From Carex sylvatica (lineage: Eukaryota; Streptophyta; Magnoliopsida; Poales; Cyperaceae), in contig CAXKVR010000044.1 in assembly GCA_964058845.1 (NCBI GenBank), positions 186,001 through 250,000 of the forward strand: a stretch of 64,000 nucleotides of DNA. The letters are read 5' to 3'. Under the pieces are notes generated by a model that had not been told where the DNA came from, searched no databases, and saw only the letters and a program-made list of their open reading frames with translations. Each line of letters starts with the position of its first letter. Position 1 is the stretch's first letter. Of the stretch, positions 1-64,000 are shown in pieces. A program made the position numbers and the translations under genes.

Positions 1-3
1 ATG

Positions 4-138
4 ATCGCAGGGTCCCTGCGATTCCAATCTCAACTATTTGTATATTTTGAGATTCGTACACAAAAACTCTTTTTTATTAAGATTCGTACAATCTAATAAA
101 TGAAGGGTTGAGATTAGAATCGTAGGACCTTGTGATCC
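4..138. mobile_element. Small foldback element (MITE-like)
   Basis: The first ~32 bases (GATCGCAGGGTCCCTGCGAT onwards) return in inverted, imperfect form at about 106-138, with an AT-rich loop between them. This foldback shape with no coding capacity is typical of a MITE. The left end lies so close to the window edge that a target duplication cannot be checked. The family is not recognised. Confidence 0.45.
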
Positions 139-192
139 TGTAGGAACGTAGCAGATTTGCTTCCATATAACGAAACCCTACAATAACCTTTT

Positions 193-350
193 CTACACGG
201 ATTATTATGTAAACAACCGTGTAGCTCTCTCAATGTTTTCTACACGGGTTATTATGTAAACATCCGTGTAGCTCTCTTATTATAATATTTTATCCTCCTT
301 TTAAAATAAATAAATCTCCGTACACGGATTTTCGTTAAATATCCGTGTAG
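193..350. repeat. Cluster of three short inverted repeats
   Basis: Three units at 193-224, 240-271 and 321-350 each start with (C)TACACGG and end with CCGTGTAG, so each can fold into a short hairpin. Clusters like this resemble subterminal repeats of class II elements, but no terminus was found, so the parent element is unknown. Confidence 0.5.
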
Positions 351-671
351 AATTGTCTTTTTTTGTCTAGCTTTAGTTTTTTTTCTATGTTTTCAGATAT
401 CAAAACAAACAATTTCCAAAAGAGAGGAATTTAAACTAAAAATTCATGTACACTAAATTATACAAAATTATACAAATTCATATTGAGCATTACAAAAGTT
501 GGAATAAAAATTCATATGCAGACTAAAAATTTCCACTCAGGACTGGAAAAAGGGACAAGTGGGTGGTTCTTTCCTTTTGGTGCCAGTAGGGTTTACAGAG
601 GGTAATATGAAGATACATGTTCTTTCCTTTTGTGCGCAGCAATCAGAAGCACAATGTTTACAGAGGGTAAC
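351..671. other. Non-coding flank of element A
   Basis: No gene is visible. A short imperfect direct duplication is present: the stretch from TTCTTTCCTTTTGG at 567 to TTTACAGAGGGTAA at about 605 is echoed at 620-670. The second copy runs straight into the LTR of element A, and GTAAC at 667-671 would be the left target duplication. The matching right duplication is missing because A is truncated. Confidence 0.5.
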
Positions 672-2152
672 TGATATCACCATATTTGATCTATTGTTCA
701 GACCAATTCCCATACCAAAATTTGCATTTTAAACAATTAAATAGCGTCTATTACATTGAATATCTATAGAATGTGGTACTGTTGCGTTTTCATTCTTATT
801 TGCAGATAAATTGGCAAAATCAGGAGATAACTGATAATCTGAGACTGTGCATGCGAGTCGCATCAACCCTGACGCGAGTCGCATACCACTCTGACGCTAC
901 CACAGATGCTAGCCGCATCAGACAGACTTGGATGCGACTCGCATCCATGCCACGCAACCCGCGTTACCACTCTGACGCTACCATAGATGCTAGCCACATC
1001 AGACAAACTCTGATGTGACCTGCATCAACACTGACGCGAGCCGCATCGGAGTTTTCCAGAGCAGAAGGCGGAGGCCCAAAGATGAAAGGGTCGTTTGGGA
1101 AGGCTATAAAAGGACATCCTCTGCCACTAACAAAGGGGATCGAAGAGAATCTAAGATAGAGCTGAGCAGTGAAGATTAGAGAGCTTCACAGATCTTCTTT
1201 CCTTCTTCTTCGGGTTTTATTATGATTTGTTCTTTCTTTATTTTCTTTCTTTATTTCTTTTGTTGATCATGATTGAGTAGATCTTTTAGTTTCTAGGGTT
1301 AAGATGTAGTCTGAAACTCTGTTTTGTAATGCATGATGTTTAGATCTAAGTTTATATTTGTGTTCATTTGCCTGAGTATTATTTCTATTGCTTGATTGAA
1401 ATTACTTGAATGAATCTTGTTGTCTACTGTTGAATGTCTATAGCATCTCTTCTAGTATTTTGGCCTTGATGTTTCTTACAATTAGATCAAGTATTTGAGG
1501 TAGATCTTTGATCTGAGAGGTGAGATCAATAGTAACTGAGAGGTGAAATTTTCATATATTGAGAGATAGTTGATACCTTTAGTAAACCAGACAAATGACA
1601 TAGAATTGAATACTCTAGAGGTATGAGATCTAAGAAGGTGAAGTTGCATTTCCTTACCAAGTTCATTAAGTCATATAACGAGAGTTGAGGTTTAGAAACT
1701 TTAGGTACAGCCAATGAATCCTTACACAAGTAAACAGCTAAAGAACAGACACATGCTGCATTCACTCGAGGTCCACGCGACTCGCGTCACACGGGTCGCA
1801 TACGAAGGTATGCGAGTCATGTTAAGGGGTCAGAGAGGCAAAGTTGAAAGACAAAATCCAAAACCCTGGAAACTTCATTTTATAATCAAGTAAAACCAAA
1901 CTTTTAATTGCTGTCATTTACTGTTATCGAACTTAGGAAATATAAACAAACCAAATCACTTTTTCATTACTTCTAGTACCTAACTGAGCTAAGCAAAATT
2001 CCAGAATTGAACCGTTCCCTGTGGATCGATACCTGATTATACCATTCGATAAGGGTTGTACACTTGTAATCTAATTCGGGAGCTAAATCAAGGTTTTAAA
2101 CAAAGTACAGCTCGCTGTACTGAAGCTTTGTGTATATGCTTTGCGCATAACA
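672..2152 (+). repeat. 5' LTR of element A
   Basis: The LTR begins TGATATCACC and ends GCATAACA, six bases before the primer site. The start matches the LTR start of B (TGATATCTCACAAACG on the minus strand) and D (TGATATCTTACAAACG), and blocks such as TGAATATCTATAGAATGTGG at 757-776 are shared with both. It contains a TATA box at 1104-1112. CG-rich palindromes lie at 851-1046 and 1766-1815. A conserved AAACCCTGGAAAC block follows at about 1860. No 3' partner survives in the window. Confidence 0.85.
1104..1112 (+). promoter_or_regulatory. TATA box in the LTR of element A
   Basis: CTATAAAAGG lies about 430 bp into the LTR, just downstream of the palindrome array at 851-1046. This is the expected place for the Pol II core promoter at the U3/R boundary. 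The call rests on motif and position only. Confidence 0.6.
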
Positions 2153-2158
2153 AGTTTT

Positions 2159-2176
2159 TGGCACCGTTGTCGGGGA
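2159..2176 (+). promoter_or_regulatory. Primer binding site (tRNA-Asp) of element A
   Basis: TGGCACCGTTGTCGGGGA lies just downstream of the LTR end. It matches the complement of the plant tRNA-Asp 3' end (TGGCGCCGTTGCCGGGGA, the form seen in B and C) with two transitions. The tRNA-Asp primer is typical of the Athila/Tat lineage. Confidence 0.85.
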
Positions 2177-2264
2177 ACGGCAATCATTTTTTTGGGTTTT
2201 AGCCTATCCAGGTTAATCTAGATTTTAATCTGTATCATTTCTTTTATTATTCTTATTCCAAAAT

Positions 2265-3401
2265 TTGGCTTTCTTACCACCTTCCACAGACAACTATCAA
2301 TTGAGGATCAAAAGTAACTACCACCTGAGGAGCAAAGGACTTGTTTTTGACGAAACTCCTCCAAGCAACATTGATCCTGCACAGTCCTCTCTAGACGCGA
2401 CTAGTGTCCCAGCTGAAGCGACTTGCATCAAGCTTGACGCGACCCACATCAAGGTAGACGCGACCCACGTTAAAGAGACAATGTCAGCACATCCGAGCAG
2501 GGAAGACAGGGAAGCAGAGGAAAGAGATAAGAAAGACCTGACTGACCAGTCTAACGATGACATGGATATCTTCATGCCAAGAACTTTACGCGAGTTTAAT
2601 GTGCCAAGGGCTGGAGATGTCAGAGGTGCAATCAGGCTGCCAAGAGTTTCTAGCCAGCAACCAAACTTCAATCCGGGAGTTGTCAACATGGTTCAGCAGA
2701 ACACATTCAATGGCTTGGATCATGAGGACCTGCATTCTCATCTCCAAACTTTTCTTGAATGCATTACAACCATTAAGACTAATGGGGCAACAGCTGACTA
2801 CACCAAACTTACTTTATTTCCTTTTACTCTTAGAGACAAGGCTAAGAAATAGTTAGGGTCTTTACCAAGGGACTCCATTACCAACTGGAGAGAACTGTCT
2901 AAATTATTTCTGACAAGGTTTTTCCCTCACAAAAGGATTGCAAAGGTACGAAACCAACTGACCAGTTTTAGGCAAAGGTCCGATGAACCACTCAATGAGT
3001 CCTGGGAAAGGTTTAGGGAATTGTAATACTCTTGTCCTCACCATGGTGTTCCAGATTGGCTGTTGATTCAAACTTTTTATGATGGCTTGACTGAAAGCAC
3101 TCGTACCACTATTGATGCAGTTGCAGGTGGAGCACTGATGTCAAAGGAACCTCTTGAGGCCATGATTTTGATTGATAACATGGCACAGAACCAACAGTGG
3201 TCTGGCCGCGACAACACCCGACCAGGAGGTGGCGGCAAATATGAGGTTGATCACATCACTGCCCTAACCGCCAAGATGGATGCTATGCAGAGGACAATGG
3301 ATAAGTTCAGTGTGAAGGTAGTCGAGCAGCAGCCGCAAACATGTGTCATGTGTGGAGATGAAAGGCACACTTATGAGCAATGCCCAAGTGTATCAGCTGA
3401 T
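2265..3401 (+). pseudogene. gag of element A, N-terminal part, interrupted
   Basis: A gag frame runs from about 2265 to the B insertion. No in-frame ATG is seen at the start, so the true start is uncertain. The capsid region contains ...WRELSKLFLTRFFPH... (about 2890-2935) and ends with the zinc knuckle C-X2-C-X4-H-X4-C at about 3340-3383. Two stops interrupt it: TAG at 2850 in place of a conserved Trp codon, and TAA at 3024. A linker at 2394-2478 encodes four seven-residue repeats of the form (D/E)AT-x-x-x-x, each carrying one CG palindrome at exact 21-bp spacing. The frame resumes at 13750. The zinc-knuckle Gly is replaced by Arg. Confidence 0.85.
3397..3401. repeat. Target site duplication (left) of array B
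   Basis: CTGAT lies directly before the TG of the first B LTR and recurs at 13745-13749 directly after the CA of the last B LTR. The 5-bp size is normal for Ty3/gypsy integrase, and it shows the three-LTR array entered at one site. Confidence 0.9.
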
Positions 3402-5088
3402 TGTTCACACAAAAGCGTATGGTACAAAGTTTCAGTACAGCAAGCCGTACCTTTTAACCTTTAATACACCTTCGGTTCAGACTGCAAGTGTACAGTCCTA
3501 TCGAGTAGTATATCATTGGGTATCGATCACAGGGACGGTTCAAATCTAAACCGGACTCTACTTAAATCAGTTAAAGACTAGAAGTGAGAAATGGTTGGTT
3601 TTTGGTATTTAATTCCTAATCAGTTCAATAACAGTAATTAAATGAAAGACAGTAAATAAACTTGGTTTAAATCAATAATAAAAGGCATTTCCAGGATTTC
3701 AGACTTATCTCAGTTCTGCCTCTCAGTCCCTGACACAGACCGTGTAGTTTCCTACATGGGTCATATCAGCTTACACGAGTCGTGTACTGTCGTACATGGG
3801 TCATGTGGACTTCGAGTTAATGCACCAATCACTGTTTCTTTACGTGGTTCCTTTGTGTAGGGTTCAACTGACCAGACCTAATGTTTCTAAACCTCAACTG
3901 TCGTATGTTGGTTTATTAACTTGGTATGGAATCTGCAATATCTGCCCTCTTTAGGCTCTAAACCTCAACTATCGTATATTGGTTCGAGTTACCAAGTTAC
4001 TTGTTTGATCTGTTGATAAGAGGAAATGTTCACCTTTCGGCTACTAGTTGGTTTCCCCTGTCGGATCACTAATCCTACCTCATATACTTAGTCTGGTTAA
4101 AATATCAAATTGGACACAGTACCTTATAGATGTGGCCTCATCTAGTGGTCAAACCAAATAATAATCAAACAATTCAAACTAAGCAATTAAAATCAATCAC
4201 AATCAAGCAAACATAAATTTCAACGTAAAAATCCAATAACTAGATGCAAAACAAAACATTCGATTACATCTTAACCCTAAAAACTAATAAAACTACTCAA
4301 ACATAGTACTAAAATAGATAACAAAGATAAAGGAATAAGAATTCATTCTAAAACCCGAAGTACAAAGAAGATCCACAATAAAAACTCATGTCTTTTGCTT
4401 CTCAACTTCGTCTCCAAGCAATAGCCGTCAATCTCTAACCCTAGAATTGTCTCTCTGCTCCAGAATTCCTCTCTTGTGCAAGAAATTCCATTTATATATA
4501 CTTTGGCCGACTTTCCTTCCTTTAGATTTCTTTCAAGAACTCCAGATTTCTTTCTGGATTTGTCTGATACGGCCCGTATCAAAATTGACACGGACCGTAC
4601 AGAATTTCCAAAAATGCGAGATTGTAGATCTTCTCGCAAGCTTTTCGAAAAGTGGTCATACACTCAAAACGGAGCTACGAGTCAAAATCTATGACTGTTT
4701 TAAGTTCGGATGCTGAAATTTCAGCATTGTTCTGGTCTGGTCGAGGCTGATAAGACCCGGACAAGATATTGTAAGACCCGGACAAGATATTGTAAGACCC
4801 GGACAAGATGTTGTAAGACCCGGACAAGATGTTGTACGACCCGGACAAGATATTGTACAACTCGGATAAGATGTTGTAAGACCTGGACAAGATGTTGTAA
4901 GACCCGTGTCAGAACTTCTCAAATCCAGATTTCTTCTCGATTTCATCTGATTCCTGCAAAGTAAGAAGAAACTTGCAGCAGTACCATATTCTATAGATAT
5001 TCAATACAATATGACTAATTTAATGATTCTAAACACAGGTTTTGGTACAAAATATAGGTCGAAAAGTAGATACGTTTGTGAGATATCA
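3402..5088 (-). repeat. LTR B1 (3' LTR of array B)
   Basis: On the minus strand it starts TGATATCTCACAAACG and ends TGTGTGAACA. It is 1687 bp long and holds seven full copies of a 21-bp repeat at 4752-4898. Compared with B2 and B3, it has lost CpG sites by transitions in the 3736-3805 block (for example ACATGGGTCA where B2 has ACACGGGTCG). It also lacks about 25 bp near 4008. Confidence 0.9.
4752..4911 (-). repeat. 21-bp tandem repeat in LTR B1 (7 full copies)
   Basis: The unit AAGACCCGGACAAGATRTTG plus one base repeats seven times and ends in a partial copy. LTR B2 has six copies (9144-9269) and LTR B3 has three (13492-13554). On the minus strand the block aligns with the CG palindrome pair of element D at 60821-60848, so it looks like an amplified, decayed form of that motif. 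Confidence 0.85.
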
Positions 5089-6129
5089 AATTCTCCCAAG
5101 CTGAAATCTTGCTTGTCCTCAAGCAAAAATCCCAAATCAGGTACCAGGTAGGTCTTTAAACTAACTAAATGCAAAATGAATTCCTAATTGTGAAAGCTTA
5201 CATGAGTTACTATTATCAAGAACCTCGAGAATCACTTTGACAACAATTTGGACTTTTTCTTAACCAATTTTGATTCACCCCACAAATTTACTAATCAAAC
5301 TTTAAATTATGAGATGTTTTGATATTTGTAAAGACTAATTACTTGAATTTATCAATATTTCACTTTTCTTCTGAAACAATGCCCTCGTTTGTGGTGATTT
5401 TTTTTTTTTTTTCGTCCCCCCAAGCTTGAACCAAACTTAAGTTAGAAAGCCGCGGACTTCATATGTTGATATATGCAAAAGTTTTTTAATTTTTTATCTA
5501 GCTCAAAGGCATCCAGATGGATTGTGCCAGTACTCTATTTTATTTTTCTAAAATTGGAAGACGAGCTCAAAGGCGCCCCTAAGGACTTATTGCCAGTACT
5601 CTTATTTTCTCCATCTTTTTATATGTTTTGTCCTCATTTTTTTTTCTTTTTCATTTGCATATATCATGAATACACACATCCACTGGTATTCTCTCATATC
5701 AATGGATATCCCAATCTTTCTATTATTTAAAATCTCATTTTCTTATTTTTAAATGCACAATTCAGTTTCAAAATGCTTTCTCGACATGATTCAAGTTTTC
5801 ATATTTTTAAGTTCTCAAAACAATCTTATTTAAAGCAGTTCTATGGTAAAATATGGGGTTAGTTCTAATTAATTTGGGGTCATCCCAGTCATAACCAATT
5901 TTTTTCACAAAAATCCTTAATTCTAACAATTCACACAAGTTTTCCACTTAAAAATGCAATTTTTTTTAAAAATAAACATGTCCTAAATGCAGATACAATT
6001 TTCTTCTATTCAACCCCCCAAGCTTGAATGAAACATTGTCCTCAATACTTGAATTCACACAAGAAAAAGTAAATAGAAGAAAACATAAAAACTAACCAGA
6101 CATGGAGTGAGGGGTGAAGCGGGGGCACC
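5089..6129 (-). other. 3' non-coding region of B unit 1, with polypurine tracts
   Basis: This stretch between the ORF end and the 3' LTR has no convincing gene. The polypurine tract abuts the LTR start at 5089-5105, and two further purine tracts of the form AAGCTTGGGGGG lie at about 5415 and 6015 (read on the minus strand). Much of it aligns with the equivalent region of element C (40797-41790), including GCTTGTCCTCAAGCAAAAAT at 5111-5130 and the block at 5440-5730. Short open frames here are probably chance. Confidence 0.75.
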
Positions 6130-7632
6130 TCACCGATCGGTGGGAGGTGGGTCGGGTGGTTTTTGGTGGAGTGCTGTGTCAAATGTGTCGAATGAATACA
6201 CCATTCTTTCTTCATACGGGTCAGGTGGTTTCTTCTTTTTAACGCACCAAGGGACATAATTCATAGACCATGTTGGTTGTGCACGGCCCGTATCCTGGTC
6301 TGCACGGTCCGTGTGCCTGTGATCATCCGCTGGTAAGGTCTTGTGCATGCATGTGGCTGGGTTTGTGCCCATCAGCTTCTCAATCAAGTTTTCGATCACA
6401 GTTCACTGAGTTTGGAAATCCTCCAAGAGTCTAGCAGTGCGATCGAGGGGTGGATCTAAGCGGAGGGCCGTGTTCTCAAACACTTGCAAAAGAAAAATCC
6501 ACCCCATATCTTTCAAGTCCTTGTTCGAGCACCCGATCGCGCTTATGTGAGCTTTCAATTTCCCCAAGAGCATGGCAGTCCGATCAGGGTTGAGATCTGC
6601 ATTTAAGATCACAGGACAAGATTTATCTAGGTCTAGGAACTCATACCTGAGGTTAGATGGAAGAGGCTTGAGCTCAGGAGTTGGCTACTCTGTCTGGCCG
6701 TTTGCACGGTCCGTATCATATGCGTTCGACCCATGTAGCATCCTTGTGTTAGCCTTGTCCGACTCGGCCTCTCTGTTCTGCTTCTCAGAAAGTGATGTAC
6801 GGTCCATATGGGATCCATCCGGTCCGTGTCCAAGTTCCTCTAGATTATCAGTTCTCACATCTGCTACATAAACTGATTCCAACTCGCTTGTTTCAACCTG
6901 CAACTCAGATGAATAATCAGGGTAATTTTTAACTGAGCTCTCGTATCCCTCGCGGAGTTGTCCCTTAGCCAATTGATCCACTACATTGACTGTGTAGCAT
7001 GTTTCTGGTTCAGCTAGCCTCTGAGGGAAAGAAACAGGTGGCCGGTAGGGTGGTGGTTGATTAAAGGTAGCAAGGTGAGCCATTTGCATATTTATCATCT
7101 TGCTTCGAGCAACTAATTGGGCGTTGATTGCTTGCATTTGCTCGAACATCATCTGATTCATCTTCCTTTGCCCGTGCATGAAGTCACTCACAGCGGGATC
7201 AATGTACGGCTCGGGTGAATCGGATTGGAATGGGTGGTTGTTCGAGTTGTCAAATGAAGCATTATTGTAGAAGTTGTGGCTGTTGTTGCTACTCAAGGGA
7301 TTGTTGAATGGTGGTCTCGAAAAGTAGGATGATTCATTGTTGAGATAGTTGACCTGCTCGGTTTCCTCATCCATTTCCGCATGTGGGCAATGCTCGTAAG
7401 AATGCCCCTTGTCTCCACACATGACACAAGGTTGTGGTCGATGGTTGACTACTGCCTTCACGCTCATCTTGTCCAAAGCCTTCTGCATAGCATCCAGTTT
7501 GGCGGATAGTGCAGCGATCTGATCAGCCTTATATCGACTGCCTCCTCCTCGAGAAATCTCGCGGCCTAACCACTGTTGGTTTGATGCCATATTATCGATC
7601 AGATTCATAGCGTATTGGGCTTCTCTGTCCAT
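6130..7632 (-). pseudogene. Deleted gag/pol frame of B unit 1
   Basis: A single frame of about 500 codons runs from ATG at 7632 to the stop at 6130, interrupted by TAG at 6685 and TGA at 6400. The first 315 residues are open. The frame starts in the last part of gag (AMNLIDNMASNQQW), so the capsid N-terminus is missing. A zinc knuckle (C-X2-C-X4-H-X4-C, residues ~68-81) and an NC tail follow. Protease is deleted, and the frame passes into the linker before RT (LKPLPSNLRYEF, about 6640-6680). It then joins a C-terminal segment ending in PPDPPPTDR, which resembles the end of the Athila-type ORF of element C. RT core, RNase H and integrase are absent. Unit 2 carries the same ORFs. Confidence 0.82.
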
Positions 7633-7727
7633 CAGGGCCCCAAATAAAAGAAATAAAAAAAAAATAAAGATACAAGTTAAAATCTAGATTAAATAAAATA
7701 AGCAAAATCGAGAAAATAATGATGCCG

Positions 7728-7745
7728 TCCCCGGCAACGGCGCCA
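7728..7745 (-). promoter_or_regulatory. Primer binding site (tRNA-Asp), B unit 1
   Basis: On the minus strand this reads TGGCGCCGTTGCCGGGGA, a perfect complement of the plant tRNA-Asp 3' end, six bases from the end of LTR B2. It fixes the element orientation as minus. Confidence 0.92.
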
Positions 7746-7751
7746 AAAACT

Positions 7752-9459
7752 TGTTCACACAAAAGCGTATGGTACAAAGTTTAAGTATAGCAAGCTGTAC
7801 CTTTTAACCTTTAATACACCTTCAGTTCAGACTGCAAGTGCACAGTCCTATCGAGTAGTATATCGTCGGGTATCGATCACAGGGACGGTTCAAATCTAAA
7901 CCGGACTCTACTTAAATCAGTTAAAGACTAGAAGTGAGAAATGGTTGGTTTTTGGTATTTAATTCCTAATCAGTTCAATAACAGTAATTAAATGAAAGAC
8001 AGTAAATAAACTTGGTTTAAATCAATAATAAAAGGCGTTTCCAGGGTTTCAGACTTATCTCAGTTATGCCTCTCAGTCCCTGACACGGATCGTGTAGTTT
8101 CCTACACGGGTCGTATCAGCTTACACGAGTCGTGTACTGTCGTACACGGGTCGTGTACTGTCGTACACGGGTCGTGTGGACTTCGAGTTAATGCACCAGT
8201 CACTGTTTCTTTACGTGGTTCCTTTGTGTAGGGTTCAACTGACCAGACCTAATATTTTTAAACCTCAACTGTCGTATGTTGGTTTATTAACTTGGTATAG
8301 AATCTGCAATATATGCCCTCTTTGGGCTCTAAACCTCAACTGTCGTATATTGGTTTGAGTTACCAAGTTACTTGTTTGGAATACTAAAGGTAACATCTTA
8401 TCTGTCGATAAGAGTAAATGTTCACCTTCCGGCTACTAGTTGGTTTCCTCTGTCGGATCACTAATCCTACCTCATGTACTTAGTCTGGTTAAAAGATCAA
8501 ATTGGACACAGTACCTTATAGATGTGGCCTCATCTAGTGGTCAAACCAAATAATAATCAAACAATTCAAACTAAGCAATTAAAATCAATCACAATCAAGC
8601 AAACACAAATTTCAACGTAAAAATCCAATAACTAGATGCAAAACAAAACATTCGATTACATCTTAACCCTAGAAACTAATAAAACTACTCAAACATAGTA
8701 CTAAAACAGATAACAAAGATAAAGGAATAAGAATTCATTCTAAAACCCGAAGTACAAAGAAGATCCACAATAAAAACTCGCGTCTTTTGCTTCTCAACTT
8801 CGTCTCCAAGCAATAGCCGTCAATCTCTAACCCTAGAATTGTCTCTCTGCTCTAGAATTCCTCTCTGGTGCAAGAAATCTCGTTTATATATACTTTGGCC
8901 GACTTTCCTTCCTTTAGATTTCTTTCAAGAACTCCAGATTTCTTTCTGGATTTGTCTGATACGGCCCGTATCAAAATTGACACGGACCGTACAGAATTTC
9001 CAAAAATACGAGATTGTAGATCTTCTCGCAAGCTTTTCGAAAAGTGGTCATACACTCAAAACGGAGCTACGAGTCAAAATCTATGACTGTTTTAAGTTCG
9101 GATGCTGAAATTTCAGCATTGTTCTGGTCTGGTCGAGGCTGATAAGACCCGGACAAGATATTGTAAGACCCGGACAAGATGTTGTAAGACCCGGACAAGA
9201 TGTTGTACGACCCGGACAAGATATTGTACAACTCGGATAAGATGTTGTAAGACCTGGACAAGATGTTGTAAGACCCGTGTCAGAACTTCTCAAATCCAGA
9301 TTTCTTCTCGATTTCATCTGATTCCTGCAAAGTAAGAAGAAACTTGCAGCAGTACCATATTCTATAGATATTCAATACAATATGACTAATTTAATGATTC
9401 TAAACACAGGTTTTGGTACAAAATATAGGTCGGAAAGTAGATACGTTTGTGAGATATCA
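7752..9459 (-). repeat. LTR B2 (shared middle LTR of array B)
   Basis: At 1708 bp it serves as 5' LTR for unit 1 and 3' LTR for unit 2. It keeps intact CG palindromes centred at 8089, 8110, 8129, 8150 and 8171, and six copies of the 21-bp repeat at 9144-9269. It is closer to B3 than to B1. Confidence 0.9.
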
Positions 9460-10500
9460 AATTCTCCCAAGCTGAAATCTTGCTTGTCCTCAAGCAAAAA
9501 TCCCAAATCAGGTACCAGGTAGGTCTTTAAACTAACTAAATGCAAAATGAATTCCTAATTGTGAAAGCTTACATGAGTTACTATTATCAAGAACCTCGAG
9601 AATCACTTTGACAACAATTTGGACTTTTTCTTAACCAATTTTGATTCACCCCACAAATTTACTAATCAAACTTTAAATTATGAGATGTTTTGATATTTGT
9701 AAAGACTAATTACTTGAATTTATCAATATTTCACTTTTCTTCTGAAACAATGCCCTCGTTTGTGGTGATTTTTTTTTTTTTTCGTCCCCCCAAGCTTGAA
9801 CCAAACTTAAGTTAGAAAGCCGCGGACTTCATATGTTGATATATGCAAAAGTTTTTTAATTTTTTATCTAGCTCAAAGGCATCCAGATGGATTGTGCCAG
9901 TACTCTATTTTATTTTTCTAAAATTGGAAGACGAGCTCAAAGGCGCCCCTAAGGACTTATTGCCAGTACTCTTATTTTCTCCATCTTTTTATATGTTTTG
10001 TCCTCATTTTTTTTTCTTTTTCATTTGCATATATCATGAATACACACATCCACTGGTATTCTCTCATATCAATGGATATCCCAATCTTTCTATTATTTAA
10101 AATCTCATTTTCTTATTTTTAAATGCACAATTCAGTTTCAAAATGCTTTCTCGACATGATTCAAGTTTTCATATTTTTAAGTTCTCAAAACAATCTTATT
10201 TAAAGCAGTTCTATGGTAAAATATGGGGTTAGTTCTAATTAATTTGGGGTCATCCCAGTCATAACCAATTTTTTTCACAAAAATCCTTAATTCTAACAAT
10301 TCACACAAGTTTTCCACTTAAAAATGCAATTTTTTTTTAAAAATAAACATGTCCTAAATGCAGATACAATTTTCTTCTATTCAACCCCCCAAGCTTGAAT
10401 GAAACATTGTCCTCAATACTTGAATTCACACAAGAAAAAGTAAATAGAAGAAAACATAAAAACTAACCAGACATGGAGTGAGGGGTGAAGCGGGGGCACC
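9460..10500 (-). other. 3' non-coding region of B unit 2
   Basis: This is a near-identical copy of 5089-6129, offset by 4371 bp, with only homopolymer-length changes seen. It holds the polypurine tract next to LTR B2 and the same internal purine tracts. No gene is seen. Confidence 0.8.
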
Positions 10501-12003
10501 TCACCGATCGGTGGGAGGTGGGTCGGGTGGTTTTTGGTGGAGTGCTGTGTCAAATGTGTCGAATGAATACACCATTCTTTCTTCATACGGGTCAGGTGGT
10601 TTCTTCTTTTTAACGCACCAAGGGACATAATTCATAGACCATGTTGGTTGTGCACGGCCCGTATCCTGGTCTGCACGGTCCGTGTGCCTGTGATCATCCG
10701 CTGGTAAGGTCTTGTGCATGCATGTGGCTGGGTTTGTGCCCATCAGCTTCTCAATCAAGTTTTCGATCACAGTTCACTGAGTTTGGAAATCCTCCAAGAG
10801 TCTAGCAGTGCGATCGAGGGGTGGATCTAAGCGGAGGGCCGTGTTCTCAAACACTTGCAAAAGAAAAATCCACCCCATATCTTTCAAGTCCTTGTTCGAG
10901 CACCCGATCGCGCTTATGTGAGCTTTCAATTTCCCCAAGAGCATGGCAGTCCGATCAGGGTTGAGATCTGCATTTAAGATCACAGGACAAGATTTATCTA
11001 GGTCTAGGAACTCATACCTGAGGTTAGATGGAAGAGGCTTGAGCTCAGGAGTTGGCTACTCTGTCTGGCCGTTTGCACGGTCCGTATCATATGCGTTCGA
11101 CCCATGTAGCATCCTTGTGTTAGCCTTGTCCGACTCGGCCTCTCTGTTCTGCTTCTCAGAAAGTGATGTACGGTCCATATGGGATCCATCCGGTCCGTGT
11201 CCAAGTTCCTCTAGATTATCAGTTCTCACATCTGCTACATAAACTGATTCCAACTCGCTTGTTTCAACCTGCAACTCAGATGAATAATCAGGGTAATTTT
11301 TAACTGAGCTCTCGTATCCCTCGCGGAGTTGTCCCTTAGCCAATTGATCCACTACATTGACTGTGTAGCATGTTTCTGGTTCAGCTAGCCTCTGAGGGAA
11401 AGAAACAGGTGGCCGGTAGGGTGGTGGTTGATTAAAGGTAGCAAGGTGAGCCATTTGCATATTTATCATCTTGCTTCGAGCAACTAATTGGGCGTTGATT
11501 GCTTGCATTTGCTCGAACATCATCTGATTCATCTTCCTTTGCCCGTGCATGAAGTCACTCACAGCGGGATCAATGTACGGCTCGGGTGAATCGGATTGGA
11601 ATGGGTGGTTGTTCGAGTTGTCAAATGAAGCATTATTGTAGAAGTTGTGGCTGTTGTTGCTACTCAAGGGATTGTTGAATGGTGGTCTCGAAAAGTAGGA
11701 TGATTCATTGTTGAGATAGTTGACCTGCTCGGTTTCCTCATCCATTTCCGCATGTGGGCAATGCTCGTAAGAATGCCCCTTGTCTCCACACATGACACAA
11801 GGTTGTGGTCGATGGTTGACTACTGCCTTCACGCTCATCTTGTCCAAAGCCTTCTGCATAGCATCCAGTTTGGCGGATAGTGCAGCGATCTGATCAGCCT
11901 TATATCGACTGCCTCCTCCTCGAGAAATCTCGCGGCCTAACCACTGTTGGTTTGATGCCATATTATCGATCAGATTCATAGCGTATTGGGCTTCTCTGTC
12001 CAT
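10501..12003 (-). pseudogene. Deleted gag/pol frame of B unit 2
   Basis: This is the second copy of the B frame, offset by 4371 bp from 6130-7632. It has the same 315-residue opening ORF (11056-12003), zinc knuckle, TAG and TGA stops, and Athila-like C-terminal tail. Sharing both stop codons shows that the stops were already present before duplication of the unit. If any protein is made it would be the 315-residue NC-containing fragment. Confidence 0.82.
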
Positions 12004-12098
12004 CAGGGCCCCAAATAAAAGAAATAAAAAAAAAATAAAGATACAAGTTAAAATCTAGATTAAATAAAATAAGCAAAATCGAGAAAATAATGATGCCG

Positions 12099-12116
12099 TC
12101 CCCGGCAACGGCGCCA
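12099..12116 (-). promoter_or_regulatory. Primer binding site (tRNA-Asp), B unit 2
   Basis: Same 18-nt match to tRNA-Asp as at 7728-7745, six bases from LTR B3. This is the PBS that pairs with the true 5' LTR of the array. Confidence 0.92.
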
Positions 12117-12122
12117 AAAACT

Positions 12123-13744
12123 TGTTCACACAAAAGCGTATGGTACAAAGTTTAAGTATAGCAAGCTGTACCTTTTAACCTTTAATACACCTTCAGTTCA
12201 GACTGCAAGTGCACAGTCCTATCGAGTAGTATATCGTCGGGTATCGATCACAGGGACGGTTCAAATCTAAACCGGACTCTACTTAAATCAGTTAAAGACT
12301 AGAAGTGAGAAATGGTTGGTTTTTGGTATTTAATTCCTAATCAGTTCAATAACAGTAATTAAATGAAAGACAGTAAATAAACTTGGTTTAAATCAATAAT
12401 AAAAGGCGTTTCCAGGGTTTCAGACTTATCTCAGTTATGCCTCTCAGTCCCTGACACGGATCGTGTAGTTTCCTACACGGGTCGTATCAGCTTACACGAG
12501 TCGTGTACTCGTACACGGGTCGTGTGGACTTCGAGTTAATGCACCAGTCACTGTTTCTTTACGTGGTTCCTTTGTGTAGGGTTCAACTGACCAGACCTAA
12601 TATTTTTAAACCTCAACTGTCGTATGTTGGTTTATTAACTTGGTATAGAATCTGCAATATATGCCCTCTTTGGGCTCTAAACCTCAACTGTCGTATATTG
12701 GTTTGAGTTACCAAGTTACTTGTTTGGAATACTAAAGGTAACATCTTATCTGTCGATAAGAGTAAATGTTCACCTTCCGGCTACTAGTTGGTTTCCTCTG
12801 TCGGATCACTAATCCTACCTCATGTACTTAGTCTGGTTAAAAGATCAAATTGGACACAGTACCTTATAGATGTGGTCTCATCTAGTGGTCAAACCAAATA
12901 ATAATCAAACAATTCAAACTAAGCAATTAAAATCAATCACAATCAAGCAAACACAAATTTCAACGTAAAAATCCAATAACTAGATGCAAAACAAAACATT
13001 CGATTACATCTTAACCCTAGAAACTAATAAAACTACTCAAACATAGTACTAAAACAGATAACAAAGATAAAGGAATAAGAATTCATTCTAAAACCCGAAG
13101 TACAAAGAAGATCCACAATAAAAACTCGCGTCTTTTGCTTCTCAACTTCGTCTCCAAGCAATAGCCGTCAATCTCTAATCCTAGAATTGTCTCTCTGCTC
13201 TAGAATTCCTCTCTGGTGCAAGAAATCTCGTTTATATATACTTTGGCCGACTTTCCTTCCTTTAGATTTCTTTCAAGAACTCCAGATTTCTTTCTGGATT
13301 TGTCTGATACGGCCCGTATCAAAATTGACACGGACCGTACAGAATTTCCAAAAATACGAGATTGTAGATCTTCTCGCAAGCTTTCCGAAAAGTGGTCATA
13401 CACTCAAAACGGAGCTACGAGTCAAAATCTATGACTGTTTTAAGTTCGAATGCTGAAATTTCAGCATTGTTCTGGTCTGGTCGAGGCTGATAAGACCCGG
13501 ACAAGATGTTGTAAGACCCAGACAAGATGTTATACGACCCGGACAAGATGTTGTAAGACCCGTGTCAGAACTTCTCAAATCCAGATTTCTTCTCGATTTC
13601 ATCTGATTCCTGCAAAGTAAGAACAAACTTGCAGCAGTACCATATTCTATAGATATTCAATGCAATATTACTTATTTAATGATTCTAAACACAGGTTTTG
13701 GTACAAAATATAGGTCGGAAAGTAGATACGTTTGTGAGATATCA
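12123..13744 (-). repeat. LTR B3 (5' LTR of array B)
   Basis: At 1622 bp it is the shortest of the three, mainly because it holds only three copies of the 21-bp repeat (13492-13554) and one palindrome unit fewer near 12510. A TATA-like TATATATAAA (minus strand) lies at 13231-13240. The outer end abuts CTGAT at 13745-13749. Confidence 0.9.
13231..13240 (-). promoter_or_regulatory. TATA box in LTR B3
   Basis: On the minus strand TATATATAAA lies about 505 bp into the 5' LTR, just after the palindrome pair. Position and sequence fit the core promoter of the element. Confidence 0.55.
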
Positions 13745-13749
13745 CTGAT
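13745..13749. repeat. Target site duplication (right) of array B
   Basis: CTGAT matches 3397-3401. The next base, 13750, continues the gag codons of element A in frame. Confidence 0.9.
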
Positions 13750-16604
13750 GACGAGACTGGGCAAGTACACTCCCTCAACAATGAACCATCCTTCTTTCCT
13801 AAACCTCCTTTCAACCGATCCTACTCCAAGGACCCGGTAGAGCAACAAAACTGGAGGTGGAATCAGAATAACCCAGCACCATTCAACAATCCTCCCAGAC
13901 CTTCTTTCACCAACTCTTCTGGCAGTAACAATACCAACAGGAATTTCTACCATAATGCTTCATTTCCAAATCAGACCAACCGAGCACCTCAAGCTAGTTC
14001 TTCCAAATCATATGTGCCTCCCTATGCCGATAACTTCACTCATGAGCAAGGTAAAATGAATCAAATCATGTGGGACCAAATGCAATCTATGTCTGCTCAA
14101 TTAGCTGCTCAGAACAAGTTGCTGGAGCAATTGAGTCACATAGTCACATCGAGCCAACCAACATGGAAAGCTACCTACTCAACCAGAACCCAACCCCAAG
14201 GGAGAAGCAAAGGCAATTACTCTGCGAAGTGGGACGCAATACAAAGAACCATCCTACCCATTAGATCAGACCCCAGTCGATGCGACCCGCGTCAACCTCT
14301 GAAGAGGTGAATCTGGGCCGCATGGAAACAACTCGACCTGCATCCCAAATTAAGGTACCGGTGAATACGACTCGCATTCCTGACATGCGACCCGCGTGTC
14401 ATGAATCTGAGAGTCAGAAAATGAAGGAGATTGAGAAACCACCATTATACAGACCACCTGTACCCTTCCCCCGAAGACTAGCTGAGACCAAATTGAACGC
14501 ACAATTTTCTAATTTTGTCGAGGTTCTTAAGGGACTGCACATCACAATCTCATTCACTGACGCCTTGACCCAAATGCCCACCTATGCCAAGTTCCTGAAG
14601 GACATCCTATCCAACAAGCGAAGCTTGGGGGGGCACGAGACGGTGAAACTGACAGAACAGTGCAGTGCAATTCTGAACAGTGAGCTACCACCCAAACTGG
14701 ATGACCCTGGTAAATTCTTTATTCCTTGCATTATAGGGAAAGCCACGATCAAGAGAGCTCTTTGGGATTTGGGAGCTAGTGCGAGTCTCATGCCTCGCAC
14801 AATCTTTGATCGATTGGGAATGAGTGAGCTTCGACCTACTTGAATGACCTTACAGCTAGCAGACTCCTCGGTAAGACTTCCACTCGACATAGTGGAAGAT
14901 GTGCCAGTTTAGGTTGGAAAATACTATGTACCTGTTGATTTTGTAGTGATGCAAATAGAAGAGGATAAGGAAGTTTCCATCATCCTGGGACGACCTTTTC
15001 TTAGAACTGCAGGTGCAATTATTGATGTGTTTCAAGGAACACTGACCTTGAATTTTGGAGGGGAGAAGGTGCGATTTCAACTTGATCGTACCATGAAGTA
15101 TCCTTCCCCAACCGAATCTTGTTTCCGAATAGATGCGATCGAAGAATGTTTAACAAATTTGGCAGAAGGTTACTACTTGCTTGAGGAAATCAACAAGGAT
15201 AGGGATGCACATGCTAATTTTTGGTCTGAGATGAAGGATGGACCAAACCACTTAGAATCAGATGTGGAAACGTTTGACCTGAGAAGACCTAGATGCGATC
15301 CGCATGGACCTTACGCGAGTCGCGTTCAAAAGCTTGAAGACCTGAAGGCCAGAGGATGCGAGTCGGACGAAACCAACGCAGGTTCCGCACGCGAGTCGAG
15401 TGCTTCTGATACAACCCACATCAAGGCTCAGATAGAGGGAATGCTTCCTGAGCTCAAGCCTCTACCAACCAACCTCAGGTATGAATTTCTTGGCCCAGAC
15501 CGCTCTTTTTCCGTTATTGTCAGTGCAGATTTAAATCCCGATCAAACCGCCAAACTTCTCGAGAAGCTGAAACTTCACCAAGGCACAATCGGGTATTCAA
15601 TTAGTGACCTGAGGGGAATCAGCCCGTCCATCTGCTTACACAGAATCTTCCTGGAAGACGATCACAAGCCATCTGTTGAACACCAGCGACGGCTCAACCC
15701 AAATCTAAGAGAACTAGTCAAGAAAGAGATTTTCAAGCTTCTTGATGCAGGTATTATCTACTCAATTTCTGACAGTTAATGGGTGAGCCCTATCCATGTG
15801 GTGCCCAAAAGAGTAGGCACGGCAGTGGTAACCAATGAGAAGAATGAGCTAATCCAAACACGTGTGGTGAATGGGTATCGAATGTGTATTGATTACAGGA
15901 AACTCAACGCAGCCATACGCAAGGATCACTTTCTTCTACCATTTGTCGATCAACTCTTAGAAAGACTTGCTAACCACTCCTACTTTTGTTATCTGGATGG
16001 TTACTCTGGTTTCTTCCAAATCCCAATTCACCCAAAAGACCAAGAGAATACCACTTTTACTTATCCGTATGGTACATATGCATACCGTAGAATGCCTCTT
16101 GGTCTTTGTAATGCACCAGCAACTTTTCAGAGAGCCATGATGGCCATCTTTTCTGACTTCATTGAGCATGAGGTTGAGATTTTCATGGATAATTTTTCTG
16201 TCTATGGTTCATGTTTTGACTCTTGTTTAACTAACTTTTGCAAAATTTTACAGAGATGCGAAGAAGTTCATTTGATTTTGAATTGGGAGAAATGTCACTT
16301 CATGGTCCAAACAGGTGTTGTCCTGCGACATGTTGTGACCTCCAAAGGCATAGAGGTTGATAAGGCAAAAATTGAAGTGATTGAGAAACTTGCAGTCCCA
16401 ACAAATGTTAAAGGGATTCGAAGTTTCTTAGGTCACGCAGGATTCTACCGTCGCTTCATTAAAGATTTTTTCAAAATTGCAAAACCACTGATCAATCTAC
16501 TCATTAAGGATTCTGAATTTGTTTTCACTGATGATTGTGTCAAGTCTTTTTGTAGCTTAAAGGAAGCCCCCATTTCAGCACCCATTTTGCAAGCACCTGA
16601 CTGG
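13750..16604 (+). pseudogene. gag C-terminus, protease and partial RT of element A
   Basis: The A frame resumes at 13750 with the Asn-rich NC tail. A frameshift lies before 14310. The protease follows, with active-site motif DLGAS at 14767 and ILGRPFL at about 14985. Stops occur at 14841 (TGA), at about 14911 (TAG) and at 15777 (TAA, where B and C relatives have a Lys codon before WVSP). RT covers RMCIDYRKLN through to about 16604. Its catalytic box reads FMDNFSVYG instead of the usual MDDF, so the second catalytic Asp is lost. The gag-protease linker (14278-14400) and protease-RT linker (15290-15400) hold further copies of the CGACTCG/CGAGTCG palindromes. Element A cannot be active. Confidence 0.88.
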
Positions 16605-19380
16605 CCAATATATTGCAACCGCATATGACCGCTTTGATCTCCAATAACCAAACAGCCTTTATCCGAAATAGAAACATCGCGGATAATACAATTCTGGTAA
16701 GGGAAATACTTCATTCTTTTCAATCTAGAAGCTATAAAGAAAAGGCTTTTATGTTGAAAGCGGATATCACGAAAGCCTTCGACACGGTCAAATGGGCATT
16801 TGTGGCAGAAGCAATGAGTATGGTTAATTTTCCTACAAATTTAATTAGTCTAATTCAATCATGTTGGAGTCAAGCAAGAGTTACAATTTTGGTGAATGGC
16901 AGCGGGCAGGGATTCATCTCTCCAACCCGAGGCTTAAGACGGGGTTGTCCTTTGTCGCCCTACCTCTTTATCCGTGCGATGGAGCTTCTAACTAAGCAAT
17001 TTCAATCAGTTTACTAGCAGGCAGCATAAGGGGTATCAAATTGGCAAGAAGTGCACCTCCAATAACACACATCCTATATGCAGATGATCTCATGGTTATG
17101 GGCCGAGCGGATGAGAGTGAAGTGCAGACAATCAAACAGATTTTTGATGTGTTTGAGAGGCAATCGGGTCTGGCAATCCACCCGGAAAAGTCAACAATAT
17201 GGTACAGTGCGAGGTGCGATGAGGAGTGCAGAGAATTGCTCACACAGCAGTTTAATGCCAAAGTGGGTGAGGAACAGGAAAAGTATTTAGGGGTTATTGT
17301 TACACAGTCAAACCGCCAAAATGACCTTACTCACAATCTGCTAGTTGACAAGTTATATGCGAAATTATCTGGTTGGAAAATAAATATGCTTTCACTAGCG
17401 GGTCGGGTAGCATTAATTAAGTCTGTTTTATTTTTTATACTTGTCTACTATATGTCGGTTGCGGCACTGCCGGCTAAGACGGTAAAAGAAATTAATTCGG
17501 TACTTAGAAGGTTTTTATGGGGAAAATTGGGTACAGAGAGATACATTGCATTCATTTCATGGCAGAAAATCTGTGGAAGCACGGAAACAAGGAGGTTGGC
17601 AATAATAGACATAAAGAATTTCAATCAGGCCTTGCTCTTGAAATTAGTTTGGCAACTAGCTTCAGGAACTGACAAACCATGGGTTCAGATTTTCCGAGCC
17701 AAGTATTTCACTAGAATTGGATTTTGGGCTGTAAAGCGAAGGTCGGATGCGAGCCCCCTATGGAGGGCGATGCAGGACCTTAAAGGTTTTTTCAGTAACC
17801 GATTACAGTGGCATGTGGGGGCAGGGAGGAGATGTACGAATTATAAATGAATCATGGTATCAAGGGTGGGAAGTTCAAAATGTGACATCAAATGCTCAAA
17901 GGGATACAAAAATTGCGGATGTGTTTGATCTCAATCAGAACTTTTGGAATTCACAAAAAATAGAGGGTCTGATGGGGATGCAAGCACTCCAATGTATCAT
18001 TGCATCAGCACCAATGCCATCAAGCGACCCATTAGTACAAGACAGACTCATTTGGACAGAAAGCAAATTGGGTATTTACACAACAAAGGAGGGCTACATG
18101 CTCCTGTTACAAAGAAACTGGTACCAACCACAGGTATGCCAACACAAAGCACAAGCATGGCAGCGTCTTTGGGCCTGGAAGGAGGTGATACCACGAGTAA
18201 AAACCTCTATTTGGCGGGCGATCCACAGTGGTCTAGCAACTGCATCCGAAATCCACAGACAGATCCAATCAGTTAACCCAGTATGTCCCAGATGTGCACA
18301 GGAAAATGAATTTCTAACTCACACTTTATTTTTTTGTCACTTGTCTAGAGTCACATGGTATGCTTCTCACTTTGCTCTCAGAACTTCTGATTTACCACTT
18401 GATTTTACAATAGCCTTCTTAGCTATTACAGATCACATGGATATAGCAAATATCATAAAGTTGTGTAACATTATGTGGTGCCTTTGGAAGGGAAGAAATG
18501 AAGCAATCTTTCAAGGAAAGAAGCACACTCCACAAAAAATGGATCTCTCAAATTTTTCAGAAGTGACCTCGCAGGGCATGCTAACAACTCGGCCTTGTCA
18601 TACAGTGCCAATCCCAACGGGCGCAGAGGTACTTTTAATTGATGCGTCATGGTAAGCAAGCAAGAAGGCGGGGTGGGGGGCCACTTGGTATGACACGAGG
18701 GGAATACTCAAGGAGGTAGGTTTTAGTAACATGACTACGGCAGACCCTTTTCATGCGGAGGCAACAGCCTTGTTGCAGGTACTACAAGCTGGTATAGCAA
18801 GAACGGGAGGTAGTGCAACACAACAAGTTTACATCTTCTCTGATTGTAAAATACTAGTTATGGCAATCAACAACAAAATACTGATTCTTTACCATCATGG
18901 AGTGCGACCCAAACAGTGGTCAGGTGTGTGAGATTAGCCCAAGAAATGCATCAGGTGGTTAAAATTCTGCACATTCAGAGGGAGGCGTTACAGGGTCCCC
19001 ATTTGTTAGCAAACTGGGCAAGAAATAGTGGGCAGCAAGGATGTTATACGAGTATGGAGAAAATTCTAACTAGTTTTCAAATCCCACGCAATATTCAACA
19101 AGAATTCTTCAATATGAAGTCTCCAGTAATCAGATAGTTCTGAAAAATTTCATCTCATATTATGTAGCTTCTTCTTTAGCCGGGCTACAGGGGTATATGT
19201 CCTTCATACCTAAGTTAGGCTATAGTGTGTTTATTTTTGCATTTCCTAGAAGGTCGCGTGTCAACTATTTTAATTGCTTCATTTTTATATATCTTAGTCT
19301 AATTGTTGAACTTTGCTTGTAATCGTTGTTTAAGATTCAATAAAATAATACCTACGGGTTTCTCATCAAAAAAAAAAAAG
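16605..19380 (+). mobile_element. 5'-truncated LINE (L1-type with RNase H)
   Basis: ORF2-like sequence begins inside RT (NQTAFIRNRNIADN, about 16640), continues through the catalytic HILYADDL (about 17065-17090), a zf-RVT region (IWRAIHSGL... and CPRC, about 18210-18350) and an RNase H domain (LIDASW at about 18635, FHAEATAL at about 18750, FSDCK at about 18836). It ends with a 3' UTR and a poly(A) run at about 19369-19380. Frameshifts lie near 16990, 17820 and 18900, and a TAA sits after LIDASW, so it is dead. The endonuclease and ORF1 are missing. No target duplication is seen, and element A does not resume after the poly(A). Confidence 0.88.
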
Positions 19381-19510
19381 TCCAACGCATGCAGACGAGA
19401 AGAGGGGCGATCGCCTCTCTTAAGGTTTTTCAAAGAGGTACAGCGAAAGAGAGAAAGAGGGACATCGGGACCCAGAGGCAGGGACGGGAAAAGAGAGGGG
19501 AGAGAGTTGA
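19381..19510. other. Unique spacer between LINE and satellite
   Basis: A GC- and purine-rich 130-bp stretch with no recognised coding content. It matches neither element A nor the satellite, so the LINE did not simply insert into either of them. Confidence 0.6.
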
Positions 19511-22500
19511 GGGGTTTTATTGTAAATGCCCTATTATCTTGCCATCTGGAGACACTACTAGGGTGCTCCAAACACAATCAATTGTAATGTTGTATTGTAG
19601 TTGTAAATGCCCTATTATCTTTCCATATAGAGACAGTACTACAGTGCTCCACAAACCATCAATTAGAGTTTTGTATTAGATTTGCAAATGCGTTATTATC
19701 TTGCCATATGGAGATGCTACTAGAGTGCTCCAAACACCTTCAATTGGAGTGTTGTCTTAGAGTTGTAAATGCCCAATTATCTGACCAATTGGGGACACTA
19801 CCAGAGTGCTCCAAAGTCCTTCAATTGGAGTGTTTTCTTTGGGTTGCAAATGCCCAACTATCTTGCCACATATAGATGCTACGAGAGTGCTCCAAACACC
19901 TTCAATTGGAGTGTTTTATTATGGTTGCAAATGTCCTATTATCTTACCATTTAGGGACACTACTAGTGTGGTCCAAACACCTTCAATTGGAGTATTGTTT
20001 TTGGGTTGTAAATGCCCTATTATCTTGTTATGTGGAGACACTACTATAGGGCTCCAAACACCTTCAATCGGAGTGTTGTATTAGAATTGCAAGTGCACCA
20101 TTATCGTGCCATATAGAGACGCTACAAGAGTACTCCGAACACCATTAATTGGAGGGTTGTATTAGGGTTGGAAATACCCTATGATTGTGCCAACTGGAAA
20201 CACTACAAGAGTGGCTCCAAACACCATCAATTGGAGAGTATTATTAGGGTTGCAAATGCCCTATTATCTTGCCATCTGGAAACACTACTTGAGTGCTCCA
20301 AACACCTTCAATTGGAGTATTGTATTAGCTTTGTAAATGCCCTATTATCTTGCCATCTGGAGACACTACTAGAGTGCTTCAAACACCTTGAATTGGAATG
20401 TTGTATTAGCTTTGTAAATGCCCTATTATCTTGCCATCTGGAGACACTACTAGGGTGCTCCAAACACAATCAATTGTAGTGTTGTATTGTAGTTGTAAAT
20501 GCCCTATTATCTTTCCATATAGAGACAGTGCTACAGTGCTCCACAAACCATCAATTAGAGTTTTGTATTCGATTTGTAAATGCGTTATTATCTTGCCATA
20601 TGGAGATGCTACTAGAGTGCTCCAAACACCTTCAATTGGAGTGTTGTCTTAGAGTTGTAAATGCCCAATTATCTGACCAATTGGGGACACTACCAGAGTG
20701 CTCCAAAGTCCTTCAATTGGAGTGTTTTCTTTGGGTTGCAAATGCCCAACTATCTTGCCACATATAGATGCTACGAGAGTGCTCCAAACACCTTCAATTG
20801 GAGTGTTTTATTAGGGTTGAAAATGCCCTATTATCTTACCATTTAGAGACACTACTAGAGTGGTCCAAGCACAATCAATTGTAGTGTTGTATTGTAGTTG
20901 TAAATGCCCTATTATCTTTCCATACAGAGACACTACTACAGTGCTCCACAAACCATCAATTAGAGTTTTGTATTAGGGTTGTAAATGTGTTATTATCTTG
21001 CCATATAGAGATGCTACTAGAGTGCTCCAAAGTCCTTCAATTGGAGTGTTTTCTTTGGGTTGCAAATGCCCAACTATCTTGCCACATATAGATGCTACGA
21101 GAGTGATCCAAACACCTTCAATTGGAGTGTTTTATTAGGGTTGCAAATGCCCTATTATCTTACCATTTAGAGACACTACTAGAGTGGTCCAAACACCTTC
21201 AATTGGATTATTGTTTTTGGGTTGTTAATGCCCTATTATCTTGTTATCTGGAGACACTACTATAGGGCTCCAAACACCTTCAATCGGAGTGTTGTATTAG
21301 AATTGCAAGTGCACCATTATCTTGCCATATAGTGACGCTACAATAGTACTCCGAACATCATTAATTGGGGTGTTGTATTAGGGTTGTAAATACCCTATGA
21401 TGGTACCAACTGCAAACACTACAAGAGTGCTCCAAACACCATCAATTGGAGAGTATTATTAGGGTTGCAAATGCCCTATTATCTTGCCATATAGAGACAC
21501 TACTTGAGTGCTCCAAACACCTTCAATTGGAGTGTTGTATTAGGTTTGTAAATGCCCAATTATCTTGCCATCTGGAGACACTACTAGGGTGCTCCAAACA
21601 GCTTCAATTAGAGTGTTGTATTAGGGTTTTAAATACTCTATTTTCTTTCTATTTGGAGACACTACTAGGGTGCTCCAAACACCTTCAATTAGGGAGTTGA
21701 ATTTGGGTTGTGAATGCCCTATTATCTTGCCATATAGGGACACTACTAGAGTGTCCCAAATACCTTCAATTATAGTGTTGTACTAGGTTTGTAAATGCCT
21801 TATTATCTTTCAATATAGGGACACTACTAGAGTGCTCCAAAGACCTTTAATTGGAGTATTTTATTGGGGTTGTAAATGCCGTATTATCTTGCCATATAGA
21901 GATGCTACTAGAGTATTCCAAACACATACAAAGGAGTATTATATTAGCGTTGTAAATGTACTTTTATCTTGCCATATATAAACACTACTAGAGTGCTCCA
22001 AACACCATCAATTAGAGTATTTTATTTGGGTTGTAAATGCCCTATTATCTTGCCATCTAGAGACACTAGTTGAGCGCTGAAAACACATTCAATTGGAGTG
22101 TTGTATTAGGGTTGCAAATGCCTTATTATCTTGTCATGTGGAGACACTACTATGGTGCTCCAAACACCTTCAATTGGAGTGTTGTATTAACTTTGTAAAT
22201 GCCCTATTATCTTGCCATCTGGAGACACTGCTAGAGTGCTGCAAACACCTTCAATTGGAGTGTTTCATTAGGGTTGGAAATGCCTTATTATCTTTCAATA
22301 TAGGGACACTACTAGAGTGCTCCAAACACCTTCAATTGGAGTTTTGTTTTTGGGTTGTAAATGCCCTATTTTCTTGTTATGTGGAGACACTACTATAGGG
22401 CTGCAAACACCTTCAATCGGAGTGTTGTATTATAATTGCAAGTGCACCATTATCTTGCCATATAGAGATGCTACAAGAGTACTCCGAACACCATTAATTG

Positions 22501-24509
22501 GGGTGTTGTATTAGGGTTGTAAATACCCTATGATGGTGCCAACTGGAAACACTACAAGAGTGCTCCAAACACCATCAATTGGAGAGTATTATTTGGGTTG
22601 CAAATGCCCTATTATCTTGCCATATAGAGACACTACTTGAGTGCTCCAAACACCTTCAATTGGAGTGTTGTATTAGCTTTGTAAATGCCCTATTATCTTG
22701 CCATCTGGAGACACTACTAGGGTGCTCCAAACACCGTCAATTAGAGTGTTGTATTAGGGTTTTAAATACCCTATTTTCTTTCTATTTGGAGACACTACTA
22801 GGGTGCTCCAAACACCTTCAATTAGAGAGTTGAATTAGGGTTGTGAATGCCCTATTATCTTTCCATATAGAGATGCTACTAGAGTATTCCAAACACATAC
22901 AAAGGAGTATTATATTAGCGTTGTAAATGTACCATTATCTTGCCATATATAAACACTACTAGAGTGCTCCAAACACCATCAATTAAAGTATTTTATTTGG
23001 GTTGTAAATGCCCTATTATCTTGCCATCTAGAGACACTAGTTGAGTGCTTAAAACACATTCAATTGGAGTGTTGTATTAGGGTTGCAAATGTCCTATTAT
23101 CTTTCCATACAGAGACAGTACTACAGTGCTCCACAAACCATCAATTAGAGTTTGGTATTAGGGTTGTAAATGTGTTATTATCTTGCCATATAGAGATGCT
23201 ACTAGAGTGCTCCAAAAACCTTCAATTGGAGTGTTGTATTACCTTTGTAAATTCCATATTATCTTGCCATCTAGAGACACTACTTGAGTGCTCCAAACAC
23301 CTTTAATTAGAGTGTTGTATTAGGATGTAAATACCCTATTTTCTTGTCATTTGGAGAAAATACTAGGTGCTCCAAACCCCTTCAATTAGAGAGTTGAATT
23401 AGGGTTGTGAATGCACTATTATCTTGCCATATAGGGACACTACTACTGTGTTCCAAACACCTTCAATTGGGGTGTTGTATTAGGGTTGTAAATGCCCTAT
23501 TATCTTTCCATATAGGGAAGCTACTAGAGTATTCCAAACATTTACAAATGAGTGTAGGATTAACATTGTAAATGCACTATTTTCTTTCCTTATATAAACA
23601 CTACTAAAGTGCTCCAAATACCATCAATTAGTTTGTTTTCTTTAGGTTACAAATGCTCAACTATCTTGCCATATATAGATGCAGCGAGAGTGCTCCAAAC
23701 ACCTTCAATTGGAGTGTTGTATTAGGGTTGCAAATGACCTATTATCTTTCCATGTGGAGATACTACTATAGTGCTCCAAACTCCATCAATTGGAGTGTTG
23801 TATTAGGGTTGTAAATGTCCAATTATCTGACCAATTGGGGACACTACCAGAGTGCTGCAAAGTCCTTCAATTGGAGTGTTTTATTAGGGTTGTAAATGCC
23901 CTATTATCTTGCCATCTGGAGACACTACTAGAGTGCTCCAAATACCTTGAATTAGAGTGTTGTATTAGGGTTGTAAATGCCCTATTATCTTTCTATCTAG
24001 AGACACTACTACAGTGCTCCAAACATTTTGAATTAGAGTGTTGTACTGTGGCTGTAAATACCCTATGATCTTGCCATATCGGGACACTACTAGAGTGCTC
24101 CAAACACATTCAATTAGGGTGTTGTATAGGGTTGTAAATGCCCTATTATCTTTCCATTCAGAGATGCTACAAGAATATTCCTAACACCTATAATTGGAGT
24201 GTTGTATTAGCGTTGTAAATGCACTATTATCTTTCCATATATAAACACTACTAGAGTGCTCCAAACACAATCAATTAGAGTATTTTATTAGGGTTGTAAA
24301 TGCCTTATTATCTTGCAAAATAGAGACTCTACTAGTTTTCTCCAAACATCTTCAATTGGACAATTGTCTTAGGGTTGTAAATGCCCTATTATCTTGCCAT
24401 CTAAATACACTACTAGAGTGCACCAAACAACTTCAATTGGAGTGTTGTATTAGGGTTGTAAATGCACTATTATCTTGCCATCTTGAGACACTACTAGAGT
24501 GCTTCAAAC
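19511..24509. repeat. 81-bp satellite array, block 1 (about 62 monomers)
   Basis: A monomer containing GCCCTATTATCTTGCCATCT and CTCCAAACACCTTCAATTGG repeats every 81 bp (for example starts at 20258, 20339 and 20420). Because 81 is a multiple of three, frames stay open over several monomers and give false 27-residue repeat proteins. Variant monomers recur in blocks. The motif with AAACACAATCAATTGTA recurs at about 19528 and 20420 (~11 monomers), and the CAATCGGAGTG/GTGCACCATTATC pair recurs near 20075, 21283 and 22414 (~14-15 monomers), indicating higher-order homogenisation. Confidence 0.93.
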
Positions 24510-25656
24510 TGTTATACTAAGTGCACCACTAATTACTCTAAAAAACTGAAAATAATTGCAATTAAAAGTAAATAGATGTGTTTAGAGAAATTTGACACGG
24601 AGTTTGACAAATCAAAGGCCTACGTCTCCGGGGCATCGCAACCTCTTCTAGGTGTGCCTTTCTATACCTAACGAGAAAGGATTACAACTTGTGAACTGGT
24701 GAGCCCTTACAAGACCTTCGGGATGTCACACGGCCAACTCAAAGAGAGAACAAGGTCTCAAGTTTAGAATCTCAAGAGAAACACTCTAAATCTCACTCTA
24801 ACCTAATCTAACTCAAGATTAGTGAAGTGTATTTGAGGTTATTTGAGAGATATTGAAGTTTTAAGCTCAATCAACAATGGAGGAACCAAGCTCACAAAAA
24901 AATCACTTTTTAGAAAGTTAGGGTCGACTGCGATAAGTGGGGAAGAGACCCCTCTGCTCTATTTATAGAGACAGCTTCAGAAAGAGCAATTTGACTTAAA
25001 ACGTTACCAACGTTTTATAAAACATTACAATATTTTATTTCAAAATTCAAATTAGATTTTCTTTTTCTACGATTAATCAAATCGTTACCAACGATTGTAA
25101 AATGTTATGTAATATTTTGCATTGTAAAAACTTGATCAAAAACAGAAATTTCTGAAGCTTGGATTTAATTAAAATGTTACAACTTTTGTCAAACGTTACA
25201 ACACTGATTTAATTAAATCGTTGTAACGATTGTCAAATGTTACCAACGTTTGTAATTCAATATGAGTTTATTCTAACTGTGCTTCAGCATTTCTAACAGG
25301 CTGAAATCGTTATAACGTTTTACAAACGTTAACAACATTTTAAATTCCTTCTGAGTTTGATCAAGTTATTAATTAAGTGTTTCTGACAGGCTGAAAATAT
25401 TACAATGTTTTACAAATGTTACCAACGTTTATCCCTGTTTAAACAACATCAAACTAACTTTACCAAGTTTAAGATTTAACAATTTGTATTCTTGATAAGT
25501 GTCTTCATGATTTCTTTAGTTCAAGTATTTCATATTACAATTTCATTTGATTTGAACCTGCATATCTTTCAAAAATAGAATAAATCGTAAAATTCAATAA
25601 TTGTATGTTTTTGCAAATTAGTTAAACAGACGAAAAAAATTATTGCTATAACAACA
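24510..25656 (-). mobile_element. Solo LTR G (1147 bp) inside the satellite
   Basis: The insert starts TGTTATACTAAG and ends GCTATAACAACA, is flanked by CAAAC at 24505-24509 and 25657-25661, and precisely splits one satellite monomer. No PBS, ORF or second LTR is present, so this is a solo LTR left by LTR-LTR recombination. A TATA box (CTATAAATAG on the minus strand, about 24957-24966) suggests minus orientation. It contains repeated AACGTTACCAACGTT-type palindromes between about 25000 and 25440. Termini of this type are common in Ty1/copia LTRs, but the lineage is not proven. Confidence 0.87.
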
Positions 25657-26596
25657 CAAACACCTTCAATTGGAGTGTTTTATTAGGGTTGCAAATGCCC
25701 TATTATCTTGCCATATAGAGACGCTACGAGAGCGCTCCAAACACCTTCAATTGAAGTGTTTTATTAGGGTTGCAAATCCCCTATTATCTTGTCATTTAGA
25801 GACACTACTAGAGTGGGCCAAACACATTCAATTGGAGTATCGTATTAGGGTTATAAATGCCCTATTATCTTGTCATGTGGAGACACTACTATAGTGCTCC
25901 AAACACATTCAATTGGAGTGTTGTATTAGAATTGCAAATGCCCTATTATCTTTCCATATAGAGATGCTACAAGAGTGCTCCAAACACTATCAATTGGAGT
26001 GTTTTATTAGGGTTGTAAATGCTCTATTATCTTGCCAGCTGGAGACACTACTAGAGTGTTCCAAACGCCATCAATAAGGGCATTGTATTAGGATTGTAAA
26101 TGCTATATTATCTTGCCATACAGAGACACTACTTGAATGTTCCAAACACCTTCAATTTGAGTGTTGTATTAGGGTTGTAAATGTCCTATTATATTGCCAT
26201 ATAGAGATGCTACTAGAATGCTCCAAACACCATCAATTGGAGTGTTGAATTAGGGTTGAAAATGTCATATTATCTTGTCATCTGGAGACACTACTAGAAT
26301 GTTCCAAACACCATCAATGGGTGTGTTGTATTAGGGTTGTAAATACCCTATTATCTTGTCATCTGGAGACACTACTAGACTGCTCCAAACACCTTCAATT
26401 AGAGTGTTGTATTAGGATTGTAAATGTCATATTATCTTGCCATATTGGGACACTACTTGAGTGCTTCTAATATCTTTAATTGGAGTGTTGTATTAGGGTT
26501 ATAAATGCCCTATTATATTGCCATATAGAGATGCTACTCGAGTGCTCCAAACACAATCAATTGGAGTGTTATATTTGGGTTAGAAATGCCCTATTA
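25657..26596. repeat. 81-bp satellite array, block 2 (about 11-12 monomers)
   Basis: The same 81-bp monomer continues after solo LTR G. Removing the LTR and one CAAAC joins the two blocks in register. The array stops abruptly at about 26596, where copia gag-like sequence begins. Confidence 0.92.
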
Positions 26597-26978
26597 CCAT
26601 CTTAGACCCAAAAAATGGAAAGAAAATGATCAAAATCAAAATTTTGAAAAAAATAGTGAGAAAAATAGAAGTTTTGTTGCTTTTGTTGAAGAGAAAGGGT
26701 TTGATGGGCTAGTGGGTTCATTTGGAAATGGATTCGGACCCAATAACACTAGCCAAACTACTAATGGATTCAATTACCACCCTGGAGGACCCAATAAGGA
26801 GACCCCCAATGGACCCTCTATTCCAGGCGCTGGCGGGTCACTCTGGAACAAGTCAGGCTCTGGCAGGTCACTCTGGAACAGGTCGGGCGCTGGCGGGTCA
26901 CTCTGGAATGGGTCGAGCGCTAGCGGGTCATCCTGGAACGGGTCAAAGGTTAATTTTGGCGCAAATGGGTCATTTTGA
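26586..26978 (+). pseudogene. Copia gag-region remnant with 30-bp minisatellite
   Basis: An open frame of 130 residues starts in the last satellite bases and continues into copia sequence rich in Asn, Gly and Lys. At about 26826-26945 a 30-bp unit repeats four times, encoding GAGGSLWN-x-S decapeptides. The frame has no zinc knuckle and no proper start, so it is a remnant. The first residues come from satellite and are not part of the original gag. Confidence 0.6.
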
Positions 26979-26999
26979 AGCGGGTAAAGTCCTAGAGAT

Positions 27000-27643
27000 C
27001 AAATGCAGCACTATTTTTAGTAGTTTTATGCAATGATGAACAATAAGAACACTCCTAGCATATGTGGTATTGCTTCTAATTATTATAGATTGTGGTACAA
27101 CAGATCATATGTTTGGGAATAAATGTTGTAATTCTGGACTAGGAAATTGGGGTCAAGATTGGTGAAGAATTTCTAAAAAAATGGACATTATCTTTTGAAC
27201 TCCGAATTAAATTTCTGTGCTTCTGCAAAAGTCGTTAATTCTGATCTTTGGCACAAGAGACTTGGACATCCTTCCGACAATATTTTAAATAGTATTTTAG
27301 ATTTTAAATATTTAAATTATACTAATTGTGAAATTTACAAGTTAGCAAAATAAACAAAGCTTCCTTTTTTTTCTCTTTCTATTAGCAAAAGTAAAGCTCA
27401 TTTTGATTTAGTACATTCTGATGTATGGGGGACTGGCTCCAATAGAATCATCTAAACATGAAGTATTTGATTGTTTTTATGAATTTTTATGTCTCATAGA
27501 AATACAATTGAATGCAAAATTAAAAAATTTTAGATCAGATAATGGAACCGAATTTATAAATAGAAAGTTTTCAAGTCTCTTTAGAGAAAAATGTATTATA
27601 CATCAAACAACTTGTATAAATACTCCCAAACAAAATAGTTTAT
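27000..27643 (+). pseudogene. Copia protease end, GAG-pre-integrase and integrase (5' part)
   Basis: Fragments in shifted frames show IDCGTTDHM (about 27085; Cys-Gly-Thr replaces the usual Ser-Gly-Ala), LWHKRLGHPS (about 27247), HFDLVHSDVWG (about 27400) and the integrase core FRSDNGTEF (about 27530-27557). Stops and frameshifts separate them. The sequence breaks after PKQNS at the solo LTR F insertion. Confidence 0.82.
27639..27643. repeat. Target duplication (left) of solo LTR F
   Basis: TTTAT precedes LTR F, and TGTAT at 29535-29539 follows it. They match at 4 of 5 positions, consistent with one later substitution. The copia integrase frame continues across the removed insert. Confidence 0.65.
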
Positions 27644-29244
27644 TGATAACGCCAAGACATATAGCGAAAATTACTATTTTTTAGTACAAAAAATGGCGAA
27701 AAAGCATATGCAATGTACCCATTTTTTCTAAATTATTCACCGCAAACTTGTTTTTAGGCTATTTTGGCAAGTTTTGGAGAAAGTTGCGAATTTAGGCTGA
27801 AAACGGAGCAAAAAAGTCATATTTAGGCTGATTCTGAAGAAGGCGTCAAAATAGGACAACACATAGAGTATGCAAACACCTCACATGAAGTGCATAACAT
27901 TCAACATGGTGAAATTCACTGAAATTTGGCTAAGTACAGTACCCTGCGGCCTCAGCTATGTTGCATGCGGCATAAATTCCTATGCCGCAAAGGCACACAG
28001 ATTGAATCTGTGGACTGTCTAATTTGGATTAAATCTCAGTCGTTGGACATCAACCTTCTAGAATGACACGTTTCCAGATGTGGCAGGCCTTGCCTCGCCT
28101 TGAAGTCTAAGTTTAGCGCTCTAAATATATAATTTTATGCTATATTTGGCACCCATGATCTGCCATGATCTCCATGTTCTCCATGACTCTTTACCCTAGG
28201 CTAGGCTATATAAACCCCTATTGTAATAGGAATTAGTGTCCATGTTTTAGTTGTGTAAGTCCATAGTTTAGAGCAGAATATTGAGTGAAATATTTGGAGT
28301 CATGGAGAAGAAGAGGCACTCGAAGTCCAAGGTGGAAGAAGAATGAGTCTTCTAAGGAAGAGGTGTCTAGGTTCTGAGTTATGTCTTTCTTTTATTACTC
28401 CTTTTATTTTGTCATGGCTTTGGGTAGCTAAGCTCCTCCTCTCTAGGAATGGATGTAATAAATTCTAATTGCTATTTACTATAATATTTATTTTTCTTTA
28501 TGTCTATTTGAGATTTCGTTATACTTAGAATGCTATTGAAATACGTCCTTGTATACATAGTTCTGTCTATAGATGGTCCACTGTCTTCCACATACCAATA
28601 GGTGTTATAAGTCGTTGTACCTCGGTGTGAGAGGGGTACATGTAAGTACTATAAACACTTCGGCTAACAAGACCTGGCCGCAGTTCAAAGGCTAGGGATC
28701 GAACCCAGTGGGCTCCCTTGGCAGGATATAGATTAGATAGCATCTCGAGGTTTAATTAGGAATTTATTTTATTACTTGTAATGAATAGGGTTTAGGGTTA
28801 TTACTTAGCGAGTAATAGGGGAATATAATTAATTAGATTGGTGTGAGTGGTTTAATTACATTATATCCTGTGATAATTAGAATTGTCCCCCACAAGCTGG
28901 CATTAGAACCGGAGAATCTTTCAAATATGCATAGAATTGAACCCAAGTAATCCGTGGGGAATAATAGTACCGATATGTGGTTCTGCTCTGCGGGGTAGTC
29001 TATATCGCAGAAGGCCATAGGCGAGGCCATATGTGGTAGTGACAGTGCCGTATACAGATAGACATGAGTATCATAAATATTGTATTGAGTTAATTAGAAG
29101 GAATTCGTCTAAAACCCTAGAGGCTCCCTAAACTTGGTTTACAGCAATTAGCATCTCCACCTATAAATTCGCCAGAGTAAACTGTAAAATCATCCTGTTC
29201 CATTATTATTATTATTATTATTATTATTGTTATTATTGTTATTA

Positions 29245-29312
<68 letters not shown>

Positions 29313-29534
29313 TATTTATTTATTTTAATTAGTATTGACGCAACCCAAACAAACCCGAAGAACATAGACTAGTATTATTGTTGTTAAACTACTAAGATCT
29401 ATCTCTGTGGATCGACACCCGACACTACTACACAGTATGATTGTGCGCTTGTAATCCGACAGAATTACATTAGGGTAACTAAGTATATATTTATATATAT
29501 ACTAAAAGTTAGTAGTACTTATTTAGAGTCATCA
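27644..29534 (+). mobile_element. Solo LTR F (1891 bp) inside the copia integrase
   Basis: It begins TGATAACGCC and ends GAGTCATCA, giving TGAT/ATCA ends. It carries TATATAAA at 28207-28214 and a TTA/TTG microsatellite at about 29203-29312. Near its end it has a block (GGATCGACACCCGACACTAC) similar to Athila/Tat LTR ends. No coding region or PBS follows. A second copy in opposite orientation lies at 58338-60619. The palindromic GCATGCGGCATAAA / TATGCCGC region at about 27975-28000 corresponds to a better preserved version in the second copy. Confidence 0.85.
29203..29312. repeat. TTA/TTG microsatellite in LTR F
   Basis: About 110 bp of (TTA)n with TTG interruptions. The homologous position in the other copy (58541-58609) holds a shorter pure AAT tract. 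Confidence 0.9.
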
Positions 29535-31801
29535 TGTATCGAAAAGGAAAAATAGATATTTATTAGAAATGACACGATCTTTATTATTTCAAAATAATGT
29601 TCCTAAAATTTATTGGTCGGATGCCGTACTTTGTGCCATTCATTTAATCAATAGATTACCTAGTGTTAATTTATAAAACAAAAGTCCATTAGAAATTCTT
29701 TATCAACAAAAAATCACTTATGACCATATGAGAGTATTTGGTTGTACAAGTTTTGTACATATAAAAAGAAATGACAAGCTTGATTTTATATCACAAAAAA
29801 CTATTTTCTTAGGATATTCATATTATAAAAAGGGCTATAAATATTATGATCCAATTAATAAGAAATTATATCTTTGTAGAAACGTTTCTTTTTTGAAAAT
29901 GAACCATATTTCAAAGAAAAAGAAATACTTCATCAACTATATTTAAATAATCAAAATGACAATATAGTTTTGTCTTACTTAGATGATTTGAGTTTTATTC
30001 CTAAAAATAATCATCAAGTTGAAAATAATCAAGAAAGTGAAACTAATGATGATATAAATGAAAATGAAACAAAAAAAAATTATCGATTAGAAGAATATCA
30101 TCTAGAGAATGACAACCATCAACTAGACTTAGAGAATATGTGACATATTCGGTGCAATACCCAATTGAATATTTTGTTTCATATGACAATATCTCAACCG
30201 AGTATCATACATTTCTCACCAGTATTGAAAAAGTATTAGAACCAAAAAATTACCAAGAAGCAATTAAAAGTCCAGTATAGTGTAAGGCTATGGATGAAGA
30301 ATTAAAAACCTTAGAACAAAATGAAACTTGAAAAATTATTTTCCTACCAAAAAAATAAAAAACCAGTTGGTTGTAAATGGGTGTATAAAACCAAATACAA
30401 TAGTGATGGAACCATCGAAAGGGATAAAGCAAAACTTATAGCTAAATGATTTATCCAAACCTATGGATAGACTATAACGAAACCTTTGCACCGGTTATAA
30501 AAATGAATACCGTAAGAATTTTATTTTCTACTGCCGTGAACAATGGCTGGGACCTCTACCAAATGGATGTTAAAAATATATTTTTTCAAGGAACACTTGA
30601 AGAAGAGGTGTATATGACATTACCACCTGGCCATAAATTAGAAACTAATTCTAACTTGGCTTGTAGGCTTAAATAATCAATTTATAGATTGAAGTAATCT
30701 CCACGGGCATGGTATAGCAAGCTTAGCTCATATTTAATTTCTTATAATTTTAAAATCAGTAATGCCGATCATTATTTATTTACAAAATATGACGGTTACA
30801 ATACTACTCTTATTTTAGTATATGTAGATGGCATCATAATTACCAGAAATAATTTCGAGCAAATTCAAAACATTAAGGAACAACTCAAGGAAAAATTTGA
30901 CATAAAAAATTTAGGATACCTTAAATATTTTTTAGGAATAGAGGTAGCCACTTTGGATAAAAGACTTTTTATTTGTCAAAGAAAATATACACTTGATTTG
31001 TTAAAAGAAACCGATAAATTAGGATATAAACCGGCCTCTACCCCGATTGACAACAAATACAAATTAAATAGTGAAGATGGTGAACCTTTAAAAGACATAA
31101 ATCAATTCCAATGACTTGTAGGAAAATTGATATACCTAACGGTTACACGTCCGGATATTTCTTTTTTCGTAAGTCAAATTAGTAAATTCATGTACTCACC
31201 AAGAACACCACATTTAGAAGCCGTAAATAGAATTTTGAGATTTTTAAAAAGTAATACCGGCAAAGGTATTTGGATGAAAAATAATAATTCTAATGATATA
31301 TGTAGCTATTCCGATGCAGATTGGGCCGGAAGCTTTGATAGAAAATTGACGATCGGTTTTTGCACATTTGTAGGCGGAAATCTAGTCACATGAAAAAACA
31401 AGAAACAAAATATTGTAGCACGATCAAGCGCCGAAGCCGAATATCGTGCTATGGCATCAACCGCAAGTGAATTAACTTGGATAAAACAACTCCTATTAGA
31501 CATGAAATTTAGAACTTAAGCTCTAATGAATATATATTGCGACAACAATTCAGCACGACACATAGCTTTTAATCCCGTGTTTCATGAATGCACAAAGCAT
31601 ATAGAATTAGATTGCCACTTTGTTAGAGAAAAAGTTCAAGCAAAAGAAATTGAAACACCATACGTAAAAAGTGAAGATCAACTCGCGGATGTCTTCACTA
31701 AAGGCTTGGATCCAGGTTCATTTGAAAAAATTACAAGCAAGTTAGGATTGTACGATATTTACATTCCTAGCTTGAGGGGAGTGTTGAAAATAAGTGACTA
31801 A
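29535..31801 (+). pseudogene. Copia integrase end, RT and RNase H
   Basis: The integrase frame resumes with IERKNRYLLEMTRSLL and RVFGCTSFVH. RT follows (KWVYKTKYNSDG at about 30375, YNETFAPVIKMNTVR at about 30468, QMDVKN at about 30560, YVDGIIIT at about 30820), then RNase H (SDADWAGS at about 31313, [14 protein letters not shown] at about 31425, [10 protein letters not shown] at about 31538, [12 protein letters not shown] at about 31600). Stops occur at several positions (about 30447, 30674, 31112, 31392 and 31517). The second catalytic Asp of RT is Gly. Confidence 0.87.
31770..31781 (+). promoter_or_regulatory. Polypurine tract of the copia element
   Basis: GCTTGAGGGGAG lies directly before the TG of the 3' LTR. 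This is the usual primer site for plus-strand synthesis. Confidence 0.75.
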
Positions 31802-32036
31802 TTATTATTATAAGGGCTAGTTTAGGAAGTTGTGTATAACGGCTAACTTAGAAAGTTGTGTATTGTAATAAATAAATTAGGAGATAGAAGCTAGTGGTAG
31901 TAGTTGGTAGTTGTAATTAATATGCAACGGCTAATTTTTAAATTCTTCTATAAATAGAAATACATGTAAAGCTAAAAAAAATATTGTAATAATAAAATTA
32001 TTTTCTTACATCTATTCTCTATTACAAATTCTAACA
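31782..32036 (+). repeat. 3' LTR of the copia element (255 bp)
   Basis: It starts TGTTGAAAATAAG after the polypurine tract and ends TTCTAACA, with TGTT...AACA ends. TTCTATAAATAG at about 31951-31962 is a good TATA box. The matching 5' LTR is not present in the window. Confidence 0.82.
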
Positions 32037-32537
32037 CATAATTCCTTATGATTGCATAGATAAATTAAGAACAATAGACTATCCCAATCAAAGAATTAGT
32101 GAGCATGTTACTTTATTTTGGAGTAATTAAGCTTTTTTGGCTGAAACTCCTAAGTCTTGCCTTACGCACGTTCTTCTTGTTTTAATTTTTTTTTTATTAT
32201 ATGTTAGCTCCTGTTTATTCTGTAGTTACTATCAGTTGTTAAAAATTGATTAGTAAATTCCTCGTTCGGTTTTTAGATATAATATATTTTGCTAATTTTT
32301 ATTTCATGGGACAACTTTAGTGTTCTCATACTGATTTTTAATCACCAACGGCTCATTACACATGGATAAGAGGAATTATTGTAATATTAGTGTGTAAATT
32401 AAGATGGCGGGTGGCACGAAAATGAATCATCCGTGTATGAATGTTTACACACTGATACTTACTAAAAATCCATGTATGATTATTCCGAAACACAAATGAA
32501 TGTGCAAGAATCGATTATCAAAAACTTCCGGTCCAAT
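32037..32537. other. Non-coding DNA between copia LTR and CACTA element
   Basis: AT-rich, with no ORF. Around 32345-32490 a few loose repeats of ACACATGGAT / ATCCGTGTATG type occur, possibly a worn class II remnant. Nothing firm can be assigned. Confidence 0.5.
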
Positions 32538-32540
32538 ATT

Positions 32541-32565
32541 CACTAGTGGAAAATATAGAATCAGG
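32541..32565 (+). repeat. CACTA left terminal inverted repeat
   Basis: CACTAGTGGAAAATATAGAA and the next five bases pair with 54177-54201 with one mismatch. The CACTA start is diagnostic of the superfamily. Confidence 0.95.
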
Positions 32566-33050
32566 ATCGGTTATATACACATATTAGTATCGGAATACAA
32601 TCGATCCTAATGAAGGCGATACAGATAGTACCACAATCTGGATCGGTTAAATAACCGATCTAGATAAGAGACTATCTGGATCGGTTTTAAAAGGAACCGA
32701 TCCAGATATTTATTTTCTGAATTTAATTTTTAAAAACTTGTTAATATACATCTGGATCGGTTGTATAATAGTGAACCGATCTAGATAACTAACTATCCGG
32801 ATCGGTTCCCTATTATACAACCGATCCAGATGTATATTAACAAGTTTTTAAAAATTAAATTCAGAAAATAAATATCTGGATCGGTTCTATTTAAAAACGA
32901 TCTAGATAACAGACTATCTGGATCGGTTCTTAATCTAGAAACCGATCCAGATAGTTATTTTTAATTATTTTTTAATTTTTTAAATTCAGATTATTGACTA
33001 TCTGGATCGGTTCTTAGCTTAAGAACCGATCCAGATAGTCAAATTGAATA
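32566..33050. repeat. CACTA left subterminal repeat array with long hairpin
   Basis: About a dozen copies of CTGGATCGGTT or its complement AACCGATCCAG occur, mostly as facing pairs. 32693-32887 is one long inverted repeat with arms of about 85-90 bp around a ~20-bp centre. In En/Spm, subterminal repeats of this kind bind the element-encoded TnpA. Confidence 0.9.
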
Positions 33051-33064
33051 ATTTTTTTTTTTTA

Positions 33065-36000
33065 TTAAATGACCAGCTTCCATATTTTGCTGGCCAAAAT
33101 TCTTGCCAAATTATCACACATTTTCCGAAAATCTCCCAAGCGTTGTACATTATGTTTAGTGGGAATATCCTGCATTTTTAAAAAGATAGAATAGCATGCA
33201 CAATTAATTTTATATTTTATTATATTTGAAGCAACAATTTATCATTACTTTTGAAAAATATATAAATGCATATATACCCTTAAGTTCGGAAAAGAATCGA
33301 GTTGTTCGCTTATTATGTCTTGCATGAGCAACATGACATAATATGCACATTCCCAGCCGGCTGGTTGTTGTGGGCACTATATAACAAGTTTGTAAAAAAT
33401 AAAATGTAAGTTAATGAGCATACCAATGATTTATATGTTTAGATATTCACAAATTTTTGCATCTAGGTCCTAAAAATTATATCTCAATAGAAACTATTAC
33501 CTTGCAATCATTATGAATCGTTAAAGAAGTACCCATTTCCCTGGTGAAGGCACTGTTGAAATATGAACAAATTGAACAATCAGTACTTACGAGAGATATT
33601 TAAAATGATAATATAATAATAAAATCATTAGAATTCTAAACAAACGTAAAATTAAGAAAGTCACTTACTCCTCGACCGCAGCAGTGATCATTAGCATTTT
33701 TTTGCTCTTCTTATCGGAATCGTACACGTACAATGCACGTTCTCTTGGTATAAGCACGGTCAATATCCAATGATTTCTGCATGTTAGGTTTGTAGCATGT
33801 CATATTCTATAATTTATATGAATTGAAAGAAATATAATAAAATTATAATATATATATAACACTAACATCTGATGGTAAGGTATGAAGATCAATCTCTTGT
33901 CCCGATTCTCTTGGAGTGCTTTCCTAATGTATTGAAGAACACCTCCCCGGTCATCATGCAGCAAGATGGCATTTGTTCGCTGGGGGTCCATGAAACCAAT
34001 CTGCTCATCGGGAAATTCCTCCTTGATGAATTTGTGCCAATACCTAAAAAAAAAAGACATACATGTGTTCACAAGTTTGTAAATTTTGAATTAAAAGTAC
34101 TGAATTATGCAATTATTACGAATATTAAACTCACAGCATCCATATCTGAATGACTGGTCCAGTGAGCCACTCCTGTGGTGTAAGCAAGGCCGCATAATCA
34201 TCTGCATAAACGTATATGGACTCTGCTGAACAGAAAAGATCAAGTGGCGGATCGATTTTGAATGGACTGCCATGTAGCTCTGAAAATCGATCACGCAACT
34301 GCTTGAATGTTCGTCCCAGCTTTTCAAAATTGATATGATCAAATGCCTTGATGTGACTCGGTGTTTTCTGATCTCCAGGAACTTGGACCTCTTCGCGTGG
34401 TTCCTGCAAAATTTCATAATAAATTGAAATAAAATCCAAAATCAACTATAACTCTATCATATAGATACAAATTAAGAAGGCAAAAAACTTAATAATAATA
34501 TACCTCATCTGAACCTGTCAATATCATGGACATCGGCCATGCAATGAAACTGCCGAGGACCGATGCAAGGGTTAACTGCTAGCCATTTGGTACAGGTAAG
34601 GGGAGTTCTATGAAGTCTGCATCACGAATAACATCCACTGTTACTCTTGCATGGTCGGGCAGCATAGGCAAACCGTGAATTGTTCCACCTTGTACAACTG
34701 GAACATGAATTGTCCCTAAGGCCACTACAAGAGTATTCCCACCTACATTCGCCTGGAGTCTGCAGCTTAGTTCTGCCTCCTGTACAAATACATGTATTTA
34801 CTCGAATAAAATCTAAATATGTATGAAATTAAAGCACAGGCCTACTGATTCAAATCTGAATTTGCATTACCTCAGTAAACTCAGAAAGATTTGCATATGC
34901 TTTGACTGACTGACAGCTGCTCTGAACGACTGTTGGGCTATACGTCTTTTGGCCCATGGTCTGCTGAAGCATTATTGCAAGCTCAGCTTTCATTTCTTCT
35001 TTCATTTCTTGCCGCAACCTCTGCTCCATTCCTCTTACTCTCTCCTCCACTCTTTGATCCACTCTCGCATCAAATTCTTCTGCGGATCTCGAGTAAGTAA
35101 TAGTGGGTCTCCTCCTTATCGAGCTCTTACCGAATATTGTTGTAATTGGAAGCAGACCGCCCACTCCTCTCACCCTCCCGGGATGTTCCCGATTTGGCAG
35201 AGATTTTCCCAGAACATCATCGTATCGTACGACGGCCAACTGGCCTTGTTTAAAAGCTGCTTCTTATTCTTCCTGAAATGACAACATAAATGTTATAACA
35301 AAATAAATTAAAGTTGAAGTTTCAATTAATGACAATATCTAAATACTCATAATTCTGTTGATGACCGGTAAGTATGTTTCTGGATAAAAGCGTTCCTTGG
35401 TCTCGTCTGAGAGCTTCTGTCTTGCTAGTTTCCATGTGACGTGCCTATGCTCAACCGACAAATCAATAAGCTCTTCTGGTGTCAATGCAGTACTAGTTGA
35501 CCCTTGGGAAGACGGATCACTAGATGCTTTCTCATTTGCAATCGTCTGCATAGCTTCTCTGAGTCTACTATGAAAATCCTCACCATTATAACCTCTGGAT
35601 CCTAAGAAATGCGGATACTCGTTGTGGACCTGATTCGCCTTTCCAGTCTGGCTGGCATCCTACAATTTGAACAAAGAAACAATTAGCCTCAATTATACAA
35701 AAATTTGAATTCTTAATTAATTATAGATAAGGTAGGTGGTCCATAGTAACTATCATACATCAAATTTCTCCGTCTCTCGGTACTTGCAAAATTCTTCACA
35801 GTCTTGTTCTTCAATCTGGAGCTTACCAAAATCGGGCGTCTCACCCTTGCGCCACACTTTAGTCATTTCGGTTCGCCACTTCCGGTGAAAAGTAGCCATT
35901 TTCTGATAATAATATTTCTGCACCTCTTCATGGTCGACTATGCCCCAGTCCACCTTACAAACAAATAGAAATAAAAAATTTAGAGTTTGTTAATATCAAA

Positions 36001-36287
36001 TGAAATCTTACCGATCATTAGTACCAAAATTTGTTTACCTTAAGTATTTCCCATATTTGTTGTTTTTTCTCATCTGGAACATCTTTCCATCATTGGAACC
36101 TTAGAGAAATAATCCTTCTTACCAATATCCCAAATTCCGTTGCAAAACTCGTCGTATCTCGAGTAACAACCGGCCTATAAAATTTGTCAAGTTCCAGCTT
36201 TTTCCCTTTCTCGTTAAACTTCTCCTTAATTTTGTTAGGCCCTCTTCCTCGTTTCTTAGCCGAGACTATCTCACCTTCACCTTCCAT
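33065..36287 (-). pseudogene. CACTA second gene: Transposase_24-like with C-terminal Ulp1 protease
   Basis: A minus-strand multi-exon gene begins at ATG 36287 (MEGEGEIVSAKKRGRGPNK). Exons were inferred from GT/AG borders: about 36287-36045, 35955-35757, 35660-35345, 35275-34870, 34780-34505, 34405-34135, 34045-33868, 33780-33670, around 33375-33290, and a last exon to 33065. The N-terminal half resembles plant Ptta/En/Spm transposase (PF03004 type), with a charged coiled-coil stretch near 35000. The last exons carry a Ulp1-type cysteine protease: His in NHW (about 33770), Asp in YVYDSD (about 33718), Gln and Cys in CPQQPAGWEC (33347-33376). The protease residues are all present, but TGA at about 36089 and TAG at about 34580 interrupt the frame. 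Exon borders are estimates. Confidence 0.78.
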
Positions 36288-36299
36288 ATCTGAAGCAAG

Positions 36300-36868
36300 A
36301 ATTAGCAACTAGGGTTAACTCAATGCCAAATAAAATTACCAATACTTGAGCGATACCATATAAAATTAGCAATATAATTTGCAACAATTAAATAGGCATA
36401 TTTGAGTAAAAAGGTTTAACAATATTTTGATTATAACTCAATTAAGCAACTAGGGTTAATAATATTCCGAATGAGCAACTAGGGTTAACTCTATGCATGC
36501 CAAATAAAATTACCAATACTTGAGAAATACCATATAAAATTGTCACAATGCTTTGGTACCAAGTATACTTAACTAACTAGGGTTAACAAACAAGGTTTAA
36601 CAATTTCAAATAAGCAATTTCTAATAAGCAAATAAGAGGATTGCTAACAATTTCTAATAAGCCTTGGTACTAATTTTTTTAAATAATTTGTAATAAGCAA
36701 CAATTTCTAATTAGCAACAAGACATTGTGAGTTTGTAATCCGAATTTCTAATAAACCAAATTAGCAACAATTTATAATCCGAATTAACAACATTTCTAAT
36801 CCGAATTTACAAAAATTTCTAAACAATTTCTAATAAATTGATTTTGTTAAAGGGAGAGGGAGAGGGGA
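36300..36868. other. AT-rich non-coding region upstream of the Ulp1-type gene
   Basis: No gene is seen. Short direct repeats are frequent, notably GCAACTAGGGTTAAC-like units (36305, 36448, 36476, 36577) and AATTTCTAATAAGCAA units (36607-36720). It is probably a 5' intron or leader of the neighbouring minus-strand gene, which is an inference from position. Confidence 0.45.
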
Positions 36869-37080
36869 CTTACCCGAGTTTGAGAAGGAGAGGGAGGCGG
36901 AGCCAACGAGCCGACGGTGGGGTGGAAGAGAAACCTTGAACGTAGGAGAAGAAGAGGAAAGGGAACGAGCCGACGGACTAGGGTTTTGAGAAGAAGAGGA
37001 AGAGCTAGGCTATGTGTTTGAGGAGAAGAGGAAGAGAGAGGCCACGGTTTTGAAAATTTCCAATTTTTGGCTAAGTAGTG
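36869..37080 (-). promoter_or_regulatory. Purine-rich leader/promoter region of the Ulp1-type gene
   Basis: GAGAAGAAGAGGAA repeats on the plus strand correspond to a CT-rich leader on the minus strand. They lie between the internal CGGTT motif array (from 37081) and the coding exons. CT-rich 5' leaders are common in plant genes. No TATA box is called. Confidence 0.4.
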
Positions 37081-37376
37081 AACCGGCGCCTAACCTTATC
37101 AAGATCGGTTCTAACTTCAGAACCGATCCTAATGTGTATCTGGATCGGTTCCTAAGTTAAGAACCGATCTAGATACGCATCTGGATCGGTTCTGAAGTTA
37201 GAACCGATCTTGATACTTTATTAAATTTAAAAATTAAACGGCGCCCTAATCACTATCTGGATCAGTTCCTACCTTCGGAACCGATCCAGATTCCTATCTG
37301 GATCGGTTCTGAAGGTAGGAACCGATCCAGATTCCTATCTGGATCGGTTCTGAAGGTAGGAACCGATCCAGATAGT
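37081..37376. repeat. Internal CACTA motif array with triple hairpin
   Basis: Alternating GGATCGGTTC and GAACCGATCC copies. From 37251 to 37376 three facing pairs form stacked hairpins that start with CACTATCTGGATC and end with GATCCAGATAGTG. The motifs match those of the subterminal array although this block is 4.5 kb from the end. Confidence 0.88.
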
Positions 37377-39219
37377 GTATTTCTTACAATATGTGTGTTA
37401 CATTTTTGTGTGTATACTTTTTAAAAAAATGAAAATCAGAATGTGTATGTGTTATATTTTTGTAAATTATTTTAATCGTAAATTATTATAAATAATTTTA
37501 TTATTTTTAGTGGTTTGAAAATATCAAAACTAATTAAATTTCATGCTTTTTTGAAACTTGTATGATGTAACCAATTTTTTTAGCTTACATTTAACAATAT
37601 AATTTAAAAGAAAAAGCTTTTTTTTAAAATAATTTTTAGGGAGTAATTTTGTTTAACATTTCTTATTAAAATAATTTATTAAAATAATTTATAAAATAAT
37701 TTTTAGAAGTAATTTATTTCTATGGAATTTGTAAGGAATTTGTAAGAAATCACTATCTGGATCGGTTCTGAAGATAGGAACCGATCTAGATAGTGTATTT
37801 CTTACAATATGTGTGTTACATTTTTGTGTGTGTATACTTTTAAAAAAAATGAAAATCAGAATGCGTATGTATTATATTTTTATAAATTATTTTAATCGTA
37901 AATTCTTATAAATAATTTTATTATTTTTAGTGGTTTGAAAATATCAAAACTAATTAAATTTCATGCTTTTTTGAAACTTGTATGATGTAACCAATTTTTT
38001 TAGCTTACATTTAACAATATAATTTAAAAGAAAAAGTTTTTTTTTTAAAAATAATTTTTAGGGAGTAATTTTGTTTAACATTTCTTATTAAAATAATTTA
38101 TAAAATAATTTTGTAGAAGTAATTTATTTCTATGGAATTTGTAAGGAATTTGTAAGAAATCACTATCTGGATCGGTTCTGAAGGTAGGAACCGATCCAGA
38201 TAGTGTATTTCTTACAATATGTGTGTTATATTTTATATTTTTTGTGTGTATACTTTTTTAAAAAATAAAAATCAGAGTGTATATGTGTTATATTTTTGTA
38301 AATTATTTTAATCGTAAATTCTTATAAATAATTTTATTATTTTTAGTGGTTTGAAAATATCAAAACTAATTAAATTTCATGCTTTTTTGAAACTTGTATG
38401 ATGTAACCAATTTTTTTAGCTTACATTTAACAATATAATTAAAAAGAAAAAGTTTTTTTTTTAAATAATTTTTAGGGAGTAATTTTGTTTAACATTTCTT
38501 ATTAAAATAATTTATAAAATAATTTTGTAGAAGTAATTTATTTCTATGAAATTTGTAAGGAATTTGTAAGAAATCACTATCTGGATCGGTTCCTACCTTC
38601 ATAACCGATCCAGATGCCTATCTGGATCGGTTCTGAAGGTAGGAACCGATCCAGATAGTGTATTTCTTACAATATGTGTGTTACATTTTTGTGTGTGTAT
38701 ACTTTTTTAATAAATAAAAATCAGAATGTGTATGTGTTATATTTTTGTAAATTATTTTAATCGTAAATTCTTATAAATAATTTTATTATTTTTAGTGGTT
38801 TGAAAATATCAAAACTAATTAAATTTCATGCTTTTTTGAAACTTGTATGATGTAACCAATTTTTTTAGCTTACATTTAACAATATAATTTAAAAGAAAAA
38901 GTTTTTTTTTTAAAATAATTTTTAAGGAGTAATTTTGTTTAACATTTCTTATTAAAATAATTTATAAAATAATTTTGTAGAAGTAATTTATTTCTATGGA
39001 ATTTGTAAGGAATTTGTAAGAAATCACTATCTGGATCGGTTCTGAAGGTAGGAACCGATCCAGATAGTGTATTTCTTACAATATGTGTGTTATATTTTAT
39101 ATTTTTTTTTGTGTATACTTTTTAAAAAAATGAAAATCAGAATGTGTATGTGTTATATTTTTGTAAATTATTTTAATCGTAAATTCTTATAAATAATTTT
39201 ATTATTTTTAGTGGTTTGA
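37377..39219. repeat. CACTA internal tandem repeat of about 410-450 bp, each with a hairpin
   Basis: Units begin TATTTCTTACAATATGTGTG and end in the palindrome CACTATCTGGATCGGTTC...GAACCGATCCAGATAGTG. Hairpins lie at 37751-37795, 38161-38205, 38574-38658 (doubled) and 39025-39069. A fifth unit is cut at 39219 by element C and continues at 47983-48222. Removing C and one TTTGA restores GTGGTTTGAAAATATC exactly as in the other units. Confidence 0.93.
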
Positions 39220-40796
39220 TGTTCGCGTAATTTGGTATAGATAGTCTCTATAGTTTATACACGTTATCTTTTAAAATTTATAAACCACAATATACAATCA
39301 ATAGGCAGTTGCAAGCGCACAACCTATCGTTTGCAGTATTTAGGTATCGATCTAAAGGGAAGTAGGAAATACTAATTTTTACTAAAGTAAACTACTTTTA
39401 ACATTGAACAATAAAAGTAAAAAAGGGGGGTTTGATGTAATTTCGTTTTTTAAGAAAATCTAAGATTCGTAACAAAAGCAAGTGAAATTCAGATGTAATT
39501 CAATATTAGGGAAGTCTAGGGGCTATTGGTTTCACTATTCCTTAGTTAATTATGTAGTTATTTTGTTTCTGAATTCATGTTGCATGGATTGGGTTTCTGA
39601 CCTACGATGTAAGTTAGCCTATTTTGACTAGATGTTGATACAATTGTTTTGGTTCTATGAGCTAACGTTCCTCTAATTTAGGGCTGTCACAACCTAATTG
39701 GGATATTTAACAAATACATAAAACCTTTCAATTAACCAGCAATTAATCTACTTTAGGTGCCCAAGTTAGGTTTTAGGGTTTCTCAATTAAGTACATCACC
39801 TTATCCTAACCCTTTATTTCTGTGGTTCTAGATTTGAGAAGAGAATGGTATGTTCAATTCTAAACCCTAAGTTAAATTCTAGCACATAGTAAGGTATTCT
39901 CAATTCTTGATCCTAGCAAATTTAAGTCATAAGACCTAAAAGGGACGTTTCCAATCAAATACACAGATTATGCAATTACTAGAACTAATTAAAATAACAG
40001 AAATAAACAATCTCAACAACAATCATAATCAAGAGGAATAACCAAATAAACTACTTCATTAAACTAAGTTCAAGTACAACCTCAGCCCCTAGAGAGGAAT
40101 CTACTCTCTCATGGCTGAGTTAACAAGCATGATTGAAATAAAACCTAAGTAAACAGATTCAGAAAAATGAAAGAAAAGAGTAAACCCTAGTCTTCAGAAT
40201 TTCTGCCTTCTTGTTGCTTAGCCCTTCTTCTCCTTTTATGGATTGCTATCTGGATGTGTATGTGGAGAGAGATGATATATGAGATATCAGATAGGAGATA
40301 GGAGATCGATTGGGTGTCTTTATATAACCTCCATATGCATCAGATGAGACATAGGGTCTATATTTGGCATCCATTAACTTGGCAATCAGTTATAACTCCC
40401 CAGGTGTTTTTCATGATTATCCTACGCTCCTGGTGACTCAGGGGATCTATTTTTTGCGTCCACTAACTTGCCAGTTATACACCTTCCAAAAATAACTTTC
40501 CAGCCCATTTTACACGGCCAGGGATACGGCCTGTCTGGCCGTGGGCTTGGCCGTGATTTTCCTCTGATTGGGCTATTTTCTTCACGGCTGGAAATACGGC
40601 CTGGCTGGCCGTGGGCTTGGCCGTGATTTTCCTCTGTTTGGGCTCTTTGTGCTTGTTTTTCTGTAATTAAAACAACTTGAAAGCAGTAACATATTTCTTG
40701 GGTATACTTGTACTATAATTAAGCTAAAAACAAGGAATTTGGTGCAATTTATGAAGTAGAACTCTATCCAATAATAGATATAAATTTGGCTTATCA
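39220..40796 (-). repeat. 3' LTR of element C
   Basis: On the minus strand it starts TGATAAGCC and ends TACGCGAACA. It contains two GGCC-centred palindrome blocks at about 40513-40555 and 40586-40625. Confidence 0.93.
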
Positions 40797-41810
40797 AAAT
40801 CCCCCAAGCTTAAACCTTGCTTGTCCTCAAGCAAAAATCTAAACTTTGAGCAATTGGTTTACCTCTAAATTTAACCAGATTACCTTGATACTCTAATTAT
40901 TGAAAAATTCACATGAGCTTGCTAGGTTTTGAAGAAATTCTCGTGAATCCTTTTGAACAATAATACATATTTCATTGAATCAATCTTACTTCACCCCACA
41001 GTTTGACTTAATTAAATTTCATATTCAAAGATGTCTTACTATTTGCAAAAACTACTTATTTTGGATTTATCAATATCTCGTTTTTCTTTCCAAAAATATA
41101 CCCTCATTTTGTGGTGATTTTCTGAAATTTTTGCCCCCCCAAGCTTGAAACAAGCTTGGGTTAGAAAGTTGTGGACTTCGTGTGTTGATATATGCATTTA
41201 GGAGACGAGCTCAAAGGCATCACATAGGATTTATTACCAGTACTCTTATTTTCTCCATTTTTTTTCTTCTTTTCTTTTTCATTTGCATACATCATGAGTA
41301 CACACACCCAAGAGTATTTTTTTCATACCAAAGGATATCCCAATCTTTCTATATTTTGAAATCCAATGTTTCATTTTTTCAAAGTCCTAAAACATCTCAT
41401 CCTATGCAATTCTTTTTTAGTCAAACATGGGGTTATTTCCAATTTAATTCAATGTCATCCATATTTTTGTCAAAAAGTTCCAATCAAATCTTCAATCCTG
41501 GCAATCACATAAATTTATCAACAAAATGCATGACATAAAACTAGGTAAACATCCTAACAAGTCGGACTGGACCCTATTCAAGGTTAGGTAAAACCCTAGT
41601 TTCACACAAAAAAAAAAATTTAAAATTTAAACATGCCTAAACTCAATGCAAGATACAACTGTGAATTTCAGTTTTTCATTTATCCTCCCCCCCCAGCTTA
41701 AACAAAACATTGTCCGCAATGTGTAAATTCATACTAGAAGAGAAAATTAAAAGAAAAATAGAAACTCACAACATGGCAGAAGTGATGATGGAAGGAGAAG
41801 CGCTTGGCGC
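40797..41810 (-). other. 3' non-coding region of element C, with polypurine tracts
   Basis: Between the stop of the long ORF and the 3' LTR. The polypurine tract (AAGCTTGGGGGATTTT on the minus strand) abuts the LTR at 40797-40812, and further G-rich tracts lie at about 41135 and 41685. Blocks at 40800-40846 and 41130-41370 align with the same region of B although the LTRs of B and C differ. Short ORFs are not convincing. Confidence 0.75.
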
Positions 41811-44800
41811 CTAGGGAGGAGGGTGGCCTCCCTGGTCTGCTGCCCTTCTTGCGTGGCGTCGGCGGCGTTCAGCATGAGGCGTTGGAGGTGGATCTGATGG
41901 CTCCATTCCGGTCTGCGTGAATGCCATCTGGGCGTAGTAATGCGCCATTTGGGCATCATTTTCAATATTGTCCATGCGCTGATTGAGAGCCTCGAATTGT
42001 TGCACCATGTAAGCCATCAGTTGTTGGTTGGTAGGACCAACATTTTGGGGTTCACCGTCCTGCTGCTCTTGGGCGGGTTGAGCATCCTCAATAGCAATTG
42101 TTGGCTCGTTTCGCAGCAGCCATGTCGGTAGAGAGTGGGGGTTGATCGTGTCAACAGTGAGCGGTAGGGCGTAACCAACTGAACTGGGTCCTTTGCTAAA
42201 ATACCCTTCCCCAACCTGGTTTCGGCCAATTAGGTGCATGTGCATCAGGGTGGGTATGTCGATTGTAATAGGACCATCGATCGGCTCATCTTGGGTGAGG
42301 TCGAGTCGGAGGGCAGATGCTATTTTGGTTATGATCCCTCCACAGGAAATGATCCCATTACCCCTGGTAGATGTTGCAACATGTTGAAAATGTTTGGCCA
42401 AGTGATCGCCAAAATGAGGCATGAAGTGCATCTCTCCGTTATTCCTGCGCAACATACAATACAAATAAAATAATTCAGGTTTGTAAAAATTGCATTGGGT
42501 CTCACCTCGACCAAAAATGGTATGTGCCAATACGCGCTGGATGTAGCGAAGGGCCGGGTGTACGATCTGGCTGGCCTTTTGCGTAGGACATGCCCCACAT
42601 ATTGCCCTCTTGAAAGCATCTTGGCTGAGATCCCGCTGGAATGTACATGAGTCGTTCATCTCGCCTTCATTTGTAGAGGGAAAACCGAGCAGCTCCATCA
42701 ATTGCTTCGTGTAGATCATATACTGCCGGTTCTTTATAATGAAAGAAACAGTATCTGTTTCTCGGTTGTGCTCAAAGGTGGCTAGAAATTTGATGGTGAG
42801 ACCCTTGTAGGTAGGGACAGCGTCGCACAAGAAATCCCACAGGAACAGTCGCTGAGTTAGCAATTCAACCTGACCAGTAAGTCCCAGCTCATTTAGGGTT
42901 GGCATGTCCACCCATCTTGATGGGTGGAAATCTCGATTGTTGCGGAGGAAGGTTAATCTTTCCAACATTTGGTCAATGAATGGTAATGGAAAATGGTCTT
43001 TTCTAGTTGCTGTGTTCAGTTTCCTATAATCTATACACATTCTCCAACCTGTCACTACCCTAGTTGAAATCAACTCATCATTCTTACCTTTCACCACTGT
43101 TGTGCCACTCTTCTTTGGAACTACATGAACAGGGCTTACCCACTTTGAGTCTGAAATTGGATAGATGATGTCAGCATCAAGGAGTTTGATGATCTCCTTC
43201 TTGACTACTTCCTTCAAGTTTGGATTAAGCCTTCGCTGAGCTTCGATCGTAGGTTTGTAGTCATCCTCCATCAGGATTCGATGCATGCACAGATTTGGGT
43301 TGATTCCAGTCAAATCTTCTAGTGTGTAGCCTATAGCCTTTCTGTGCACCTTTAGTTCATGTAGGAGTTTGTCGGTTTCCTCTTGGTTCAGGGCGGCATT
43401 GATTATGACGGGATATGTCTCATCTGGGCCGAGATACTCGTATCTGAGAGTTGTTGGCAAGGGTTTTAGTTCGACCTTCGGAGGTTCAGGCGTCATGCAT
43501 GCTGAAACGGCAGAAATCGAGTCCACCAGAGGTTGACACGGCCAGATACACGGCCTGGCCTGGCCGTGTAAAATTCCTATTTTTGTGTTTTCATCATCCA
43601 GCACTGTTTCTTCTTCAGTTTCTTCCAGGATTTGATCCAGTTGTTCTCCTTCCATTAACCTATCTAAATGTTCATCAATTATAGTTTCTAAAACATCTAC
43701 CCTGCATATAGAATCATTTTCATTAGATGGGTATTGGAGAGATTTAAACACATTGAATTCAACCTTTTCATCACCAACTTGGAAAGAAATCTTTCCATCT
43801 CGAACATTAATTGTGGCACCTGCTGTGATTAGGAAATCACGCCCCAATAGAAGGGGAGTTTGTGTATCCTCCTCCATCTCTACAACAACAAAATCTACCG
43901 GTATGAAAAACTTACCAATTTTAACAATCGCATCTTCCATAATTCCCACCGGATACCTAACAGATCTGTCCGCTAATTGCAGCGACATTCTTGTTGGTTT
44001 TAATTCACCTAGACCCAGCCTTTCATAAACAGCTTTTGGCATTAAACATACGCTAGCCCCTAAGTCACACAAACATCTATTAAATTCGGTCTCCCCAATT
44101 TTGCAAGGTATAGTGAAACTACCTGGATCCTTGAGTTTAGGAGGTAATTTGGTTAAGAACAGCGCACTACATTGCGCATTTAGGGAGATTGTTTCGACCT
44201 CTTCAAGTTTCTTTTTGTTGGAAAGCATTTCTTTCAGAAACTTGGCATATGTAGGCATGTTTGCAATTGCCTCAGTGAATGGTATAGTTATGTTTAATTT
44301 CTTGAGGTGTTCAATGAATTTGGCATATTTTTGGTCTAGTTGGGTTTTGGCTAACCTTTGAGGAAAGGGTATGAACCTGTGAGGAGGTACATATTTTTCA
44401 GATTTAGATACCTTTGTAGGAATAGCTTTACCCTTGTCTTGTGGTTTCTCAGATTGGTCTTCTATTTGTTCGGAAATTGGAATTGTTGCAATTGGCTCCG
44501 TTTCAGTTGTTGGTGATGGTGTATCATCAGTTGGCATAGCTGGTCCATCATACTTCGTCCCACTCCTGAGTGTAATGGCGTGTGCTTGCTCCCTAGGGTT
44601 GTTTTCAGGTTTGCCCGGTAGCTGTCCTTGTGGGCGAGAGGATGAAACAGCTTGCTGCGCCACTTGGGTCTCAAGCAACTTTGTTTTAGTTGACAGAAGG
44701 TCAACCCTATCATTCAAATTTCTCAAGGAATTGGAAAATTCCGTTTGGTTAGTAAGAAATTTATTTTGTGATTCTACCAAACCTTCTATCATTTTTTCCA

Positions 44801-46061
44801 TCTTGGTCATTTGTGATGGGGCTTGGTTCTGATATTGGTTATTTGGACCTTGATATGGACGATTTTGGTAAATTTGGCCATTCCCTTGGTTCTGGTTGTA
44901 AGTGTTCTGATATGGTCTATTGTAATTGTGCTGATTGTAATTGGGATATTGTGGCAGATTTCTTTTATCCCCTTCATTGTACAATAAAGCATTCACTTGT
45001 TCAACCTGATTTTCCCCTATGGTATAAAATTGGCAAGTCATGGTTATGTGGTCATTATTACCGCAGATATCACAAGGGGGAGTTTGGACAGCTTTTACCT
45101 GTTGCAGTTGTTTGATTGTCACCTGAAGAGAGTCTATCTTGGCTTGCATGGCGGTCATATCATCCACCTTAAGCACGCCAGATGGGGTGTTGGTGTTCCT
45201 TGCATCTCTCGCAGATGTCCATTCTCGCTGGCTGATTGCCATGTCCTCTATCAACTCCATTGCTTCTATCGAGTCTCTATTCGCGATGTTTCCTCCAGCA
45301 GCTGCGTTTAGTTGTGCTTTTGTGGCATATGTGCAACCTGCATAAAAGAACTGGAATAGAAGCCATACATCGATTCCGTGATTTGGGCATAGGCGCAGTA
45401 ATTCTTGCCATCGGTCATACGCCTCACTTAGGGATTCGTTTTCTCCTTGTTTGAAAGTTGTGATCTTCTGTCTAAAGTGTTGCGTCTTGGATGGTGGGAA
45501 ATACTTGCCCAAGAATAACCCTTGCACATCCTGCCATGTTCGCGCCATGGCTGGATTCAACAATCGTAGCCATGTCCTTGCATCATCTGTAAGAGAAAGG
45601 TGAAAACAGTTCAGTTTTAAAGCATCTAATTCCTCACCTCTACCTGCAAATGTTGCACAATGCTCTTCGAATGTGGCCAGATGTTGGTGCGGATCTTCAT
45701 TCAACCTCCCCCCAAACCTGTTCTGTCCTAATAGATGTATCAAGGTAGGCTTCAAATTAGGGTTTGTTCCTCCATGGGCGATATAACCAAATTGCTGACC
45801 CGGCTGCATTCGATTTACGAAATCCCGAATGGGGCGGCGGTCGTTTGGATTCGGTGGATGAACTTGATCATTTGCGCCATAGAGCGGATTATTGTTGAGG
45901 ATTGGCTGATTGTTAGGTGGTGGGTTTTGTGGATGAACTAGATTGTTGCGAGGTGGATCGATTGAGTTGTAGCGTGGATTGTTGATAGGTACATCGAGAT
46001 TAGTAAGGTCAGGGTCTTCTTCGTCCAAGCGTGGCATTCCAAGTTGTCCGTCGAAAGCCAT
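41811..46061 (-). CDS. gag-protease-(RT stub)-Athila ORF fusion protein of element C
   Basis: One uninterrupted frame. ATG at 46061 (MAFDGQLGMPRL) is preferred over an in-frame TTG at 46109 that would give 1432 residues. Counting from that TTG, gag covers about 95-300, a zinc knuckle CDICGNNDHITMTC lies at 345-358, and the protease motif DLGAS at about 678. RT begins with RMCIDYRKLN (about 1025) and stops after LPFIDQMLERL (about 1051). The frame then passes directly into about 380 residues resembling the ATHILA ORF-1 family (HPSRWVDMPTLNELGL, VPTYKGLTIKFLATFEHN, MELLGFPS), with a basic Pro-rich tail. RT catalytic Asp residues, RNase H and integrase are absent. The protein could form particles and cleave itself, but it cannot copy or integrate DNA alone. 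The family match is from memory of conserved motifs. Confidence 0.9.
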   Translation of the reverse strand: MAFDGQLGMPRLDEEDPDLTNLDVPINNPRYNSIDPPRNNLVHPQNPPPNNQPILNNNPLYGANDQVHPPNPNDRRPIRDFVNRMQPGQQFGYIAHGGTNPNLKPTLIHLLGQNRFGGRLNEDPHQHLATFEEHCATFAGRGEELDALKLNCFHLSLTDDARTWLRLLNPAMARTWQDVQGLFLGKYFPPSKTQHFRQKITTFKQGENESLSEAYDRWQELLRLCPNHGIDVWLLFQFFYAGCTYATKAQLNAAAGGNIANRDSIEAMELIEDMAISQREWTSARDARNTNTPSGVLKVDDMTAMQAKIDSLQVTIKQLQQVKAVQTPPCDICGNNDHITMTCQFYTIGENQVEQVNALLYNEGDKRNLPQYPNYNQHNYNRPYQNTYNQNQGNGQIYQNRPYQGPNNQYQNQAPSQMTKMEKMIEGLVESQNKFLTNQTEFSNSLRNLNDRVDLLSTKTKLLETQVAQQAVSSSRPQGQLPGKPENNPREQAHAITLRSGTKYDGPAMPTDDTPSPTTETEPIATIPISEQIEDQSEKPQDKGKAIPTKVSKSEKYVPPHRFIPFPQRLAKTQLDQKYAKFIEHLKKLNITIPFTEAIANMPTYAKFLKEMLSNKKKLEEVETISLNAQCSALFLTKLPPKLKDPGSFTIPCKIGETEFNRCLCDLGASVCLMPKAVYERLGLGELKPTRMSLQLADRSVRYPVGIMEDAIVKIGKFFIPVDFVVVEMEEDTQTPLLLGRDFLITAGATINVRDGKISFQVGDEKVEFNVFKSLQYPSNENDSICRVDVLETIIDEHLDRLMEGEQLDQILEETEEETVLDDENTKIGILHGQARPCIWPCQPLVDSISAVSACMTPEPPKVELKPLPTTLRYEYLGPDETYPVIINAALNQEETDKLLHELKVHRKAIGYTLEDLTGINPNLCMHRILMEDDYKPTIEAQRRLNPNLKEVVKKEIIKLLDADIIYPISDSKWVSPVHVVPKKSGTTVVKGKNDELISTRVVTGWRMCIDYRKLNTATRKDHFPLPFIDQMLERLTFLRNNRDFHPSRWVDMPTLNELGLTGQVELLTQRLFLWDFLCDAVPTYKGLTIKFLATFEHNRETDTVSFIIKNRQYMIYTKQLMELLGFPSTNEGEMNDSCTFQRDLSQDAFKRAICGACPTQKASQIVHPALRYIQRVLAHTIFGRGETQCNFYKPELFYLYCMLRRNNGEMHFMPHFGDHLAKHFQHVATSTRGNGIISCGGIITKIASALRLDLTQDEPIDGPITIDIPTLMHMHLIGRNQVGEGYFSKGPSSVGYALPLTVDTINPHSLPTWLLRNEPTIAIEDAQPAQEQQDGEPQNVGPTNQQLMAYMVQQFEALNQRMDNIENDAQMAHYYAQMAFTQTGMEPSDPPPTPHAERRRRHARRAADQGGHPPP

Positions 46062-46236
46062 CTGTGGAGATGGGGGAGGACAAGATTTCGCTTTGTCTTT
46101 GAGCTTCAAAGTTTGGCTTCTTGTTTGTGGTGCCAGCGCTTTAAAATCTGAGAAAGGGAGAAGAAGATTGAGTAAAAAGAGATAACAGGGAGTAAGGGAA
46201 ATTGGTTTACACGGCCAGACTCACGGTCTACTGGCC

Positions 46237-46238
<2 letters not shown>

Positions 46239-46292
<54 letters not shown>
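46239..46292. repeat. Poly(A)/poly(T) tract of about 53 bp in the leader of C
   Basis: A pure A run on the plus strand (T run on the coding strand) lies between the primer site and the gag start, just beside a GGCC palindrome block at 46208-46238. Its length is likely unstable. Confidence 0.9.
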
Positions 46293-46297
<5 letters not shown>

Positions 46298-46383
46298 CTT
46301 TTTCTGTTTGAAAGCAGGTAAATAAGGAAACAAATAATTAAAAGTACTTTCCTAAAATAAAAACTAGAATCTAGCCTAGTTCC

Positions 46384-46401
46384 CCGGCAACGGCGCCAAA
46401 A
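46384..46401 (-). promoter_or_regulatory. Primer binding site (tRNA-Asp) of element C
   Basis: The minus strand reads TGGCGCCGTTGCCGGGGA next to the 5' LTR, a perfect tRNA-Asp 3' complement. Confidence 0.92.
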
Positions 46402-46406
46402 AGCTT

Positions 46407-47982
46407 GTTCGCGTAATTTGGTATAGATAGTCTCTATAGTTTATACACGTTATCTTTTAAAATTTATAAACCACAATATACAATCAATAGGCAGTTGCAA
46501 GCGCACAACCTATCGTTTGCAGTATTTAGGTATCGATCCAAAGGGAAGTAGGAAATACTAATTTTTACTAAAGTAAACTACTTTTAACATTGAACAATAA
46601 AAGTAAAAAAGGGGGGTTTGATGTAATTTCGTTTTTTAAGAAAATCTAAGATTCGTAACAAAAGCAAGTGAAATTCAGATGTAATTCAATATTAGGGAAG
46701 TCTAGGGGCTATTGGTTTCACTATTCCTTAGTTAATTATGTAGTTATTTTGTTTCTGAATTCATGTTGCATAGATTGGGTTTCTGACCTACGATGTAAGT
46801 TAGCCTATTTTGACTAGATGTTGATACAATTGTTTTGGTTCTATGAGCTAACGTTCCTCTAATTTAGGGCTGTCACAACCTAATTGGGATATTTAACAAA
46901 TACATAAAACCTTTCAATTAACCAGCAATTAATCTACTTTAGGTGCCCAAGTTAGGTTTTAGGGTTTCTCAATTAAGTACATCACCTTATCCTAACCCTT
47001 TATTTCTGTGGTTCTAGATTTGAGAAGAGAATGGTATGTTCAATTCTAAACCCTAAGTTAAATTCTAGCACATAGTAAGGTATTCTCAATTTTTGATCCT
47101 AGCAAATTTAAGTCATAAGACCTAAAAGGGACGTTTCCAATCAAATACACAGATTATGCAATTACTAGAACTAATTAAAATAACAGAAATAAACAATCTC
47201 AACAACAATCATAATCAAGAGGAATAACCAAATAAACTACTTCATTAAACTAAGTTCAAGTACAACCTCAGCCCCTAGAGAGGAATCTACTCTCTCATGG
47301 CTGAGTTAACAAGCATGATTGAAATAAAACCTAAGTAAACAGATTCAGAAAAATGAAAGAAAAGAGTAAACCCTAGTCTTCAGAATTTCTGCCTTCTTGT
47401 TGCTTAGCCCTTCTTCTCCTTTTATGGATTGCTATCTGGATGTGTATGTGGAGAGAGATGATATATGAGATATCAGATAGGAGATAGGAGATCGATTGGG
47501 TGTCTTTATATAACCTCCATATGCATCAGATGAGACATAGGGTCTATATTTGGCATCCATTAACTTGGCAATCAGTTATAACTCCCCAGGTATTTTTCAT
47601 GATTATCCTACGCTCCTGGTGACTCAGGGGATCTATTTTTTGCGTCCACTAACTTGCCAGTTATACACCTTCCAAAAATAACTTTCCAGCCCATTTTACA
47701 CGGCCAGGGATACGGCCTGTCTGGCCGTGGGCTTGGCCGTGATTTTCCTCTGATTGGGCTATTTTCTTCACGGCTGGAAATACGGCCTGGCTGGCCGTGG
47801 GCTTGGCCGTGATTTTCCTCTGTTTGGGCTCTTTGTGCTTGTTTTTCTGTAATTAAAACAACTTGAAAGCAGTAACATATTTCTTGGGTATACTTGTACT
47901 ATAATTAAGCTAAAAACAAGGAATTTGGTGCAATTTATGAAGTAGAACTCTATCCAATAATAGATATAAATTTGGCTTATCA
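46407..47982 (-). repeat. 5' LTR of element C
   Basis: Near-identical partner of 39220-40796. A TATA box (GTTATATAAA on the minus strand) lies at 47505-47514. The palindrome blocks lie at about 47700-47815, close to 175 bp after the LTR start, as in A, B, D and H. Confidence 0.93.
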
Positions 47983-48225
47983 TTTGAAAATATCAAAACT
48001 AATTAAATTTCATGCTTTTTTGAAACTTGTATGATGTAACCAATTTTTTTTAGCTTACATTTAACAATATAATTTAAAAGAAAAAGCTTTTTTTTAAAAT
48101 AATTTTTAGGGAGTAATTTTGTGTAACATTTCTTATTAAAATAATTTATTAAAATAATTTATTAAAATAATTTATAAAATAATTTTGTAGAAGTAATTTA
48201 TTTGTATGGAATTTGTAAGGAATTT
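47983..48225. repeat. Remainder of the fifth CACTA internal repeat unit
   Basis: Starts with the TTTGA duplication and continues AAAATATCAAAACTAATTAA as in the units at 37520-38840. It ends near GGAATTTGTAAGGAATTT, without the hairpin. Confidence 0.88.
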
Positions 48226-48501
48226 TTACCAGATGATACTAAATAGTAACATTAAAAATTGAGAAATTAAAAAATAAGCTTATAAATTTACATATAACGT
48301 GAAAAGAAATAAGTTACAAGAAACATTGAAGAATAACTTGCATGCATGCTTTTCATTGTCTAGTGTTTCAATGCATCCTGAAAAAAGAAAAATTTCTTAA
48401 GTCAGCGATATTAAATAATAATAAATCACATTTTTTATATTTTTATATTTTGACATACCAATAAAAATTTAGGGATTACTGCCAGTGGGAACTTCAATCC
48501 A

Positions 48502-51500
48502 TTATCCTTCGTTATGATCGTTGCGCGTGTGACTTGTCTTGTTATCCTCACCGGTTGGTAAAGATGCCATGCCAGTGGAAAACGGTGGTATCTCATCAAA
48601 ATGATCATACGCTTCTTCGTCTTCGATATAATCAATCCCGATGATACGTCTTTTACCGGAGAGGACAACATGTCTTGAAGGATCGGCCGGATCAGTAACG
48701 TAGAACACTTGCGTGGCTTGTCTTGCAAGTATGAATGGATCATCCTTGTATCCAGCCTTACTGAAATCCACTAGAATAAAACCATCTTCGTCGACTTTAA
48801 CCCCCCTACGGTTATCGACCCATTTACACATAAATAACGGAATGTTAAATTTTCTATAATCTACCTCCCAAATTTCTTCAACAAACCCGTAATATGACAT
48901 TGATGCATGCGATGGTCCGGCACCTTTAGGATCTAACAAATCACTCGAAACGGCTACTAACGTCACTCCACTGTTTTGCACGGTACTCTTTGAGTCTTGA
49001 TTTCTTGTGTAAAATGTGTATCCATTGATGTCATATCCTTGGAAGGTCCTCACGACGTGGACTGGACCAATAGCCAATAATTTCACAGTTTCAGTAATAT
49101 TTTCTCCCTCTGGAGCTTGCACGACTCTCCGTGTAAACCATCATTCAAACTTTTTATTGTGTTCGCTGATTAACCACTTGTCGGATTTCTTAGGATTCTG
49201 TTGCCGCAAGAGAGTCATATGCTCGTCCCAAAAAGGATGAACGTCAGTGAGGTGTTGCAAAACATGAAAATGTGCTAGTGACATCATTGTACTATCGGGC
49301 TCGAATAATTTCGCACCAATTGTGCCTACCCCGTGAAGTCGGCCCTCGTGCCGAGATTTAGGGATGCCTATAGCTTTGACATCATCCATATAATTAGTAC
49401 AAAACTCAATAACCTCTTTGGCAGCATAAGATTTTACAATGCTTCCCTCAGGCCAATATCGATTCCTGACATATGCCTTTAACAATCCCATGTATCTCTC
49501 GAACGGATACATGTACCGCAAGAAAACAGGTCCGCACATCTTAATTTCTCTAATTAGGTGAACAATTAAATGAACCATGATATCAAAAAAAGACGGCGAA
49601 AAATACATTTCAAGACGACAAAGAGTGACAACAACCTCCTTCTGCAGAGCATCTAGCATATCGGGATCACTTACTTTGCAACATATGGCATTAAAGAAAA
49701 AACAAAGCTTCGTTATGGTCTGCCTAACACACTTTGGCAATATGCCCCGAATTGCAACAAGAAGAAGCTGTGTCATTAAAACATGACAGTCGTGAGACTT
49801 CATTCCTGTCAATTTTAAATCTTCCAGTGAAACTAGGTTTTTAATATTCGAAGAATATCCAGATGGAACTTTGACACCATGAAGGCATTCCAATAAGCTT
49901 TTTTTCTCTGCTTTCGACAGCGTATGCATTGCAGGTTTTAGATACGTACAAAATTTTCCATTTTCTCTTTCCTTCTCTGCTGGTTGTAGATCCGACCGTA
50001 TGTTCAGGAATTGCATGTCTTTTCGAGAATTGATACCATCCTTAGTCTTACCCGGAATATTCAATAGTGTTCCAACTAGGCTATCACACACATTTTTAAC
50101 CACATGCATCACATCGAGACAGTGTCGAACATCTAAGTGCTGCCAGTATGGTAAATTCCAGAATATTGACCTCTTCTTCCAACTAATTTTCGGTGCCCCT
50201 TTCTTTCTCACCACCTTTTTTTAAAATTTTCCAAATTGAACTTTGATATCCTTCACTCGCGAATAAACAACTTTATCGGTCAACTGATAATTTACTCTGG
50301 TATTCTCGGTCTTTCCATTGAATTCTTTCTTTCTCTTTCGGTGTGCATGGTTGGCAGGAAGAAATCTACGATGGCCCATGTACACATTTTTAGAGGAATT
50401 AGGTAGCCACACATCGACTGTATCGTCTAGGCAAACAGAGCATGCTTTCTCTCCTTTGACACTGTAACCCGACAAATTTCCATAAGCCGGAAAATCATTA
50501 ATGGCGCAGAAAATCATGGCCCGTAAAGTGAATTTTTTCTTGCTGTATGCATCAAATATCTGCACTCCGGGTTGCCATAATTCTTTTAAATCATCGATCA
50601 ATGGCGCTAGATACACATCTATGTCGTTCCCGGGCTGTTTGGGTCCTGATATGAGCAAGGTCAACATAATGTATTTGCGTTTCATACATAACCAAGGCGG
50701 AAGATTATAAATGCACAATAAAACCGGCCAACTGCTGTGCTTGCTGCTCATGCTACTGTGCGGATTTATTCCATCTGCACTCAGCCCAAGCTTAAGATTT
50801 CTAGGGTCACATCCGAATTCGGGAAACTCTCTGTTAATATTTCTCCACTGAGGAGAATCAGCGGGGTGCCGTAATTTCCCGTCTTTTTTTTCGATTATCG
50901 GCATGCCAACGCAATAATTTCGCATCTTTAGCATTTGAGAACAAACGTTTCAATCTCAGTTTCACGGGGAGGTACCACAATGCTTTTGCCGGAGGCCCTT
51001 TATTCGGTTTGTAATCATCACTTTTATCGCCGGTTAACTGCTTTGGTTTGTAACGTGATGCACCATATTTTGGACACTCGTGAAGATCTTTATACTCGGA
51101 TCGATATAATATACAATCATTTGGACACGCATGTATTCTTTGAACTTCCAAATCCACTGGGCACAATATTTTCTTCGCTTCATAAACATTTGGTGGTATC
51201 TCGTTTCCATCCGGAAGTATTTCTTTTAAAGTTTGTAATAACTCAGTAAAACTTCTATCACTCCAACCGTTAGATGCTTTAAGGTTATACAATTTTAATA
51301 CACCTTTCAATTTTGAAAATTTAGAACAATCAGGATACAATTCCTTATTAGAATCTTCATACAAATTCTCAAATAAACAATACTGCTTATCATTATCAAA
51401 ATTCTCTTCTAAATCACGTAACATTTGATCAAAATTATCACATCTATCTACCACCATATCATCATTTTCTTCGGTATGGTATTCCTGATCCTCAGTACGA

Positions 51501-51790
51501 ACGCATATATCGGTTTCCAATCCCCGTAGATCATTCCCATCATTTCCACCGGTATGGTATTTCTGATGCTCAGTACCAGTACCTATGTCGGTTGACAAAC
51601 TCTCACCGTGCCATAACCAACACTTATATCCTTGCTTGAATCCATGACGGATTAAATGGTTCCTCACTTGGTTCGAGTGCACTCCCCTTATTCGCCATAT
51701 CTTCCGTAGCAACTCTGATAAATTCCTCGACACCTGTCATATATTCATCAGATAGACGTGATACTTCTTACATCCAACTGCGGCCTATCT
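48502..51790 (-). pseudogene. TNP2-like CACTA transposase (TnpD), broken
   Basis: Reading on the minus strand, an exon begins after a splice acceptor at about 51790 with a Transpos_assoc-like start (SWM, then DEYMTGVEEFI), broken by TAA and a frameshift before 51680. The Transposase_21 (TNP2) region follows: LGLSADGINPH (about 50790), SGPKQPGNDIDVYLAPLIDDL (about 50600-50660) and CLDVMHVVKNVCDSLVGT (about 50080-50130). A DUF4218-like region has MKSHDCHVLMTQLL (about 49800) and MYPFERYMGLLKAYVRNRYWPEGS (about 49450-49520). A DUF4216-like region has YGFVEEIWEVDY (about 48870). A frameshift near 50900, TAA at about 50221 and TGA at 49141 break the frame. The enzyme would normally cut and move the element; this copy should not. 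Confidence 0.88.
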
Positions 51791-51888
51791 GCAATTATAA
51801 TAAAACACAATTAATTAAGAACAAGGTTGGGGAGCTTAGTTCTGTTCACAATATGGCTTACATGGGGCCGGGTTACCATCCTATCCCA

Positions 51889-52078
51889 CTCTCTGAATAC
51901 TTTGTCTCAGTAGTGGCCACATGTTAGTCGTGTTTTAGCATTTAAGAAAATTTCGGCAGCATTTCCCCTTAGTTCCCCGAGATTAGGGAAACTAAGTGGA
52001 AATGTTGCCAAAATTTTCTTAAATGCTAAAACACGACTACATGTGGCCACATCCTAAATGAGACAAAGTATTCAGAGA
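51889..52078. mobile_element. 190-bp foldback MITE inside the CACTA
   Basis: CTCTCTGAATACTTTGTCTC at 51889 returns inverted at 52078. Arms of about 85-90 bp are nearly perfect (for example TAGTCGTGTTTTAGCATTTA on the left). A short loop around 51983 separates them. No ORF is present. It sits just upstream of the TNP2 exon, in what would be an intron or leader. Confidence 0.8.
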
Positions 52079-52099
52079 GCAGTCCCAAAATGGGGACTA

Positions 52100-52985
52100 T
52101 TCAAAATTAATCCCTAATGGATTAATTTTGAACGGGTATCATGACCTAAAGGCATTAATAATGCGGTTGTGGCTCATAAGACAGTACTCTAGCTACATAT
52201 CTAACTAATATAAATACATCTCTTACAAAAAAAAAAAACATTAATTAATGCACAAAAATTATTAAACATGAAACTTCTAGGTTGTACTTACAACTTTTTT
52301 GGATGACGGATCGAGTGAGATGAAAATACATCGCTGCACCAAATATCTCAATAATAGCCAATCTACAAAATTAAACCATCGATCGGAACCTAATTAAGAG
52401 ATGTACATAACATGCATGTTATATATCCTATAACTTGAAATAAAAAAAATGCTCATATAGCATATATATAGAAAACTCAAAAGCGTGTGCATGCAAATCT
52501 TGAAATAAGAAGAGATATTCAAACTTATAAAGAAAATCTCCACATATAAAGAATAACTCATATGTAGCTCATATATTAGCTCATATATAGCATATATGCA
52601 TATATATATATATATATGCATGTGCATCCAAGTCTCCACATATAAAAAAAAACTTGAAATGAAAAGATGCTAGGTATTCAAACTTATAATTAAAAGCTTG
52701 TGGAACTAACAAAAGAGCTGAATCAAGGCTATAAGGTTTAGATTTTGAGCGGGCCGGATCATAACTCACTTCTCATATATATATAGGATTTAGGATTTAG
52801 GGTTTGAACCGAATTAATTATAAAGCCAATAAATGGTGCTCTACTAGTAATAACAAACTTGAGAAAAGAGATGATCAAATGTACCTCAGAAAAGAGAAGT
52901 GAGATAGCTGAAGTAATGTAGGGCGAAATAACTGCTGCGCTAATTAAGAGAGGCGATAGAGGAAGAGAAACGAGATTCTGACAAT
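52100..52985. other. AT-rich non-coding region upstream of TNP2
   Basis: No convincing gene. It contains (AT)n-like stretches and a partly repeated block (CTCCACATATAAA at about 52537 and 52632). It probably represents 5' introns or leader and promoter of the TNP2 gene. Confidence 0.5.
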
Positions 52986-52989
52986 AATG

Positions 52990-53175
52990 GGACCGAATTA
53001 ACTTTTCATATGCACTATTAGGATCGGTTGTTTATAAAAACCGATCCTGATAGTATCAGGATCGGTTGCTCTAAACAACTGATCCTGATAGTTCAATTAT
53101 CAGGATCGGTTTTTATAAACAACCGATCCTGATAGTATCAGGATTAGTTTTTATAAACAACCGATCCTAAAAGTA
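52990..53175. repeat. CACTA right motif array, inner part
   Basis: Facing copies of ATCAGGATCGGTT and AACCGATCCTGAT separated by short TTTATAAA spacers. The motif differs at one base from the left-side form (CAGG instead of CTGG). Confidence 0.88.
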
Positions 53176-53410
53176 TATTTCTTAAAAAATAACCAAAAAT
53201 TGATACTAAAAAAATATTCCTTAAAAATTGATACTAAAAAAATATTCCTTAAAAATTGATACTAAAAAGAATTATTTCTTAAAAATTGATACTAAAAAGA
53301 ATTATTTCTTAAGTTATCTTATAAATTATTTTTTAAATTATTTTAATAAATTATATTAGATAAAAAATTCGGGCCTAATCCTTATATCAAATAAAAAATT
53401 CTGGCATAAT
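53176..53410. repeat. AT-rich stretch with short tandem repeats
   Basis: AAAAATTGATACTAAAAA units of about 29-32 bp repeat four times between 53205 and 53310. No gene. Confidence 0.7.
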
Positions 53411-53499
53411 TCAAATAAACTTGAAATTCGATAGAGCTTTTGGCAAACTGAAAGAAGAAAGATTTAAATTTTCAGAGAATAACATTAAAAAAGTAATTA

Positions 53500-53743
53500 C
53501 TTGATTAAACGGACAGTACATGAGATTGAAGCAAATTGAGCACTTCAGGAAGTCGGTATGGATTGTGGCTATATCTCTTTCTTCTCTAATATCATTTTGA
53601 GGAGATGTAGGGTTCAAAGTCTTTCCACCCTTGGTTTTACTCTGAGATGGAGAATTCAAAGTCTTTCCTCCCTTGATTTTACTCTGAGAAGACGGAGGAT
53701 TCGAAGTCTTTTCTCCTTCGTTAGCCTTTCTCCGCTTAGCCAT
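53500..53743 (-). pseudogene. Captured gene fragment, possibly first exon of a SINA-like E3 ligase
   Basis: ATG at 53743 opens MAKRRKANEGEK, followed by repeated SQSK-x-KGGKTLN units and then a sequence containing LKCSICFNLMYCP, ending at CAA|GTAATT, a good splice donor at about 53503. The basic start, the low-complexity linker, the CxxC (RING-like) half-motif and the exon end before the Gln-Cys position resemble the first exon of plant SINA-like RING proteins. The rest of the RING and the SINA domain are absent. It lies between the CACTA subterminal arrays, where captured fragments are often found. The family is a tentative guess. Confidence 0.4.
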
Positions 53744-53929
53744 TTCGCCTTCGCCTTATGCGTTTATTAATGTTATGATCTGATTAGATTTGTAAACAAC
53801 GGTATGTGCTAGATTCGGGCAATTTTGTATAACTCATATGTTTATTCTATGGAATCAAAAAAAATTATATCTTTCTAGTTTCTTAAAAAAATCTATTACT
53901 TTAAAAAAAAAACTACAATCTGTTAACTA

Positions 53930-54176
53930 TCAGGATCAGTTGTTTATAAAAACCGATCCTGATAGTTAGTTGTTTCTGATAGTTAAACTATCAGGATCAG
54001 TTGTTTATAAAAACCGGTCCTGATAGTATCAGGATCAGTTGTTTAGAACAACTGATCAGGATCAGTTGTTTATAAAAACTGATCTAATTAACCATTAGGA
54101 TCGATTTTGTTCAAAGAACCGATTCAGATAGATATTAGTATCGGTTGTTTCATATAGCCGATCCAGATAGGCCAAT
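53930..54176. repeat. CACTA right subterminal array, outer part
   Basis: Multiple ATCAGGATCAGTT / AACCGATCCTGAT copies run up to the terminal repeat. Several show G-to-A changes (GATCAGTT for GATCGGTT), consistent with CpG decay. Confidence 0.88.
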
Positions 54177-54201
54177 CCTGATTCCATATTTTCCACTAGT
54201 G
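54177..54201 (-). repeat. CACTA right terminal inverted repeat
   Basis: Reverse complement begins CACTAGTGGAAAATATGGAA and matches 32541-32565 with one mismatch. ATT follows at 54202-54204. Confidence 0.95.
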
Positions 54202-54204
54202 ATT

Positions 54205-56105
54205 CATCATAGTCACATATATCATTACAATTGTTATTTGTCAATGAACACCCTTTTCGGAAATTCTTTTTAGATATCTTAAAATTATATTTATTACTTC
54301 TAGTATTCTCGAGGTTACACACGGACGTTATTCTTACATGTATATATCTATTAGTTAAAGACATCTGAATTTTTAAACCCGAAGGATAAATAAATACATG
54401 TAAATCCATGCACCAATAAAAATTTCAGAAGTGCATGTGCATATCGCTTCTCGAAGCATAGTAATTTCGTAGTAGCATATTGACTGTTAACTTCAGAAAA
54501 TAACATTTATTTTAAGGATTTTAGAGTAGAAAAATTATATTATATAATGTCTTTTGTTTTATTTTCCTTGCAACCCATAATTAACGGACCAGTTTATACT
54601 TTTCTGGTTTAGCTCTGGATAAAAGATTGAGCCCATTCAAAGTCTGGGTCAAGTCCAGGAAACAATCAACTCATTAGTTGTTACATGTCGGCCTATTGAA
54701 TCAAAGATGTATGCACGCACAAACACACCATTAAAACTGATGCATATGGGGAGACACTGGTTATTCGCGCATTGCAAAATTAAATCACACAAAAGACTCC
54801 GAACAAACAAACCATTAATTTGATTATGATGCCTATGGAAGTACTTTAAACTTGTCTCTATTTTTAATGTAATTTAACCTTCCCTGAAGGAGCTTTTAAT
54901 CTTTTGGATTTCTTAATTTTTGTTAAGAATCTTGGCATGGGAATTTCTTCGCAAAGAAATCCATGCCATCATGCCAATTGTCTATTTGACAGTTCTGCTG
55001 ATTATGGGCTCTATTGCAATTAGTACTTATAAACAGGAATTTAGCTATTATTTTTTTGCAAAAGTCGGTAGGTGATTACAGGAATTTAGCTAATTGAGCA
55101 ACCTCCATACTGTTCTATTTGACTGTTTCGGGTAATTTGAACAACACCTATAATTTAAGTTATCGTTTGTAAATAATTTCCCAACATAGAGCCGGTTGGG
55201 TATAATAATTTCCCATCATCATCGACTATGAATGATCTTGAAACAGATCTATGTTGCCAACAATGCTAGCAATTCCGTTGAATTACCATGATAGTGTATT
55301 TTGAATTTTTGAATTTATCAGGTACCATTGGTGAAATGTTGCATTTAACTGTGTTTTTTGAAACAATTTGTTGCATGTCAGCCTTTTTTGTTCTTTTGGT
55401 ATCCAGAAATTAACAAAAAAAACATCAGATCAACCTTGTAAAGGAGACATGAAAATGGATTTTGGAGCAAATCTTGTGATTGAGCTTGAAATTAATGAAA
55501 ATAGAAAAAGGAGAGGAGATTCTGCAGTAAATGTGCCACACTCGATTGGTATATTACATAACGAGGCAATTTCCATTCCTGGTTTAGCTCTGTCTGAGAG
55601 AATGGAGCCATTGAAATTGTGAATCAAATCCGTAAACAGTCAGCCAATTGCTGTTGCATGTTTGTCAGATGAAGAAAAATTTAATTCTATTAGCACTGGA
55701 AATAAGCCCTTCGTTATGGCCTTGGTGGTGCCCACCTTTTGACCTTGCTGCAGGTGAGTGTACGAACACAAACACACTGCCAGGAGACCCAAGAACACAC
55801 ACATACAGAGACAAATTAGCATTTCACAGGCTGAATATCACACAAACTATGCACGCAATACCTGAAAATATATTGGCAATCACCACAATCCTGTACCGCT
55901 TAATTACCACACCTCCAAAGTAATTGTAAATAGGACCTTCAATTACAGACGAATTAGACAATGCAACAGGCTTTTCTTCCGAACAAAAAATAAAAAAACA
56001 GAGATAAACAAAACGAAAAATACAATGGAGAATTCAAAAAAATATGGAATACTTGGTGGAAAACATCTGCCTATCAGAAACGCAAGCACCGAGTCATCTC
56101 ATGTT
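54205..56105. other. Host-type intergenic DNA with worn duplications
   Basis: No clear gene. Two internal similarities stand out. CTGGTTTAGCTCTG... at about 54605-54700 resembles 55578-55670, and ACTCCGAACAAACAAACCAT... at about 54795-54890 resembles 57010-57110 on the far side of the PGG gene. This suggests an old local duplication. An 84-codon frame at 55368-55622 is not recognised and has no support as a gene. Confidence 0.5.
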
Positions 56106-56666
56106 TCACACTTTCACTTCTTCCTGCACATCTTGAGGGGCTGGGGATGAAGTCGAACAGCAGTTTGGGCGAATTTTCTTAAAGATAGTTATCAGAAAGT
56201 GGTCGGTAAGCACAAAAAGCAAAACCGCCGCCGCAAGCCCAATTACATAAATAGAAGTGGAGATTCTCCTTGCACAGCCTGCCGCATAGGCAATCATCAG
56301 GCTGACCAAGTCGAGCACCATGGTGATATACATCACTATGAACCTAGACCGATGATTAGAGACATTCTCATTCATTATAAGTATTATTATTACCAAAGAT
56401 GCCATGAAAGCGGTCCCATTGGCATAGAAAAATGTTGTATATCGATCTGGAAATTTGTCATGAAGAATTGAAGATCCAGCTTTGTGACTGTTGAGGTCGT
56501 CTTGCCATAATCCACCAGGTGGACTTAGACCAGTTGTATATGTTACGGATGCGGCTAGAACAGCAACGACCATGATTGCATCACGCCTCTTATCAAACCA
56601 ATTTCTCGCCTTATCTTGTTCATCGACTGTGTCTGATTTAGGGTCATTTGATGTTAATTGAGCCAT
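56106..56666 (-). CDS. PGG-domain four-helix membrane protein
   Basis: A complete 186-residue single-exon ORF with ATG at 56666. After a polar N-terminus, the segment from KRRDAIMVVAVLAASVTYTT with GLSPPGGLW matches the PGG domain (PF13962), named for its Pro-Gly-Gly. It is usually found at the C-terminus of plant ankyrin-repeat membrane proteins such as ITN1/ACD6 relatives. Hydrophobic helices are visible at about 29-48, 82-100, 107-132 and 135-160, followed by a polar tail. The conserved WFDKRRD start and FFYANGTAFMASL segment are intact. No ankyrin repeats are encoded nearby, so it belongs to the short PGG-only class or is a detached C-terminal part. It is the only intact host-type gene in the window. 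Expression is not shown by sequence alone. Confidence 0.82.
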   Translation of the reverse strand: MAQLTSNDPKSDTVDEQDKARNWFDKRRDAIMVVAVLAASVTYTTGLSPPGGLWQDDLNSHKAGSSILHDKFPDRYTTFFYANGTAFMASLVIIILIMNENVSNHRSRFIVMYITMVLDLVSLMIAYAAGCARRISTSIYVIGLAAAVLLFVLTDHFLITIFKKIRPNCCSTSSPAPQDVQEEVKV

Positions 56667-57950
56667 TTTTAGCTTGGAAGTAGGCAGATAAGAAAGAGGA
56701 ACAAAGACGGGTTGTTTTCTCTCTGAGGAAGGTTTTTGGCTTTACAATCACTGCTCTGAGCTAAATATTTGTATTTTTTTGTGGAAGTTTAACCCAATTT
56801 GACATAAAAATGTATTTGTTGATTTAATTCTAGTGTGGACAGCAATGATCAGATGTGACATTGGTAATATTAATTAAAGACTTCAAATAGATGAGCCATC
56901 AGCAGATGAACCTTACCCTAGCTCTCACCATTCTGGGCTAGTGATGACTAGATAGATAACAGTCGACAAATTAACACACCACGAAAATAGACGCATAAAT
57001 CGCACATAAGACTCCGCACAAACACACCATTAATTTAATCATGACGCCTATAGAACTAATTTGAATTTAAAGTCTTTTTTTATTTTTTTTATTTTTGTAA
57101 TTTAATTAAACTTTCCTTGAACTATATTAAGAATTGTTAATATAACAGTTTGTATTCTTTTTTAGATTTTTTTTTGGAGTATTTTTAATTTTAAGTCAGC
57201 AATATAGTTGTAAGTGGTTCAGGTCTGTAGAATAATGTGATCGATATTTTCATACTTTATCTGTGATTTTGTGATTGTGATTGCTAATACTTATTAATTT
57301 GTAATTCATGATCATCAATGAAGAGTGAAAAAGGAACCACGCCAAAGTGCAAGTTGCAATAAGTTTAGAATCATAGCTGTCATCCATGTCATTTTTTCTT
57401 CACTAATATAAGCTTGATCTATGCAAATTAGTTGGGACTTCGCTAGGACTTGTTAAAATAAATAGATAAATATATGGTTAGGTAAATAAACGCTCCCCCA
57501 GTAATTCATGTTCTTGGTCTGTAGAATATAAAGCCTGGCATTAATCATGTGCTGTAAAAAACAACCATAGAATAAAGCAATGTTTGACCTAGCTACCTAG
57601 CTTAGCATTAATTATTGTGCTAAAACTTCAGTGTCTCATTCGAATGAAAACCACGCTTTTATGCTAATAATTGTCAAAGGAAATATGTTATATATGATGC
57701 CTAGTAGTAATCTTATTTTCTGTTATAGGTTCCATCAACATAATTGAACGAAGCCTGTCTAATTTATAAAAGAAAATAGTTTACTACCTATTGCAACATA
57801 AAAGTGCATTCAATTGCATGCTTTTAACTCTTAATTTGTTAAGGGGAATTAAATGCATGCAAGAGCTGATCATATGTCGAGAGTTCAAACCTAATAATTT
57901 TTTAAGTTTAATTTGGCCTTGAACTTTTTTTTTTAATTGAAAATTCTTAT
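56667..57950. other. Intergenic DNA 5' of the PGG gene
   Basis: AT-rich, with no ORF of interest. The first ~150 bp upstream of 56666 would hold the PGG promoter. 56965-57115 resembles 54700-54895. Nothing else is recognised. Confidence 0.5.
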
Positions 57951-57954
57951 CGAT

Positions 57955-58337
57955 GGGTGGATTTGTATCACACTGCTTTTAAATTTATAAACTCGGTTGC
58001 ACTAGATTGGATTACAAGTGTATAATTCTATCGAGTAGTATAATTGAGTGTCGATTAGTAGAGAATAAGGTTTAGAGTCTTAAACAACTAAATCTCAATC
58101 TTTTGAAATGCTAGACAAAATCAGATCTTGAGAGTTATTGATGATCAAAGATACAAATTAAAGAAAATCAAAGATAAATAGAATAGTACAACATGAGATA
58201 TTAATTCTTATAGTTTTGGCACACCATTGTTACTCCAATCCTCTTTGATTCTTACTTTGGTTTAATGTTAGTTTTCAGTTATTGTCAAAGGGTTTCTAAT
58301 CCTAACACTGTTACAGCTACACTACTAATCAAGCATT
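57955..58337 (-). repeat. Degenerate LTR fragment (Athila/Tat type)
   Basis: GATTACAAGTGTATAATTCT ATCGAGTAGTAT and GAGTGTCGAT (58010-58053) resemble the region near the LTR ends of B and D (CAAGTGCACAGTCCTATCGA GTAGTAT) read in minus orientation. The copy is worn and is cut by solo LTR F2. Confidence 0.55.
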
Positions 58338-58540
58338 TGATAACTCTAAATGAGTACTACTAACTTTTAGTATATATAATATATATACTTAGTTATCCTA
58401 ATTCTAATCTGTCGGATTACAAGCGCATAATCCTACTATGTAGTAGTGTCGGGTGTCGATCCACAGAGATAGATCTTAAGTTATGTAATAACGTTAGCAC
58501 TAGTCTAGGTTCTTTGGTTTGTTTGGTAACGTGTATACTT

Positions 58541-58544
58541 AATA

Positions 58545-58609
<65 letters not shown>
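58541..58609. repeat. AAT microsatellite in LTR F2
   Basis: About 23 trinucleotide units, orthologous in position to the TTA tract of LTR F at 29203-29312. Confidence 0.9.
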
Positions 58610-58610
<1 letters not shown>

Positions 58611-59210
58611 GGTACAAGTTGATTTTACAGTTTTCTTTGGCAAAGTGTAGGTGGAGATGTTAATTGCTGTAACTCAAGAATAGGGAGCATCTAGGGTTTC
58701 AGATGAAATCCTTCTAATTATCTCAATACATATTTATGGCACTCATGTCTACCTGCATACACCCTTCTGTCACTGTCACATACGGACCCGTATACGGTAC
58801 TGTCACTATCGCATACGGTATAGACCACTCCACAGACAGAGCTGCATACCGGTACTATTATTCCCTACGGGTGCCAGGGTCTGATTCTATACGTATTTGA
58901 ATGGTTCTCCTACTCTAAGGTCGACTTGTATGGGACAATTCAGATTATCACAGGATGTAATATAATTAAACCACTCACACTTATCTAATTAATCACATTT
59001 CCCTATTACTCGTTAAGTAATAACCCTAAATCCTACTTATTAGAAGTAATAAATAAATTTCTAATTATAATTCGTGATGCTATCTAATCTATATCCTGCC
59101 AAGGGAGCCTACTGGGTTGTAACCCTAGTCTTTGAACCGCTGCCAAGCCTCGTTAGCTGAAGTGTTTATAGTACTTACTTCTATCCCCTCTCATACCGAA
59201 GTATAATGAC

Positions 59211-59617
59211 GAGTTTGGCTAGTATAACATCAGTGTCATTTCAACCTATATAACACCAACTCTAAAATCTATCAAATCGACTTCAAACGGTAAATCCAAA
59301 CCGTTCAAACCGATCTACTTCATTAGTTGTGCGTTTACATGCAAAATTTATAACTTTTAGAATTTATTTAGTATTAGGTCAAGCGGTCAAATATGTGAGT
59401 TTTTAAGTTAATTTTAATACATTAATTTTTCAATATTTTTACCGCTTGATTTGATACCAAAATAACTCGAAAATATAAAAACGTTGTATGTAAACGCATC
59501 ACACATAATGTAAATTGATTTGAACGGTTTGGATTAGTCGTTCGAAGTCGATTTGATAGGTTTTAGAGTTGGTGTTATATAGGCTGAAATGACACTGATG
59601 TTATACTAGCCAAACTC
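59211..59617. mobile_element. 407-bp MITE with long TIRs, MULE-like
   Basis: GAGTTTGGCTAGTATAACAT at the left is mirrored by the complement at the right end, with TIRs of about 110 bp and few mismatches. It is flanked by TATAATGAC (59202-59210) and TATAATAAC (59618-59626), a 9-bp duplication with one mismatch, the size typical of Mutator-like elements. LTR F carries the uninterrupted site at about 28604-28622, which confirms both ends of the insertion. No ORF is present. Confidence 0.88.
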
Positions 59618-60638
59618 TATAATAACTTAATACCTATAGCTATGTGGAGGACATTGACATATAGTAGACAGAACTATGTATGCAATGACATATTTCAATA
59701 ACATTCAAAGAATAATGAAATCTCAAATAGACAAAAGAAAAATAAATATAATAAAGAGATAATATAGAATCATTACATTCAAATCCTAGAGAGGAGAAGC
59801 TTAGCTACTCAAAGCCATGACAAAATGAAAGAAATTAAATAAGAAAGACAACCTAAAACCTAGAGAAACCTCTTCCTTAGATGATGTCTTCTTCTTCTGC
59901 CTTAGACTCCGAGCGCTTTCCTTTCTCCAACTTCAAAATTTACATGCACTATTCTACTATAATCTATGAACTTACACAACTAAAACATGTACACTAATTC
60001 CTATTGCATGAGGGATTTATATAGTAATTCTCAGCGTGTAGTCATGGAGAACATGGAGGCCAATTATAGCCTCTCATGCCATATTTGGAGGCTCTAAACA
60101 TAAATCTCTTCCTAAAATAGAGCGCTAAAAGTAGACTTTCAATCATAGCAAGGCCTGCCACATCTGTAGATTTGTCCTTCTAGAAGGTTGCTGCTTAACG
60201 GCCGAGATTTCATCCAAATTAGACAATCCACAGATTGGATCCATGTGCCCGTGCGGTACTGGCCTGAACCAGCATACGGTAAAGGTATTTATGCCGTATG
60301 CGACATAGCTGAGGCTGTATGGCACTGTACTTAGTCGAATTTCAGTGAATTTCATTATGTTGTATGTTGTGCACTTTGTGTGAGGTGTTTGTATACCCCA
60401 TGTGATGCCTTAGTTTGACGCTTTCTTCAGAATTGACCTAAATATGATCTTTTTGCTCCATTTTCAGTCTAAATTCGTGACTTTCTTCAAAACCTGCCAA
60501 AATAGCCTGAAAACACGTTTGCGGTGAATAATTCAAGAAATTGGATACTTTGCATACGTTTTTTCACTATTTTTCGTACTAAAAAGTAGTTATTTTTGCT
60601 ATATAAATTGGTGTTATGAGCATTCCTTTAAGGCTTGA

Positions 60639-63600
60639 TGATATCTTACAAACGTATCTACTTTCCGACCTATATTTTATGCCAAATCTTGTGTTTAGAA
60701 CCATTAAATCGGTCGTATTTTATTGAATATCTATAGAATATGGTACTGCTGCAAGTTTGTTCTTACTTTGCAGGAATCAGATGAAATCGAGGAGAAATAT
60801 GGATTTGAGAAGTTCTGACACGGGCCGTACAGCATCTTGTTCGGGCCGTATCAGCCTCGACCCAATGATCGCACAAGAATATATGCCAAAAAGTCTCAGT
60901 ATAGCAAGCTATACTTTTTAAACCTTTGTTATACTCTGTCAATTCAGATAGCAAGTGTACTATCCTGTCGTTGAGTATGCTCAGGTATCGATCCACAGGG
61001 ACGGAAGAAAAACACTAGACTTATCCTAAAATCACTTGGAATTCTAGAAGTGAGAGAAATTGGTTTGGTTTTAGTTCTAACAATTCTACTTATTAAAAGA
61101 CGATAAAAGATAATTAAAGTTGTTTTCAATTGATAAAAAGGAGTTTCCAGGGTTCAGATTTCATTTCTGTTCAGTCTCAAGGCATACGGCCCGTACAGAT
61201 TCCCGTACGGTCCGTATGGGACCTCAAGTTAATGCTGCAGCTACTGTTTTCTGTGTCGATACTGTGTTTAGGGTTTTTTTTGACCAGATCTAGATACCTA
61301 ACCTCAACTTTCGCATTTTGGCCTGATACCCGATTACCGGACTCAAGTACTTTCCTCTTAGATGCGTTAAACCTCAACTTTCGCATTTTGGCCTAATTTA
61401 TCTAAGTTACTTGTTAGTTTACTAAAAGTATCCAAGGACTTTCGCCTCAAGGAAAGTTTCGCCTTTCGGGTACTCCTTGGTTTCACCCTACTTCATATAC
61501 TTTATTCGGTTGGAATGAATTTCATAGACTTGGCTCCTAACACTTAGATGTGCGCATTCATCTAACGGGGTGACTAATCAGATTCAAGCAAGCACAAATA
61601 GAGCAATAAAAATACTACATAACAAAGTAAAAACAAAGCGTTCAACAAAAAATCCAAGTAGCATACAAGCAAGACTAAACTAGAAACTACATCTTACCCC
61701 TAGAAACAAAGTAAATTAGCTACTCATATTCATGAGATAGCACAAATAACAAGAAATAAGAGAGTTCATGATAAAACAGTGGAAAATCCGAAGATCCGTT
61801 GCAAAACTTCCGTTCTTCCCTTCTCTTCTTCTTTTCCTCTTGTCCAAGTAACCTCGAAAAATGAATGGCATGATGATAGATGAAATGTTATTGATTTATC
61901 CCCCTTTTCTGCTGTGGAATATCTCCTTTAATGTCCCAGATCACGCCTCCAGGGGTTTCCTAATCGGCTCGTCAAATCGTGCTCAATTCAGATTCCAGCT
62001 GGATTTTCCGAATCAGCGTTGTACGGCCCGTACAGAATCCCGTACGGACCGTATGCCTGGGCTTTGTCTTGGAGACTTTGTGCCTCTGTTGTGGATCCTT
62101 CTGTGTGGTTGGGCAGAACTTGTACGGTCCGTACAGAATATCATACGGGCCGTATGAAAAGTAGTCAGATGCAGTTTTTCACCCTTTTTTCTGCAAAATA
62201 CCAAACAAAGCATAGCAGTACCATATTTCATCGAAATACAAGTAAATAGTCCACATTCATAGGCTTTAAAGCACAGGTTTCAATGTAAATTAGGGCCATA
62301 ATTTAGATATAATATGGAGATATCACCCAACCAGAACAATGCTGAAATTTTAGCATCTGAACTTAAAACAGTCATAGATTTTGACTCGTAGCTCTGTTTT
62401 GAGCGTATGACCACTTTTCAGAAAGCTTGCGAGAAGATCTACAATCTACACAAAAGACAAGCATTTTCAGATATTCTGACACGGACCGTGTCAATTCCGA
62501 CACGGGTTGTGTCAGACAAAATATGGCAGGAAATCTAGAATTTTGGAAAGAAGTCTGAAGGAAGGAAAGTCGGTCTGGTGACCATATAAGTGAGATTTCT
62601 TGCACTAGGAGAGGTATCTGAGCATACAGGAGCTAACCCTAGGTGACTTCTTGGCGGTTGACTTGGAGGCGAAGTAGAGAGGAGGAAAACGCAAAATTTC
62701 CGACGATTCTTCTTTGTATTTTCAGGTTTTGTCATGAATTGTCTTTCTTACTCTTGTTTTGCTGTTTCTAGAATGATGTTTAAGTAAATTTTTAGTTTCT
62801 AGGGTTATGATGTAGTAAAATACTTTGTTTACTTGCTATTTATTTGATTATGTGTTGATTCTTGTGTTTACTTGCTTGAGTATTATTTTAATTGCTTTTT
62901 TAAAATTGATTGATTATTATTTGGTTTGACCACTAGATGAGACCTAATCTATAAGGTATTGTGTCCAATTTGATCTTTCAACCATACTAGTATTTGAGGT
63001 GGGTTCACAAACCTAGAGGTAGAACTAATTAGTAGCCGAGAGATGAACTTTTCATACATCGAGAGATGGTGAATATCTTTAGTAAGCCAAACAAGTGACT
63101 TAGGTAATTCAAACCAATAAACAAAAATTTAGGTAATTCAAACCACTTTCTGATAACTACCTTTAGTAAATTGCAATTCTGTTATCAAGTTTATTAAGCC
63201 AACAAACGAGCGTTGAGGTTTAGAAACATCAGGTCGATCAGTTTACCCTACATAAGTCAATCGGTGCAGAAATCATATAACAGCTGTATTTACCCAAAGC
63301 TAACACGGACTGTGTCAATTCCAACACGGGTCGTGTCAGCCGAGAGACAGAGTTGCAGATGAGTCAGAAACCCTGGAAACCTTTTTAAACCAATTTAAAT
63401 TACTAGTTATTTCTTATTACTGTTGTCAGAATATAAAATAATCAAATCAACTTTTCACACACTTCTAGTCTTTCAATTAATTTAGGTTAAGTCTAGTTTA
63501 AATTTGAACTGTCCCTTGGATCGATACCTTATCATACTACCCGATAGGATTGTGCACTTGCAATCCGATTCGAAAAGTGTACCAAGGTTTAAAAGGTACA

Positions 63601-63642
63601 GTTTACTGTACTGAAACTTTGTTATATATTTTTGGTATAACA
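60639..63642 (+). repeat. 5' LTR of element D, interrupted by solo LTR H
   Basis: Starts TGATATCTTACAAACG and ends GGTATAACA before the primer site. Without H and one CCCAA copy it is about 1.54 kb. It aligns over much of its length with the LTRs of B, but its palindromes are of ACACGGNCCGTGT type: pairs centred at 60824/60845, 62485/62506 and 63309/63330. Confidence 0.88.
60866..62325 (-). mobile_element. Solo LTR H (1460 bp) inside LTR D
   Basis: On the minus strand it starts TGATATCTCC and ends TGCGATCA. CCCAA at 60861-60865 and 62326-62330 flank it, and LTR D reads through when it is removed. There is no PBS or coding region. It carries palindrome pairs of GTACGGNCCGTAC type centred at 62149/62128, 62048/62027 and 61211/61190. 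Confidence 0.9.
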
Positions 63643-63648
63643 AGTTTT

Positions 63649-63666
63649 TGGCACCGTTGCCGATGA
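63649..63666 (+). promoter_or_regulatory. Primer binding site of element D
   Basis: TGGCACCGTTGCCGATGA lies six bases after the LTR end. It matches the tRNA-Asp site with three changes, two of them in the last four bases. Confidence 0.75.
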
Positions 63667-63755
63667 CAACATTCATATTTTTTCTAGATTTTTGCTTATT
63701 TTATTTTAAATTCTAGATTTTACTTTGTATCTTTTCTTTTCTTTTTCTCTCTCTA

Positions 63756-64000
63756 AAGAATACGCTAAAATTCGTCCCACCTCCAAAGGGCGATTACCAT
63801 CTGAGGAGCAAAGAGCAATTATCTGACACTGACCGTATTGATTTTCACACGGACCGTACAGCTCCTCCAGACACCACTGTTCCTGCACAACCACCTCTGC
63901 ACTCAGTCCATCCGAGCAGAGCAGAGATGAGTACCCACACGAATGATAGAGACAAGGATGAGGACTTCAATGATGCCTATTCTGATAATGACATGGCTGA
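63756..64000 (+). CDS. gag of element D, N-terminal part, cut by window edge
   Basis: An open frame, with no stop up to the window end, contains the DYHLRSK motif shared with the gag start of element A. A linker around 63820-63870 holds palindrome-derived TDR codons. No ATG is seen at the start of the similarity, as in A, so the start is uncertain. The orientation and distance from the PBS fit gag. Whether the rest of D is intact lies outside the window. Confidence 0.65.

What the first reader, a model, noticed from the sequence alone, without database searches (positions are those of the whole stretch)
672..63870. Family-specific CG palindromes in fixed slots, spaced exactly 21 bp, across several Athila/Tat-type elements
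Elements A, B, D and H carry a 7-bp core CG-R-N-Y-CG inside a larger palindrome with flanks that differ by family: GCGANTCGC in A, ACACGGNCCGTGT and ACACGGGTCGTGT in B and D, GTACGGNCCGTAC in H. Core centres lie 21 bp apart: A 857/878; A gag 2401/2422/2443/2464; B LTR1 4573/4594; B LTR2 8089/8110 and 8129/8150/8171; B tail 6287/6308; D 60824/60845, 62485/62506 and 63309/63330; H 61190/61211, 62027/62048 and 62128/62149. Element C has a variant (GGCC half-sites, also 21 bp apart in its LTR). The slots are the same in A, B, D and H: about 175 bp into the LTR, and about 350 bp before its end just before a conserved CCCTGGAAAC block. Elements also carry copies in gag/pol linkers. Flanking LTR sequence aligns between families while the palindromes do not, so the motif evolves faster than its surroundings but keeps period and place. 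21 bp is two helical turns, so a dimeric DNA-binding protein could sit on one DNA face. An element-encoded anti-silencing factor (as VANC proteins do for VANDAL elements) or host methylation reader is a possible partner.
Basis: partly seen in the sequence, partly recalled or inferred. Interest (0 to 1): 0.88.

Follow-up and report, generated by a model that had tools for sequence, protein, structure and literature searches.

The report
Retrotransposon palindromes with a likely binder
Several families of a plant retrotransposon (Athila) carry many short mirror-image DNA motifs, different in each family but nearly always about two DNA turns apart, and the elements' puzzling extra gene is predicted to fold like a known transposon protein that binds such arrays to undo the plant's silencing, which suggests how these elements might fight back.

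Summary
The core observation holds: 21 of the 27 listed centres carry the strict core, six are decayed. Genome-wide, three different palindromes sit 20-22 bp apart in nearly all listed pairs. A 22-bp family (TTGCGGNCCGCAA) and a CCGCANTGCGG family are added. Sites lie in LTR slots and in gag/PR/RT/INT linkers, there in all three reading phases, so DNA is conserved, not peptide. Neighbours do not pair as an RNA hairpin.

Best reading: the ORF is a VANC-fold DNA-binding protein and the palindromes its family-specific sites, probably for anti-silencing or self-activation. Binding and anti-silencing are inferred. The claim that the motif outpaces its surroundings is not supported. Known in kind: VANDAL/VANC, Sirevirus palindromes.

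The parts
672..2153 (+). LTR of element A (Athila, GCGANTCGC class); sites 857/878, 938, 1040, 1781/1795
2229..2852 (+). N-terminal gag frame of A with four 21-bp-spaced, decayed sites (2401/2422/2443/2464)
3027..3464 (+). frame of A (gag) that runs into the B array; B is flanked by the 5-bp repeat CTGAT (3397-3401 and 13745-13749)
3402..13744 (-). B array LTR-internal-LTR-internal-LTR (LTRs about 3402-5088, 7751-9459, 12122-13744); the internal part has one frame of 110 aa or more, a gag C-terminal/linker frame; ACACGG/ATACGG-class sites
4751..4906 (-). 7.4-copy 21-bp tandem array in B LTR1 (6.4 copies at 9143-9277, 3.4 at 13491-13562), decayed cores
8083..8177 (-). five sites at 21/19/21/21 bp before the CCCTGGAAAC block in B LTR2
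13738..16628 (+). 3' part of A: gag C-terminus and protease-like part (by reading), RT (Pfam); GCGANTCGC-class sites at 14286, 14371/14391 and 15299/15319, 15362, 15395, in different reading phases
39220..47982 (-). element C: Athila-type, LTRs 39220-40796 and 46406-47982 (99.7% alike, 5-bp repeat TTTGA)
40514..40624 (-). C LTR variant: ACGGCC and GGCCGT half-sites; same-sense copies 12 bp apart, GGCC of opposite-sense half-sites 21 bp apart three times (second LTR copy at 47700-47810)
41811..46220 (-). 1469-aa frame of C: gag, protease, a stub of RT (by reading), then the ATHILA (VANC-fold) domain at about 42108-42950
60639..63643 (+). LTR of element D, split by the H solo LTR; sites 60824/60845, 62485/62506, 63309/63330
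60866..62325 (-). H: solo LTR of the GTACGGNCCGTAC family inserted in D's LTR (5-bp repeat CCCAA); sites 61190/61211, 62027/62048, 62128/62149
63845..63860 (+). site of D just after its LTR (centre 63853), about where H has its gag-N site

Best explanation
The palindromes are binding sites, in double-stranded DNA, of a symmetric (dimeric) protein that sits on one face of the helix at neighbouring sites. The protein is most likely the element's own 'env-like' product (ATHILA ORF, PF03078): a soluble protein with basic, NLS-like stretches in most copies, a domain with the VANC21 fold and a C-terminal coiled coil that can join subunits. Each Athila lineage has its own protein version and its own palindrome, repeated some 25-30 times per full-length element (both LTRs counted) in LTR slots, near the ORF and in coding linkers. 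Bound to its array, the protein probably counters silencing, as VANC does for VANDAL, and/or activates the LTR promoter; members that lack the gene (such as B) could use it in trans. Shown: the arrays, the spacing, the three-phase placement, the clade match. Predicted: the fold. Inferred: binding, dimerisation, anti-silencing, trans-use.
Confidence: 0.6

Rival explanations
1. A host transcription factor (or methyl-CpG reader) binds the palindromes and drives the LTR promoter, as suggested for the CGG-CCG repeats of Sireviruses; the elements merely carry enhancers.
For: Sireviruses, an unrelated Ty1/copia group, carry repeated CGG-CCG palindromes in the LTR and before the env-like gene (PMC2829016, section 9 read); three classes here share CGG-CCG.
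Against: One host factor would have to read GTACGGNCCGTAC, TTGCGGNCCGCAA, GCGANTCGC and CCGCANTGCGG. Promoter sites need no copies in polyprotein linkers several kb inside the element. Classes change with the element's ORF clade.
Confidence: 0.2
2. Another element-encoded protein (Gag, integrase) uses the sites, for example for packaging, integration or chromatin tethering.
For: All element proteins would share the clade structure; sites lie throughout the element. Not tested here for Gag or integrase.
Against: The ATHILA ORF is the one with a fold match to an array-binding protein; Gag and integrase have established other roles (general knowledge).
Confidence: 0.08
3. The sites work as RNA (hairpins or dimer-linkage palindromes) or are a by-product of slippage.
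For: Palindromes can pair in RNA; some arrays are tandem duplications that vary between LTRs of one insertion (7.4, 6.4 and 3.4 copies).
Against: Neighbours are less complementary at the centre than chance (3 of 41, 10.0 expected; 6 with wobble); the four palindrome classes have an odd, free centre, which leaves a mismatch in most self-duplexes; linkers are largely unrelated while spacing holds.
Confidence: 0.06

Closest known systems
VANC / VANDAL sequence-specific anti-silencing (VANC21, VANC6; Arabidopsis MULEs)
   Same: Element-encoded protein; short motifs clustered in arrays within the element; motifs differ between related families; arrays expand and contract (PMC5735166, passages seen; PMC10398659, passages seen). 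Predicted shared fold.
   Different: Here the carrier is an LTR retrotransposon, the motif is a CG-containing palindrome at 20-22 bp, sites also lie in coding linkers, the protein has a predicted long C-terminal helix and no DUF1985/DUF287 found by Pfam, and methylation loss is untested.
Sirevirus repeated motifs (CGG-CCG palindromes in LTR and before ENV)
   Same: Repeated palindromes in LTRs and upstream of the env-like gene, linker copies only where ENV exists, CGG-CCG core in 12 of 13 (PMC2829016 section 9).
   Different: Ty1/copia, not Ty3/gypsy; the section read gives no fixed spacing, places coding copies only at the start of ENV and names no binder.
Athila 3' additional ORF (env-like; PF03078 / Transposase_32)
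   Same: The same ORF by Pfam; a nuclear localisation signal is reported in sunflower (PMC11728184, passages seen).
   Different: In the passages seen no function, DNA target or VANC link is given; PMC12844716 (passages seen) leaves open whether Athila ORFs shape methylation.

Membership tests
VANC anti-silencing proteins | DUF1985/DUF287 domains by sequence | tested here: not met
   Pfam scans of four ATHILA proteins at E up to 1 list PF03078 but neither domain
VANC anti-silencing proteins | fold of VANC21 | tested here: met
VANC anti-silencing proteins | carried by a VANDAL (MULE) DNA transposon | tested here: not met
   RT, RNase H and integrase domains in the same elements, gag in H
VANC anti-silencing proteins | short target motif in arrays within the element, different between families | tested here: inconclusive
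   arrays and family differences are there; that they are the protein's targets is untested
VANC anti-silencing proteins | targets in noncoding regions | tested here: not met
   sites also in gag, PR/RT and RH/INT linkers
VANC anti-silencing proteins | binding to the motif and loss of methylation on expression | not testable with these tools
   needs bench work
Sirevirus repeated motifs | Ty1/copia Sirevirus carrier | tested here: not met
   PF00078-type RT before RNase H and integrase, plus PF03078
Sirevirus repeated motifs | CGG-CCG palindromic core | tested here: inconclusive
   true of the H, E22 and B/D classes, not of GCGANTCGC or CCGCANTGCGG
Sirevirus repeated motifs | copies in LTR and upstream of the env-like gene | tested here: met
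   H and E22 elements; sites upstream of the ORF also in other copies
Retroviral-type envelope protein | transmembrane segment | tested here: not met
   highest 19-residue Kyte-Doolittle mean 1.43 over 15 proteins; a hydropathy test only, and some of the 15 are partial
Athila (Ty3/gypsy) | gag-pol followed by PF03078 ORF between LTRs | tested here: met
   two full-length elements on contig C1; gag of E22 by reading only

The most novel reading that the evidence does not exclude
The 'envelope-like' gene of Athila retrotransposons is not an envelope but an anti-silencing DNA-binding factor of the VANC fold that co-evolves with some 25-30 palindromic sites spread over LTRs and polyprotein linkers of its own family, so that LTR retrotransposons and MULE transposons use one kind of counter-silencing machine; gene-less members are hitch-hikers.
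Probability: 0.42. Interest if true: 0.93.

Novelty: new variant of a known kind. Interest (0 to 1): 0.87.

Why it matters
The function of the Athila extra ORF, called envelope-like, is open. A named fold, a named DNA target for each clade and a geometric rule (20-22 bp) make it directly testable by simple binding assays. If right, sequence-specific counter-silencing is not a peculiarity of one DNA-transposon family but occurs in a widespread group of plant LTR retrotransposons.

Tried and rejected
RNA hairpin between neighbouring palindromes: not supported by the centre base. Peptide-level selection: three reading phases speak against it. Motif faster than its surroundings: not supported. Protection of motif CpGs from decay: not seen in B; the H and E22 LTR pairs differ too little to tell. 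Helical phasing of longer distances: best period about 10.0-10.1, p about 0.02 on non-independent distances, not used. Link to DUF1985 by sequence: own-genome DUF1985 hits are three, all below the cut-off; two pieces searched against solved structures gave only chance rows; profile comparison prob 0.1. Solved-structure sequence searches with the two ORF alignments: rows up to E 10 are mostly coiled coils, VANC21 not among them. Viral structure library: nothing at E 0.001 or better. NCBIfam: only rows far below their cut-offs. Relatives in viral contigs: 30 pattern matches, none confirmed. Protein relatives: 8 and 3 rows, without organism names. The species was not identified.

Literature: eight searches of the open-licence PMC library; the listings showed no paper on Athila palindromes or on an Athila-VANC link; closed journals and preprints were not searched. 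Two meeting reports mention unpublished VANC structures (PMC8756742, PMC12859917; passages). The 2016 Genome Research paper on Sirevirus palindromes is recalled, not seen.

The tree used 18 rows; L035, a fragment, was dropped before the count. L036, L037 and L038 entered as single open pieces (31-48% of columns filled). I gave the class labels from the sites beside each ORF; L025 was put in the CCGCA class on weak sites, and L036 has only single GCGGCCCGC and GCGACCCGC sites in the stretch read. Three of the six labels have one row each. The tool flagged long branches (E22, C, L027).

Full report
OBSERVATION. The window is a piece (C44:186001-250000) of an unnamed 64-Mb assembly in 950 contigs; its Athila elements, tnp2 transposase and PGG domain point to a plant (inference). 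One search lists 67 CG-R-N-Y-CG cores; 14 pairs are exactly 21 bp apart, none at 21 in two control patterns; simulated copies give 0.01. All 19 strict pairs at 19-23 bp lie in A, B, D and H and none in 17,000-60,600, which holds an 81-bp satellite, copia (RVT_2) and CACTA (tnp2) sequence and element C. Genome-wide counts are in the observation check.

ANATOMY. A (672-3464 and 13738-16628) has gag and RT; the B array (3402-13744) sits in its gag with the 5-bp repeat CTGAT. B is LTR-internal-LTR-internal-LTR with a 332-aa gag-C frame and no other internal frame of 110 aa. C is an Athila-type element with LTRs 99.7% alike whose one long frame joins gag, protease, a stub of RT and the ATHILA domain. 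H is a solo LTR nested in D's LTR. A full-length H-type element is at C1:106777-120847 (LTRs 99.5% alike) and a second lineage, 'E22', at C1:225075-237525 (97.9%). Pfam finds RT, RNase H and integrase in both, gag and protease in H (in E22 by reading) and PF03078 in both.

THE SITES. In H, pairs of GTACGGNCCGTAC lie 20-21 bp apart in two LTR slots (278/299 and 1124/1145 of 1470; a lone site at 177), at the start of gag, in the gag/PR linker (twice), PR/RT linker (twice), RH/INT linker, before the ATHILA ORF and after it. In E22 the site is TTGCGGNCCGCAA at 21-22 bp, with pairs repeated mostly about every 72 bp, in LTR, PR/RT linker and between integrase and ORF. With both LTRs, H has 32 and E22 27 strict-core sites with at least 4 of 6 symmetric pairs, a few of them probably chance. 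A uses GCGANTCGC. A third ORF clade (L028, L029) uses CCGCANTGCGG, which lacks the CG-R-N-Y-CG core, again at 20-22 bp. C has ACGGCC and GGCCGT half-sites: same-sense copies 12 bp apart, GGCC of opposite-sense half-sites 21 bp apart. The LTR slots of H, B, A and D align in register, just before CCCTGGAAAC for the last slot. So slots and spacing are shared, and the letters differ by family.

LEVEL OF SELECTION. In the coding linkers the same DNA is read in phases 0, 1 and 2 and gives unrelated peptides. Spacings of 20 and 22 are not multiples of three. The centre base is free and is complementary between neighbours in 3 of 41 unique pairs (10.0 expected; 6 with wobble), identical in 20 (11.8 expected). 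The odd centre and two-fold symmetry fit a protein dimer on DNA. Linkers resemble their flanks little more than shuffled ones (0.31 and 0.33 versus 0.28, s.d. 0.021), so spacing is kept without recent duplication in most pairs, although real 21-bp expansions occur (7.4, 6.4 and 3.4 units in the three LTRs of B).

MECHANISM. Shown: arrays, spacing, frame independence, clade match. Predicted: the fold. Inferred: the ATHILA protein binds the palindromes as a dimer; neighbouring dimers on one face cooperate; many sites per element give specificity; the outcome is loss of silencing or promoter activation. VANC proteins bind tandem motifs, cause methylation loss across their elements and co-evolve with the motifs (PMC5735166, PMC10398659; passages). 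B, without the gene but with expanded arrays, and C, which lost most of RT and all of integrase from its frame but kept the ORF in frame with gag (three such places; open frames 1469, 1474 and 829 aa, of which only the first was read), fit selection on site and ORF. Against: CpGs in B motifs decay like others, so present copies look silenced.

COMPARISON. It works like VANC/VANDAL on this reading but is not a member by sequence or carrier. Its sites resemble Sirevirus repeated motifs (PMC2829016 section 9) in core, palindromy and position before the env-like gene; that may be convergence on a similar need. Eight literature searches showed no report of the Athila arrays or of a VANC-like fold in Athila (listings).

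VERDICT. Novelty: new variant of a known kind.

Noticed in passing
window 41811-46220 (also C692, C109): A recently inserted Athila-type element keeps gag, protease and the ATHILA domain in one open frame of 1469 aa without most of RT or integrase; open frames of 1474 and 829 aa with PF03078 exist elsewhere (not read).
   Followed up: partly
window 3402-13744: Triple-LTR array of a short gene-poor element whose 21-bp arrays differ in copy number between its three LTRs.
   Followed up: partly
window 19520-26596: 81-bp satellite array, about 73 copies in two blocks; the monomer may identify the species.
   Followed up: no
L021 / C1:225075-237525: E22 repeats its pairs mostly about every 72 bp, H every 101-102 bp; longer distances hint at a 10-bp period but the test is weak.
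   Followed up: partly
genome, (e.g. C6:18243, C15:491300): An unrelated inverted-repeat family has ACGGTCCGTCCGGTCT ends around an A/T-rich core.
   Followed up: no
   Followed up: no
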